A stretch of 64,000 nucleotides of DNA. Origin: Pyropia yezoensis. Taxonomy: Eukaryota > Rhodophyta > Bangiophyceae > Bangiales > Bangiaceae. The stretch is from assembly GCA_009829735.1 (NCBI GenBank), contig CM020618.1, forward strand, positions 20,135,346 to 20,199,345. Direction: 5' to 3'. Shown here one piece after another: positions 1 through 64,000 of this stretch. Both the position numbers and the translations under genes were made by a program. Below the pieces are notes generated by a model, which was given only the letters and a program-made list of their open reading frames with translations, was not told the origin of the DNA and made no database searches. The first letter of the stretch is position 1. Every line of letters begins with the position of its first letter.

Positions 1-1375
1 TGTCCCCGCTGTCGCCGTCCCCGCCGTCGCCGGCACCGCCGTCGCCGGCACTGCAAGGATGTGCCCCTTGAATCCACGCCTGGAACCCAGGGGATATGAA
101 CTGGGACCTGTCCTCACATGTCATGCCCCGCTAACTCCTCTCAAGACACATCAACTCCCCACTCCCCTTGACGACACCGCGCTGTACCCCTGACATTCTG
201 CGAACGTCGGCTGGCCGCACGAAGACCGTCGTCAACTCACTGTCGGAACCTGGTCATGGATGTCTTAAACTCGACAACGAGGAACGAGTGACATTGTCGA
301 CCAACCACGGGCGGACATCCCTATCTGTGCTGCCAGAACAATGTTCTCTGCTCTGGCTGAAAGCTGGCAATCAAGGACGAGCCACATGATTAACCGACAC
401 CGAGGACACCACATATCCTCGCTGGCGGCTGTGTGTGATATGACTGGCTCGCCGGCTTTTGGATTGACTGAAAACGGCCAGCTGGCTGGTGACTGACTGG
501 CCGGCCAAGGGATTGATTGAATTTGGCCCTGCTGGCCCTTACAGCAGGTCGGACCTCCCGGCCGACCGGCGTTTGAAGCCGGCTGGTGGGACGCGCTGGG
601 CGCCATCCATGGGACCCCCTTCGTTTCGGGCAAACTGGGGCTGCACTCCTTCTGTGCACACGCCCGCCCATGCTTTGTTCTGAGAGCCATGCTTTGTTTT
701 TGGGCCGTTCTGTGCGTACCGGCGGCGCGACGGGGAAACGCATGCTTTGGAGCACCTCGGGTGCCCGGACGCGAGTATTTCGTGCGTGGGTGTCGGCGCC
801 ACCGGGGGAGACCGAGGGGCAACAATAGACACAGACAAAGGACACCGTTTACCTTTTGTAACCTCGATCTCCACCGTCGTCGCGACCATCTTCCTCCCCA
901 GACCCACCCCCGTCCAGACCACCGTCCTCTTCCCCGTACCCTGCCGCCCTATTGGCTTGCAGGGCCCGCTGCCAGCCCCACGAGAACGTTGAGGGCTCCC
1001 TAGTTCTGGGGGGGTCCTCACATGTTGTAGCTTCTGATTGTTCGACTTTCCTACCTGGCGGTGACTGCGTGTCCGTGCGTGATTTGGACCTCCCTGCGAT
1101 TGTGACGTCGTGTTGCCGCCTGCGTTCGGCTTGCCACGGGCATTTTAATACGAACGCAGCGGGTTCCACGAATCACACGAAAAAGAATATTTCCCTGACA
1201 CTGCCATCGCGCTTGATGCCACGGATGTTTTCTTTTTTGTCAACCGATTGTTGAATCCCAGTGAGTTCCAAATCAGGTTCCGAATATTCTTCCTCGGCTG
1301 TCGCGGCCGCGTTCGCATCCTCCTGCGCGACAGCGCGCGACGCGACGGCCACGACACCTGGCAACCCTAAGACCC
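1..1375. other. Intergenic or TE-flanking sequence, no gene seen
   Basis: No open frame here has a recognisable motif. The first 55 bases are a short GCCGTCGCCG-type simple repeat. The stretch probably belongs to the leader or flank of the decayed Ty3 element that follows, but I could not find an LTR boundary. Confidence 0.4.
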
Positions 1376-1975
1376 GTGCATCCCCGACGACCTACGCACC
1401 CCCGACGATCCGCGACGCTGCTACAGCGCCCGAGTCGTCGGCACGCGGCAGTCCGTCGGCATGCCGCCCCGTGGGAAGGCACCACCACCCGGGGGCAGGC
1501 AGCCCCCCGGCGGGCACCTTTTCTTCCTCCACTGAGGCAGACCGTCCCCAAGCCCCCCCTCTGGGACAAGGGCATGGGCCCTGCCTCGGCGGGCACGACC
1601 GGCCGGACAAACAAGCGCCTGCTGCTGCCCCCGCAAGAACCGACACGCGGCTTCATCGCGCCACCATCACCGCTGATTGGGCACATCAAGCCGACCACCG
1701 CGCGGGCGGTGGAACAGCGTGAGCAGCGCCGAATCGCCAAAACCCGCCGCATTCCACTGGGCACTCACAAGTGTAAGCCCTGCGGTGTGACGTGCAACAG
1801 CCTATCGGTGGTACGCGACCACCGTAACTCACGTCGGCATCGTAACACTGTCAATCGCCCTTCCACTCTCCCACGCTGCGATCCGTGTGGGCGTGAATTT
1901 GATTCAGTGGTACATTTCGAAAGCCACTTGAGTGGCAAGGCTGACCACCGTCAGCTGGCACGGGGCACCGATTGA
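1376..1975 (+). CDS. ORF with two C2H2-like zinc fingers
   Basis: This 199-codon open frame starts at a GTG in the six-frame reading, so the real start is unknown. Its N-terminal two thirds are Pro/Arg-rich. The C-terminal third holds two similar finger-like units: CKPCGVTC...H-x5-H and CDPCGREF...H-x6-H. Both have the Cys-x2-Cys and widely spaced His pairs of U1-type or matrin-type C2H2 fingers, which bind RNA or DNA. It lies about 350 bp upstream of a Ty3-type gag on the same strand. It could be an extra ORF or exon of that element, or a captured host fragment. No promoter or splice sites were assigned. Confidence 0.35.
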   Translation: MHPRRPTHPRRSATLLQRPSRRHAAVRRHAAPWEGTTTRGQAAPRRAPFLPPLRQTVPKPPLWDKGMGPASAGTTGRTNKRLLLPPQEPTRGFIAPPSPLIGHIKPTTARAVEQREQRRIAKTRRIPLGTHKCKPCGVTCNSLSVVRDHRNSRRHRNTVNRPSTLPRCDPCGREFDSVVHFESHLSGKADHRQLARGTD

Positions 1976-2320
1976 CAAACCCCATTGATCTACCGCGAGA
2001 ACCGTATCTTCCTCTTCTGATCTCCCCACGGCACGAGAATCCGACGAGACCGACTCGGGCCCGAGCGCGGACGCGGACCGAAATTCCGCTTGCGCGCCAT
2101 CGTACGATTTGGCTGTGACTAGATTTGGCGGTGTAATGTTGCACGATCTTGATCTCGTTGCGGCGACCCCGCGGCACTTGAACAATTGTCGCGCACCACT
2201 ACGTCGCTTGACCAAATTACTTGAACAGATCCATCCGGACTTCGACTGGGGGTCTCTTTTGTCAGTCTGGTTCGATCAGTCCTGTGAATTTGTAAGTCTC
2301 GGCATTAACTGCTGCGCACC

Positions 2321-3199
2321 ATGGACCCCTTGAAGACTGCTGGCACGACCCCGATCAACTCTGGGTCGACATCCGGCGCCCCAAGTGTTGAAGCATGGAA
2401 TCAGCTTACGACATTTTTGACGCAGATGCGTGACGAACTTGAGGCTTACAAAGTCGAATCGGCAGACACGAAGCAGGAGCTCGCCCAGACCATGGCGAAA
2501 GCAGCCCGCGAAAACGCAAAACCCGCACGGCCGAACAAGCCCGGGCTGTTCTCTGACAAGCCCTGGACCATTGAAGCTTGGTGCTCCCACATGGACTCCT
2601 AGGTCCGGCTGAGTGAATCCGCCGAAGCTTGTCGTGTCGCTTCCACCGATCTCGATGGAGAATCGTTCACCTGGTGGCACACGTATAGTCAGACTACGGA
2701 CGTTCCGAGCTGGTACGTCTTCCGTGCTGCACTCATCCGGCGCTTCAGCCCCCTGAACAAGACGCAGACGGCACGGGACAAGCTGCACGCGTGGCGTCAG
2801 ATTGAGAACGTCGGGACGTTTAACAAGACTTTCCTGAGCGTCGTCGTCGACATCTTCGACATCAATGAAGCGGAAAAAATTAACCGCTACCCTCGAGGTC
2901 TGAAGCGGGACACCTGGCAGGCACTGTGCCTTAATAACATCATTGAAATCGAGCCCCTGATGACTGACGCCCTACGCGTAGAAGCGTCCAAGGCTGGAGC
3001 CGCACGCTTCACGAATAACCTCAGCAGCACCTCTGGGAAGCCATCTATGACGGGTGTCGTCCCCATGGACATTTCCAGCATCAAGGTCGAGAAGCTGACG
3101 TTAGAGGAACGCCAGCGCTGTATGCCCGAGGGCCTTTGCCTCCGCTGTCGCGAAAAAAGGCACCTGGCCAAGAGCTTCCCAAAAGGCCAGCGGAACTGA
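2321..3199 (+). pseudogene. gag: Ty3-type gag of element A, one nonsense codon
   Basis: From the ATG at 2321 one frame runs to the TGA at 3197, interrupted only by a TAG at 2600-2602. After the TAG come the signatures of a retrotransposon capsid: an FTWWHTY-like motif, then WYVFRAALIRRFSP, and at the C-terminus a zinc knuckle CLRCREKRHLAKSF. In the knuckle the fourth ligand Cys is replaced by Phe. The protein would form the virus-like particle shell and bind the element RNA. The nonsense codon and the lost ligand both indicate a dead copy. The protease frame follows in the same reading frame after the TGA. Confidence 0.75.
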
Positions 3200-4477
3200 A
3201 GCAGATACCGTCATCAAACCTGGTGCCAGACGCTTCTTCGGTTCCTGAAAACATGTCGTCACCATTCGAAGACCCGCGTCTCGGGCTACTGCTTTCTACT
3301 GCTTTTTTTCAATGGCCAGGTTGTTAAGATGCTGTTCGACGACGGGTCTCCCATCAACGTCGTCGCCAGGCGCCTCATCAAAACTCTGAATGTCAAGACC
3401 ACCGAAAGGGACTTCGAAACGAACTTCGAGGCAAGCATGCCCGATGGTCGTTCCCAAGAACTCGCGGAAACCATTGAACACTTGGAGATTCACATCGGTC
3501 TCCACCCAGAACGACTACGATGCGCGGTGTTTGACCTAAGTGTGTGCGACGTTATCCTCGGCAAGAAATGGCGCGATGACAGGGTGCAAAGATCAACAAC
3601 AAGAAGAACAAGGTATCCTTCAAGTTCAACAACAAGAGCATCTCTATCACCGTCTCCCTCAACAAACCTGAGGGCGTTATTAGCCGGCAGCGTCTCGCAC
3701 GTGACTTCATCCAAACGGCCCCTGTCCTCGCCATCTACCTGCATTCTGAAGACCCCCAACCCGCTTTGATGACAACTCTTTCGTTATGGGAGAAGCAGAA
3801 GACAAAACTGAAGTCCAAGAGTTTCTCAAGGAGTATGCTGACATCTTACCGGCTGAACTCCCGGACGGACTCCCTCCCGAGCGTAGTCACAAGCTCAGCA
3901 TCAAGCTGACCGACGACGCTGAGCCACGTAGCAGCGGTTTTTACCGCCTTTCCGAGTTGGAACTCGATGAACTCAAGACGCAACTTGCGACCCTGATTCG
4001 GTGGGGATTCATCCAGCCAAGTGCCTCAGCGTGGGGCTCCTCCGTTTTATTTTTGGCAAAGAAGGACGGCGGCTGGCGGATGTGCATCGCCTATCAATCA
4101 TTGAACAAGGCCACCATCAAAAATGCATATCCTCTCCCACGTATCGATGACATCTTTGATCAACTACGAAAGGCCAAGTACTTCACCAAGCTTGACCTCC
4201 GCTCTCGTTACCACCAGATCCGTCTGGACCCTTACACCATCCCGTTGACGGCGTTCCGGACCAAGTATGGATTTTACGAGTTTACGGTGCTGTCCTTCGG
4301 ACTGACGAACGCCCCCGCAGTCTTCATGAACCTGAAGCACGATGTATTTAGGCTCTGCCTGTACGACTTCATCTGCGTCTACTTAGACGACATTTTGGTC
4401 TACAGCGAGACCTTCGAGAATCACCTCAAGCACCTGAGAAAAACCCAGGCCAAGCTACGAGAACACAAGCTGCTTCG
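3200..4477 (+). pseudogene. pol: Ty3-type protease and reverse transcriptase of element A, truncated
   Basis: The protease region (about 3329-3580) has a degenerate active site, FDDGSP, where D-T/S-G is expected, and the later CDVILGKKW that matches the usual DVILG-x-x-W flap. A frameshift near 3590 follows. The reverse transcriptase (3786 to about 4477) is recognisable throughout: LAKKDGGWRMCIAYQSLN, KLDLRSRYHQIRL, LSFGLTNAP and the catalytic YLDDILVYS. Similarity stops after the LREHKLL segment, and unrelated sequence follows, so the thumb, RNase H and integrase are missing. The RT type differs clearly from elements B and C, so this is a third Ty3 lineage. Confidence 0.85.
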
Positions 4478-5565
4478 TGCTTGCGCCAACACGTGTTTGT
4501 GCACACATTGCTCCCCCAGCCCCTTCCCCGAGATGTGGAAACCACAGCATCGCGGATCTCCGACTCCTTCGCACGAGCTCGCGAAGGTAGTGTGCGGATT
4601 CGCGAAGGTGCATCGGCCAGTGGGATGTGTGCTCAAGAGGTGTCTATTGAGGGTGCTTGGAAAAAGAGATGTGTCTGTGATTGAACCCCGGTTCTTCGAG
4701 GTGGTCGTCAGGTGTGCTCCAACTAGGCTCACCTAGCCACCGCCGTCCCCGCCACTTCCACCCCCCCCCCGGCGTAGTTTACACCTGGTTTATTTTTGTA
4801 GGCCAATTCCAGTCTCCACAGTACCCCGCAAGCCACTCCCGCGCTGCAGCATGCGCTTCCAGCTTCCCTGCGCTGCATATGCACCTCCCCCTTACCCCAC
4901 ATCGTAGCTGCACACTCGCCTCTGTTGTTTCCAGATGAACGCTCCGCGCGCCGCCAAGAACGCTGGTCGTGGAAGACTGTAGCCAGGCGGGCCGAAAAGG
5001 GCCTCCGAAGAGACCGTAGCCAGACGGCCTGGATGAGCGCTGCCGCGCCAGAACAGTTTAATAACAAACGATCTGTATGCTGATCACCGGTCCCGCCGCA
5101 GCCAGGCGGGCCTAAAGGCCCTGGAAGACCGTTGCCAAGCGGAAAGAGGGCGACGGGGGCGGAGCAGATGACGGATGGATCATTTGGGGCGGAGCTGGTG
5201 AGGGGGGCCTGCGGGGGGCAGCAGTACGCGAGCATTGGCGGCGACCTCACCCTACCGGCCAGCAGACGCGGGCTGACGCCACGATACCAGGAGGTTGTAT
5301 CGGATAGGGGTGGGGACAGAGTCCAGACGCAGGGCTGCCCGTTCGCGGCATCAAGTACATTTGTACTTGGCGGAGAGAACCATAAGTTCAGATCCACACA
5401 ATTTGCCTTCGGCCTCGCGAGGCTGCGGTTCCTTTGCGAACACTCGCGAAGCTGTGGTTTCCCTGGTTGCTTTCCCTGCCCCACTCGCCCCTGCTCACCA
5501 TCCTCATCACGCCGCGCACCAACATCCCCTCCCTGAGCGCCCCACCGGGCGAGTGCCGCCCCGGC
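4478..5565. other. Spacer with degenerate short repeats, no gene seen
   Basis: After the truncated RT the DNA has no recognisable coding content. Between 4970 and 5150 a roughly 40-bp unit around GTAGCCAGGCGGGCC recurs about three times in diverged form (near 4978, 5018 and 5098). The last part, 5434-5565, is open in the frame of the downstream gene, but its first convincing start is the ATG at 5566. Confidence 0.4.
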
Positions 5566-7002
5566 ATGGCGTCACGTCTGCTGCTTCGGCGGCTGCTGTC
5601 GTCAGCACCCCCCCGGCCGCCCTCTGGGGGCCCCCTGCCGCTGGCCACGACCGCCCCCGGGCGCCCGCCACTTGGCGGCGCGGCGGCGTCGTCTGCCGCT
5701 GCGCTCGGTGGCGCTGTGCCCCCACTTTCGCCCCGTCGTCCCACCGCGTCCACCGTTACCGGCGTCGGCGCCGGAACGGCCTCAACTTCCGCTGCCTCCA
5801 CCCCCACCAGCGGGCGTCCATCTCGCCACCCCCCCTCCCTCCCTCCGCCATCCCCCCCGGCGGCGATGAGTCCCTTTCGCTCGCTCGTCACCCCTATCCC
5901 CGATGGGCCACGGACGTCCGTCGCTGCCCAGCGGCTGCGCCGCGGCTTCCGGTGGGACTGGCACCTGCGGCAGGCGCTTTTGGCGCTGATTACGCCAGCC
6001 CTGACATGGGTGGCGTGTGCATCCCTGCACAGGTGGATGATGCGGGTAGAGGAGGTATGAGCGTGGAGAGGGCGCTGTTGTGAGCGGGGGGGGATGCGCA
6101 AGGTCTATGGCCTGGGCGCCTGGCACGTGGGGACGCGGGGGATTTGAGCGGGATGCCGGGTCCGTGAGGGATTTTTGCTGTCGGTCACTGCAGGGGAGCA
6201 CAGGCGCGCGCGCTGGCAGCCACATTGACGGCATCAGGGATCACACCACTGACGCAGCATGCGTGCTCTCCCCTTCCTGCGTGAGCTGGTTCCCCCGCCC
6301 CCACGGTCTGTGTGGTGTTCACGGGCCGCCGCCACCGTGTGAATGTCCGGCCCGCTGCTCGCCTGCCCCCTTTCTCGCTCCATCCGGAGGCGCCCTCAGC
6401 GCGAGCGAAGCAAAGCCGAGGCCGCCGAGGAAGCCGTTACCGACGCTGTTCGCGCGCCCGTTTTGGCCACCACCGCTGCCCTTGCCGACCGCGTCGACGC
6501 GCTCGCCGCAGAGGTGGCGTCGCTGGCGGCGGCAACATCCGTGGCGGCGGCGGCGGCCCAGTCTGAGGTACAGGCAGCAGGGGGGGGTGCCGCGCCTCCT
6601 CCCGCTGCCGCATCGACTAGAGGCGTCGGCGAAGCAGAGCGGCAGACGCCATCGACGGCGGCAGCGCCCGCGTCGGCGACCTCCGCGACTACCAGGACGG
6701 TGGTGGGCGAGCGCGTTGGGGGACCGCGGCGGGGACCAGGCCATGGGCCACCGCTGCCGGCAGCGTTGGCCCCATTGCAGCCGTCGCCACCACATTCGTC
6801 GCCGTCGCCGCCTCCGTCATCGCCGTCGACGCCTCCGTCATCGCCGTCGCCGCCTCCGTCATCGCCGTCGCCGCCTCCACTTTCACCGTCGCCGTCGACA
6901 TCGTCGCTTCCGCCGTCGACATCGCTACCACTGCCTCCGCCGCCGCCACCAGCGCAATCTCCGCTGCCACAATCTCGGTCACCGCCGGCCGCTTCTGCGT
7001 GA
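5566..7002 (+). CDS. Putative mitochondrial single-pass membrane protein with coiled coil, spliced
   Basis: I propose two exons, 5566-6054 and 6400-7002, giving about 363 aa. The donor is GAG|GTATGAG and the acceptor CCCTCAG|CGC, phase 0, with a 345-bp intron. The start MASRLLLRRLLSS is Arg/Leu/Ser-rich without acidic residues, as in mitochondrial presequences. A Pro/Ala/Ser linker follows, then one hydrophobic helix (HLRQALLALITPALTWV) near residue 140. Splicing joins this helix to a charged heptad-like segment containing ALADRVDALAAEVASL. The tail is Pro/Ser-rich and overlaps a 21-bp tandem repeat, so its frame is less certain. I do not recognise a family. It is a host gene candidate because nothing TE-like is present. 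It converges on the YIPF6-like gene. Confidence 0.5.
6799..6882. repeat. 21-bp tandem repeat, four units
   Basis: Four consecutive 21-bp units of the type TCGCCGTCGCCGCCTCCGTCA, with few changes, lie at 6799-6819, 6820-6840, 6841-6861 and 6862-6882. In the proposed gene frame they encode SPSPPPS-like heptapeptides. In the next frame they encode VAASVIA-like hydrophobic heptads. The repeat therefore makes frame choice at this gene's 3' end uncertain. Confidence 0.75.
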
Positions 7003-7283
7003 CGGCGTGATGTTGGGCCGGCACACCTCGGTGGGTAGCGAGCGGTCCGCACCTCTCCTCGACACCACGCTGCAAACTCTGAAGTGGCTTGTGCCCGCCA
7101 ATGTGACGCAACCTCCCTTAGGAAGCAGGTCGAGAGGGAAAGAAACAGAGAACGGAGCGGCGTGGCATAGTTTTCTTCCCTCTCGAACCACACCATCACA
7201 GTGCCCCCCCCCCAGAATTCCAGAACCAGGATTCCATCCGCCTCCCCCTAGTCCCCTCGTCCCCTCCTGTGTCTCCCCCGCCC

Positions 7284-8391
7284 TCACCGCCGCACCAAAA
7301 CTTCCCGGGTGATGTTGGCCACCGCCTCGGGTAGAGGCGCAGCGAGTGGTACGGTCGGCACCGGGACGGTGGCCACAGCCGCCGACGGCCCCTGCTGGAA
7401 ACCAATGAGCACCATCCATGCCAGTGAAAGGTAGAAGAGCAACACCGGGTAGAGCGCAAGAAGCTTGCGACCTTCTGGGAAAGCAGCGTCTGCCATGAAC
7501 GAAGAGGACGCTGTGGGTGAGAAAAGGCATGCAGTGGCGAGACAAGTGCAAGGGGCCGTGCAAGTGAAACGAATCGCAACATACAATACAAGACAGGGCG
7601 GCATTCCTGTCAGCCAGCCGAAGCACCCAAGGCGGTGGCAAGACACCAGCTCACCGCACACGCCCGCATGGCAGCTGGCATAGCAACCTAGAACAGTCGC
7701 ATGGGCACCACATGTGCTCCGTGGCCATGGCCAGTCGCCAACCCCCACCGCGCCCCTCCCCGAACGCCCGCCACGGAGGCGCCGCGCTCCACCCACATCA
7801 CGACCACATAACGTCCGTGTCACACGGGCGACTGGTGACCAGAAACAAACAAAACAACCAGAGAATCTGGCGCCCAAGCTTACCCCAAATGGACCATGCC
7901 AGGCCAGCAACGACCAGCGCAAACCGCACCACGACCGCCACCCCACCGCTGACCGTGGCGTTGACCAGGACGCATCCCGCCGCCGCCACCAACAGCGGCG
8001 CGATGCAGTAGCCGAGAAGGCAGACACTGCCAAAAAATGCCAGCCGCCCCCCCAGCAGCTGTCCGTTGATGGTCACCACCGCCGCACCCGCCCACACAAT
8101 TACAAAGATGAGGCTGAAGAGGAGGCTCCCCTCCCCCGCCGACTCAACCGACAGCAAGACGGCCAGGCTCATGCACACAAAGAGGGGGCCCCACAGGTCC
8201 CAGTCCCGCAACGCCGCCGACCGTGCCGACGCGCTGACCCCCGGCAGCATAACCAGCGACAGCCGCCGGCCGACCAGCCGGACATCGCGGAGGATGGTCT
8301 CCGAGACGGGTTCGTCAATGGTGCTGTTCGGGAGTGGGGGCGGGGGGGGCGCGGCAAAGTCGGAAGGGTCCGCGCGCTCCATTTCCGACAT
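7284..8391 (-). CDS. YIPF6: YIPF6-like Yip1-domain Golgi membrane protein, one intron
   Basis: Two exons on the minus strand: 8391-7884 and 7489-7284, with the intron at 7490-7883. The donor is GTAAGC, the acceptor GGCAG, phase 1. The product is 237 aa, the usual size of YIPF6 (about 236 aa). Family signatures are strong: an N-terminal cytosolic segment with TILRDVRLVGRRL, then LRDWDLWGPLFVC, FVIVWAGAAVVTINGQLLGG, FFGSVCLLGYCIAPL, and after the splice LLALYPVLLFYLSLAWM. About five hydrophobic spans are visible, as expected for Yip1-domain proteins, which act in ER-Golgi vesicle transport with Rab GTPases. A second in-frame acceptor 15 nt downstream exists, but the upstream one aligns better with the family. 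The start is the ATG giving MSEMERADP. Confidence 0.9.
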
Positions 8392-8820
8392 GGTGAAAAG
8401 CGGGAGAAGGGCGGTGGCGGGGGGAGGGGCGTGAAGCGAGTGTCGGGAGACTCGTCAGGTGGGGAGCGCTGACAAAGCACGAGGTCCATATACCATGCAT
8501 GACAAACGAACTTTTTTAAATCTTCAATCTTTATATCCGTCTCCAAGTATTACAGCGTATCCGTCATTAATTGGCACATTCATGTTGAAACATTTCTTTT
8601 TTTTGAATGGAAATCTACTGCATGTAGTTCACATTGTTTTGGGGAGTTGAAAGTGACGTTGGCGGTCGGGACATACCTGGAGCCATCAAAAGCTCCTTGA
8701 GAAGTACTTGGGGCAGCTGCCAGCCGGCGGCGGCGGCAGCCCCGGTCTGGGAGCGGCCCGCTAACGGTCACGGCGGCCGCCGCGGCCGCGGTGGTACCGG
8801 CGGCGGCCGCCGCCGCGGCG
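8392..8820. other. 5' flank of the YIPF6-like gene and start of the GGC array
   Basis: No gene is seen. 8505-8650 is a markedly AT-rich island in otherwise GC-rich DNA and lies just upstream of the minus-strand YIPF6 start, so it may hold its promoter. From about 8710 the sequence turns into GGC/GCC-rich repeats that resume at 26057, beyond the inserted element B. Confidence 0.4.
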
Positions 8821-8825
8821 GGAAC

Positions 8826-9397
8826 TGTGGTATAAAACTCGATCCTCTCAGACACGTGTCAATATCCCTCGGGGGAAAGGGACAGGTAACGCAGAAAGGG
8901 GAACTACGAGAATGGTATGCCTGTTGCCTCACGTGCCTGCTCGCAGAGCAAACAGATACGCACGGTAGTGCACACGGGGAAGAGGAAAGCAAACGCGCAG
9001 TTGTCTTTTTCCCTGAGGGCGCGGGCCGAGGGCGCCTCGCTGTCCCTCTTAACGTGCATCTGGGGGAACCCCGGCACGTTGGCCCGGTAGCCCCCCCATA
9101 ACCCCGAGTGGCCCCGACCCGAGTCTAACCTCGTCAGGTCGGGGGCCACTATCACTACTAATTCTATTCCCACTCACTAATCTCACACTCAAATTCTCTC
9201 AAATCAAGTCCCTCACAAATATGCAAAAACACATCAGAAATCCCTCTCTCGCGTGTGGATAGCGTAGTCCACCGCATCCCAGTGCCGGGCACGGGCCACG
9301 GCCGCCAACCATCGCCACACGGCGGGCGTGTTCTGGCACCTGGTGCCCTCTGGTTGCAGTCCCGGGTCGGCGCCAAGTCGGGGCCAGGGATGCTACA
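8826..9397 (-). repeat. 3' LTR of element B
   Basis: 572 bp, on the plus strand starting TGTGG and ending CTACA, so TG...CA in element orientation. It appears base-for-base the same as 25480-26051 at a constant offset of 16654. The minus-strand pol transcript would terminate here. Confidence 0.93.
8831..8837 (+). promoter_or_regulatory. TATA box on the antisense strand of the B LTR
   Basis: TATAAAA lies 5 bp inside the plus-strand start of the LTR, reading towards the convergent ORF at 9582. Transcription from about 30 bp downstream would cross the LTR and enter that ORF. The same box in the right LTR (25485-25491) would read out into the GGC array. Promoter activity is inference. Confidence 0.4.
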
Positions 9398-9412
9398 TAG
9401 CTCCCTCCCTAG
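9398..9412 (-). promoter_or_regulatory. Polypurine tract of element B
   Basis: Read on the minus strand, a purine-rich AGGGAGGGAGC run lies directly upstream of the 3' LTR, the position of the plus-strand DNA primer in LTR retrotransposons. Confidence 0.7.
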
Positions 9413-9581
9413 TCCGGCACGTCCTCGGGCCGAACCAGGTGCCACCGTGCACAGCCTCGAGCACGTCCACACCGGTGCCGAGGTCGAGCGTCTTCACCCC
9501 GGTCACGATCACCTGCCCCGATTCTGCCCCCCCCCTCCGCTCCTTCACCTTGGCCCTCTCGTTCCCCGGAGTCTGGACGGT

Positions 9582-11690
9582 ATGTCCAGTTCCGAGATCC
9601 AAGCTGGGCCCGTGGTTCCGGCGGCGAGTGTTGCGGAGGAGAACTCGGGTAGTCGTGCCCCTCTCCTGCCTCCGGTTCCTCGGATGTCGGTGCTGGCGCC
9701 GGTCGCCACGGCGGGGACGGATCGAGTTCCCCCGGCTTTCGCGATGCACCCGGTCGAGGCCCCCCCGGAGGGTCTCCCGGAGATGCTTCTTGGGCAGGAC
9801 CCTCTGGCGGCCCGGCGTTACTCCACGGTGGTCGGCAACGCCGGCGCGGCCCAGTGCCAGCAGGATTGCATGGACCTCTGGCGCAAGGAACTCCAGCGCG
9901 GGGTCTTGACCGAGATGGACAAGGCACGTCTTCATACGGCGGACCAGATGCGCCTGGCACAAGACCGCTCCCAGAGCTTCTCGGGTTCCTCTTGGGTTGC
10001 TCTTCTGGAGGATCTCCCCTTCGCACTGGTACTGGATCTACCCTTGACCGAGCGTCGCGTGTCCGCGTCCGTTCTCCGGTGGCCGGAGGAGGAAGGGTAC
10101 GTCCACCGGGCGCTCAAGGTCTGGGACGAGGCGCTCAAGGGGTCGGGAAGCTTGAACTGCGACCCCCGTCCGAGCATGGTCGCTCTGGAGCCGCCTTTCT
10201 TGACCCGGAAATACTCCAAGTTGTCGCCGGCACGGGAGCAGGGTGAGCGACGCGGGCGTCAGCGTGACTTCCTTGTGAGCTGCAACCACCAGGAGTTCTG
10301 GAAGCTGGACAAGGCTAACCGGGCGGCATACTACCCCAAGGTCATCCCGCAGCAGCAGGAAGTCGAGATCCCGGTCGGGTTTGCTCCTTCCAGCATCCCT
10401 TGCACCTGGTACTTCTTGGACGCCTTGACTCAGGCGTCGATCAAGGGCTTCTTCCACTCAATCCCGTACATGATGTACACGTCCGAGATGACAGTCTTGG
10501 CGGCCAACCACTGGCTTCACGAGGTCTTGGTGTCCAACCGGCTTTGGTTTCTCCCCGACCTCCTGATGGTCTGGATTGTCGACAAGTTGACCGTCGACTT
10601 CCTGTGCAGCGAGGACGAGGAGTACAAGGAGCTCTTCCAGGCGATGATCGACTTCCGGCGTCTGGTACCGGTGCATGACCGGAACTTCTTGAACGCGATT
10701 GCCGACCAGAACCGCCCGCGTCGGGATGGCTTCGGTTGGGCGCAGGTGGTCTACCAGTCTTCTCCGGCTAAGGTGCAGCTGGCGACGCCGCTTCCGGCGT
10801 GGCCGCAGCTAGGTAGCTTTCCTGCTCCGGCCGCCCTTGATCTTCTGCCAGTTGGGCCGCCGGTGCAGGAGTCGGGATGGGCCGCGGCGGTCGGTCGGGC
10901 GTCCGCGGCGGCTCCGCTTCCTCCTGTTGCCCCTGTCGCCTCGCCTGAACCGTCACCGGCGCGTCCGCGCCCTGTTCCGGTTGTGCCGGTACTTCAAGCT
11001 CCTCCGGCACCGCGCCTGTCTGCGGCGAGTCTGGGAGTGGCCGTGCGGTCGCCGACTACTCCGGCCGCTCTGCCTCGGACGCCTTCTTCCAACGCCGGCG
11101 GCGCTGTGCCTCCGCTGGAGTTGGGTACTCCGGTTTCGGGGGCCGTTGTGGACCGTCCGGTAGTGTCGTCCTCGGGGCGGTTCGAGATTCCGGCGCCGAC
11201 TCTGCGCCTTACCCGCTTCCGGGTGCCTGACTGGTACCTGAACCAAGGTGGTCCGACATGCGACCAGTACGACGTCGGTATGATTGAAGACCAGCTGGGT
11301 CGTCTTCCGGTGCAGGTTGAAGGCGTCGGGTCTTCTCTGGTGCTGGGTACTTACGCCAGCGTCTTGAACAACGTGGTCGACCGGGTGTTTGCTTGCGCAG
11401 ATAGCGGTCAGATGTCGAACAACCCGGTGGTTGGCGAACTTCTGGCGACTTTGACGCGGCATGGCTTGGCCCAGCAGTGGTCAGAGACCTTCACGGGCTT
11501 CCAGCGGCGCCGACGGACATATCTGGATGAGCGGGAGCCACCGGCAACTACTGGTACTACTCCGATGGCGTCATACCGGGATGCGCCGCGTCCACCGCAC
11601 TACGTCATCCCGTCTTCCTCCGGTTCCCGTCGTACCGCGGGGGCAGCGCCGGAGGACACTCCCGCGGCTCAGCGTCCGCGCCGGGAGTAG
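9582..11690 (+). CDS. Convergent (antisense-strand) ORF of element B
   Basis: 702 codons from the ATG at 9582 (MSSSEIQAG). The frame is also open upstream to at least 9255, through the LTR end, with an alternative ATG at 9390. It runs opposite to gag-pol and stops 146 bp from the pol stop. The folded-looking part (about residues 70-400) includes AYYPKVIPQQQEVEIPVGF near residue 250 and ANHWLHEVLVSNRLWFLPDL near 310. A Pro/Ala-rich linker of about 150 residues follows, then a C-terminal domain with RVPDWYLNQ and a basic FQRRRRTY end. No known domain is recognised. The YYPK...VE(I/V)P.GF and LA..WL.EV...LW.LP motifs recur in the equivalent ORF of element C, which argues for selection on the protein. 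It is not an Env: no signal peptide or membrane span is seen. Confidence 0.8.
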   Translation: MSSSEIQAGPVVPAASVAEENSGSRAPLLPPVPRMSVLAPVATAGTDRVPPAFAMHPVEAPPEGLPEMLLGQDPLAARRYSTVVGNAGAAQCQQDCMDLWRKELQRGVLTEMDKARLHTADQMRLAQDRSQSFSGSSWVALLEDLPFALVLDLPLTERRVSASVLRWPEEEGYVHRALKVWDEALKGSGSLNCDPRPSMVALEPPFLTRKYSKLSPAREQGERRGRQRDFLVSCNHQEFWKLDKANRAAYYPKVIPQQQEVEIPVGFAPSSIPCTWYFLDALTQASIKGFFHSIPYMMYTSEMTVLAANHWLHEVLVSNRLWFLPDLLMVWIVDKLTVDFLCSEDEEYKELFQAMIDFRRLVPVHDRNFLNAIADQNRPRRDGFGWAQVVYQSSPAKVQLATPLPAWPQLGSFPAPAALDLLPVGPPVQESGWAAAVGRASAAAPLPPVAPVASPEPSPARPRPVPVVPVLQAPPAPRLSAASLGVAVRSPTTPAALPRTPSSNAGGAVPPLELGTPVSGAVVDRPVVSSSGRFEIPAPTLRLTRFRVPDWYLNQGGPTCDQYDVGMIEDQLGRLPVQVEGVGSSLVLGTYASVLNNVVDRVFACADSGQMSNNPVVGELLATLTRHGLAQQWSETFTGFQRRRRTYLDEREPPATTGTTPMASYRDAPRPPHYVIPSSSGSRRTAGAAPEDTPAAQRPRRE

Positions 11691-11835
11691 TAGTTGGAGG
11701 CAAGGAGGGTGAGGGTCTGGGGAGAAGCGAGGAGGGAAGAGGCGGAGAGAAGGGTTGCTCGAGCGGGTGCTTGTTTTCCTTGATTGTTTCATGCTTGCAT
11801 TGCGTGTTCTCCTTGATATACCCGTTCCCTTCTTC

Positions 11836-14800
11836 TCAATCCTCTTGTTCCGCATCCGTTGCGGGTGAGCTCGTCTCGTCCCGAGGGTCTTGGTTGGTCC
11901 CGTCCTCTTGGTCCTCCTCCGTGTCCGACTCCAGAATCTTGCCGGCTCTGGCCATTGGAGTGCCCTCAATCCCGTTCCGTCGCGTGTAGGCACAGACGTC
12001 CGCGATGGGTAGCCGGTTTGAGGGTTCCCATGTATCATCTGCTGGGTTAAAACCGAACCAGCGTACTCGCAGGTACAGGCGTCCATCTCTCCAGGCATGG
12101 TCGACAAACTTGACGTAGACATATTCCCGGCCTTCTTCTGGGGATAGCCAGGGTATCGCAGTCCGCTTGCGCCGGGTCAAGTCCCGCTGGCTTGGCGGTG
12201 GAGCTCGGGTGACATGGTCGCTGCTCACCCGGTACGGAGAGCCATCCACGTCTAGAAGGAAGGTCCAGCCATCCGTATTGAGAATCTCATAAGGTCCATC
12301 CGTCTTAGAGTCCAGCTTCCCCCGGGTCTTGCTATGGTTGTCCACAAAAACCCAGTCGCCACCACCCAGTTCCTTGTTCTTTTCCCGGACACCCTTGTCA
12401 TAGTCCCGCTTGTATCGCTCCTGGGTCTTCGAGATTGACTCCTTGACTCTTGGGAGCAGGAGCTTTAGTTGTTCCAGGAACTCATCCTTTGCCTTGGGAC
12501 CTGACTTCAGTGCAGGCTGGTGACCATCCGGTATTCTTTCCAGGGAGAAGTTGGTCAGCCGCCTTGGGGTGACAAAGTCGAGTGGAGCGACTCCCGTTGT
12601 CCGGTGAACTCGGGAGTTGTAGGCTAGAGTGAGGACAGCCAGGAGCTCGTCCCAGTCTTCTTGGTGCTCCTCCACGTAGTGCCGTAGCATGTCCACTAGG
12701 GTCCGGTTGAATCGTTCCACCTGGCCGTTCGTTTGAGGGTGGTACGTCGTGGTGTACAAGTTCTTGATGCCCATCAGGTCACAGACTCCTTGGAAGAACA
12801 GGGATGCAAACTGGGGACCGTTGTCGGTTAAGACGGAGTCTGGAGGGCCATAGGCAGCTATCCAGTACTCGCAGAAGGCTGACGTGACATCCAGAGCCGT
12901 GATGGTCCTCAGCGGGATTGCTCGAGTGAACTTGGAGAACCGGTCACAAATGATGAGCAGGTATATGTTGCCACTGGATGTTTCAGGTAGGGGCCCCAGG
13001 ATGTCCATGCTTAAGCTTGCAAAGGGCTCCGCCGCAGGGAATAGGCGTAGCTTAGAAGTCTTCTTCCTTTGGGACAACCGGTTCCTTGCACAAGAAATAC
13101 AAGCCTCCAGGCACTTATGAACGTCACTGGCCATGGTTTCCCAGTAATAATGTCGTCTCATGGAACTATACATCCGATTGATACCAGGATGCCCGGCCTG
13201 GGGAGACGAGTGCTCCAGGCGTAGGATGTCAGCTCGTAGACTTCGGGGTACGTAAACTTGAGTTGCCCCATCGAAGGGTGACACCCGTACCAGGAGTCCG
13301 TCTGTAGACTCGGAGAAGCGACTGTTCCGGTTCAGGTCCATTTGGTGGCGAAGCTCCAAGCATTGAGGGTCCGTCAATTGTGCCTCCAGCATCCGGTGAA
13401 TGGTTACCGGTTGATGAGCGTCAGGTGTCTCGTACAGGGAGCGTGCCAGCCACGTCCGACATTCGGGAGGATAAAGCAAGGTATTTCCTCCGGGATAGGA
13501 CCGGTATCGGCTGCGGGGGTCTCCAGCCTGGACATGGTGTCGGCGCAGTGGTGCTCCCTCCCTGCTCTGGTGCACACCTTGTACTTGAACTCCGAAAGGC
13601 GTAGGCGCCACCGGGCGACCCTTCCTTGACTGCTGTCCATGCATAGCAGCCACCTTAGACTGGCGTGGTCCGTCCGGATGAGGAACTCTTGTCCTTCAAG
13701 ATATGGACGTAACAGGAAGCAAGCCCAGACGACCGCCAAGCACTCGCGCTCGGTCGTGGAATAGTTCTTCTCGGCTGGAGTCAAGACGCGACTGTAGTAG
13801 CCTATCGGGAGGAAGTGCCCATCAGGTTGCTGCTGGAGTAGTGAGCACCCCACCTGGACGCCACAGGCATCAGTCTCCAGAACAAACTGGCCCTCCCGCT
13901 TGGGTAACGCCAGTACTGGAGTGGTGGTCAGGCGCTTCTTGAGCTCTTCGAAGGCTGCTGTCTGCTTCTCGTCAAACACCGGGAGTTGTGTTGGAAGCTT
14001 CTTGCTAGTAAGCTTGGTCAAGGGCCGGGCAATCAGAGCGTAGTCCCGTACGAACCGGCGGTAGACGTTGCACATACCCAGGAAGCTCTTGAGTTCCGTC
14101 TGGGTTTTAGGTTGCCGTGCATGTCGGAGGGCCTTGATGTTCTTCTCATTGACTCGGAGCTCCCCCGGACTCAGCACGTGCCCCAGGTACTCCACCTCAG
14201 TCTCAAACAGGTGGCACTTCTCGGCCTTGAGGGTAACTCCAGCCTTGGACAGGAGGGCCAGGACTTCTCGAAGGTGCTCCAGGTGTTCCGCTGGGGTCTT
14301 GGAGAAAACGATGATGTCGTCCAGGTAGACCAAACATGTTCTCCACCTTAGCCCCGACAGGATGATGTCGATGGCTCTCTGGAAGGTTGCCGGAGCATTA
14401 GTGAGACCAAAAGGGAGACGCTTGCACCGGAATAGTCCCATGTGGCACGTGAAGGTAGTCTTGTCCTTGTCCTCGTCAGCCAGAGGGATCTGCCAGTAAC
14501 CGGCATTACAATCCAGCGTCGAGAAGAGGGTGGCATCACCAAGAAAGTCGAGGCAATCATCCATCCGGGGTATCGGGTATACATCCTTGACTGTCATCTC
14601 GTTCAGGCGTCTGTAGTCAACGCAGAAACGGAAGTGACCGCCAGGTTTCGGGACGACTACCACCGGGAAAGCCCACTCGCCATCAGACGGCTCGATAACA
14701 TCCATCTTGAGCATCTTGTTAACCTGCTTCTCAATCTCATCCCGGCGATGAGATCCAGCCCGGTATGGTTGCATGTGCACTGGTTTGGCATCTGGCTTGA

Positions 14801-15935
14801 GTTGAATCCGGTGTAGGGTGGCGTCCATCTTGCCCAGCTCTCCGGACCACAGGTGCCGATATTCCTGGAGAAGCTTCTCCAGTGCCTCTTTCAAGTCGGG
14901 AGGGACGTTTTCTTGGTTGACCTTCGGCATCCCGGGCGGTGCTTGTTCGGGCTTCGGAGTAGTACGGCCAGCCTGCTCTTGTTCCGGAGATACGTCTAAG
15001 GCCGTCAAGTTGGATGCCAGCTCTTGTTGCAGGTTGAAGAGGTCTTCCTTGCTCATAGCGCGGGCGGACCCCCGGTAAGGCTCTGCTGTACCAACTCGAG
15101 TGCCCTTGGCGAGGGTTATTGGCTTCCGGCTCACGTTGACGATCAGCACCGAGAACGGGGTGTGCCTCTCCACCTTCTTGTGATGTCCGTGGGCTAGGTA
15201 TAATCGGTGTTTCGCCAGAAATTCCTTGCGTCCGTAGATCAGGCATTGACCTGCAGTCCGGGTCGTGACTTGAACCTTGGTCGCCGAGCGAGGAGGTAGG
15301 AGCACCGGTTTGATGAGGGTCAAGGTAGAGGGTGGGATGCGTTCCTTCTGGTTCTTGGCCACACGAACCTTGGTGTCCAGGTGCTCCAGCACTGGTGACA
15401 CAAACCCATGGTTGAACTGCACCTTTCCTTCTCCGGGTAGGATGCTCTTGACATGCTGCTTCTGGAAGTCCCAGCCTAGGATGAGGGGGACTGATAAGGT
15501 CTTGACTACTAGAAAGGGAAAAGCATTGGTTCATTGTTGACATAGATGGCGACGGGAAGACGGCCAAGCGGTCGTAGGGTTTGACCTGATGCGTCTACAA
15601 TATGGGTTCTGGTAGGCGCTCTCCAGGCATGTCGACGCCAGCCTGGAGGTAACAGGTTCTCAGTGATGACGCTTGGTCCGGCTCCCGTGTCGACCACCGG
15701 CGTAACAGCTTGGGGGAGGCTATCCCCCACACGCATACGAGCATTAATCTTGAGGTTTTCCTTACGCAGGACGAGCAAGGTCCCCTTGAACAAACAGGGT
15801 GTCCAGGCGGCTACCGGTTGAGCAGGTAACTGCCGTCCTTTCTCCCGGCACGCAAGGGGCAGAACAGGTAGAAGTACCCTGCCGTTGGAGATTCGGGAAG
15901 ACACTTGGGGAGAGCGCCTGCCCTACTCGTTTCCC
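11836..15935 (-). pseudogene. pol: pol of element B, left copy (frameshifted)
   Basis: This copy matches 19422-23522 almost base for base but has single-base differences that break the frame, for example one G fewer near 13437 and one A fewer near 15520. The catalytic motifs are the same as in the right copy. Breaks become more frequent towards the N gap, as expected of uncorrected read errors at a contig end rather than biological decay. Confidence 0.85.
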
Positions 15936-17659
15936 GGATCCGAGGAGTCCTTAGAGGTTTCGGTCTCCAGGTCAAAGTCCGTAGGAGCTTCCCTTGCCAG
16001 AGCCTCCGTGATGCTCTGTAAGGTTGCCACTCGGATGGCATGTACCTGTGCCTTGTCCATCTTGGAGGGTGCCCGCCGGTCAGCCCAGTTGACCGCCTTT
16101 GCAAACACCAGTCCTTGACGCTTGAGTTTCTCCTGGAGATCCTTGGGAATGGTCGGGCACTGGTAGGACATATGATCCTCCTTCTGGCACAGCCAGCAAG
16201 ACCGGAACCGCTGGTTCCTGATCTGCTTGGGGGCGACCAGGGAAGGTTGCTCCTTAGAAACGAAGCCGCCCCACTTGTCCCTTGACTCCATGGGTGAGGC
16301 CTCGCCAACTGCGAGTACCGGTACAGGGTTATCACCTCCCTTATACTTGTCGGGTCCGGACGAACTCGCGACAACGGCTTGGGAGTTGATACCATAGGAG
16401 CCTGGAGGGCCTTGGCTTGCCGGTGCTTGCCCTGGGTGTAGGCCATCAACTGCTGGAAGGTATGTTCTTGATGTTCCTGGTTGTAGTTCTCCGCATCCAC
16501 TTGAAGATATTCAGGAAGCCCCTCCGAGAAGATCATCTTGAGCCTGTCCTCAGGGTAAACGTTGCCACAAGCATCGCTCATCTCCCGGACACGACGGGCG
16601 AACGCCTCTGGAGTCCTTGTCTCTCCATGTTGCCCGGTTCAGCCTACCGACTGCCTTACGCAGGGAGTCCGCGTCTGCGTAGTTGGGACAGGAGCCAGTT
16701 GACCGCCTCCGGATAACTCGCGACGGTACGTCCAACAATGTGCCCGGCAGAGTCTGGTAGAATCTGTGCAAACCGCTGTTCCGCTTCTCCGGTCATGAAA
16801 GTTAACCAGGAGATAGAGAGCCTTGCCCTCGGACACATCGTTGTCATTGCATGCCTTGACAAACCGGCGCAGGAAGGCAAAGATAAGCGCCGGTTTCTTC
16901 CCGAAAACTTAGGATGTCCCCCAAAGCTCGGCTGCATTCGCCGGCTCAGGGATGCCATCTTCTTGGCCATCTTCCGGGGTAACCTTGGTCTTGGTTCTCC
17001 AGCCGGTAGTTACCCCAATACGTGACCTTGTTCAGGGTGGCATCTCCCACTTGGTGGGCAGGGAAGTCGAACTCGACTAGCCTGCGCCGGGTAGGACCGG
17101 GAGATGCATCCCAGTCATATCCCTCCTCAGAGCTGGAGGAACTGGTCTCGCTGGTGCTAGAGCGACGGCGACGACGCCGACGCCTACGGCTGCTCCGGTT
17201 ACCGGTCTTGGAGCTCCCCGCCCCATAGGACGCAAGGGGAGGAAAAGCTTGGCCGGCCCCAGGAGTCGAAGTCTCAGGAAGACCCGTAGAACCATTCATA
17301 GCGGTGCCTCTGGCACTGCCAGTGCCCACAGGAAGAGGTGTATACACCCAGCTGCCATGTGTGTGGGTCCAGGAGTAAACACACCAGGGGCTATCCCTGG
17401 AGGTTGAGGAGTAGAACCGACAGGAGGGAGACGTCTGCTGCGAGCGGACTCAAACGCCGTTGACCCCGGGGGTGGCTCCCACAGGAGGAACAGCCGGAGG
17501 AACGGGCAGGCGGTACTTGGCCGCCTGTAGACTCCAGTCCACTACCGGATGTCACGCCCAGGTCTGCTTCACCCGTAGGAGAACGCCGGGTTGGGCACCG
17601 TCCCCGCGGGGTGACCAGGGATGCGTCAAGGGGACGCGGGGTCTACCCCTTCGGGCACC
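15923..17659 (-). pseudogene. gag: gag of element B, left copy (error-rich contig end)
   Basis: Matches 23510-25247 but is split into several frames by small insertions and deletions (near 16345, 16615, 16690, 16800, 16980, 17355 and 17460). The sequence ends at the N gap inside the first 10 codons of gag. The slippery heptamer is present at 15929-15935. Confidence 0.85.
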
Positions 17660-18159
17660 NNNNNNNNNNNNNNNNNNNNNNNNNNNNNNNNNNNNNNNNN
17701 NNNNNNNNNNNNNNNNNNNNNNNNNNNNNNNNNNNNNNNNNNNNNNNNNNNNNNNNNNNNNNNNNNNNNNNNNNNNNNNNNNNNNNNNNNNNNNNNNNNN
17801 NNNNNNNNNNNNNNNNNNNNNNNNNNNNNNNNNNNNNNNNNNNNNNNNNNNNNNNNNNNNNNNNNNNNNNNNNNNNNNNNNNNNNNNNNNNNNNNNNNNN
17901 NNNNNNNNNNNNNNNNNNNNNNNNNNNNNNNNNNNNNNNNNNNNNNNNNNNNNNNNNNNNNNNNNNNNNNNNNNNNNNNNNNNNNNNNNNNNNNNNNNNN
18001 NNNNNNNNNNNNNNNNNNNNNNNNNNNNNNNNNNNNNNNNNNNNNNNNNNNNNNNNNNNNNNNNNNNNNNNNNNNNNNNNNNNNNNNNNNNNNNNNNNNN
18101 NNNNNNNNNNNNNNNNNNNNNNNNNNNNNNNNNNNNNNNNNNNNNNNNNNNNNNNNNNN
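17660..18159. other. 500-base assembly gap
   Basis: Exactly 500 N, a round scaffolding spacer that carries no size information. The 7086 bp to its left (10574-17659) and the 7088 bp to its right (18160-25247) are near-identical copies of the same part of element B. Confidence 1.
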
Positions 18160-19276
18160 GATTGTCGACAAGTTGACCGTCGACTTCCTGTGCAGCGAGG
18201 ACGAGGAGTACAAGGAGCTCTTCCAGGCGATGATCGACTTCCGGCGTCTGGTACCGGTGCATGACCGGAACTTCTTGAACGCGATTGCCGACCAGAACCG
18301 CCCGCGTCGGGATGGCTTCGGTTGGGCGCAGGTGGTCTACCAGTCTTCTCCGGCTAAGGTGCAGCTGGCGACGCCGCTTCCGGCGTGGCCGCAGCTAGGT
18401 AGCTTTCCTGCTCCGGCCGCCCTTGATCTTCTGCCAGTTGGGCCGCCGGTGCAGGAGTCGGGATGGGCCGCGGCGGTCGGTCGGGCGTCCGCGGCGGCTC
18501 CGCTTCCTCCTGTTGCCCCTGTCGCCTCGCCTGAACCGTCACCGGCGCGTCCGCGCCCTGTTCCGGTTGTGCCGGTACTTCAAGCTCCTCCGGCACCGCG
18601 CCTGTCTGCGGCGAGTCTGGGAGTGGCCGTGCGGTCGCCGACTACTCCGGCCGCTCTGCCTCGGACGCCTTCTTCCAACGCCGGCGGCGCTGTGCCTCCG
18701 CTGGAGTTGGGTACTCCGGTTTCGGGGGCCGTTGTGGACCGTCCGGTAGTGTCGTCCTCGGGGCGGTTCGAGATTCCGGCGCCGACTCTGCGCCTTACCC
18801 GCTTCCGGGTGCCTGACTGGTACCTGAACCAAGGTGGTCCGACATGCGACCAGTACGACGTCGGTATGATTGAAGACCAGCTGGGTCGTCTTCCGGTGCA
18901 GGTTGAAGGCGTCGGGTCTTCTCTGGTGCTGGGTACTTACGCCAGCGTCTTGAACAACGTGGTCGACCGGGTGTTTGCTTGCGCAGATAGCGGTCAGATG
19001 TCGAACAACCCGGTGGTTGGCGAACTTCTGGCGACTTTGACGCGGCATGGCTTGGCCCAGCAGTGGTCAGAGACCTTCACGGGCTTCCAGCGGCGCCGAC
19101 GGACATATCTGGATGAGCGGGAGCCACCGGCAACTACTGGTACTACTCCGATGGCGTCATACCGGGATGCGCCGCGTCCACCGCACTACGTCATCCCGTC
19201 TTCCTCCGGTTCCCGTCGTACCGCGGGGGCAGCGCCGGAGGACACTCCCGCGGCTCAGCGTCCGCGCCGGGAGTAG
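18160..19276 (+). CDS. Convergent ORF of element B, right copy (5' part missing in gap)
   Basis: Identical as read to 10574-11690, beginning at the codon for the IVDKLTVDF segment, directly after the N run. It carries the Pro/Ala-rich linker and the C-terminal domain. It is probably the same physical locus as the left copy, not a second gene. Confidence 0.8.
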
Positions 19277-19421
19277 TAGTTGGAGGCAAGGAGGGTGAGG
19301 GTCTGGGGAGAAGCGAGGAGGGAAGAGGCGGAGAGAAGGGTTGCTCGAGCGGGTGCTTGTTTTCCTTGATTGTTTCATGCTTGCATTGCGTGTTCTCCTT
19401 GATATACCCGTTCCCTTCTTC

Positions 19422-22400
19422 TCAATCCTCTTGTTCCGCATCCGTTGCGGGTGAGCTCGTCTCGTCCCGAGGGTCTTGGTTGGTCCCGTCCTCTTGGTCC
19501 TCCTCCGTGTCCGACTCCAGAATCTTGCCGGCTCTGGCCATTGGAGTGCCCTCAATCCCGTTCCGTCGCGTGTAGGCACAGACGTCCGCGATGGGTAGCC
19601 GGTTTGAGGGTTCCCATGTATCATCTGCTGGGTTAAAACCGAACCAGCGTACTCGCAGGTACAGGCGTCCATCTCTCCAGGCATGGTCGACAAACTTGAC
19701 GTAGACATATTCCCGGCCTTCTTCTGGGGATAGCCAGGGTATCGCAGTCCGCTTGCGCCGGGTCAAGTCCCGCTGGCTTGGCGGTGGAGCTCGGGTGACA
19801 TGGTCGCTGCTCACCCGGTACGGAGAGCCATCCACGTCTAGAAGGAAGGTCCAGCCATCCGTATTGAGAATCTCATAAGGTCCATCCGTCTTAGAGTCCA
19901 GCTTCCCCCGGGTCTTGCTATGGTTGTCCACAAAAACCCAGTCGCCACCACCCAGTTCCTTGTTCTTTTCCCGGACACCCTTGTCATAGTCCCGCTTGTA
20001 TCGCTCCTGGGTCTTCGAGATTGACTCCTTGACTCTTGGGAGCAGGAGCTTTAGTTGTTCCAGGAACTCATCCTTTGCCTTGGGACCTGACTTCAGTGCA
20101 GGCTGGTGACCATCCGGTATTCTTTCCAGGGAGAAGTTGGTCAGCCGCCTTGGGGTGACAAAGTCGAGTGGAGCGACTCCCGTTGTCCGGTGAACTCGGG
20201 AGTTGTAGGCTAGAGTGAGGACAGCCAGGAGCTCGTCCCAGTCTTCTTGGTGCTCCTCCACGTAGTGCCGTAGCATGTCCACTAGGGTCCGGTTGAATCG
20301 TTCCACCTGGCCGTTCGTTTGAGGGTGGTACGTCGTGGTGTACAAGTTCTTGATGCCCATCAGGTCACAGACTCCTTGGAAGAACAGGGATGCAAACTGG
20401 GGACCGTTGTCGGTTAAGACGGAGTCTGGAGGGCCATAGGCAGCTATCCAGTACTCGCAGAAGGCTGACGTGACATCCAGAGCCGTGATGGTCCTCAGCG
20501 GGATTGCTCGAGTGAACTTGGAGAACCGGTCACAAATGATGAGCAGGTATATGTTGCCACTGGATGTTTCAGGTAGGGGCCCCAGGATGTCCATGCTTAA
20601 GCTTGCAAAGGGCTCCGCCGCAGGGAATAGGCGTAGCTTAGAAGTCTTCTTCCTTTGGGACAACCGGTTCCTTGCACAAGAAATACAAGCCTCCAGGCAC
20701 TTATGAACGTCACTGGCCATGGTTTCCCAGTAATAATGTCGTCTCATGGAACTATACATCCGATTGATACCAGGATGCCCGGCCTGGGGAGACGAGTGCT
20801 CCAGGCGTAGGATGTCAGCTCGTAGACTTCGGGGTACGTAAACTTGAGTTGCCCCATCGAAGGGTGACACCCGTACCAGGAGTCCGTCTGTAGACTCGGA
20901 GAAGCGACTGTTCCGGTTCAGGTCCATTTGGTGGCGAAGCTCCAAGCATTGAGGGTCCGTCAATTGTGCCTCCAGCATCCGGTGAATGGTTACCGGTTGA
21001 TGAGCGTCAGGTGTCTCGTACAGGGGAGCGTGCCAGCCACGTCCGACATTCGGGAGGATAAAGCAAGGTATTTCCTCCGGGATAGGACCGGTATCGGCTG
21101 CGGGGGTCTCCAGCCTGGACATGGTGTCGGCGCAGTGGTGCTCCCTCCCTGCTCTGGTGCACACCTTGTACTTGAACTCCGAAAGGCGTAGGCGCCACCG
21201 GGCGACCCTTCCTTGACTGCTGTCCATGCATAGCAGCCACCTTAGACTGGCGTGGTCCGTCCGGATGAGGAACTCTTGTCCTTCAAGATATGGACGTAAC
21301 AGGAAGCAAGCCCAGACGACCGCCAAGCACTCGCGCTCGGTCGTGGAATAGTTCTTCTCGGCTGGAGTCAAGACGCGACTGTAGTAGCCTATCGGGAGGA
21401 AGTGCCCATCAGGTTGCTGCTGGAGTAGTGAGCACCCCACCTGGACGCCACAGGCATCAGTCTCCAGAACAAACTGGCCCTCCCGCTTGGGTAACGCCAG
21501 TACTGGAGTGGTGGTCAGGCGCTTCTTGAGCTCTTCGAAGGCTGCTGTCTGCTTCTCGTCAAACACCGGGAGTTGTGTTGGAAGCTTCTTGCTAGTAAGC
21601 TTGGTCAAGGGCCGGGCAATCAGAGCGTAGTCCCGTACGAACCGGCGGTAGACGTTGCACATACCCAGGAAGCTCTTGAGTTCCGTCTGGGTTTTAGGTT
21701 GCCGTGCATGTCGGAGGGCCTTGATGTTCTTCTCATTGACTCGGAGCTCCCCCGGACTCAGCACGTGCCCCAGGTACTCCACCTCAGTCTCAAACAGGTG
21801 GCACTTCTCGGCCTTGAGGGTAACTCCAGCCTTGGACAGGAGGGCCAGGACTTCTCGAAGGTGCTCCAGGTGTTCCGCTGGGGTCTTGGAGAAAACGATG
21901 ATGTCGTCCAGGTAGACCAAACATGTTCTCCACCTTAGCCCCGACAGGATGATGTCGATGGCTCTCTGGAAGGTTGCCGGAGCATTAGTGAGACCAAAAG
22001 GGAGACGCTTGCACCGGAATAGTCCCATGTGGCACGTGAAGGTAGTCTTGTCCTTGTCCTCGTCAGCCAGAGGGATCTGCCAGTAACCGGCATTACAATC
22101 CAGCGTCGAGAAGAGGGTGGCATCACCAAGAAAGTCGAGGCAATCATCCATCCGGGGTATCGGGTATACATCCTTGACTGTCATCTCGTTCAGGCGTCTG
22201 TAGTCAACGCAGAAACGGAAGTGACCGCCAGGTTTCGGGACGACTACCACCGGGAAAGCCCACTCGCCATCAGACGGCTCGATAACATCCATCTTGAGCA
22301 TCTTGTTAACCTGCTTCTCAATCTCATCCCGGCGATGAGATCCAGCCCGGTATGGTTGCATGTGCACTGGTTTGGCATCTGGCTTGAGTTGAATCCGGTG

Positions 22401-23522
22401 TAGGGTGGCGTCCATCTTGCCCAGCTCTCCGGACCACAGGTGCCGATATTCCTGGAGAAGCTTCTCCAGTGCCTCTTTCAAGTCGGGAGGGACGTTTTCT
22501 TGGTTGACCTTCGGCATCCCGGGCGGTGCTTGTTCGGGCTTCGGAGTAGTACGGCCAGCCTGCTCTTGTTCCGGAGATACGTCTAAGGCCGTCAAGTTGG
22601 ATGCCAGCTCTTGTTGCAGGTTGAAGAGGTCTTCCTTGCTCATAGCGCGGGCGGACCCCCGGTAAGGCTCTGCTGTACCAACTCGAGTGCCCTTGGCGAG
22701 GGTTATTGGCTTCCGGCTCACGTTGACGATCAGCACCGAGAACGGGGTGTGCCTCTCCACCTTCTTGTGATGTCCGTGGGCTAGGTATAATCGGTGTTTC
22801 GCCAGAAATTCCTTGCGTCCGTAGATCAGGCATTGACCTGCAGTCCGGGTCGTGACTTGAACCTTGGTCGCCGAGCGAGGAGGTAGGAGCACCGGTTTGA
22901 TGAGGGTCAAGGTAGAGGGTGGGATGCGTTCCTTCTGGTTCTTGGCCACACGAACCTTGGTGTCCAGGTGCTCCAGCACTGGTGACACAAACCCATGGTT
23001 GAACTGCACCTTTCCTTCTCCGGGTAGGATGCTCTTGACATGCTGCTTCTGGAAGTCCCAGCCTAGGATGAGGGGGACTGATAAGGTCTTGACTACTAGA
23101 AAGGGAAAAAGCATTGGTTCATTGTTGACATAGATGGCGACGGGAAGACGGCCAAGCGGTCGTAGGGTTTGACCTGATGCGTCTACAATATGGGTTCTGG
23201 TAGGCGCTCTCCAGGCATGTCGACGCCAGCCTGGAGGTAACAGGTTCTCAGTGATGACGCTTGGTCCGGCTCCCGTGTCGACCACCGGCGTAACAGCTTG
23301 GGGGAGGCTATCCCCCACACGCATACGAGCATTAATCTTGAGGTTTTCCTTACGCAGGACGAGCAAGGTCCCCTTGAACAAACAGGGTGTCCAGGCGGCT
23401 ACCGGTTGAGCAGGTAACTGCCGTCCTTTCTCCCGGCACGCAAGGGGAGAACAGGTAGAAGTACCCTGCCGTTGGAGATTCGGGAAGACACTTGGGGAGA
23501 GCGCCTGCCCTACTCGTTTCCC
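19422..23522 (-). CDS. pol: Ty3-type pol polyprotein of element B, intact
   Basis: Open for about 1366 codons from the -1 frameshift site. The domains run in the Ty3 order. Protease: PVVDTGAGPSVI at about 23255-23290. Reverse transcriptase: VVVVPKPGGHFRFCVDYRRLN, LPFGLTNAPATFQ and catalytic YLDDIIVFS (about 21903). RNase H: ETDACG, then TERECLAVVWA. Integrase: an HHCC finger (GHPGINRMY...CISCARN), then D in MDILGPLPE, D in LTDNGPQFAS and E in QTNGQVERF. The C-terminal segment LYLRVRWFGFNPADDTWEP resembles a chromodomain, which in chromoviruses steers integration to marked chromatin. Pol has no start codon of its own at the 5' end, so it should be made as a Gag-Pol fusion. No defects are seen, so this copy could be active. 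Confidence 0.93.
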   Translation of the reverse strand, partial: GKRVGQALSPSVFPNLQRQGTSTCSPLACREKGRQLPAQPVAAWTPCLFKGTLLVLRKENLKINARMRVGDSLPQAVTPVVDTGAGPSVITENLLPPGWRRHAWRAPTRTHIVDASGQTLRPLGRLPVAIYVNNEPMLFPFLVVKTLSVPLILGWDFQKQHVKSILPGEGKVQFNHGFVSPVLEHLDTKVRVAKNQKERIPPSTLTLIKPVLLPPRSATKVQVTTRTAGQCLIYGRKEFLAKHRLYLAHGHHKKVERHTPFSVLIVNVSRKPITLAKGTRVGTAEPYRGSARAMSKEDLFNLQQELASNLTALDVSPEQEQAGRTTPKPEQAPPGMPKVNQENVPPDLKEALEKLLQEYRHLWSGELGKMDATLHRIQLKPDAKPVHMQPYRAGSHRRDEIEKQVNKMLKMDVIEPSDGEWAFPVVVVPKPGGHFRFCVDYRRLNEMTVKDVYPIPRMDDCLDFLGDATLFSTLDCNAGYWQIPLADEDKDKTTFTCHMGLFRCKRLPFGLTNAPATFQRAIDIILSGLRWRTCLVYLDDIIVFSKTPAEHLEHLREVLALLSKAGVTLKAEKCHLFETEVEYLGHVLSPGELRVNEKNIKALRHARQPKTQTELKSFLGMCNVYRRFVRDYALIARPLTKLTSKKLPTQLPVFDEKQTAAFEELKKRLTTTPVLALPKREGQFVLETDACGVQVGCSLLQQQPDGHFLPIGYYSRVLTPAEKNYSTTERECLAVVWACFLLRPYLEGQEFLIRTDHASLRWLLCMDSSQGRVARWRLRLSEFKYKVCTRAGREHHCADTMSRLETPAADTGPIPEEIPCFILPNVGRGWHAPLYETPDAHQPVTIHRMLEAQLTDPQCLELRHQMDLNRNSRFSESTDGLLVRVSPFDGATQVYVPRSLRADILRLEHSSPQAGHPGINRMYSSMRRHYYWETMASDVHKCLEACISCARNRLSQRKKTSKLRLFPAAEPFASLSMDILGPLPETSSGNIYLLIICDRFSKFTRAIPLRTITALDVTSAFCEYWIAAYGPPDSVLTDNGPQFASLFFQGVCDLMGIKNLYTTTYHPQTNGQVERFNRTLVDMLRHYVEEHQEDWDELLAVLTLAYNSRVHRTTGVAPLDFVTPRRLTNFSLERIPDGHQPALKSGPKAKDEFLEQLKLLLPRVKESISKTQERYKRDYDKGVREKNKELGGGDWVFVDNHSKTRGKLDSKTDGPYEILNTDGWTFLLDVDGSPYRVSSDHVTRAPPPSQRDLTRRKRTAIPWLSPEEGREYVYVKFVDHAWRDGRLYLRVRWFGFNPADDTWEPSNRLPIADVCAYTRRNGIEGTPMARAGKILESDTEEDQEDGTNQDPRDETSSPATDAEQED

Positions 23523-25270
23523 GGATCCGAGGAGTCCTTAGAGGTTTCGGTCTCCAGGTCAAAGTCCGTAGGAGCTTCCCTTGCCAGAGCCTCCGTGATG
23601 CTCTGTAAGGTTGCCACTCGGATGGCATGTACCTGTGCCTTGTCCATCTTGGAGGGTGCCCGCCGGTCAGCCCAGTTGACCGCCTTTGCAAACACCAGTC
23701 CTTGACGCTTGAGTTTCTCCTGGAGATCCTTGGGAATGGTCGGGCACTGGTAGGACATATGATCCTCCTTCTGGCACAGCCAGCAAGACCGGAACCGCTG
23801 GTTCCTGATCTGCTTGGGGGCGACCAGGGAAGGTTGCTCCTTAGAAACGAAGCCGCCCCACTTGTCCCTTGACTCCATGGGTGAGGCCTCGCCAACTGCG
23901 AGTACCGGTACAGGGTTATCACCTCCCTTATACTTGTCGGGTCCGGGACGAACTCGCGACAACGGCTTGGGAGTTGATACCATAGGAGCCTGGAGGGCCT
24001 TGGCTTGCCGGTGCTTGCCCTGGGTGTAGGCCATCAACTGCTGGAAGGTATGTTCTTGATGTTCCTGGTTGTAGTTCTCCGCATCCACTTGAAGATATTC
24101 AGGAAGCCCCTCCGAGAAGATCATCTTGAGCCTGTCCTCAGGGTAAACGTTGCCACAAGCATCGCTCATCTCCCGGACACGACGGGCGAACGCCTCTGGA
24201 GTCTCTTGTCTCTCCATGGTTGCCCGGTTCAGCCTACCGACTGCCTTACGCAGGGAGTCCGCGTCTGCGTAGTTGGACAGGAGCCAGTTGACCGCCTCCG
24301 GATAACTCGCGACGGTACGTCCAACAATGTGCCCGGCAGAGTCTGGTAGAATCTGTGCAAACCGCTGTTCCGCTTCTCCGGTCATGAAGTTAACCAGGAG
24401 ATAGAGAGCCTTGCCCTCGGACACATCGTTGTCATTGCATGCCTTGACAAACCGGCGCAGGAAGGCAAAGATAAGCGCCGGTTTCTTCCCGGAAAACTTA
24501 GGATGTCCCCCAAAGCTCGGCTGCATTCGCCGGCTCAGGGATGCCATCTTCTTGGCCATCTTCCGGGTGTAACCTTGGTCTTGGTTCTCCAGCCGGTAGT
24601 TACCCCAATACGTGACCTTGTTCAGGGTGGCATCTCCCACTTGGTGGGCAGGGAAGTCGAACTCGACTAGCCTGCGCCGGGTAGGACCGGGAGATGCATC
24701 CCAGTCATATCCCTCCTCAGAGCTGGAGGAACTGGTCTCGCTGGTGCTAGAGCGACGGCGACGACGCCGACGCCTACGGCTGCTCCGGTTACCGGTCTTG
24801 GAGCTCCCCGCCCCATAGGACGCAAGGGGAGGAAAAGCTTGGCCGGCCCCAGGAGTCGAAGTCTCAGGAAGACCCGTAGAACCATTCATAGCGGTGCCTC
24901 TGGCACTGCCAGTGCCCACAGGAAGAGGTGTATACACCCAGCTGCCATGTGTGGGTCCAGGAGTAAACACACCAGGGGCTATCCCTGGAGGTTGAGGAGT
25001 AGAACCGACAGGAGGGAGACGTCTGCTGCGAGCGGACTCAAACGCCGTTGACCCCGGGGTGGCTCCCACAGGAGGAACAGCCGGAGGAACGGGAGCAGGC
25101 GGTACTTGGCCGCCTGTAGACTCCAGTCCACTACCGGATGTCACGCCCAGGTCTGCTTCACCCGTAGGGAGAACGCCGGGTTGGGCACCGTCCCCCGCGG
25201 TGACCAGGGATGCGTCAAGGGACGCGGGGTCTACCCCTTCGGGCACCGTCGTGCCAGGGAGGGTAGCCAT
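23510..25270 (-). CDS. gag: gag of element B, intact
   Basis: 586 codons from the ATG at 25268-25270 (MATLPGTTV) to the TAG at 23510. The N-terminal 150 residues are Pro/Gly/Thr-rich and disordered. An Arg-run and Ser-run follow, then the capsid-like core with KPALIFAFLRRFVKACND and MTGEAEQRFAQILPDS. A single zinc knuckle, CWLCQKEDHMSYQC (Cys-x2-Cys-x4-His-x4-Cys), lies near residue 490. The last codons carry the slippery site for pol expression. The FLRR-F-KAC-DN--SEG signature is shared with the gag of element C, so the two elements belong to related lineages. Confidence 0.92.
   Translation of the reverse strand: MATLPGTTVPEGVDPASLDASLVTAGDGAQPGVLPTGEADLGVTSGSGLESTGGQVPPAPVPPAVPPVGATPGSTAFESARSRRLPPVGSTPQPPGIAPGVFTPGPTHGSWVYTPLPVGTGSARGTAMNGSTGLPETSTPGAGQAFPPLASYGAGSSKTGNRSSRRRRRRRRRSSTSETSSSSSEEGYDWDASPGPTRRRLVEFDFPAHQVGDATLNKVTYWGNYRLENQDQGYTRKMAKKMASLSRRMQPSFGGHPKFSGKKPALIFAFLRRFVKACNDNDVSEGKALYLLVNFMTGEAEQRFAQILPDSAGHIVGRTVASYPEAVNWLLSNYADADSLRKAVGRLNRATMERQETPEAFARRVREMSDACGNVYPEDRLKMIFSEGLPEYLQVDAENYNQEHQEHTFQQLMAYTQGKHRQAKALQAPMVSTPKPLSRVRPGPDKYKGGDNPVPVLAVGEASPMESRDKWGGFVSKEQPSLVAPKQIRNQRFRSCWLCQKEDHMSYQCPTIPKDLQEKLKRQGLVFAKAVNWADRRAPSKMDKAQVHAIRVATLQSITEALAREAPTDFDLETETSKDSSDPGNE
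23516..23522 (-). promoter_or_regulatory. -1 ribosomal frameshift heptamer GGGAAAC, element B
   Basis: On the minus strand the end of gag reads CCG GGA AAC GAG TAG. G GGA AAC is a canonical X XXY YYZ slippery sequence in the gag frame, one sense codon before the stop. pol is in exactly the -1 frame and is open across the site. GC-rich sequence follows (GGGCAGGCGCTC then CCCC) that could form a stimulatory structure. Confidence 0.85.
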
Positions 25271-25458
25271 GTTGGTCTCTTGACAGCCACAGTCCAGTTA
25301 CCTGCGTGTCCAAAGATCGCAAGACCACAAGAGAGGGGTTGGAGAGCCAGGAATGGGGTTCCCGTGAACGGGTGCAAATAATTCCCAAACCACAGAAAAA
25401 GACAGAACAGGAACAACGCAACCGCTGCTCCCAAATGTCTCTTCTCAAACACTCCAAT

Positions 25459-25475
25459 CCCCTGCTGCTCCACCA
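25459..25475 (-). promoter_or_regulatory. Primer binding site of element B
   Basis: Four bases after the 5' LTR end, the minus strand reads TGGTGGAGCAGCAGGGG. It begins with TGG, complementary to a tRNA CCA end. The implied tRNA 3' end is CUGCUCCA-CCA, with U at position 70 and A73, which fits tRNA-Ala (G3-U70). Element C has almost the same site. Confidence 0.65.
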
Positions 25476-25479
25476 AATA

Positions 25480-26051
25480 TGTGGTATAAAACTCGATCCT
25501 CTCAGACACGTGTCAATATCCCTCGGGGGAAAGGGACAGGTAACGCAGAAAGGGGAACTACGAGAATGGTATGCCTGTTGCCTCACGTGCCTGCTCGCAG
25601 AGCAAACAGATACGCACGGTAGTGCACACGGGGAAGAGGAAAGCAAACGCGCAGTTGTCTTTTTCCCTGAGGGCGCGGGCCGAGGGCGCCTCGCTGTCCC
25701 TCTTAACGTGCATCTGGGGGAACCCCGGCACGTTGGCCCGGTAGCCCCCCCATAACCCCGAGTGGCCCCGACCCGAGTCTAACCTCGTCAGGTCGGGGGC
25801 CACTATCACTACTAATTCTATTCCCACTCACTAATCTCACACTCAAATTCTCTCAAATCAAGTCCCTCACAAATATGCAAAAACACATCAGAAATCCCTC
25901 TCTCGCGTGTGGATAGCGTAGTCCACCGCATCCCAGTGCCGGGCACGGGCCACGGCCGCCAACCATCGCCACACGGCGGGCGTGTTCTGGCACCTGGTGC
26001 CCTCTGGTTGCAGTCCCGGGTCGGCGCCAAGTCGGGGCCAGGGATGCTACA
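25480..26051 (-). repeat. 5' LTR of element B
   Basis: 572 bp, the same as 8826-9397. In element orientation it starts TGTAG and ends CCACA, and it is followed by the primer site and gag. The sense promoter should lie here; I could not place a convincing TATA box in the sense direction. Confidence 0.93.
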
Positions 26052-26056
26052 GGAAC

Positions 26057-26090
26057 GGCGGCGATAGCGACGAAGGCGGCGGCAGCGGCA

Positions 26091-26139
<49 letters not shown>

Positions 26140-26935
26140 AGGCAGCGCCGGGCGGGGAGCCGCCAGCTGGAGTAGCTCGCGGCGGCGGTGGTGGGGCAGC
26201 GGCCAGCCGATGGCCAGCCCGCGGCGGCGGCAGCGGCGGGGTGCAGGCAGGGACGAGCCGGCGGAGGCAGCCGCGGCAGTGGCGGCGCCACCAGCGCCGG
26301 CGACGGCGCCGGGCGAACAGAGACTAGCCGGCGGTGGCGGCGGCCGCGGCGGCGGCGACGGCGGCGGCAGCCGCGGCGGTAAGTGTAGCGGCTGCGGCGG
26401 TAGCGGCGGCAGCGGCGACGGCGGCAGCTGCGGCGGCAGCCCCGATAGGCGGAGAGTGGCAAGCTGGTGGGGCTGGCGGCGGCGGCCGCAGCGGCGACGG
26501 GCTGACTTCAGCCAGCCGACGGCCAGCCGGCGGCGGCGGTTGTGGTGGGGGGTGGACAGGGACCAGCCGGCGGCGGCGGCTGCGGCGATGGCCTCGCCGC
26601 CGCTGCCGCCGGGCGAGCAGCAAAGAGCCGGTCGCGGAGGCGGCGGCGGCGGTGGCGGCCGTAGCGGCGGCGGCGGCGGCGGCAAGCGGGCGGGCAGCAG
26701 CTGGGGGGCCCTTGACAGCTGGCCGCAGTGCTGGCGGCGGCCGGCCGGGAGCGGTCGCGGTGGAAGGGCGGCTGCCAGCCGGCGGCGGCAGCGGCCGGGG
26801 GCTCGTAGCCAGCCGGCAGCGGCGGTGGCGGCAGCGGCAGCCTGCGGTGGCTATCCGGTGGCCTCGGCGGCAGCGGGGGGGGCAACGCCGATTCGGTGGG
26901 CGGCAGGAGTCGTGTCGGTGGCGACAGAGTAGGGA
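26057..26935. repeat. GGC/CGG-rich low-complexity array
   Basis: Nearly pure GGC, AGC and GCC triplets with a recurring CCAGCCGGCGGCGGC core (near 26210, 26515, 26560, 26775 and 26808). The same core occurs left of element B at about 8715, so element B split one array. Several frames are open on both strands, giving Gly-, Ala-, Arg- or Pro-rich translations. None looks like a real protein. Confidence 0.85.
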
Positions 26936-27184
26936 ACAGTAGGGGACAAGGGTCCACTTGGTGGCGACAGAGTTGGGGGCAGGTGTGTCTACAATTGTGT
27001 GATGCCTCCCGAGTTGCTCACGGCAATTACAACATCGGAGGCTTAAGGCCTTCAACTGCATCTCCGCATTTGTAAAAGGCAACGAACCGGCTGGACAAAC
27101 CAGTTGACACGTACAAAAACTCTCAACCGACCTGGCAGCCGCTCCGGCGCGTGCTAAGCACCTCAATCCATTGGCGAGAGATGA

Positions 27185-27237
27185 GCGGCTCCTGGCCTGT
27201 CGCTAGTGGCGGTCACTAGCGACAGGCCAGCAGCCGC
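27185..27237. repeat. 53-bp near-perfect hairpin
   Basis: A 24-bp inverted repeat with one mismatch around a 5-nt loop (GCGGT at 27209-27213). The inner 17 bp (CTGGCCTGTCGCTAGTG and its complement) are perfect. Confidence 0.85.
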
Positions 27238-27404
27238 CCGTGGTGGGCGAGGCCCGACTAGGATACCCAATGAGACACTTGGGTTACTAGATTTATCCGG
27301 CATCGTTGGTCGTGCGTTGTACATGGGCCAAGCACGAGAACCGAAAAGACTGCTCGGACGAGTGCACGATGGCATGGCATCGCCACACGGTCAGCCGACC
27401 TATA

Positions 27405-27519
27405 GTGCTTCCTGTAAAAAATGGATGTTGACGGTGCGTGAAGGTGATGAAAATCGCTGTCTGAACCAATGGATCCCTCACCTCACGTCCCTTCAGCATC
27501 CACGTTTTACAGGAAGCAC
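27405..27519. mobile_element. MITE-like 115-bp inverted-repeat element
   Basis: It starts GTGCTTCCTGTAAAA and ends with the exact complement. Pairing continues imperfectly for about 45 bp on each side, so most of the element folds into one hairpin. No clean target duplication was found. A non-autonomous DNA transposon or a small-RNA hairpin are both possible. Confidence 0.55.
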
Positions 27520-28057
27520 AGTATGCTGCTGACATGGATGGAATTGCTGTCCGAAGGTAGAATGGTGCACGAATTCTCCTCGTGAGGTGTCAATTCTCCC
27601 CGAGGCCCACGTGCCTCTGGTGCGAGTAGTATCTCGTGAGAAGGGGCCCCACATGTCTGCTGTAAATTCGGGATCCTGATAATCGCTTGTGTGGGTCCCC
27701 AGCACCCCGTCCGGGCCACATAGTTGAAATCGAATGAACAACAACTCCCCGCCTGGATTGCTTTGAATGGGGGTCCCCGACGCTCGGAATGAAGCTCGCT
27801 CACCCCATGGTAAATGCGCTTTGGCTGAGTACGAGTGCTCCTAGGCAATTCTATTCGTTAGCTCGCACTCGCTAGCTACTGCGCACAGCTAGCTAGCTCA
27901 TGTCACATTCGCCGACGCCCGCTGTACGCCATGTGACACGCTTAGCCCGCATCACACATGGTGACGCGGTGGTGCACCGCTCCAGGCCCCCCCCCAGCTG
28001 CGGCACACCGCCGCCGCGTTTTCGGGGCCGGTTGCAGCCGCTCATCGCTGCCCGCCC

Positions 28058-28541
28058 TGTGGCAGGAACCCGCTCATAGTAACCCCCACCAAGTTGGTGG
28101 CCACGGTGAGGGTGCCTCTCGCAACGTTGAGAACCGGAAGAAGTGCAAGGCGCACCCACGCTGTCCCTGCTGTGGGGCAAACCCCCCACCACAAAACAAG
28201 AGGATGGTGTGTGGGCCAACAGTTTCTTGGTCGGGACGGGGAAGCGAGGCCAAGCCCCGCTGTCCCTCCCCTTATCCCCCCAGGGTCCCATCAGAATCTC
28301 GCCACTCATAATCTCCCACCCCAGCACCTGCCCACCGGGCCACACGAAAATTCAAGACGATAAAATGCAGAGAACCCTCAAATCCATGTTGGATTCACTA
28401 TCCAGCAGTGTCCCTGACTTAGGGAACCCAAGTTCCCGACTTATTCGGGATCAAATGCAAAGGGAGAAACGGGTCAGACCAGTTGTCTCCCGCCCCAGTA
28501 TGGCGCGCCCTGCCCCCCTGCGTGGGGCCAGTTCTGCCACA
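28058..28541 (-). repeat. Diverged C-family 3' LTR (element C')
   Basis: 484 bp starting TGTGGCAGGAACC and ending TGCCACA, clearly alignable along its length with the LTR of element C but with many differences. Directly right of it the minus strand reads AAGGAGAGGGCAG, a polypurine tract. It is therefore a 3' LTR in the same orientation as element C, from an older relative. Confidence 0.8.
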
Positions 28542-28877
28542 CTGCCCTCTCCTTAGTTCCGACCGACCCGGTCGGACCTGAGAAGGGGTATCAAAGCGCG
28601 TGTTGCACTCGCCGGGGGCGCAACTCGCTGTCCCGTCACCTCGACGTGGAGGCGGTCACGTCGACCGCCCTTCTCCTCAAGCTCGCCCACTTGGTAGCTT
28701 GCACTCACCTTCTCACGACTTTCCACATCCACCACAACCACTTATCTCCCTCACCTCACCCCGGGCCACCCCACGCTGGGGAGGCCCCCCGTCTACCCAC
28801 GATCCAGGTCCCCCTCAACTGGAGGTGAGCCTCGGGCAGTTGCGACCGAGTTGCCTCTCCCTATCTTGGAGAGAGTC

Positions 28878-30617
28878 ATGGTGTACTCCGGGGTGGAGTC
28901 TGACTCCCTGGACGAGCGCATGGAGGACGCGCCCCGCGTCGTAGCAGCCGTCGAGACTTCCGGCGGGAGCTTCGCGGTTGCCCCGGGTGATGGGATGCCT
29001 GCGCCACCCGACTCTGGGTTGGCGGCGGGCTCTCCCCCGGAGGCAGGCCCTGTTACTGCACGGGAGGCCCTGGGGAGGTGGTTCTACCCACCCTGGCCCC
29101 TGTAAGAAAAGGGCTTGACGATTATCCGCTGCGGCCGAGTCGGCACAGCGATGAATCGCATCTGGAGGCTCCTCCGGGAGACGTTCCCCCGTAGGGTCGG
29201 GTTCCCTCCCGACTTCAAGACGGACCAGTTTGCCTTCCTTGACGACGAAGAGGTCGAAGACGTGCAGCGGGTCAAGAACTTGTTGACCCGCGGGGGTACC
29301 ACCGAGGGCCCCGGCGACGTACCGAACTTCACGTGGGACGCGGTGGCAACTCACCCCCCGTTCCTCCGTACCTCCGATCCACACGTCATTCACTTCGACG
29401 TGCGGATGGAGAATGACATCCGACGAGGTCCCTACCTGGTGAACTCGGCTCAACTTGTATTTTCACAACAAGCGCCGGTGAACAAGGAGTTACTCTACCC
29501 CAAGAAGCCCGAGTGGTGGCCTCAAGTTGAGCTCCTCTATGGGTTCCCCGCGCTACTACCGCGGTTGGTGGATCACTTTGGTTCCATCATGATGACGGCT
29601 AGCCCGGACCACCTAGTTATTGCCATGTTGGCGACACTCTGGATCCTCGAGGTCATATCGACCTGGGTGGCCTGCGCCCAGAGACGCGTGATACTCTGGC
29701 ACCTCCCGCCCCGCCCGATCCAAGGTTTAGAGCAGCTCACCCCTCTGCAAGTTGCTGAGGGGTGCTCTTCGGGTCAGCTCACTCTACTCGAGGAGATGTT
29801 GAAGCTCCACCAGCTCATCGAGTGGGAGAGCATCGAGCACAGGTTGCGCCGACCTTCCTGTGGGCCCAAGGACGACGGCACACTTCGCCAGTTCGTCTGG
29901 GTCAGCCGTAAACTTCACGACGGCCCCGTGGTACTCAAAGAGGGGTTGGGCATCGGGGACTACCCGTATGCCGCAGGGGTGGAGCGCCACACTGCGCCCC
30001 CCCCGTACAAGGAGACGGTGGTGGGAGCAGCGACTCACCAAGAGTACCTGGCGCAAGGCGCTTCGGCGGCCCCAACTCGGGGTCCCGGGTACCCTCGGGC
30101 TCCGCCGAGTCGGCGAGCCCCTCCTCGGCCGCATCCCCTACTTGCCGACGAGACCGCGACCGCCGACGCGGCTGCCACGCCCGCGCTCGGCGCGTCGCCC
30201 GCCATCGCCGCGTCGCTTACTATCTCCGTCAGCGCCAACGCTAACTCCCCCACCGCCGTCGCGGCGCGGCGCGTCACGCCTTCGGCGGCGACCGCCTCGG
30301 CGGTGGAGTCGAGGTGGCCGTGCACGGAGGCGACGGCGGCGACAAAGTTATCGGCCGCCGCGGCGGCCGACGCCGGCGCTGCCACCGCATGCGCCGCCAC
30401 CTCTTCCGAGGTGACCCGCCGCCGTCGTCGGTGCATCAGCCACTTTAATCGCGGCAGTCGCCGCCATGGTGTCCTTGGCGACGGCCCTTCCGCGTGCCGC
30501 CGTCGTGGCGGTCGCGTCGAGCGCCGCCGCCCTCGCCGCCGCCGCCGCCGCGTCCGCTTAGTCGATGACGGGTGCCGGCGGGGCCGGTCGTCGCCGGCCA
30601 GGCGCGGCGGACCCTAG
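28878..30617 (+). pseudogene. Convergent ORF of element C', nonsense and chimeric 3' end
   Basis: From MVYSGVESDSLDERMED this matches the convergent ORF of element C, including QFAFLDDEEVEDVQR, YPKKPEWWPQVE and PDHLVIAMLATLW. Codon 29103-29105 is TAA where element C has TAT. The frame then stays open to 30617, but similarity fades near 30130. The last 160 codons are Ala/Arg-rich and unrelated. The minus-strand frame there (30035-30436) is Ala-rich and coiled-coil-like, so the remnant may be joined to a piece of another gene. No gag or pol of C' was found. Confidence 0.75.
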
Positions 30618-30748
30618 AGCAGCTTCATCGTCGACGGAAAAAGGTGGTCGCTGGGGAGGGCGGCAGAAGCCGGGCGGGAGGGGGGGACGCGAATGAGGAG
30701 GTCGAGACAAGGGCAGCATCGAGGGACGGATGCGAGGAGCAGGGCCAC

Positions 30749-31217
30749 TGTGGCAAAAACCACTCGCACACGCGACACCCAAGTTGGGGCGGTGCACAAG
30801 GGCTGCCTCCCGTGTCGGGGGAACCGGAAGAAGTGCAAGTCGCACACACTCTGTCCCTGTTGTGGGGCAATCCCCTCACTGACAAACAAGAAGATGGTGT
30901 GTGGTCCAACAGTTTCTTGGTCGGGACGGGGACGCAGGGCCAAGCCCCGCTGTCCCTCCCCTTATCCCCCCAGGGTCCCCTCAGAATCTCGCCACTCAGA
31001 ATCTCCCACCCCAGCACCTGCCCACCGGGCCACACGAAAATTCAAGACGATAAATGCAGAAAACCCTCAAATCCAAGTTGGATTTACTACTAAGCTAACT
31101 ATCCCAAACTTAGGGAATACGGACCCAAATGCAGGGGGAGGAACGGATCAGGCTAGTGGCCTGCCGCCCCTTGCATGGCACGTGTTGCCCCCCTACCTGG
31201 GGGTCAATACTGCCACA
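30749..31217 (-). repeat. 3' LTR of element C
   Basis: 469 bp, starting TGTGGC and ending GCCACA on the plus strand, so its ends form a perfect 6-bp inverted repeat. It matches the split LTR at 43198-45484. Confidence 0.93.
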
Positions 31218-31232
31218 CTCCCCTCTCCTCAG
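31218..31232 (-). promoter_or_regulatory. Polypurine tract of element C
   Basis: On the minus strand GAGGAGAGGGGAG lies directly before the 3' LTR, as expected for second-strand priming. Confidence 0.75.
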
Positions 31233-31556
31233 TTCCGACCGACCCGGTCGGCCCTGTGAGGGGGTGCGTAAACGCACGTCTCGGCGTTGGGGGCGCGACT
31301 TGCTGTCCCCCCCTCGAGTACGTAACGCGGATGTGGAGGCGGTCACGTTGACCGCCCCTCTCCTCAAGCTTGCCCACTCGGCAGCTTGCTCTCCCCGGCT
31401 CGCACTTCACCATCACCACCACATGCCCTTCACCTTCGCCTGGGCCGCCCCACGCTGGGGAGGCCACCCGTCTACCCACGATCCGAGTCCCCCTCAACTC
31501 GAGGCGGGTCTCGTGCCGCTGTAGCCAGGGCGTCTCTCCCGAACTTGGGGAGAGCC

Positions 31557-33500
31557 ATGGCGACCCCGGGGGTGGAGACGGACTCCCTCGACGAACGTAT
31601 GGAGGACACCTCCTACGGTGAGGCGCCCGCCGGAACTTCCGGCGGGGGCTCCGCGGTTACTCCGGGGGATGGGACTCCCGCGTCACCCGGATTTGGGTTG
31701 ACGGCGGGATCTCCCCCGGAGGCGGGACACGTTATCCCGCGTGAGGCCTTGGGGCGGTGGTTTTACCCCGCTTGGCCTCTGTATGAGGAGGGGTTGACTG
31801 TTCTTCGCTGTGGCCGACTTGGCGCAGCGATGGATCGGGTATGGGACAGCCTACGGGAGAAGTATTCCCGTAGGATCGGGTTCCCTGCCGGCTTCAGGAC
31901 GGACCAGTTTGCCTTCCTGGACGATGAGGAGGTTGAGGATGTACAGCGGGCCAAGTCCATGATGGACCGCGGGGGAACTATCACGGGTCCCGGCGACTTG
32001 CCGACCTTTACTTGGGACGCGGTGGCAACTCGCCCCCCGTACCTTCACGAGGCCGATCAGCACACTCATCACTTTGATGTGCGGATGGAGAAGGACTTCC
32101 GGCGAGGTCCCTACTTGGTGCCCTCGGCTCAACTTGAGTTTCCCGAGCAGTCTGCTGCCAGTAAGGAGCAGTACTACCCGAAGAAGCCCGAGTGGTGGCC
32201 TCAAGTTGAGGTCCCCTACGGGTTCCCGGCGTTGCTGCCACGGTTGCTCGACCACTTCGGCTCCGTCATGTTGACGGCTAGCCCGGATCATCTGGTGTGG
32301 GCCATGTTGGCCACCCAGTGGCTCCTCGAGGTCATGTCGACCTGGGTGTCCTGTGTCCAGCGGCGGGGGATGCTTTGGCATCTTCCCCTCCGGCTTATCC
32401 AAGGTTTGGAACAGCTCACCCCTCAGCTAGTTGCTGAGGGGTGCTCATCAGGACAACTCACTCTACTTGAGGAGATGCTCCGCCTCCACAAGTTTATCGA
32501 GTGGGAGAGTATCGAGCACAAGTTGCGCCGCCCCACTCGTGGGCCCAAGGACGATGGCGCAATTCGCCAGTTCGTATGGGTCGCTCGTGAACTTCACGAC
32601 GGCCGTGTGGTGCTACGAGAGGGGTTGGGCATCGGGTACTACCCGTATGCCCCGGGGATGGATCGCCACACTGCGCCGCCCCCGGACAAGGCCATAGTTA
32701 TGGCCGTGCCTTCGCATGATGACCACATGACTCAGCCCACTGCGGGGGCCCCGAGTAGGGGTCGCAGTTACACCCGGGCACCGCCACCTCGGCGTGCCCC
32801 TCCACTTCCTCCTGTCCTCTACCAGCCGCACGGGGACATCCCGATTAGCGTGGCCATTGAGTCGTCTACCCCGGTGTCCCCCAACTTGGGGGCCACCCTC
32901 CTGACGGTATATCCCAAGTTGGTGTTACCGGCCACGCCTCTGACCTCAGAGATGATGATCACCACGTTGGTGCGCACCATTTCCTGGTTGGCCGCGTCGA
33001 CCGCAACCCTGCAAGCTTCCGAGACTCCTCAACTTGAGGAGCGCGTTCGTACTGCAGTGGCTACCGCTAGTTGCGAGTCGGTGGCGGAGTTTGGGACGGC
33101 CGAGTTGGCTCGCATGGGGGCTATTATGCCCCAGCCAGCCCCACTTGGGCGTGGCAAACGTCGTGCGAGCCGGGCATACTCGCCTCCTCGCCGTCGTCGC
33201 CGACGCTCCCGGCGCTCTCCCTCCGTGTCGGAAGACGAGTTGTCTTACTCCGTCTCGGAGTCCTCGAATCCGTCAGAGTCGGAGTCGGTCCGGCGTCTGC
33301 GTCGCCAACTTGCGCGCAAGACTAAGCAGAAGAGCAGCCGCGGTCGTCGCCACTGGCGCGACCGTGAGGGGCGCGACGGGTCCGACTTGGAGCCGCCGGC
33401 CCCGCCGACTGTTGGGGAGCGTTATCGCCGTGGGTCTCGCCGCTCGCCTCCACGTGAGGGCGAGGGCCGTGGGGTTGGAGAGTCTAGCATGCATGCCTAG
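31557..33500 (+). CDS. Convergent (antisense-strand) ORF of element C
   Basis: 647 codons from the ATG at 31557 (MATPGVETDSLDER), fully open, ending 111 bp from the pol stop on the opposite strand. The N-terminal 400 residues look folded: FPAGFRTDQFAFLDDEEVED, then YYPKKPEWWPQVEVPYGF near residue 206, then LVWAMLATQWLLEVMSTW near 250. The C-terminal 150 residues are rich in Arg-Ser with SPPRRRRRRSRRSPS and a basic RRLRRQLARKTKQK, suggesting a nuclear, nucleic-acid-binding protein. No known domain is recognised. It stays intact although this element's pol is broken, and it has relatives in C' and, more distantly, in element B. Confidence 0.8.
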   Translation: MATPGVETDSLDERMEDTSYGEAPAGTSGGGSAVTPGDGTPASPGFGLTAGSPPEAGHVIPREALGRWFYPAWPLYEEGLTVLRCGRLGAAMDRVWDSLREKYSRRIGFPAGFRTDQFAFLDDEEVEDVQRAKSMMDRGGTITGPGDLPTFTWDAVATRPPYLHEADQHTHHFDVRMEKDFRRGPYLVPSAQLEFPEQSAASKEQYYPKKPEWWPQVEVPYGFPALLPRLLDHFGSVMLTASPDHLVWAMLATQWLLEVMSTWVSCVQRRGMLWHLPLRLIQGLEQLTPQLVAEGCSSGQLTLLEEMLRLHKFIEWESIEHKLRRPTRGPKDDGAIRQFVWVARELHDGRVVLREGLGIGYYPYAPGMDRHTAPPPDKAIVMAVPSHDDHMTQPTAGAPSRGRSYTRAPPPRRAPPLPPVLYQPHGDIPISVAIESSTPVSPNLGATLLTVYPKLVLPATPLTSEMMITTLVRTISWLAASTATLQASETPQLEERVRTAVATASCESVAEFGTAELARMGAIMPQPAPLGRGKRRASRAYSPPRRRRRRSRRSPSVSEDELSYSVSESSNPSESESVRRLRRQLARKTKQKSSRGRRHWRDREGRDGSDLEPPAPPTVGERYRRGSRRSPPREGEGRGVGESSMHA

Positions 33501-33611
33501 TTGGCAGCTGCCTTTGTTGTGAAAGTGTGAGGGTTAGAGCTGTAGTTAAAAGCCACTCTGCGTACCACTTCGACTTGAAGCACTCTCTTGGCACTGTTAC
33601 TCGGCCTTCCC

Positions 33612-36600
33612 TCACGTTGAGGGAGGGCTGTTAGGGTCTATCTCATTCCGCGCACAGTATGCCCGGACCTTCTCAGCGGGAAGGTCCTCCACATACTCCC
33701 ACGTATCATCCTTGGCTTTGACACCAAACCAACGCACACTTAACATGACGCGGTCAGTGTCCTCATCCCAGCCGTGGTCGATGAACTTTTCGAACACGTA
33801 CTCCTGCGGGCCATGCTTGGCCGCAGGCAGCGAGGGGAGGCGCCACGCTTCCAACGCACGCGCCCAAGCTGGGTCGCCTGCAAGCAGTGGTGCAACTTTG
33901 ACCACGTCCTGTCCGTTCACTGTGCGGACCCCATTGTCACTTTCGATGGTGAAGCGCCGCCCATCAGTACGAAGGACCTGGTACGGCCCCTTCGTCTGGA
34001 ATACCAACTTACCCCCAGTTGGGGTGTGGGAGTGTACCAGTACCCAGTCACCCTGCTCGGGGACATGCTTAGCATTGCGCACCTTTTTGTCAAAGGTACG
34101 CTTGTAGCGCTTTTGTGCTTAGTCCATCTCAGCCCTGACTTTAGGGATGAGCTGTTCAAGCCTAGCAGCGAACTCCGCCTTACTCTCAGTAGGAGTAGGC
34201 GTACGGCCACCATCCTCCCTAGTTGGGAGCGGCCGCCGCACGGCAATAGACCGCACGCGGCGGGGGGTCACAAAAGCGAGGGGTACTTCCCCGGTAGATG
34301 AGTGAACCTGCGAATTGTAGGCAGTGGTATGAATAGAAATGCATTGGTCCCACGTTTTCACGTGCACACTCACATAGTGGCGCAGCTGCCGAACAATAGT
34401 TATGTTGAAGCGCTCCACCTGCCCATTAGTTTGTGGGTGGTAGGGGGTGGCATAGTTTGCCTTAACCCCCAACATATCCAGCACTCCCTGAAACAGTACG
34501 GACGCAAATTGCGGTCCACTGTCCGATAGTGTACTATCCGAAATGCCATAGGCGGCAACCCAGTGATCTAGGAAGGCTGACACGACCGACATGGCCGTGA
34601 TCTCTGCCAGTGGAATCGCTCGCGTAAGTTTCGTGAAGCGGTCACAGATGACCAGGAGGTACTGGTTGCCCTCCTCGGTCACTGGCAGTGGCCCAAGGAT
34701 GTCCATCGCCAACGCGGCAAAGGGCTCCTTGGCTGGGAACAGTAGCATAGCCGTAGTAGGCCGCCGTTCCATCAGACGGTTCTGCGCACAACTTATGCAG
34801 GCAGCCACCCAACTGTAGATGTCCACCACCATGGACGGCCAGTAGTACCTGGTCCGCAGGGTCTGGTACAGTTTACTAGACCCCAGGTGTCCACCTGTGG
34901 GAGCGTTATGCTCCCTCTCAAGAATACTGTCCTTGAGGGATGCGGGGACGACAAGTTGTTCAGTCCCCTGGAATACCCCCCTCCTCATGAGGAGGCCATC
35001 GTCTCCGAGAAAGAACCGCGTCTCCGCCACCGTATCCGGTGTATCCCTCTGCGACTTGCAGAAGGGATCCTCGGCCTGGGCCTTCACCACCTCGTCCAGG
35101 GACAGGGGCAAGTACTTCTTGTTCCCTGGCGCCTCGGGGTTCAACGCCTGACCCGAGCGCGTGACTACCCCCCCGATGGGGATGTCCTCGTCGACTGAGT
35201 TAGTGTCCAGCCCCTCGGTAGGTACCCGAGAAAGGCCGTCGGCAAGGGCATGTTGCCTGCCAGGTCGGTACTCAATATCAAAGTTGAAGGGTGCCAGTCG
35301 CACCCTCCACCGGTTGAGACGAGTGTTCGTACAATCCGTCTTGAAGATGAACTGCAACGCACGGTGGTCACAGCGGATGAGGAACTTCTCACCCTCTAGG
35401 TAGTGACGAAGTGACGTCACCGCCCACACCACTGCGAGTCCTTCCAACTCGGTGACTCCGTAGTTCTTCTCGGCCGAGTTCAGCCCCTTGCTGAAGTATC
35501 CCACCGGCAAGTACTCCTTGTCCGGCTGCTGCTGAAGCAACACACAACCAAATTGGTCGTAGCTAGCGTCCACATCCAGGATGTAGTGGCCTCCCAACCT
35601 GGGAATAGCCAGGATAGGGGGCTTCAGCAGAAGGTCCCGAAGAGTCTCAAAGGATTCCTGCTCCACCCGACTTGGGGGAGGCAGGTTCTTCGGTAGCGTT
35701 GAGCTCACTAGCTCATTCAACGGCTTCGCCACCTTGGCGAAGCCTTTGGTGAAACGTCGGTACACGTTACACATCCCGAGGGAGCTCCTCATCTGGGTCT
35801 GAGTCCGGGGGTACTGAGCCTTACGGATGGCCCTCAAGTTCTTCTCGTTGACACTGAGGCGCCCCGGACGGACAACATGTCCCAAGTATTCCACCTCTTA
35901 AGTGAAGAGGCGGCACTTACTCGCCTTCAGTGACACACCGGCGTCAGCAAGTAGAATGAACACCTGGCCAAGATGGCCAATGTGTTCCTCCGGACTTCGG
36001 GAGAACACAATGATATCGTCGAGGTACACGAGACAGATCTGCCACCGTACTCCGGCCAGAATCATGTCCATAGCGCGCTGGAAAGTTGCCGGCGCGTTGC
36101 ACAGTCCAAACGGTAGTCGCTTGCACTGGTAGGTACCACAGTGACAGGTAAAGGTAGTTTTATGCCTGTCCTCCGGGGCAATGGGAATTTGCCAGTACCC
36201 CGCGTTACAGTCCAGTGTAGAGAACACGTTTGCCTCCCCCAGAAGTCCAGACAGTCATCCATCCTAGGTAGGGGATAACTGTCCTTCACCGTGCTCTCGT
36301 TGAGCTTACGGTAGTCGATACAGAACCGGGGGGTCCCATCAACTTTGGGGACGATAACCACCGGACTCGCCCACTCGGCGTTACTGGCCTCGATCACGTC
36401 GAGGGCCTCCATGCGAGCAACTTGCTCCTTGACGAGGGCCCTTGAACGGGGTCCTCCCCTATACGGTTGTTGGCGTATAGGGGGTGCACAGGGCTTCAAC
36501 TCGATCCGGTGTTGGGTGCCTCTCATGAGTCCCACTTGACCATCCCACAACTTGTGATATCGGTCCAAGAGGCGTTCAACTTGAACCCTCAACCTGGGTG

Positions 36601-36619
36601 GAACACCCTCCATGTTCAC
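33612..36619 (-). pseudogene. pol: pol of element C: RT, RNase H, integrase, chromodomain-like end
   Basis: Downstream part of pol after the element D insertion. RT begins with [13 protein letters not shown], then [22 protein letters not shown] frameshift near 36240 follows, then [25 protein letters not shown] and catalytic YLDDIIVFS. An in-frame TAA lies at 35898-35900. RNase H has ILDVDASYDQFG. Integrase has a CISCAQN zinc finger, MDILGPLPV, LSDSGPQFAS and QTNGQVERF. A second in-frame TAA is at 34119-34121. The end MLSVRWFGVKAKDDTWEYVE is the same chromodomain-like module as in element B. The three lesions and the insertion make it inactive. Confidence 0.9.
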
Positions 36620-39600
36620 ATCGTCGGCGACCGGAACCACATGCAACTCAATCACACACACTGCATGGCGTTGTATTTCACAATTTTCCACTGCAACGTA
36701 CTGAAACATCACGCGAAGACCGTCCACTGATGAAAAAAGAGCACCACTGCAATACATGTCATGACTTGTGTATCGCCGCATCTTCTTGTATTCCCTGCAA
36801 CACAGATCCCTCATGCACATCACCGCTCCTCACACACTGGCCATCGCGACTCCGACAGTCGCATCGGACAAGCTGGTCGAGTCACGGACGACGAAACATC
36901 GACCTTTCGTTCTCCACGCCTACACGCCCGGCCGCCAGTGTTGTCTTCGTTCAAAATACATCGCTGAAGAGTCCACCAATTCTTCCGACCCGACCAGATC
37001 GCGCGGTCCGGACGTTTCAGGACATCTGATTGACCACACAGCCTCGCCCGAGCCTCCATTCACGCAGGCTACGTTTTGGCATCCCCTCCTGAACATGCTC
37101 ATTTGCGCATCTACCGACGCCAGTGAGCTGATTCTGGACTCAGCTGGTCTTAAATCGCACCAAGATCCTCCACAAGTAATGATCCTGTTCCCGGCTCGCA
37201 CCCCTCCCACATCACCACGCGAAGCACCTCCCAAGAATCGTCCTTGGGGAGGGGCACGGTGCCTTCTGGGCTCAAGTCAGAGGACTGTCGACTTGGTGCA
37301 GTCAGCGAAGAGCAAGAGCCTGTACGTCTGCGTGTCCATGATTGAAGATTTCACCGAATCGCCTCTCCTTGCCACGTCCTGAGCAATCCCCACCCCTCTT
37401 TCCCAGAATTCTCATCCGACTCCTCGAATCCTAGTCAATCGCAGCTCCGGAAGCTCTCTGCCTCCCCGCCCCCCCGCGCCCCCGCAGCCCTCCCAGTTGC
37501 TCATGTTGACCCCCCCTCCAAGAAGGGCTCTCAATCCATCAATTTCAGCTCTTGGAACTTGTTCGGGAGGACGAATGACGACGGGAGCAAGACGCTGGGC
37601 TCATTCGACAGCGTGATCCCCCGCTCCCGTGCAAGTTACTGCGGCGTAAAAAAATATCCCGCAGGGGCATGGAGGACTGACAAGCTACCAAATCGGTCTC
37701 ACATCACATTTCTTCTCGAGAAAGTTAGTAGACCTTAATTGTTCATGATAAGTCTCATTAGACACCACTATCGTAAATTTGCATAGGGGCACCATCGCGT
37801 TCTGGTTGGTCGATGTGATGATATGTTTTGAAAACGTTGCATTTCCGCATGTTCTCTTGATGACTGACGTTAGAATGCTCGAGCACTCCGAAATTGGGGA
37901 TGCTTCAAGTACGGTTCCGTCAGTATTTGAACTTTCCGTGTGCGCAAGTACAAAATCTTTTGTTGAACTCTCACAGAATCTGAACAGAGTGGGCAGATCC
38001 TTGCACGGGCTTGCTCCATACGAAGATTATTTGCTTGAACAATCAGCGCAATCCGCCACCACCACTTGGCGCCCAATGGATGAACTGGTGGCTACCGTCG
38101 CTGCGGTGGAGACCGCACGCCATTGGATGCGTGTGGAGCACGAACCGGGCTTGCCACACATTGCCCCCTCCACCCACCGCCTTGCCTCCACCTCACCCCC
38201 CCCTCCACGCCCCGCTCGCACTCTCCTCCATCCCCTGCAAGTGCTCTCCCGGACTGCCCCTTCTCCCACCGTGTCGTGTCCCATTCCTTTCCTGCTCCCC
38301 CCCCACTCCCCCCCGTCTCCATCCCCCGCGCCCCCCTTCTCTCCATCTCCTCTCCCACTTCCCCGCACCCATGCCCCCCCCCCACCCCCCCCCCTCTCCA
38401 CCCCTCGCGCCCCCCCCGCTTCCCTCCATCTCCTCTCCCGCTTCCCCGCACCCACGCTCTTCTGTTTCAGCTTGCTCTTCTTGTCCACCACTCAGGTATG
38501 TGCGGAGGATGCCATGGGTGGTGCATGTGGGTGGATCGGCTGGACGGAGCTGCTCTGGTGATGTACGTGGGTGTGTGCGCGGGGGGCTGCTCGCGCGGTG
38601 GTACGAGAGGGCGTGTGGGAGGGTGGCAGTTGCCGTGGTGGTGGCGGTAGGAAGACGATACTCATGGGGGTGCCATACATGCAGAGTTCCATGTCATGCG
38701 CTACATTAGCTTGCTTTTCCCTGCAACTGCGTTGCGTTGGCTTGCAGCTATCTGCACTATCTTGCATATTCACCAGTGTTCTACTCGCTACGCACCTTTC
38801 GCAGGTTCTTCTGGATCTTTTTCTTGTCGAGCTGGCGCCCTCCCTTCCCTTTCCACCCCCCGCGCCCCCCCCGCTACCCTCCATCGCCTCTCCCGCTTCC
38901 CCGCACCCACGCTCTTCCTTTTCCGCTTACTCTTCTTGTCCACCACTCAGGTATGTGCGGAGGATGCCATGGGTGGTGCATGTGGGTGGATCGGCTGGAC
39001 GGAGCTGCTGTGGTGATGTACGTGGGCGTGTGCGCTGGGGGCTGCTCGCGCGGTGGTACGAGAGGGCGTGTGGGAGGGTGACAGTTGCCGTGGTGGTGGC
39101 GGTAGGAAGACGATACACATGGGGGTGCCATATATGCACAGTTCCATGTCATGCGCTACATTGGCTTGCATTTCCCTGCATGTGCGTTGCGTTGGCTTGC
39201 AATTACCTGCATGTTTTTGATATTCACGAGTTTTTTGCCCGCTACGTACCTTTCGCAGTTCCTTCTCAATGTGATCCTTACGGCGCTGGTGTCCTCTCTT
39301 CCCTTCCCTTCCGCCCCCGGCTTCCCGGCTTCCCGGCTCCCCTCCACGCGATTTTACACCCCCCGGCGCCCTCTCCCTCCTCCCCTTGGTCTTTCTGTGT
39401 ACCTATCAGGTATGCGCAGAGTATGCCGTGAGTGGTGCATGTGGATGGATGAGCCGGACGCAGCTGCTATGGTGATTTAGGTGGGTGCGTCGGCGGGTGG
39501 ATGCGTCTGCTGTGGTACGGGAGGACATGTGGGCGGGAGGCCGCGGGCGTAGTTGTGTGCGTCGGGTGACGGCGAGTACAGGCGGCCGCGCGTGGGAGCA

Positions 39601-40163
39601 CCAGCAGGCGTGCGGAGTGTCTGGCGGGATCCGTTGAAAGGTGTGTCTGCCCACTGGGTCAGGGACGGCGGGTGTCTGGGGCGGCGCAGACACTGCGGCG
39701 ATGCATTGACGTCGATGCGGCAAGTGGCTGTGACTGTTTCTGTCTCTGGTGTGTGTCTGTGCTGTGTCTATTCACCTGATCAGGCAGCTCCAGGTGGCCC
39801 GCCTCTGTAATACGTGTCCAAATGCTTTGAGAAGGTGCTGAGTAACTACTAAAGTGAACAAAAATGGATGAGCGATTCCACAAGGACCGGAATAAAAGGG
39901 GCCGTCATCCGGCGTCATCCGGACTGTGCCGGATACGCACTGTAGTGGCCTATTCAATTCTATGTGTTTCACACTGCATTCTAGCTTGCATTGAGGTGTG
40001 TTACGGGATGCAATACACGTGCTGTATGGTGCATCACACCATTCTTGCTGCCCTTTTTCGGTGCCTGAGTTGCAAGCATCTGCCTGTATCTGCTGCTTTT
40101 CAAACAGGCGTTGAAATACAGGAAAACATGCAGTGAAATACAGTGATTCCGGTCGCCGACGAT
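36620..40163. mobile_element. Element D: 3.5-kb inverted-repeat insertion in pol of C
   Basis: Its ends are exact inverted repeats, ATCGTCGGCGACCGGAA at 36620 and the complement ending at 40163, followed by CAC against TCAC. TGTATTTCAC-type motifs recur just inside both ends. Removing 36620-40163 joins pol in frame (LLGP to VNMEG) without any target duplication; a 2-bp AT duplication is the alternative but would leave a stop. Inside I find no transposase. There are open frames (36768-37382, 37779-38561) without known motifs, C-rich tracts, and a 455-bp tandem repeat. It is probably a non-autonomous DNA transposon. Confidence 0.7.
38456..39600. repeat. 455-bp tandem repeat inside element D
   Basis: Two full units and one degenerate partial unit. 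The marker CTCAGGTATGTGCGGAGGATGC occurs at about 38491 and 38946, and a diverged form at about 39404, giving periods of about 455 and 459 bp. Each unit begins with a C-rich tract (38160-38450, 38850-38930, 39300-39390). CAG|GTATGTG fits splice-site consensus on both sides, but no spliced product could be built. Confidence 0.8.
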
Positions 40164-41144
40164 GGGGCCGAGGAGAGGCGGTCGACTTCGCTGGGGCTTC
40201 TCCTTTCTTGACTTCGGGTCGCTACTCGCGCCCGCATTAAGGGTAACCGCTACTACCGGTCCCTCATATTGGTCGATATAGCCGAACTTGGCTCCCGACT
40301 TGAAGTACTTGGGCGACGAGCTCAGGTTCATAACCTGAATCCTCCACGGGACTCCGGCTTTGGAGTCCATCGTGCCAAGGGCAACATGCACTTGGTGCTT
40401 GCGAGCAAGACGGGGGTGAGGGTGCACCAACCCGTTCCCCGTATAATCAGTTACAACGTCAACGTGCGCCACCGAGTTGGGGGGCAACGTGACTGTACGG
40501 GCTAAACGCAGGGTAGCAGTAAACCCTTCTCTCACAGAGCAAACAGGCTTGGACTGTGAGACTGTCACAGGAGCCACAGACTTTCCCTTACCAAGGATGG
40601 GGATAGTCTCCCCATTCATCAACTTGACCCAATACTCAGGGCCACAAATCGAAGGCACTTGTGTAACAACATAAGGGGTACCCAGAAGCAGGGGTACCGA
40701 TGTACTCTCAACTACTCCATAGGTCACGTCGACCTCATGGGTCCCCAACCTATTGGGTAGGGTCACGGCACCAATGATGGGAAGTACCCCACCATTGATA
40801 TCGATCAGATGGTCAGCTTTAGACCTCCAGCGTTGGAGCTTCATCTCCTTTGGTAATAGCGACTTGCGTATCAAGGAGGCTCCTGACCCGATATCAAGTA
40901 CGATACGGGCACAGCAGGCACGGCCGGGGGCAAGTTGCACCCGTCCAGCCAACTGGAAGTTCTCACCCGTCAGCACCGCGATGACCCGGCGTGGGTTTAC
41001 GTTCTTGGGGAGTCCTACCCGAGGTGGGCGGACTCCCTGAGGTCGCCGCAGTATCCGGCAGGGTTGGTTCGTCCTCTTGGCCCACGTGGCCGAGGCTGCC
41101 GTTGGGAGCTTCGGACGGCCAGCTCCAACGGTCATTCGTTTCCC
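40164..41144 (-). pseudogene. pol: pol of element C, 5' part with protease
   Basis: This -1 frame opens at the frameshift heptamer and runs to the element D insertion. The protease active site reads IVLDIGSGASLI, with D-I-G-S in place of the usual D-T/S-G, and the later VPLLLGTPYV matches the flap region. A C-terminal domain with LARTVTLPPNSVAHVDV resembles the protease-RT linker of element B. It is listed as a pseudogene because pol is cut at 40163. Confidence 0.85.
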
Positions 41145-43102
41145 GCCGACTTGGCGTCCGAATCTGAGGGCGGAGGGGAAGACGACGAGTCCGAGGACGA
41201 CGTGTCCGCCTCCTCCGCCGAGGGTGTGGCGACCGCGACGACCGGTCGAGACCCACCCTCGCGGCGTGAACGTACTTCGTTCGTAGCCGACTTCTTACTC
41301 GCATTCCTAACAAGTTGTTGGATGCGTTTACTCAACTTGGGGCAATCATATGCCCAGTGTCCATCGGAGTTGCAGTTCCAACACCGATTGTCAGTTCCCG
41401 GAGGGGTCTTCCCGACTGGGGAAGACGACGAGGTACCCTGGGAAGTTGCCACGGCAGCTACCACCCTCTTCTTGCGGATTCGGCGTGCCTCTCTCAGCTC
41501 TCTGGCCTGGCGCGCCTCCTCGCGTTCCTTGGCCAACTCGGCCTGACGCTCCTGGCGTTGTTCCTCCCGCAGCTTGCGGTAGGCCTCACCTCTGCGGTAG
41601 GCAAACCTAGCCAACTCGGCCAGGGTCGCCCGGGCAGTGTTATGCTCCCGGGTCTCCATCCGGACTGACCAATGGAGTCCCTCCACAAACCGACTCTTCA
41701 CCACAGCTTGTGGATGAAAAAACCCACAAAGATTGTTGAGCTTACGAACTCGCTCCGCAAAGGACAACTCGTCCTCCGCCTCTCCATGATGGGCTTGCGT
41801 AAACTCCTCGACTTGAGAAGCCAGCGCCGCTTCATCAACCATGGCTCTCAACAACCAGTTGACGAGCTCCAAATAGGACGTCACCCCACCAGCGCCTCCA
41901 CTTGAGGAGCTGGGCAAGACGGACATAAGTTCTGTCCGCAGGTCGCCCTTCGTAAACTCCTGTGGCATATAGAAAGCCATGCCTTCACTTATGGCATTGT
42001 CGTCACAGGCTTTTGTGAAACGACGTAGAAACTCAAAGACACGGAGGGGGGGAGTTCCATCCCACTCCGCTTCGTGCCCAAAAGAGTGAAGTGCATTCTT
42101 ATTGGCACGGCCCATGGCTCGGGCCTGGTCAGGACCATACGCCACCGACTTGTTGTGGAGGACGTAGGTCTCGCAGTCAAAGATCCTCTGGTAGACCGGG
42201 TTGGCTACCTGGATCTTGGGCGGCACCTCACGTTGAGGGAATAGCCGCTGTGGCACTGGGGTATGTTCACCCTCAGTGCCTGTGGTCTGGCGCGGCGAGC
42301 TTGACGTAGCCGCCGGCATTTCCGGGGGAAACTCCCCCGTGAAGGGCGTACGCCCCACCGAGTATGGTGTGGCTCCCTCGTTGGGAGTCACAGATGTCGC
42401 CCCCAGTTCGGGGCGACCTGAGATAGGCGTGAAGAGGGATTCCCCCTGCGCCTGCGGGCTCGAAAGCCCCCATCCGGTCTGGACATTAAGACCATCTGGC
42501 AAACTCGCCACAATCTGATTCAGAATGGTATTCGTGATCGTGTCCACCAGGTCCGGCAAAGTCTGCCGCAACACCTTGGTCGCCTCCCGACGGACAGTTT
42601 CCGCGAGGAGTGGATTATCGACTCCAGTTGAGTCTCGGTCCGCCTCCGGGAGTCCACCTGAGGGGTAACCACGTTCCTCAGGGGTCTCAACCGGGGGCAT
42701 GGGCGCGAGCCCATCGCCGACCAACGGAGGTCCGCCGTCCTCCGAAAGCCTAGTTGGCGACGGCTCCAAGCCAAAGTTGGCTCCAACCCGAGTGGAACCC
42801 GCGGGGACAGTCCTCACCCCTTGGGACGTTCCCGTTGAGCTTACCACACGGTGGCCAGACTTCGGCCCACCCACATCAGAAGTGTCACCCGAGTGAACTC
42901 CCGACTGAGTCGGGGTGGCCTGTTGCCCGCCCGCACTTCCAGTCCTGCTGGCTTGAGGGACCTCCAGCCCCTCTGCGACCCCAGGTAAACCCACCTGTGT
43001 CTCACCAGTATTCAAAGGCACTGAAGTACGTGCGTCACCCGTGTACTCCCCGGACGACGGGGGGTCCGAACTAGCCACGTTGGCTGACGATCCGTATGAC
43101 AC
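41132..43102 (-). CDS. gag: gag of element C
   Basis: An open frame of 656 codons ending in the TGA at 41132. The 5' limit is uncertain because the first start is a GTG at 43102. The N-terminal 200 residues are Gly/Thr/Pro-rich. The capsid-like part has FLRRFTKACDDNAISEG, matching element B gag. An Arg/Glu-rich helix (RKLREEQRQERQAELAKERE) looks like a coiled coil. One zinc knuckle follows, CWNCNSDGHWAYDC (Cys-x2-Cys-x4-His-x4-Cys). The last codons hold the slippery site. Confidence 0.88.
   Translation of the reverse strand: MSYGSSANVASSDPPSSGEYTGDARTSVPLNTGETQVGLPGVAEGLEVPQASRTGSAGGQQATPTQSGVHSGDTSDVGGPKSGHRVVSSTGTSQGVRTVPAGSTRVGANFGLEPSPTRLSEDGGPPLVGDGLAPMPPVETPEERGYPSGGLPEADRDSTGVDNPLLAETVRREATKVLRQTLPDLVDTITNTILNQIVASLPDGLNVQTGWGLSSPQAQGESLFTPISGRPELGATSVTPNEGATPYSVGRTPFTGEFPPEMPAATSSSPRQTTGTEGEHTPVPQRLFPQREVPPKIQVANPVYQRIFDCETYVLHNKSVAYGPDQARAMGRANKNALHSFGHEAEWDGTPPLRVFEFLRRFTKACDDNAISEGMAFYMPQEFTKGDLRTELMSVLPSSSSGGAGGVTSYLELVNWLLRAMVDEAALASQVEEFTQAHHGEAEDELSFAERVRKLNNLCGFFHPQAVVKSRFVEGLHWSVRMETREHNTARATLAELARFAYRRGEAYRKLREEQRQERQAELAKEREEARQARELREARRIRKKRVVAAVATSQGTSSSSPVGKTPPGTDNRCWNCNSDGHWAYDCPKLSKRIQQLVRNASKKSATNEVRSRREGGSRPVVAVATPSAEEADTSSSDSSSSPPPSDSDAKSAGNE
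41138..41144 (-). promoter_or_regulatory. -1 ribosomal frameshift heptamer GGGAAAC, element C
   Basis: gag ends GCG GGA AAC GAA TGA on the minus strand, with G GGA AAC in the gag frame and pol in the -1 frame. It is the same heptamer at the same distance from the stop as in element B, although the flanking sequences differ. Confidence 0.85.
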
Positions 43103-43178
43103 GGTCCAAGTCCACCGTTCCTCTGAGACAGAGGGCCCCGTACACCCGGGTGCACCCGGAGGTAAAGTTTACCTCTGT

Positions 43179-43195
43179 CCCCTGCTGCTCCACCC
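43179..43195 (-). promoter_or_regulatory. Primer binding site of element C
   Basis: Two bases after the 5' LTR the minus strand reads GGGTGGAGCAGCAGGGG. It equals the element B site except for the first base. The same tRNA primer, probably tRNA-Ala, is implied. Confidence 0.6.
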
Positions 43196-43197
43196 AA

Positions 43198-45484
43198 TGT
43201 GGCAAAAACCACTCGCACACGCGACACCCAAGTTGGGGCGGTGCACAAGGGCTGCCTCCCGTGTCGGGGGAACCGGAAGAAGTGCAAGTCGCACACACTC
43301 TGTCCCTGTTGTGGGGCAATCCCCCCACTGACAAACAAGAAGATGGTGTGTGGTCCAACAGTTTCTTGGTCGGGACGGGGACGCAGGGCCAAGCCCCGCT
43401 GTCCCTCCCCTTATCCCCCCAGGGTCCCCTCAGAATCTCGCCACTCAGAATCTCCCACCCCAGCACCTGCCCACCGGGCCACACGAAAATTCAAGACGAT
43501 AAATGCAGAAAACCCTCAAATCCAAGTTGGATTTACTACTAAGCTAACTATCCCAAACTTAGGGAATACGGACCCAAATGCAGGGGGAGGAACGGATCAG
43601 GCTAGTGAGACACGGTGATAAATTCGCATCTGGGGGTGTAAATTCGCACATTGAGTCGTCCGCCCCAGGTCTCTCCGCGAGTAGACGGGACGCTCTTGGC
43701 ACGGGAGCGGCACATCTTTGTGCTACGTGCTGCACTTCGTTGTACTCACCACATTATGTGCTCCTCATCTATGTGTCTTTTCTATAGGAAAAACATATAT
43801 GGGCCATGTGGTGGCCTCAGCCGTTGCCATTGACATGGTACTCGCGGATCCGTCGGTTGCCCCGAGGTCCCATCGTCATCAGCTTCCTGTACGGAGAACT
43901 AACCATAGCAGAAGCTTCCACAACACACCTTCCTTTCATATGTGCAAAAAAAGCGGTGTGTTTATCTGGTTGGTAGCCCCAGAGAGCGTATTTTCTGTTG
44001 GTCTTGCTGGGAACAGCATTTGTCTTTGGGGAACGTCCCTCCTACTATGAAGAAAGGCGAACAATGAGCACTGTTGTGGTCCATATTGTACCTCAGCATC
44101 CCTTTGTGCCTCTCAGAGTGCGTATGTGGTGCTCTCGGTGTTCCAGTACGTGGCCAGAGGCTCTCCCTGGGACACCCCGCCAACAGTACAAACCAGATGA
44201 AAACGGGAAGACCCGCATATGCACAAAGAGGCCCTCTCTGTGTCATGGGCTTCCATGAAGTACCTGTGAGGCTCTGCGCCGAAAAACCGGTTGCCAACGG
44301 ATGTATTGTGGGCACAGCAGGGGCCATCGGCAAGGTATGAGGTTTTGGTTTGCATTGGTTCTCTCCGAGGTGTTCTGCAGGCCGCTTCTTTCTCGGTTCC
44401 GCGCTTTCTTGTTTGGCACTCATCGCAGAGGCTCTCTTTTGTGCTTCAGGCGTTTGCGGGCTGTTGTGAACAGCATGTTTTCGTCGCAACACATCGTTGC
44501 AACAAAGAGAGCTCATGGCTTTCGATCGCTCTTGCAGTCCGCGTCGCACTCGTGTGAGTTGAGCACCCACCACCATGCATGCTTCCTCATAAAACTACAG
44601 GCTTGTCACTGCATCAAGTTTTGTCCCAAGAAGGCGCAGTCAAACGGCCCCAGGCCCCTACAAACGAAAAAGACGACACATTCAACAATACACTTCTTCG
44701 GTGGCCCCTGCTGTGCCCACAATACATCCGTTGGCAACCGGTTTTTCGGCGCAGAGCCTCACAGGTACTTCATGGAAGCCCATGACACAGAGAGGGCCTC
44801 TTTGTGCATATGCGGGTCTTCCCGTTTTCATCTGGTTTGTACTGTTGGCGGGGTGTCCCAGGGAGAGCCTCTGGCCACGTACTGGAACACCGAGAGCACC
44901 ACATACGCACTCTGAGAGGCACAAAGGGATGCTGAGGTACAATATGGACCACAACAGTGCTCATTGTTCGCCTTTCTTCATAGTAGGAGGGACGTTCCCC
45001 AAAGACAAATGCTGTTCCCAGCAAGACCAACAGAAAATACGCTCTCTGGGGCTACCAACCAGATAAACACACCGCTTTTTTTGCACATATGAAAGGAAGG
45101 TGTGTTGTGGAAGCTTCTGCTATGGTTAGTTCTCCGTACAGGAAGCTGATGACGATGGGACCTCGGGGCAACCGACGGATCCGCGAGTACCATGTCAATG
45201 GCAACGGCTGAGGCCACCACATGGCCCATATATGTTTTTCCTATAGAAAAGACACATAGATGAGGAGCACATAATGTGGTGAGTACAACGAAGTGCAGCA
45301 TGTAGCACAAAGATGTGCCGCTCCCGTGCCAAGAGCGTCCCGTCTACTCGCGGAGAGACCTGGGGCGGACGACTCAATGTGCGAATTTACACCCCCAGAT
45401 GCGAATTCATCACCGTGTCTCAGTGGCCTGCCGCCCCTTGCATGGCACGTGTTGCCCCCCTACCTGGGGGTCAATACTGCCACA
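43198..45484 (-). repeat. 5' LTR of element C, split by a foldback element
   Basis: The LTR runs 43198-43606 and resumes at 45425-45484. The two pieces together equal the 469-bp left LTR. The interruption at 43607-45421 is flanked by AGT on both sides. Confidence 0.92.
43607..45421. mobile_element. 1.8-kb near-perfect palindromic (foldback) DNA element
   Basis: The two arms, 43607-44326 and 44702-45421, are 720 bp each. They are inverted copies with no net indel and very few mismatches, separated by a 375-bp loop. The ends are GAGACACGGTGAT and its complement. AGT lies directly outside each end, a 3-bp target duplication. The arms have many open frames on both strands, but they mirror one another and show no known motif. 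GC content is lower than the surroundings. The 3-bp duplication fits CACTA or PIF/Harbinger-type mobilisation. Its transposase source is unknown. Confidence 0.88.
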
Positions 45485-45655
45485 GCCACGACGAATCGTC
45501 ACGAATGGCACCTCATGATTCTCAGACAAGGTCATCACACATGGAGTGAGGGGGTATTGACCCGTCAACCAGCGAGTCACGTCACCAACGTGATGAGCCA
45601 GAGAGACCCTTGCCTAATCAGCCCTTATCTGCCAATAGGTCCCGATGCCTGACGG

Positions 45656-46975
45656 ATGCGGAGAAGAAATGACGTATTTGATCCAAGTTCGAACGGCAAG
45701 CCCAGCCCCCCCCCCCCCCGCCCCCCAGCGGTCCCCAGACGGCCCCCCCGCCAAACCCCCCGCAGCGCGCCCCCTCCCCCTCCCCCACCCCCAGCGGCCC
45801 CCAGCGACGTCTCCCCCCCGAAGGACCCCCCAGCGCCCACCCCCCCCCCCCCCCCACGTCCACCCCCCCCCACCTGTTCTTCTTCCCCAGCGTGGGGGGA
45901 CCTCCTTCCTCCTCCTCCGTGGCGGCGTAGCCGTTATGGCGGCCCCAGCGGCCGTGGTGGAAGCCGCGCGCGCGGGTTCGACTCCGTTCTGACGGCGATG
46001 ACGGTAGTCGCGACGACGTCGACGAAATCGGCGGTGCTCGATTCGGCAATTCGGCTACTCCTGGCCAATCAGCTGCCGGGGATTGGCCGATACGCCGCCG
46101 GTACCGCTGAACCAGCAGCAGCGGATCTCCAGCCTGCTGCCAGAGGGGCCGCCCGGTCTCCTTCCCCCCGCCCTCGCCGACCTGCGTCGCCACCCCCTCG
46201 AGGGCCTGGTGCCCCTGGTCCTGCCCATGGTCGGCGTCCGGCTGACGCCCCCGCCGCTGCTGGCGCGGTGCGGACGATTCCGCCCCCTGACGCTGCGCGG
46301 CGGGGCGACCGCCCCGGTGGGGGTGCCGCCGCGGCACCTGCCGACGCCGCTGGTCCGGCCGACGGCCGCGCCGCCGCGCCTGAAGGTCGACGGCGTCCCC
46401 GTCGGCCCGATGCTGCTCCTGCTGCGGCGGGCGGCTGGGGATCCTACGCCGACGCCCTGCGGCGCGACCACCGCAGCCGTGGCGGTCGTGACGCGGCCGA
46501 CCCGGACTCCGCCGAAGCCGCGCCTGCTGCCGCCGCTGATGGGCGGCTTGGAGCGGCCGCCGCGGACGCCCCTCACCGCCCCCGCCGCGACGAACGGACG
46601 TCGGCGGAGAGGTCCGTCGCTGCTCTGAAGCTATTGCGCCGAGCGGCGGCTCCCCCCCGTCCCCCCCCCGCGATGGAGACAGTGCACATCACGGGGGTGC
46701 CGCGCTTCCTGCGCTCCCATCTGCTGCGGGAGGCTATCGCCGATGCGACGGGGCTGGCCCGGCGCGACATCGTGGACGTCGACCGGTTTGGAGAGCTGGC
46801 GGCTGTCACTCTCCTGGTATCGGCGGCGCCTAGCATTTCCCCCTCTGTGGTCGCACTGTCGGCCGAGGGACTACTGGTATCGGCGCCAGGAGCGGTGCCG
46901 TGGGGCCCATCCTGCCTCGGCGCCAAGCGGCGGTCGGGGCTGTCAGCAGAAACAGCGGCCTCGACGGCGTTGTAG
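45656..46975 (+). CDS. ORF1-like protein of element E
   Basis: 439 codons from the ATG at 45656. The first 330 residues are Pro/Ala/Arg-rich and low in complexity. Residues from about 335 form a compact domain beginning METVHITGVPRFLRSHLL, with DATGLARRDIVDVDRFGEL and VTLLVS. This fits an RRM-like fold as seen in ORF1 proteins of non-LTR elements, which bind the element RNA. The assignment is by pattern only. The first 330 residues lie in DNA so GC-rich that frame choice there is weak; the C-terminal domain is the convincing part. Confidence 0.5.
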   Translation: MRRRNDVFDPSSNGKPSPPPPRPPAVPRRPPRQTPRSAPPPPPPPPAAPSDVSPPKDPPAPTPPPPPRPPPPTCSSSPAWGDLLPPPPWRRSRYGGPSGRGGSRARGFDSVLTAMTVVATTSTKSAVLDSAIRLLLANQLPGIGRYAAGTAEPAAADLQPAARGAARSPSPRPRRPASPPPRGPGAPGPAHGRRPADAPAAAGAVRTIPPPDAARRGDRPGGGAAAAPADAAGPADGRAAAPEGRRRPRRPDAAPAAAGGWGSYADALRRDHRSRGGRDAADPDSAEAAPAAAADGRLGAAAADAPHRPRRDERTSAERSVAALKLLRRAAAPPRPPPAMETVHITGVPRFLRSHLLREAIADATGLARRDIVDVDRFGELAAVTLLVSAAPSISPSVVALSAEGLLVSAPGAVPWGPSCLGAKRRSGLSAETAASTAL

Positions 46976-46990
46976 TTTTACTCTCGCCGC

Positions 46991-48324
46991 ATGACGGACA
47001 AGGTGGCGTCGATGGGGAAGCGGGTTGGCATGCCCCCCTTCCTCCGCGACGCCTTCCGCCAACACCTGCAGCGGCAGGTGAAGGTGGCTCGGATTGCCCG
47101 TGCGGGCGACACCGCACGACCTGCGGCGGCCGCGGCCGCGGACGCGGCTACACGGACGGCGGTGGCTGCGGCGGCGGCGTTCGCGGCGGCCACGGCTGCG
47201 GCCACGGCGGCGGTGACGGCGACGGCTGCGGCCGCGCCGGCGCCCGCTACCGCAGGTGGGACCGCCACGGCGGCCGGCACGACGGGGCCGCCCGCACCGC
47301 CCCCGCCGGCCGACGCCATTGACATCGACCAGGTGCTGCCGGCGGCGACCGCGGCGAGTGTCGCCGGCCTGGCGGGCGCTGCCGCCGCGGGCACGGTACC
47401 AGACACGACGGGAAGGGGGGTGGCCGCTCGGGCGGCGGCAACGGAGGAAAAGTGGCCGACAGCAGACGCGGCTGCCACCGCGGTGGACGCCATGGAGGGC
47501 GTGTTGGCCGCCCACCCGGCGCCCACCTTGGCAGCCGCCGGGGGAGACAGAACCGCGGCCACCGCCGCCGGCGCCGTCGACGGCGCCGAAGAGGCACGAG
47601 TGATCGAGCCGCTGCCCGTGGCGGCCACCGTGGCAGGCACGTCCACTGCCGTGGCCGCTTGGGCACCGGCGCCGCCGGGAGCCACCGCAACGGCGGAGCG
47701 GATGGCAGGAGGCAGGAGGGGCGCAGGGGTGGCCGCGCCGGCGGCCACGTCCCCGCGCTCGTCGCCCGCGACGGTGGCGCGCAAGCCGCCGAAGCCGACG
47801 ACTGACCGGTGGACGCTCGCCGTCGCGACGGCCGCGGGCGCGACGGGCAGCGACGCTTCAACGTCTCCCGCTGCCACGCAGCGTCTATCGTGCCCCCAGC
47901 CGCCCTGTCGGCGCTGACTCTGGCCGGCTGCCAGTTTTGCGGAAAGGCGATGGGCACCACCACGTTCAGGCGGGGCGCTCTCTCCTCCCTCCTCCGCCAC
48001 GAAAGATTCTGCCCCCGCCGTCCGTCTGATCGGCCGCCTCGTGCCCCTCGTCCTCCGCCTCGCCCCCTCGAGGCCGCACCACCGTCGCTCCCTGACCGTG
48101 CGCCCACCACGGCCCCCTCGCCGACACCACCGGCCGCTCCTACCACCAGCACTCCCACGGCCATCCTCAAGTGCTTGTCCGGCCGCCCCCTGCAGCGCAG
48201 GACCTTCCTCTCCCGGCGGCTGCCTGCTCCACCTCCGCGACTTCCATCTCGGGGCGGACATCGCCGCGGCGGTTATTGGTGCCTGGGACCTGAGAGGTTG
48301 CCCCCACTGTGCCTGTGCTTTTAG
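46991..48324 (+). pseudogene. Ala-rich frame followed by a CCHC-like zinc finger, element E
   Basis: A frame from the ATG at 46991 (MTDKVASMGKRVG) gives a 308-residue, extremely Ala/Thr-rich protein to 47917. The overlapping next frame carries CQFCGKAMGTTTFRRGALSS then LLRHERFC, a Cys-x2-Cys...His-x3-Cys finger at about 47930-48015. Such fingers sit upstream of the RT in R2-type elements. A frameshift appears to separate the two parts. 48325-48726 holds no convincing frame. Confidence 0.4.
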
Positions 48325-48726
48325 TGGAGCCAAGCCTAGCCGCGGGCCGTCGTCCATTGACGCCACCTCCCCCTCTGCCCTCGCCGACCCCCTACACTGA
48401 ACGTGCGAGCGTCTGGGGGCCCCGAGCTGCGCACGGTCCCGCCGGCGGCGGGTCCGCGTATACCCGCCGGCAATGAAGCCGTTGGCCCGGCCGCAACATC
48501 CTCCTTGCGGGGGGCTGCGAGCCCACCACAAGCCCCCGGCACCGCCGGCTCCCAAGCGCCTCCAGACTAGCCGGCGCAGACACCCCGTAGCCTTCGCCCC
48601 CCCGCCCTCTCGGCGCACCCGGCCGCCGCCCCGGCCAAACCCCGGGCGCAACCGCTCGCTGGTCATCGTGCAGCTCCGGCGCTGCCTCCCCCCGCGGCGG
48701 CGCGCGCCTTCCCTGCGGGCGCCAAC

Positions 48727-49038
48727 ATGTCTCAGTGCCTCCTCGCCACTTGCGGGTGCGCACTTGTCACGGACCCGACGGGCAAGGCCGCGGAGCGCCA
48801 CCTACGGCGGGCGCACACTGCCTCGGAGATTCCCCCATCGATGATGGCGGCGTACCAGCTGGGCGTCTGCCCCTTTCGAGAGTGCGCCCTCCCCCACACG
48901 TGGTCCGTTCGCGCTGGGGTGTCTGCCTTGACGGCCCACATTCGCGCGTTCAGCCAGCACCCGACCCGGTTGCCTGCGCCGGTGCTGGGAGCTCCAGAAG
49001 CAAGCGGCGGGGGACACGAGGCCCGGGTCACTGACTAA
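48727..49038 (+). pseudogene. N-terminal zinc-finger segment of the RT ORF, element E
   Basis: 103 codons from the ATG at 48727 to a TGA. CGCALVTDPTGKAAERHLRRAH is a C2H2-like finger. CPFRECALPHTWSVRAGVSA with the later LTAHIRAFSQH is a second. It reads as the DNA-binding N-terminus of the RT protein, cut from it by frame breaks. Confidence 0.5.
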
Positions 49039-49167
49039 TCCGGCGGCGACGCCAGCGGCCGGTCGGGGGCGGCCGATGCGGCTGCCCCAGTCACACTGGT
49101 ACCGCCCACCCTCTTCGAGCGCGACCGCGGCGCGTGGGCGCTCGCCCGGATCGAGCTCCTACACCGC

Positions 49168-51270
49168 GTGGCGCCCGACGCAACTGCTTGGCCGGTTCTG
49201 GTGGCTTCCTCGGTACGCGCAACCGAGCACGTTTCGGCGGCCCTCCTCCTGGCGTTGCGCCAAGCAGAGGGCGACGCCCTGGACTATGTGATGCGGGCGC
49301 CAGTCAATCAGACGGCCTGGCTGTGGCAGCTGGCCGTTCCGTCGCTGCTGTTACATGTGCCGGCGCGGGGCTACGGCCGCGCCGTATCATCCCCACGGCC
49401 GCTCACGCACGAGGAGCGGGCAGCGGCTTTTTTCAACAGCGTCTTTACCCCCGTACTGGCCGACACTGATGCCGGTGTGTGGCGGGACCCGCCCATCACA
49501 CAGCAGGCACGCCGCACACGGCGGGCAACCGTGAGGACTCGCCGCGTTCCCACCTTCCCGCCCAACTCCGGCCAGCCGCCGTGCCCTGCGCAAGGTGGGT
49601 TCCGGCCGGCTGGGCGCGGCCATGCGCGCCCTAAGAGGGGGGCCTGTGGCGCCTCACACGCTTGAGATGTGGGCTAAGGTCTGCGGTATGTTCCCGTCCG
49701 CTTCACTGGCGCTTGCTGCCCTGGATGCCTTGGAGGACGAGTACCTCAACGTGCTCGCTGACGCCGAGGACTTCGGCGAGAGCCACGCCGGCACACACAC
49801 GCTACGCGCTGCTACGGTGGTTGCGGCCATCCGTGCTGTACCGCAAGGTGCCGCACCCGGCCCCTCGGGGTTACACATGGAGCATCTGTGGGCACTGGAC
49901 GACCGCAGCCGCGACCGGCTCGTGGACGTTTTGCTCTTGCTGGCGTCAGACGCCGCCGTGGGCGTTGTGCCGCCGCTGGCCACCCACGCGCTTTCGGGCG
50001 CCAACCTTCTCCTGCTGGTGGAACCGGGCGCCCGGGACGCTGCCGGGTTACCTCCCTTGCGCCCCACTAGGATGCCAGATACCCTGGGCAGCCTGATACC
50101 CTGGGCAGCCTGGTAGCGACAGCGCTGGAACGGGCGGCGCGGGTGGCTTCTGCCGAGTACTTCTCACCGCTACCGATGGGGCTTGGCGTGCCCAATGGGT
50201 GCGAGCAGGTGCTGCACGAGGTCGACGCCGCGCTGGCCGCCCACCCTGAGTGGGGCATTGTGCAGATGGACTTTGCCAATGCCTTCAATAACGTTATACG
50301 CGTGGCGGCGCCGGCCATCATCAAGCACGCCTTCCCCCTGCAAGTCCCCTACGTCCGCTGGATGTACGGACAAATGTCCCCTACTGTATACGGCTGGGAA
50401 GAAGAGTCCGACGGCCCTGGGGAATTGGGCCTCCGGGCGCGGCTCTCTCTACTGGTCGAGCGGGGGGCCCAACAGGGCGACCCGCAGGGGCCACTGCTCC
50501 ACGCCGCAGCGCTGCACCTGGTGCTTTGCCGCTTGGATGAGGAGACGGGGCTCACCATCCGAGCGTTCCACGACGACGTTATCGCGGTGGGGCCGGTCGA
50601 ACTGCTGGGCGGGCTGATGAGGGCCGCCGCGACGTACGGCGCGACCGTCGACGCACACTTGGCCCTTGCTAAGTGCCGCGCGTGGTCGCCCTCGGGCTGC
50701 CCTTCCCTAGCCGACCTGACGGCGCAGTGGGCGGGGCGGGAAATCACGCAGTTCAGCGTCCCACTGGGCAGTGAAGAGTTCGTAGTGGACGCCGTGGCAG
50801 CCCTTGTCGACGACCACGCAGCCGCCGTGGCCGCCATCACGGCACTGCCACAAGAGGAGGTACAGTCGCAGCTCGTTCGTTTACGCATGTGTGCGACCCC
50901 CCGCGCCTCCTACTTCTTTCGCTTCCTGGCGCCAGCGGACGGCGTCTCCTTGGCCACCGCGGTCGATGCAATCTCGCGGCCGGCCCCTGATACGCTGCTG
51001 TGCGGGCCAGGCGACACGCCCGCCACCCGCGCTACCATCTACGCCCGAGCCGCCCTGCCTGTGCGGATGGAAGTCCTGGGGCTGGGGGACCGCGCGCTCG
51101 TGGTGTCCGTGGCACACGCCGCGTCGTGGCTTGACACGCTGCGCGCTGTGGAGCGTTATTCGTGCCAGATCGAGCTGCTGGCCAACGCTGTGGCGTCGCT
51201 CCCCCCGCCTGCCTCTCCATCGTGTGAATCCGTCAAATCGCGCCCACTCGTAGGACCCCAGTGGCGCTAA
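49168..51270 (+). pseudogene. Non-LTR-type reverse transcriptase of element E, frameshifted
   Basis: Three consecutive frames (49168-49600, 49595-50116, 50143-51270) form one RT. PSGLHMEHLWALDD and LRPTRMPDTLGSL precede the palm. Motif A is QMDFANAFNNV, motif B is GAQQGDPQGPLLHAAALH, and motif C is FHDDVIAVG, so the catalytic Asp residues are kept. The break at 50087-50120 is a direct 17-bp tandem duplication (ATACCCTGGGCAGCCTG twice). A second break lies near 49590. The RT copies element RNA at a nicked target. This family is distinct from the Ty3 RTs in the window. Confidence 0.85.
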
Positions 51271-51300
51271 GCGCCCCTGGAGCCCCGCCTGCTCTCCTGC

Positions 51301-52410
51301 ATGGCAACCCTCTTGAATTCTAGCGGTGGGCCACCCCCCGCACCACCTCCTCCTCCCCCCCCTTCACCCGTCGCCCCGGCGCCACCTGCCGCGCCGCCCC
51401 CCCGACGAGGGCCCTCGCTCGCCCGCCGCCCTAGTGGACCTGCCGCTGGCGCCGTCATATCTGCGGCTAATGACCTACACCGCGCCGCGGCGGGTCCTAC
51501 AGAGGGGTGGCGCGAGCTGCTGGCTAGATCGGAGGCAACGCCCCATCACGACCTGGCTGTGCCCTGCCACCGCCCTGCACTCGAGAACCTGCGCCGCGGA
51601 CTTTCGCTGGCGGGCCGCGGCTGCCTCGCCGCCCGTCAAGGCCCCGGCGCGTGCTTGTGGCTGGGGGCGCTGCACACCCTCGTTCCTTCCGGCGGCCGCA
51701 TTGGCGGTTCCACTATGCGGGCAGCCGTGAGGCTGTGGCTCTGAGCCGCCCCCCTCCCGCAGACGGACGACATGCGCTGCAAGTGCGGCGCCGCTGTGGA
51801 CGCCCTTGGCGCTCACTACTTTGGCACCTGCCCATATCGGCGAGCGGACTACACTGTTCGCAACACAGCGCTGGTCCACCTGTTGGTTCGGGCCCTTCGC
51901 AGATCTGCCCAGTGGCGGGACGTGTCGGTGGAGGTGGCCATTGCCACCCCGGACCCAGGCGACGAGGGCCTCCGGCTGGACGTGCGTGCGGTGAACGCCG
52001 CCTCGACTGCGGCGAAGCGGATGGAAGAGTCAGTCGCCCGCCCGCTGGGAGACACCCTCCTCTGGTGGGTAGTCGACGCCCCCGCCAACCAAGTGGCCGC
52101 CGCCGGGCGAGAGGTGAGGAAGAACCGCAAGTACTCGGACAACCACCCCGACGAGACCCCCACCTTATCCTTCTCTCCGGTCGTATGGGAGACTTTTGAC
52201 CGCCTTGGACCCGCCACGGCCAAGTTCTTGGCGTGGGCACTGGGCGGCCCCAATCGCAGCTCTTCCCTCGCAGCCTTTCTGACGGACGCTTCCGTTATTT
52301 TGAGGCGATTTAACGCGCGGTTGGTCATTGACGGCCTTGCCTGTTCTCTTTCGACGCGTCCCATAGCTGGTGAGAAGGGACCCCCACGGCGAGCCGATAT
52401 TTCTGGTTGA
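51301..52410 (+). pseudogene. C-terminal Cys/His and endonuclease-like domain of element E
   Basis: The first frame (to 51744) ends in GACLWLGALHTLVPSGGRI, the usual segment before the Cys/His motif in this RT family. The next frame starts MRCKCGAAVDALGAHYFGTC, a Cys-x-Cys...His-x4-Cys motif. RRADYTVRNTALVHLLVRAL, LRLDVRAVN and GREVRKNRKYSDNHP follow. These resemble the R2-type restriction-like endonuclease, with RLDV as a possible catalytic Asp and a basic K-N-R-K-Y. The endonuclease would nick the target for RT priming. The frame break near 51744 separates the halves. Confidence 0.6.
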
Positions 52411-52480
52411 GGGGCGGGAGGCCGACGTAGATTAGGTAGCAGGCCCTCAGCCTGGGAAAAGATTTTAAACCACCCCCCCC

Positions 52481-53919
52481 CACCCACATTGATTTGCATA
52501 CAGAATCGATGTGGGACCTCTTTTTCCAAATACAAGGCCCTCTGGTGTACTGTACACCCCAAATCGGTTAGGGGCACCAGTACGCAGACAGAAACCAGTG
52601 CTGCGGCTCTCAGCCAGGCTGCCGAGGGGAACCTCGTCGCCGAATCAGAGGCGATGTGTTTCGACGAGTCAGGGCAGACGCGGCATTCCTCATATGACAA
52701 GGTCGGGCTACCGATCTGATACACAGAAGCACAAACCACCGTGGACGTATCATGCACAGCGCGACCCTGCTGTCTCCCAGGAAGAAGCACTCTTCCAGTG
52801 GGTGCCGTGCCTCCGGCGCCGAGACTTGTAAATAAAACCCACTCAATCACCCCGCTCCTACTTCTATTATGCTGCCGTCCGGTAGGTATGCTTCTCTTTG
52901 AGCAGTTTGGGCAGCCCGCTGACCAGGCAGATGCTCATAACTGTGCTGGCCAGTCCTCGGCCAGCGAGGCGCCCGCTCAACATGTCAGTGGATGCTGAAA
53001 CGACCCCCACGAATCGCTGCAACGACGTGTACCACTCATCGCCTGGTTACGTCATCCCGTGGTCGTCTGGGCTTCCTTTACAAGCCAGTGTCATTGGAAG
53101 AGAGAGCCTTGGCTTCACCAGCGGTATGTCCATAAAAGAGAAGACTGCACCGACCAATTGTCTTGCGCCTGGATTATACCAGCACTCACCAGCCTCAATA
53201 GTTCCCGTGTCCCCCTCTCGAGCTCCTCTCCATCTCTCGGCACGGGTGCGCACCAACCGGAGACTTGGGAGGCGGATCTCACACATTGGCTAGCTTACCA
53301 CGCTGCCAACATCTCTGATGTCATATTCGACAACATGAGTCGTCAGAGTCGGATTGAACTACGCCGTGGATCAACGACGAGACATTGGCGTTGCGAGACT
53401 ACCAATGGTCCGGACCCCGCCGCCTACCTCAGCTGCGGGGGTGGATGATGCGCAATCCTCACGCGGCACTGCCGTGGTGCGGGCCATCCGGACAGGAGCT
53501 ATTTCGAGTGCCCCGACAGCCGGAGGCGGCAGACCTGGTGTACCTGACACAAATGTTTACCTGCGGAACAGGTAAACACCCTTGTAGCAACGCGACGTGC
53601 GACCACCTCACCCACTGGCGGAGACAAGTCAAAAAGCAAAGGCGGTATCGGAACTTTGGTGTGGTTCTCGACGTGGAGATCTCTCCCCTTCTCGGGCGGG
53701 GTGACTTTCCCTGCTCGTAGGCGCAGGAGCAACAAGTCGGCCCACTCTACAGAGCGGACAGCTTCTCCCCTCCGCCTACAACAAGATGTGATGGACTTGG
53801 AGGCAGGGTCCAGTGGAAAGCTTGCATCCTGTGCGTAAATGTATCCTATCTCTCATCATGAGCTGGTGCAACAGGATAAGGACGGTCCGGAGAACTTCGA
53901 ACTTTGAATCGACCAGGAT
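52481..53919. other. Spacer, no recognised gene
   Basis: Several short open frames. One (53385-53720 +) encodes a Cys/Trp-containing segment, MFTCGTGKHPCSNATCDHLT, whose family I do not know. It has no start context or neighbour that supports it. No repeats or RNA genes were noticed. Confidence 0.3.
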
Positions 53920-54321
53920 ATGGCCCCTGGTGATACCACCGTCAAGGTGCGTTTTCGAGTGGCAGCTGAAGCACGTGTCGTTTCTCCGACGATGAGGCCT
54001 TTGGCAGCGCGTAGGCTGGAGCCAATACGCGCCTGCATATGGTTCAATTCCATAAGTGCTGCGGTAACAGGCGCTAGCGCCAAGGGATATCGCCACGTGC
54101 GCTGGGACGCGGACACTCACCGCCGCCATTGTAGCAGAATTAAGACGGCCACCACGGATTCTTTTGTGACGTATGCCGAGTGGACGGCCCATTTGGTCAC
54201 TTGGTCGACGGGACTCCCGTACGAGCCCGCGTCTCTGTTTGCAGACGGTCAGCCGGTGTGGCCAAAGAATCCACCCAAGGTGACCGCCCCGCCCGCCGCC
54301 GTCAGTGGCGCTCCCAGATGA
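53920..54321 (+). pseudogene. Fragment related to the unknown gene at 61470-64000
   Basis: 133 codons from MAPGDTTVKVRFRVAAEA. Two motifs match the minus-strand protein at 61470-62753 in the same order: VKVRFRVAA against VEIRVRVAA, and VTYAEWTAHLVTWSTGLPYE against PTYVEWTWSLVCWSTGMPYN. The spacing between them is about 100 residues shorter, so this copy is internally deleted. 54322-54998 downstream has only unconvincing frames. Confidence 0.5.
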
Positions 54322-56082
54322 ACTGGCCGCTGGACCATCTACCCGCCCAGCACCGAGCCGTCGTCCGCTCGGACAGGAAGGGTCCATCAAGGGCCAGCTT
54401 TTCCTCTGTCACCGTCTCACCCATTGGGGACGGAGAAGTCAACGGCGGCGGCGCGGCAGCCCCTGCGATCAAGACTCCTGGAGGGCTTTCATGGCATCAC
54501 AGCTCCACAGCTGTGCCGCCACTGCCGTCGGGGGGGGGGGGGCCGGAATATTTTGGCCTCAGCCGGCTCCGGCGGCAAGGGTGCGCGCACGCCGAGTACA
54601 TCGGCTGTTATTCGCGGCCTGCGCCGCTGTAGTCCCATGTGAGTCCTGCCGTCACGGCCTCTCATGACGCCCGAATTCGTGATGCTGGCGGTTGAGGTGG
54701 CGCCCAAGACGGTAGTGTACAGCACAGGCAGGCCGTTAGAACCTTCTGTAAGTGGGAGAAAAAGGTGTTCAGTGAAGCGTGGTCGCCACCGGGGGCCGAC
54801 GCCGAGGATGGCGTGGTGCAGCGCTTTCTGCTCCCTTTGCGCGTGAGGCGGACAGAAGGGGCCCGCGACACGCGTCCGGATTAAGCTCATATTGGCAGGC
54901 CGACGACCGAGTCGTCTTGCACACGCCTCTGTTATGAGAATCTCGCCGGCACGTGCGAGAAAAAAAAACAAAAACCTCAACAATTTCCACAGCCATTAGA
55001 GACTTTCAGCAGGTACAGATCTCGTTACAGATCTCGGTATTTTCGCGGTAACGTGGCATCAGGATTCCCATACCGAGCCTTGAGCGCCGGGACCTTCGGC
55101 AGGTGACAAACCTCGCTACGGAAAGGTCGACCCGCAGTCCACAGTAGTTAACGGAGAAGTGAGCAGTCACGAGTAACTGGGTGCACCAACGTCTGCCTCT
55201 GAGCCGACTACAGATTAGGCTGCAGAACAGTGCGCACACCGCCGGCTCTTCTTGTCCTGCGGTGAGATGCCAGAGTTGACGTCGGGCGGGGTGGTGAGGG
55301 GAGGTGTCGGGGGGGACGCTCCTGAAGGAGCCCCGGTGCCAGCCGGGGCGGCGTTCAGCACAGCGAGGGGCTGGGACGGGGCTGACGTCGGGGGGGGGGG
55401 AGGGGGAGCCATTGATGAGTGAGGCACCGTGGCGCGTGCAGGATTGGATGAGGGCACCTGGGTGCCGGGGTTGATCGGAGCCATCGCACTCGGCAAGCGT
55501 GGCAGGTTGGCTGAGATGACGGTGGACGTGGTGGGGTGTCGGCGTTCTTTGCTGCGGATGGGTGTGGGCGCAAATGGGCAGCGGTGGGGGTTATGTGGAC
55601 GGTGAGCGGTGACGCCAGCTGCAGGTCGCAGAGCCTGTCAGCGCTTGCGGGCAGGCGGGCGGAATGGCAGTCACGCGTGCCTCCAGCCGTCATTCCTTGT
55701 TGGAAGGAAGGTCAATTGCGACCGGACCTACAACGTGTCGTACTTTCCCAGCCGGGATCCACTCCGGTAGGGTCGGCGATGAAAGAGCATGTCTATAGGT
55801 GGAGCTAAAACCCATACCCATTCAGCTACTTTTTATAGCGATAGCTCCGAGCATGTCTATCGGTCCTGAGCCATCCTGGCGTCTTCAGCAGACTTGCATG
55901 TCGAAATGAGAGCCACTTGATGTGGAATTCTATTTAATTTGCTAAGTCTGAAGGGTTTGAAGAGTGGCGAGACAACGCACACGCTCGTGAATCGCTGCCG
56001 ACATCCCTGCCTGCCTGTCATTGCGTGACCCGTCTCACCCTCCGACCTTCCCTACCCCCGCCCCCCCCCCGTTTTTTTTCCA

Positions 56083-57432
56083 ATGGACGACCTATTTACG
56101 CACCTGTTGAGCGACGATGACGAGGAGGAGGCTGTTATCGAAGTATGCTTAGCTGCTGCAACGGCCGGCGGGGCTGCGCTCGAGCCAGTACCAGCAGTGT
56201 GGGGCGGGCGGCAGGTAGGGTCGGCTTCGAACATAAGCCGAGGTGCGTGTTCCTGGTTTGCCGACTACCTGTCATCCTCTCCGAGGTATACCTCCTCCCA
56301 CTTTCGCGGAGTGTTCCGAGTTCCTCTCCGGTTGTACCATATCCTGGAGCGCGAGCTGCCCCTCGTGGACCCGACGCTGCTGCAGCGGACCGACTGCACG
56401 GGCAGGCGTGGCCATCCCTTCCACGTCAAGATTCTGAACTCGCTACGGCGTCTGGGCACTGGTCGATCTTTTCGAGATCTTGACGACCACTCCCGCATGT
56501 CGGTGGAGGCTCAACGACAAGCTTTTAAAGCCGTCCTCCGTGCCGTGCGGTCCCGATTTGGACCTCAATTTTTGAACCGGCATCCGACTGCAGCTGAGCT
56601 CGCGGCCCTGACGGACAGTTTTGCGGCGCGTGGTCTCCCAGGCTGTATGGGGTCAGTGGACTGCATGAAAATCAAGTGGAAGAACTGCCCCAGAGCCTTC
56701 AAAGGACAGTACCACAACCCTAAGGACAGAAAACTGGCGGTGCTGTCGTTCCAGGCGCTCGTGGACGGGGACCTGTATTGCTGGGACTGGTTTGCTGGTC
56801 GGCCAGGTACGAACAACGATATCACTGTTGCCAGCCACAGCCCCCTCTTCTCCGAGATATTGTGCGGCCGCCGGTGCATCCATCTTCCTGGTGGCTACGT
56901 TCTGAACGGAATCCGACGTTCCTGGCCACTCTACTTTCTCGGCGACAGCATATACCCGCGATGGGCGATTTTCTTTCTTCCCGGCTCTGGTGCAACAAGC
57001 GAGAAAGAGATTCACGCCAAGAAGTGCCAAGAAGCGATACGTAAGGATGTTGAGAGGTATTTCGGGTGTCTTCAGGGGCGCTTTCGGATACTGCGTCAAG
57101 ACAGGGAAGAGTGGAGTGACGAGTTGATATTGCAGGTTGCGGACGTGTGCATTATCTTGCACAATTTGATTGCATCCATGGATAAGCATGGGGAGCTCGC
57201 CGGCGAGGCGGATGATGGGGGGGAGTCTGTTGGCGTGCTGGATGAGTTTTACGAGTGCCTCCCTGGTATGCATGGGGCCGGGGATATTGCTTCACCTGTG
57301 GGACCTTGTGTTGGGCTGGCGTCCTTGGTGGAGCGCTCGGACGAGGTCATGAGCGAGAGTGGGCATGTTGCTCTGCGTGCTTCATTGATTGATCACTTGT
57401 GGTCGGTTCGTGGGGAGACACAACAGCCATGA
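56083..57432 (+). CDS. PIF/Harbinger transposase (DDE_Tnp_4 family), intact
   Basis: 449 codons from the ATG at 56083, with an acidic N-terminus (LSDDDEEEAV). The helical region before the nuclease has RRLGTGRSFRDLDDHSRMS. The DDE triad is visible as D in GCMGSVDCMKIKWK, D in YFLGDSIYPRW and E in KDVERYFGCLQGRF, with the family-typical GRPGTNNDI between and VCIILHNLI at the end. It cuts and pastes the element. In this superfamily it needs the Myb/SANT partner for nuclear import and DNA binding. It looks intact, so mobility depends on the partner gene. Confidence 0.92.
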   Translation: MDDLFTHLLSDDDEEEAVIEVCLAAATAGGAALEPVPAVWGGRQVGSASNISRGACSWFADYLSSSPRYTSSHFRGVFRVPLRLYHILERELPLVDPTLLQRTDCTGRRGHPFHVKILNSLRRLGTGRSFRDLDDHSRMSVEAQRQAFKAVLRAVRSRFGPQFLNRHPTAAELAALTDSFAARGLPGCMGSVDCMKIKWKNCPRAFKGQYHNPKDRKLAVLSFQALVDGDLYCWDWFAGRPGTNNDITVASHSPLFSEILCGRRCIHLPGGYVLNGIRRSWPLYFLGDSIYPRWAIFFLPGSGATSEKEIHAKKCQEAIRKDVERYFGCLQGRFRILRQDREEWSDELILQVADVCIILHNLIASMDKHGELAGEADDGGESVGVLDEFYECLPGMHGAGDIASPVGPCVGLASLVERSDEVMSESGHVALRASLIDHLWSVRGETQQP

Positions 57433-57699
57433 TGGTGGTCCGCTCGTGGTGTCTGTTTGTGGCGAGACGCAACTGTACTGATGGCTATGTGTTTTTTTTG
57501 CATAGTATCTCTCGTGTTTGCAAGAGCAAGAGCGCTTTGACTGAATGCCACGAGCGCGCACACCATGCACGGTCTAAGCCTCTCATGAATTCCGGGTCCG
57601 GAAGTACCCCACAAAATGCACATTAGGCCCAAATCCAAAACAATCCAAAATTCTGTGAATATCAGTAATTCTCGTGCGCACAACGGCCCCCGTCGACGG

Positions 57700-58310
57700 G
57701 ACCAGGGATCGTGTCGGCCGCGGCAGCCGAGGCGGTGACGGCGGCGGCGTCGCCGTTTGTCGCCAGGGCAGAGAAAACAGCTCACTTCCCGGGGGTGCGC
57801 GTATCTAGGGGGGGATGCCTGGCAGGGGGGGGGTGGGGGGAGCGACGGGATGCGGTGGCGTCGGATGCGTCGGCACCATTGCTGATGAGGGCGGGTCAGG
57901 ATGAGCGGAACGGGACCAGTCAATGGAGGCGACGGCGTAGGTAGGCTCTGTGCCGCTGTTGTCGTTGCGGCGGTGGCCGCCCAAAAGCCACCATTCGGGT
58001 ACGGAGGGGGGGGGGAAGGTTCTTCGAGAGGGGCGGCCGAATCTCGGAAGGGGGACGCTTGCTGGTAGAGCGAGGGGGTGCGGTGGCGTCTGCGGCGCCG
58101 GCGCCGTTGCTGAGGAGGCTGAGACTGGACGAGCGAGTAGTTGCGGCCGCGTAGGTAGGGTCTGTGCCGTGTTGCCGCTGTGGCGGTGGTCACGAAAAAG
58201 CCACCATTCGCATGGGGGGGGCGGGCAGGGGGGACCACGCGGGGGGGGGGGGGGGGGTTCGAGCGAGGCGGCCGGATCTCATTGAGGATTTTGGAAGGGC
58301 AGGTGGGGGG
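57700..58310. repeat. About 215-bp tandem repeat between the two PIF genes
   Basis: The marker TAGGTAGGCTCTGTGCCG at 57938 recurs as TAGGTAGGGTCTGTGCCG at 58153. The following AAGCCACCATTCG also recurs (57985 and 58200). A third, weaker copy lies to the left. G-rich homopolymers within it are prone to sequencing error. 57433-57699 and 58311-58522 hold no gene. Confidence 0.7.
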
Positions 58311-58522
58311 CGCGGAACGTCTGACAGCGGGGTGCGCTTCACGGTTCTCCGCACAATGCCATGTTTGAAGCCCCAGAAACACAAGAAGAGTTCGAAGGAC
58401 TGTGGTACACGTGGCCCAAAAAGACAAAAAATGGAGATTATTGAAAACGACTGGAAAGCAAGTACGTTGCAACAGATAACTGTCGCTGACATGAGACAAA
58501 CGAAGGCCAGCACAAGTTCCCG

Positions 58523-59656
58523 CTAACCCTCCTCTTCCTCATCATTGTCGTCCACTTCACGAGGGACCTCGGTCGGTGTGCGCTGCTGCGCGGACGCGGT
58601 TGCGCTGTCAGTTGCCGTGCTGGCCTGCCTGGTCCTACGCAGTAAACCCCTCACCATCGTCTGCTTCTCGGCTCCCTCGTCCAGCATGTCCACCAGCTTC
58701 GCCTCTAGCGCCAACCCCGCCAAGTCCGCCTTCCGCCGGTTGGAAGAGACCATTGCCTCTTTCATGCTCGTCACGGAAGTAGCCAAGCGCTCGACGGCGG
58801 CACCAGCGGGGTTGGGGTCCACCAAAGAGGCCTTCGTGCGTTTGACGCCCCGAGGGCGAGCCGCGCTCGGCTTGACAGCCGGGATGGCTGGTTCCACAGC
58901 TGGTGGCTCAGCTGACCCTGGTGCGACCCGAGGCGGACTGGTGGTGTCAGGTGTCGTCCCAGCCTCTGACGGTCCAGCCACTGACTCGCGCCGCTCCGCT
59001 GACGGCGCTCCAGGTTCCGCCCTGCCGCCGGTAGAAGACGCCAGAACCTTGGAAGAAAACTTGGGACACGTGGCGAGAAGGTGCGCCGCAGCGACACTCT
59101 TGAACATGGGGGCGGGTACACGTTCTTTCTTCTTGTTCAAAATGTTGTTGGAGACTCGGTAGTACGTCATAATGTTCTTGACCGTTTCCGCCTCTGACTC
59201 ACCGGACGGGATGGCGCTACGATACTTGGCTTCCGCAGCATTGTACTTCTGGGATTGCTTCTGCAAAGTCTAAAACCGCGACCGCAGGCTCCCGGGTGTC
59301 CGCTGCTCCGAGACCTCCGGCTGCTTGACAAACACGTCCGCCACTTTTTCCCAAAAGCAGTCCCTGTCCATGTCGACAATGTACTCCGACACGTTGATCC
59401 ACGACCGCGCCAAAGCCAGGTCCTCCTCGGGGGAAATGTTGGGGCCTCGCGCAGTGGTGGCGCTCGCTGCAGGCGACACCGTTGAATCCGGCGGACCAGA
59501 TGAACGAGAACGGGGAGAGGCAGGCACAGGAATGGGATCAGTCACGGCGGGGGAACTCGGGCTGTCCGCCGACGATGCCATGGTCCTCGCTGACATGCGA
59601 AGGGGGGGCGGCCACTCGAGAGTCGCAGCTCCAACGAAGACGGCGGGTAGTGCCAT
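58523..59656 (-). pseudogene. Myb/SANT-like partner protein of the PIF element, one nonsense codon
   Basis: Minus-strand frame from the ATG at 59656 (or 59581). The SANT-like domain reads ISPEEDLALARSWINVSEYI, DRDCFWEKVADVF and RTPGSLRSRF. An in-frame TAG at 59270-59272 follows, and the same frame continues with YNAAEAKYRSAIPSGESEAET, the usual second half of this family. The C-terminus is Pro/Ser-rich, with a coiled-coil-like stretch and an acidic DDNDEEEEG tail. In PIF/Harbinger elements this protein binds the ends and recruits the transposase. The TAG would remove the second half unless it is an error or is suppressed. Confidence 0.8.
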
Positions 59657-60087
59657 GGGTTGGACGGAGGGACAGGCGGGCTTTGCAGTTGCGAGTGTCA
59701 CTCTGACCATATTTGTGCCACTTCTTCTTTACTTCTGAACAGAAATTGTGCCACCGCCGCTCATTCCTGGGATGGAACCATCTGATTGGCTTGGCTATAG
59801 TAGCTCAGAGGATAGCTCTGAGCTATCCTCTGCGCTATCCGAGCCCGGATTTGGCCCCGCAGATAGCTCAGAGCTATTTTTTATGGGTTATAGGTGCACC
59901 GATAGACATGATCTGAGCTATAACCCATAATAGTATGGGTTTTGGGTTCCACCGATAGACATGCTCTAAGGGACTCTCCTTTACCAGATCTCGGTATGAC
60001 GGCCATACGTGGCATACGTGTCAGGGATACACCACATTCTGAACGGGATCTGCTCCTGCTGAAAGTCTCTATTGCTGCATCCATAGA

Positions 60088-60201
60088 GTGCGTCCCGAAA
60101 AAGTGGACGTGCTCGTGTCGTGATCATGTCAAATATCGGCCACTGGACCAATCAAACCCACACTGCACGACCCGTGCACGTCCACTTTTTACGGGACGCA
60201 C
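60088..60201. mobile_element. 114-bp MITE-like hairpin
   Basis: Starts GTGCGTCCCGAAAAAGTGGA and ends with a near-exact complement (one inserted base). Pairing runs at least 35 bp per arm, including ACGTGC and a GTCGTG segment. No clean target duplication was seen. The size and TIR structure fit a non-autonomous Tc1/mariner-type or other MITE. Confidence 0.6.
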
Positions 60202-60669
60202 AATATCTGGCTTTTCCGCCCTCCCGTGCGAGGAAACAAAAGACAAAACAAAAGCCGCACCCATTGGCATTGCCGTTCCTCTCTTGTGGTGGTTGTTATT
60301 GGTAACGCGACTATAGGATAGGGTAGGACCCGGCCGGGGCCCTGTTAGGTTGGGGTTGGGGGCTACCATTGGGGCCCCGGCACGGGCTGGCGCATTTGAG
60401 GGGAGTCCGCCGTTAACGGCGGTCGACCACTGCCGTCGGCAACGGTCAATCTCCCTTGCGCGGCCCACCCGCCAACCCCGCCGCGAGCCTCGCCCGCGGC
60501 GCTTCCACACACACGTGGGGCGCCGGATCATCTCCCTTTATGAGGGCAACTCATAGCCGACCCTTCGTGGGTAGCGGCTTCCTTGTAGCCCACTGCTACG
60601 AGCTGTATCGATAAACATCGTCTAAGGCAACCCGTCCGTGTGTGTGGAGTTAAGCTTGCAATATACATG
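60202..60669. other. Spacer, no gene seen
   Basis: No convincing frame. Near 60608 a short ATCGATAAACATCGTCTAAGG string resembles the PIF element end (ACCGATAGACATGCTCTAAGG) and may be a decayed related terminus. Confidence 0.3.
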
Positions 60670-60671
60670 TA

Positions 60672-61428
60672 CAGTTGGTACCCAATATTATTTGCCCACC
60701 CCAACGGTCAGATCCTGAGATTTATATTGACTCGATGCGACCGTCCGTTTCCAGTGCAAGAAACGCACTAATACTTGGTGCCAGACCAGTTCGCTTCCAC
60801 CACCCCCCGCACACGGCGGCACATGCTCTCGGTCAGGCGCTTGAAATAGGCGCTCGGTATCGACGCCCACTCTTCCTGCAGGGCAATGAACAGCTCGTCC
60901 TTCGTCTTGGGGAAGGGGTGCCCGACTGCGGTGCTGGTTCGTCCTGGTTGACCTCTTCGGCGATTTCCGCCGTTGAGGCGAAAGGGTTGCCGTCCACCAC
61001 CCGGCGGAGCCCGCGCAGCTCTCGAGGGCTGAGGAGCTTCGGCCGACCTCGGTGTTCCTGGCGCGCAGTGGCCGCCGCCCGCCGCGCGTTGGCTGCGTGG
61101 TAGCTGACCACCGTCTTGAGGATGCCGAGCGCGGTGGCGATGGCCCCATTGGACTTCTTGTTCGTGACCATGGTCTTGATGGCGCCAACTTCCTGGGGGC
61201 ATAGGGGGGTCCTGCCCTTGCCCCCCATGGTGCTGCTTTTTTTTTTTTCTTCGCTGGGAGAGAAGCTATGGGCGCTTCATTATAGCACCATGCCCCGCAC
61301 CGCTGCGCCCAAGTGACTGCAATGCGCCAGAGCGGCACCACAGAGGCCGCTTTCTGGATCTCGTCCGTGGTCGATTTGGTGTAAAAAGTGATCCGCCAGG
61401 GTGGGCAAATAATATTGGGTACCAACTG
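60672..61428 (-). mobile_element. Tc1/mariner element, internally deleted
   Basis: Exact inverted ends CAGTTGGTACCCAATATTAT continuing through TTGCCCACCC, each flanked by TA (60670-60671 and 61429-61430), the TA target duplication of this superfamily. At 757 bp it is about half the size of an autonomous element. It keeps the two ends of a transposase gene on the minus strand. Confidence 0.9.
60768..61228 (-). pseudogene. Tc1-like transposase remnant lacking the DDE core
   Basis: From the ATG at 61228: MGGKGRTPLCPQEVGAIKTM then KKSNGAIATALGILKTVV, a paired-type helix-turn-helix, then RGRPKLLSPRELRGLRRVVD and NPFASTAEIAEEVN, the second DNA-binding helix group. After a frame change near 60930 the end reads PKTKDELFIALQEEWASIP and AYFKRLTESMCRRV up to the stop at 60768, the usual extreme C-terminus of Tc1 transposases. 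The whole catalytic D-D-E/D domain between them is missing. Without the DDE core it cannot cut DNA and could only move with another element's transposase; the remaining fragment might still bind ends. Confidence 0.88.
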
Positions 61429-61469
61429 TACATGCATACATGCAAGAACCACGGCAGCCCCCCCCCCCT

Positions 61470-62753
61470 TCAAGTCCGCTGCCCTTCCTTAACCTCGACG
61501 CGGAACCGGAAGCGCTGCACGCCCACGTCGGGTGCAGACCCCACCGGGGGCCACCGCTCGCTTTCCACGTGCTCCGATCGGATGCGACGGAACCGTTGAC
61601 GGTGAAGCACCAAGGACGGTGCCAGCTCCACAACAAACGTGACCAGTCGCTTCCGCTGCCGCCACCGTCGTCGCCGGCGAGGAGGAGCGGAAGGGGCGGA
61701 AAGTGCGGAAGGGGCAGGCGGGACGGCGAGCAAGGCAGGGGAAAATGCCAGCAGAGGAAGCGGGGGTGCCAGCTCCAAGCCGGCACCCAGGAGAGGAGCC
61801 AGATGTGCTGCTAGGTGGCCGCGCGCACGCCGTGCCGACAGGCGGGGCAACGCGTCGAGCCCACCGGCGGGGGCATCCCCGTGAGGGGGATGCCAACCCC
61901 CCCGCCCCACCGCCCCCTCCATCCCATCACTTGCCGACTGTGGTGACCATGGAGCGTCGGCAGGATTGTAGATGACCATTCGCGTGCACAGCTCCGCCAC
62001 GCCGTTCAGTTGTGCCGGCACGGCAAGGCTTGTGGCCAGCCTTGGCCAGCTGCCCACGTCCTTGCGAAAGATCTCAGCCGCGTTATAGGGCATGCCCGTG
62101 GACCAGCATACGAGTGACCAGGTCCACTCGACATACGTGGGGAAGGGGGCGTTTCCCAGCGCCGCACGAGCTGCCACAGGGTCCCCAGCCGTCTCGCGCC
62201 GACGGATGTTGCCCGTCCACTCCCACGCCGGCTGCGCCGTTTCGGCACTCACCTCGTTGGTGCGGTTCTTTGACTGCTCGCCAGTCATCGACAAGGACGG
62301 GATCGGCCCACCCTCGCCGCCAATGCCGACGGTGGCGCCGACGGTGCGCCCGCGCGACTCGGCAATACCATGAGTGATGGTAGAGATGCCGCCGACGGAC
62401 GCACTGAAGCCGCCCCGCCCCCCCACGCTCTCCACAACAACCTGCCTGTCGGGCGGCGGGACCGCCGCCAGCCGCACAGACAGACGGTCCATGAAGTAAC
62501 CGACCACCCGGCTGGCACGACGAAAGCGGCGGTCGACCACCGCAAGCTGCCCGTCCACCGTCAGACCCACCGCTGCGATGCGCAGGGAGCACGTCAACGG
62601 GCCTATGGGGTCGGAGTCGGCAACGACAGATGCTGCCACTCGCACGCGGATCTCCACGTTCTGCATCATCGGCGCGTCATTGACGTCCGCCACCTGCAAG
62701 GTGGTCTTGTACCACAAGTCAAACTCTTGCTCGCCGTTGCTGTGAAACACCAT
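61470..62753 (-). CDS. Unknown protein, C-terminal part (WSTG-motif family)
   Basis: 427 codons; the frame is also open upstream of the ATG at 62753 into the poly-C run that ends the next ORF. Visible features are VEIRVRVAASVVADSD, a Gly-rich GGRGGFSASVGGISTITHG and the motif PTYVEWTWSLVCWSTGMPYN near residue 225. The last 150 residues are Pro/Arg-rich and less convincing. A related but deleted copy is at 53920-54321, so this is a repeated family, either TE-borne or a duplicated host gene. I do not recognise it. It most likely forms one gene with 62768-64000. Confidence 0.55.
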   Translation of the reverse strand: MVFHSNGEQEFDLWYKTTLQVADVNDAPMMQNVEIRVRVAASVVADSDPIGPLTCSLRIAAVGLTVDGQLAVVDRRFRRASRVVGYFMDRLSVRLAAVPPPDRQVVVESVGGRGGFSASVGGISTITHGIAESRGRTVGATVGIGGEGGPIPSLSMTGEQSKNRTNEVSAETAQPAWEWTGNIRRRETAGDPVAARAALGNAPFPTYVEWTWSLVCWSTGMPYNAAEIFRKDVGSWPRLATSLAVPAQLNGVAELCTRMVIYNPADAPWSPQSASDGMEGAVGRGGWHPPHGDAPAGGLDALPRLSARRARGHLAAHLAPLLGAGLELAPPLPLLAFSPALLAVPPAPSALSAPSAPPRRRRRWRQRKRLVTFVVELAPSLVLHRQRFRRIRSEHVESERWPPVGSAPDVGVQRFRFRVEVKEGQRT

Positions 62754-62767
62754 CCTTTTGGCAGTCT

Positions 62768-64000
62768 CTACAGGGGGGGGGGGGCAGCAGCCACGGCTTT
62801 CCGCACAGGGGACATTGCCGCCATCCTACCCCTGATGGGAAAGGCCGCCAGCTCCTTGGCGTGTCGTGCTTCCTTTCGCTTGGATGCCACGATGGCAGGC
62901 AGGCTCCCCCGGTCGGGCCCCAGTCGCTGGGCAGGAGGGGAGCAAGACGGCAACGACTGCACACGAGAAAAGTTGACAGCGTGCTGCCCAATCCGTACAG
63001 GCGCAGGCGCCTGGCCCGGCAAGAGAGGCTGCACAGGATGAAGGGAGGAAGGTTCCGCCGACGCTGTGGTGGGTTCAGCGTCGGCATGCCGTGACGGGTA
63101 GATGGAGCCCCCCCCATTCTCCGCGAGCTGGATGGCCGATTGCGACGGGCGGGCTGGCAACTCGTGCCGCGACGCGTCCGTGGAACCAAACACCACGGGC
63201 GGTCGGTGTGACAGCCGCACCAGCGGCCCCGGCTGGAGGCCGTTCACACCAGCCGACAACGCCACGTTCTCGTCCACCACCGGCTGGATGCGCAGGGCGT
63301 GGGCAACCAGCGCGCCACACAGGCGGACGCGGTCGGTCTCCGTTAGCTCCCGCGGGGACAACGCAGAGGTCGTTGAGGGGGTCCCCCCTCGCCGGTACAA
63401 CGCCAGCCGGCGTGCCACGGTAGCCGCCTCGAGGATGACTACCCGACGCGTCCTGTCACCCCCGTCGTCCCCAGAGGTATGGAACTGGCTGGCCAACCAA
63501 GCTGCCACTTCTGGGTACGCAGACGATGGCAAAGGGCTGCCGCCAGAGGCGTCTGGACGGTCCTTGGACTCGCTACTATCACCACGGGAATACCCACCAG
63601 CGTCTGTCCCATCACCCAGCACACACCCCGACACAGAAGGCATGCAGCCGTTCCTGTCGTAGGGCGTGGCGGCCCCTGGTGATGATCGCCACTCGTTCAA
63701 CAGCGTCGACCTCAAGTCAATGGCGGGGGGCACCGGCCTTGCACTTCCCAACGGCATGGGCGACGGAAGCGCCGACACGGTGACGACAGGGACGTCGGCG
63801 GGCGGCGTTCCCGGCGACGATGACGACGAGGAAGACGACGAGGAGGAGGACGAACTGGAGGATGTGTAACGGGGCACGCAAAAGCCCACCGTCACGTCCT
63901 CGCTGCACGAGTCGTCACTGTCACCGCCGCCGTTCTCTGCCCAGGAAGACAACGGGCCGCCAAACGTGCCCGCCGCGGGGTGAAACAGCGGGTCCGCGTC
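62768..64000 (-). CDS. Unknown protein, N-terminal part, runs off the window
   Basis: The frame is open from the right window edge with no stop; no ATG is needed within the window, so the start lies outside. It contains an acidic stretch, a run of 16 Ser, then a more structured segment YPEVAAWLASQFHTSGDDG, VVILEAATVARRLALYRRGG and LCGALVAHALRIQPVVDENV. It stops at a TAG (62768) right after a run of 12 C on this strand (62773-62784). One base more or two fewer in that run would continue into the frame of 61470-62753. A homopolymer miscount is therefore the simplest explanation for the stop. Confidence 0.55.
   Translation of the reverse strand, partial: DADPLFHPAAGTFGGPLSSWAENGGGDSDDSCSEDVTVGFCVPRYTSSSSSSSSSSSSSSSSPGTPPADVPVVTVSALPSPMPLGSARPVPPAIDLRSTLLNEWRSSPGAATPYDRNGCMPSVSGCVLGDGTDAGGYSRGDSSESKDRPDASGGSPLPSSAYPEVAAWLASQFHTSGDDGGDRTRRVVILEAATVARRLALYRRGGTPSTTSALSPRELTETDRVRLCGALVAHALRIQPVVDENVALSAGVNGLQPGPLVRLSHRPPVVFGSTDASRHELPARPSQSAIQLAENGGGSIYPSRHADAEPTTASAEPSSLHPVQPLLPGQAPAPVRIGQHAVNFSRVQSLPSCSPPAQRLGPDRGSLPAIVASKRKEARHAKELAAFPIRGRMAAMSPVRKAVAAAPPPL

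Follow-up and report, generated by a model that had tools for sequence, protein, structure and literature searches.

In each of two diverged Ty3 retrotransposons, B and C, lying in a window of 64,000 nucleotides of the red alga Pyropia yezoensis, the interval from the pol stop to the 3′ LTR contains a long ORF on the strand opposite to gag-pol. The question raised by this locus is whether these ORFs are genes and, if so, what their products do for the elements. The features of element B, with positions counted from the first letter of the window, are the following:

8826–9397, minus strand: 3′ LTR of composite element B, 572 bp, TG...CA; outer flank GGAAC
9398–9581, plus strand: leader of the B antisense ORF, from LTR to ATG, with a minus-strand purine-rich tract inside; putative promoter
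9582–11690, plus strand: antisense ORF of element B, 702 aa, stop TAG, convergent to pol (gag-pol on the minus strand)
11691–11835, no strand: spacer of 145 bp separating the convergent stops
11836–15793, minus strand: pol of the first B internal region, split over frames
18161–19276, plus strand: 3′ part of the second antisense ORF of B (in the second internal region), with 100% identity to the first over 371 codons; 5′ part in the N gap
19422–23381, minus strand: pol of the second B internal region, 1319 codons open, with RVP, RT, RNase H, integrase and a weak Chromo match
23510–25270, minus strand: gag of the second B internal region, with a weak zinc knuckle
25480–26051, minus strand: 5′ LTR of composite element B, identical to the 3′ LTR; outer flank GGAAC

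Element B is a composite, in which two internal regions are enclosed within a single pair of LTRs, and a gap of 500 N at 17660–18159 covers their junction together with the 5′ part of the second antisense ORF. The features of element C and of the C′ fragment are:

28878–30092, plus strand: relic of the antisense gene in C′, 405 codons aligned with C
30749–31217, minus strand: 3′ LTR of element C, 469 bp; outer flank GCCAC
31218–31556, plus strand: leader of the C antisense ORF, its first 180 bp 95–100% identical to copy L037; putative promoter
31557–33500, plus strand: antisense ORF of element C, 647 aa, start codon in GCCATGG, stop TAG, convergent to pol (gag-pol on the minus strand)
33501–33611, no strand: spacer of 111 bp between the stops, 96.4% identity to 7 copies; possible transcript end
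33612–36619, minus strand: RT-RNase H-integrase part of C pol, broken, with a chromodomain-like end
40242–42220, minus strand: protease (40242–40985) and gag (41306–42220) pieces of element C
43198–45484, minus strand: 5′ LTR of element C in two pieces (43198–43607 and 45422–45484) with an inverted-repeat insertion between them; outer flank GCCAC

The two convergent ORFs lie where the first-pass annotation had placed them, and its gap of 111 bp between the stops of C is exact, while the 146 bp given for B becomes 145 bp upon measurement. It was also right that the ORF of C is intact although pol is broken: the 647-codon frame is open, whereas the pol pieces are in different frames, with ca. 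3.6 kb between the protease piece and the next one. The third copy described in C′ (28878–30617) is present, but it aligns with C over 28878–30092 only and is to be regarded as a relic, because an in-frame stop occurs just before 29106. The open frames of B and C are not a by-product of composition, since the other five frames are rich in stops (6–18 over the B ORF and 10–25 over the C ORF).

The proteins of B and C had been proposed to be related on the basis of four motifs in the same order, of which YYPK, VE(I/V)P.GF and LW.LP are common to both, while LA..WL.EV is off by one in B (LAANHWLHEV, as compared to LATQWLLEV in C). The homology itself is borne out. A single BLASTP comparison gives an E-value of 6e-8 over 166 aa, and the local-alignment score is 129, with a maximum of 98 among 300 locally shuffled controls; in the same test, 10/10 protein pairs score above all 300 shuffles. 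The profile–profile comparison that had been suggested as a check (hhalign, B profile against non-B profile) yields a probability of 95.1% with E 3.1e-8, the two reversed controls giving 0.1% each. Besides B and C, the family takes in relics, database proteins and a third element family of P. yezoensis, D; the protein has a conserved core, a Pro/Ala-rich linker and basic runs. The alignment A7 corresponds to A6 minus 7 of 27 rows, P0036 and P0046 being apparently frame-shifted in parts and the others redundant, short or partial. No relatives were confirmed in prokaryote genomes with A7 as the query or in viral contigs with P0002 as the query.

In the pol tree, built from 23 open frames of at least 600 aa spanning at least 600 positions (with L003 in L011, L004 in L012 and L033 in the window as duplicates), B, C and D fall in one clade, (B,(C,D)), and the scores of the gene products are 412 for C–D, 129 for B–C and 129 for B–D. 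B and C are each represented in the genome by at least 74 pol copies, and the B gene by at least 150 copies. Among the 74 B-family pol matches listed, the antisense gene is convergent at 1022–1157 bp downstream of pol in 61, and in none (0/74) is it found on the strand of pol within 6 kb. The gene is uninterrupted in 7 of the 9 C copies and 5 of the 11 B copies that were fetched from at least 73 and at least 72 other pol matches listed, respectively. L021, which lies outside the B/C/D pol clade, has only about 300 bp from pol to the LTR. Many of the at least 150 Ty3 integrase matches in the genome come from a clade without the antisense gene, and the abundance of that clade implies that a high copy number does not in itself require the gene.

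The comparison of genomic copies speaks for selection on the protein. The dN/dS ratios are 0.19–0.21 for the C gene against 7 copies (the window plus 7 of 9 fetched) and 0.08–0.28 for the B gene in 15 pairs among 6 copies (the window plus 5 of 11 fetched), interrupted or rearranged copies being left out, so that both ranges are biased toward low values because the copies used are the uninterrupted ones. The length differences among the B copies are multiples of three. For C against C′ the ratio is 0.27 (bootstrap 0.20–0.37) over 404 of 405 codons, one stop codon being dropped, and in the five other frames it ranges from 0.43 to 2.08. Between C and copy L037, codons 217–324 contain 13 synonymous changes and 1 nonsynonymous one. 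The dS of the antisense gene in the C family (0.17–0.18) is higher than that of pol (0.11), and young C copies compared with each other have about equally many synonymous and nonsynonymous differences. The ratios of the gene in its own frame are all far from the value near 1 that would have spoken against a gene, and the antisense ORF is thus almost certainly protein-coding and under purifying selection. As judged from the sequences, one Ty3 clade of P. yezoensis has in it a genuine accessory gene of long standing, which occurs in at least three families and is open in many young copies. The earlier claim, that two diverged Ty3 families share a conserved coding gene convergent to pol, holds and can be extended to family D and to the relics.

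The earlier statement that no domain is recognizable in the protein also holds. Nothing above the Pfam cut-off was found in the antisense proteins (10 and 8 family proteins or pieces scanned), and at E up to 10 the matches, all below the cut-off, were Rad10 (0.21, one member), a helical-bundle family (0.47–0.62) and two DUFs (0.053–0.2). In the PDB sequence search, C had no match and the family profile reached 0.13 or worse. B matched Rieske subunits in the PDB at E 0.011 through a stretch in its Pro/Ala-rich part, a likeness that was rejected. The AlphaFold2 model of the C core is poor (mean pLDDT 41.5, pTM 0.40), and a Foldseek search with this model against PDB and BFVD gave 0 matches at E 0.001. 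An origin of the protein from Gag was likewise discarded (hhalign probability of 0.2% against 4 gag sequences).

By analogy with other antisense genes, we propose that this accessory gene probably encodes a nuclear trans-acting regulator, a reading to which we assign a probability of about 0.5. A separate plus-strand mRNA would start in the conserved leader, next to the 3′ LTR or inside it, and end in the 111–145 bp spacer, and the protein would enter the nucleus and act in trans on the expression or integration of its own element. D and P2 have few basic runs or short ones, so that nuclear entry is weakly supported. In element C, the non-coding leader and spacer are both conserved; conservation of the leader is in part expected from the plus-strand priming tract. 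The predicted RNA fold of the B stop–stop region is weaker than that of shuffles (z +1.2). According to the available text of PMC7264820, gene23 of Grande has a promoter of its own that drives antisense transcription, and its product is a nuclear protein; the available text of PMC11963269 describes HBZ and APH-2 of HTLV as antisense genes near the 3′ LTR with a nuclear regulatory protein. HTLV is a retrovirus, however, and its functional likeness to the nori gene is by analogy only. HBZ carries a bZIP domain, for which Pfam gave no match in the antisense proteins.

We have also considered that the protein could be an anti-silencing factor, which appears unlikely. The antisense mRNA would overlap the genomic RNA and invite dsRNA, and the protein would counter host RNAi or chromatin silencing in trans, an analogue being the VANC proteins of the Arabidopsis VANDAL elements. 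Such a role would suit a gene that lies entirely antisense within the expected genomic RNA and is carried by high-copy, young families; however, Pfam finds no domain of known silencing suppressors in the protein, and the Ty3 clade lacking the antisense ORF is also abundant. Somewhat less probable again is a particle, RNA-packaging or nuclear-import factor residing in the virus-like particle or the pre-integration complex. B, C and P3 have basic runs close to the C terminus, which is consistent with it, and retroviral accessory proteins are described as serving transport (PMC7264820, available text), but antisense expression would be uncoupled from Gag-Pol, and the protein has neither a zinc knuckle nor any Gag likeness (the profile probability of 0.2% given above).

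It is very improbable that the gene acts through a regulatory antisense RNA, with the transcript and not the protein being what matters. The conserved leader and spacer would be compatible with this, and antisense transcripts are common in LTR elements (PMC7264820, available text), but the amino-acid-level selection peculiar to the frame of the gene and the protein homology across families contradict a protein-free version. Slightly less credible still is that the ORF arose by chance, was captured from the host or is left over from a decayed nested element, and has no function: the protein is without a known domain, but it is common to three families whose pols form one clade, its frame is kept in many copies under purifying selection, and it is unrelated to gag. 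An envelope-like gene, the least probable of all, would be expected between pol and the 3′ LTR, but not in antisense orientation nor with 19-residue hydropathy maxima of 0.99–1.54 in B, C, D, P2 and P3, where no segment reaches 1.6.

Returning to the proposed nuclear regulator, its layout is that of the aORF-3R type represented by Grande gene23 (maize) and the RIRE2 antisense ORF (rice), as the first-pass annotation had noted for Grande and RIRE2, and it also resembles that of the Retand antisense ORFs. As in those Ty3 elements, the ORF is antisense between pol and the 3′ LTR (in B, C and D), occurs in most copies (61 of the 74 B pol matches listed; uninterrupted in 7 of the 9 C copies) and is conserved like the other element proteins (0.19–0.21, as compared to a dN/dS of 0.11 for pol among C-family copies). 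The hosts of Grande and RIRE2 are flowering plants, and the likeness to the red-algal gene is one of layout. The brtn gene of Boty from Botrytis cinerea is an additional antisense gene of a Ty3 element outside plants (available texts of PMC8365987 and PMC7264820); it is fungal, and analogous to the nori gene by description.

Antisense extra ORFs without a known function have been reported in Ty3 elements of flowering plants and of a fungus. The nori elements represent a deeply separate lineage in which the protein family is a distinct one, selection at the amino-acid level is clear and young copies are many. We tentatively suggest, at somewhat less than even odds, that the red-algal trans-acting protein was gained independently of those of flowering plants and fungi, at the same element site, with its own protein family and a requirement in its clade. 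If this is true, Ty3 elements would have solved one general problem repeatedly by means of an antisense gene before the 3′ LTR. The gene-less sister Ty3 group within the same 107-Mb genome offers a natural comparison for the function of such genes. A caution also follows for annotation, in that nori genes of 650–700 codons without known function can be retrotransposon genes.

The spacing of the core (G, P, HFG, P) resembles a plant pattern and the conserved positions printed in the available text of PMC11963269. The TRP28 profile (PF04195), however, has no match in the family proteins or pieces scanned (10 and 8) or in the genome as a whole at the level of the sequence profile, and the protein is therefore not filed under TRP28. 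Retand belongs to a non-chromovirus lineage (PMC11963269, available text). The pols of B, C and D, as well as that of L022, have weak Chromo matches (E 0.0004–0.0054, all below the Pfam cut-off). The antisense ORFs of Retand have tandem repeats nearby, and in family D an array of 2.7 copies of a 96-bp repeat is located upstream of the ATG.

In elements B and C, two diverged Ty3 retrotransposons with gag-pol on the minus strand, the antisense ORF sits past the pol stop and ahead of the 3' LTR. A purine-rich stretch precedes the 3' LTR in both, and TGGAGCAGCAGGGGA directly follows the 5' LTR, at the position of the primer-binding site.

8826-9397 and 25480-26051: LTRs of element B, 572 bp, identical, TG start and CA end, GGAAC at both outer flanks
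9582-11690, plus strand: antisense ORF of element B, 702 aa
30749-31217, and 43198-43607 plus 45422-45484: LTRs of element C, 469 bp, 1 mismatch, GCCAC flanks
31557-33500, plus strand: antisense ORF of element C, 647 aa

The single LTR pair of element B encloses two internal regions with 99.7% identity across 7.1 kb, and a 500-N gap (17660-18159) occupies the expected place of a middle LTR. The span 8826-26051 is a tandem composite with one target duplication, its middle masked by the gap, and could reflect unequal recombination or assembly collapse. The 5' LTR of element C is interrupted by a 1.8-kb inverted-repeat insertion (43608-45421, AGTG on either side) with 732-bp inverted repeats, the arms being 99% complementary and separated by 369 bp. 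The genome assembly comprises 107.5 Mb in 11 contigs; repeats are reported to make up 48% of the Pyropia yezoensis genome, LTR retrotransposons being the bulk (PMC7423979).

The remaining frames across the two antisense ORFs contain 6-25 stops. The B and C proteins match by BLASTP (E 6e-8) and by hhalign (95.1%, E 3.1e-8; reversed controls 0.1%). When the proteins of B, C, a third P. yezoensis family D and the database relatives P0002 and P0003 are compared, 10 of 10 pairs score above all 300 local shuffles. The three tests agree with the first-pass annotation, which had proposed a conserved, related antisense gene in the two diverged elements. Its remark that no domain is recognisable also holds, Pfam and PDB searches having given no convincing match. 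No relation to Gag was found, and hydropathy shows no membrane segment. For the C core, the conserved part of the protein, AlphaFold2 gave a poor model; only model residues 150-262, which are helical, reach block means of ~42-75, mostly 54-75.

The antisense gene evolves as a protein-coding sequence under constraint. Between the C copy of the window and seven uninterrupted copies elsewhere in the genome, dN/dS is 0.189-0.208 (bootstrap 0.13-0.28 for locus L037), and codons 217-324 carry 13 synonymous changes versus 1 nonsynonymous (0.02). Against the relic in the fragment C' (28878-30092), the value is 0.27 (0.20-0.37), while the other frames give 1.18, 1.61, 1.09, 0.43 and 2.08, the 0.43 belonging to the reverse frame with shared third positions. 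Six B copies (15 pairs) yield 0.08-0.28, every length difference being a multiple of three. The dN/dS check suggested at first reading thus gave no value near 1 for the antisense gene. The corresponding pol values are 0.107-0.111 for the C family (591 codons in three copies, which include the elements of L035 and L036) and 0.14 for B, a single comparison. Young C copies differ at 4-10 sites with similar numbers of synonymous and nonsynonymous changes, as expected from drift after insertion. Synonymous divergence between the window C element and its copies is 0.17-0.18 in the antisense gene and 0.11 in pol, an excess possibly due to recombination between subfamilies.

The gene is closely tied to its pol. 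At least 61 of the 74 listed B pol matches have a convergent B core 1022-1157 bp downstream (median 1148), and none has a same-strand core within 6 kb among the core matches listed. The 13 without a listed core include the second window copy, affected by the N gap, and the broken or rearranged loci L048, L049 and L052. A tree built from 23 pol frames puts B, C, D, L022 and a single L011 frame, the last placed by its pol sequence, into one clade (100/100); C groups with D (100/99) and B is separate, the bootstrap being not fully settled. The remaining 14 frames form a second group. In its member L021, the pol stop is only ~300 bp from the 3' LTR, leaving no room for the antisense gene; this distance was measured in L021, the other checked loci of the group showing no evident pair of LTRs flanking pol.

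Two loci, L018 and L027, apparently depart from this pattern, each with a C-type antisense gene lying upstream of the stop of an L021-type pol. At L018 this gene leads into a C-type pol end of its own (96% identity), beyond which comes the L021-type element, an order that we read as a nested insertion; L027, a relic in which just 61 bp of C-type spacer follow the gene, is probably another. The loci L010, L015 and L028 contain B- or C-type pieces, either next to the pol type of the locus itself or at the stretch edge. In a separate comparison covering 19425-23381, 33615-34082, L025, L022 and L030, chromodomain matches were weak (E 4e-4 to 5e-3) in pols of the clade with the antisense gene and strong (E 1e-12, 1e-14) in two pols from the group that lacks this gene.

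With the C protein as query, a database search returned P0001, P0002 and P0003 (93, 31 and 29% identity); an alignment-based search returned P0001 and P0003 again and no others, and the P0002 core retrieved 48 additional proteins. Searches of viral contigs and prokaryote genomes confirmed no relative. Within P. yezoensis, family D at L025 has an antisense ORF of 638 aa whose stop is ~124 bp from the pol stop, and relics occur at L022, L027, L055 (46% to D) and L056. A stop-free frame of at least 600 codons is present in 69 of the 82 best full-length D-core matches (at least 88% identity), a list ranked by score and hence skewed to intact copies. Matches to the B core number at least 150 in the genome, and 148 of the 150 listed are free of internal stops.

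In C, conservation extends into the non-coding flanks. Between the window C element and the seven copies, the leader (3' LTR to antisense ATG) is 93-94% identical and the spacer between the convergent stops 96.4%, compared with ~95.5, 97 and 87.5% at the three codon positions of the gene. Against L037, the first 180 bp of the leader reach 95-100%; one 60-bp block of the leader is only 80% identical. Some leader conservation is expected, since the plus-strand priming tract lies in part of it. In family D, a tandem array (96 bp, 2.7 copies) lies ~100 bp upstream of the ATG; the B region yielded no array, and C and C' only short ones (15-18 bp).

We suggest, with a probability of about 0.5, that the antisense protein is a trans-acting, probably nuclear regulator. 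It would be translated from a separate plus-strand transcript and would act in trans, probably in the nucleus. This reading draws on the position of the gene, leader and spacer conservation, the basic runs that some members have and the example of Grande, all of them indirect. A role in countering silencing comes next and seems rather unlikely; it is considered because the putative transcript could pair with ~2 kb of complementary genomic RNA.

Antisense ORFs at the same site as in the red-algal B and C elements are described for Grande, RIRE2, Retand, PvRetro13 and Boty (PMC7264820, PMC11963269); this kind of gene is already known. A literature search, mostly of titles and abstracts of openly available papers, yielded no report of one in red-algal Ty3 elements; the family of proteins, and its occurrence throughout the clade in these elements, appear new. 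A study of Ectocarpus mentions a Sola DNA transposon with an accessory gene on the opposite strand, as well as red-algal EnSpm elements of giant size that bear accessory genes (PMC12477816). Elsewhere in the window, another Ty3 reverse-transcriptase piece lies at 3786-4736 on the plus strand (35% identity to B pol), and 38387-39600 holds three copies of a direct repeat of ~455 bp, of which two share 94% across 300 bp and the third is 62% alike.
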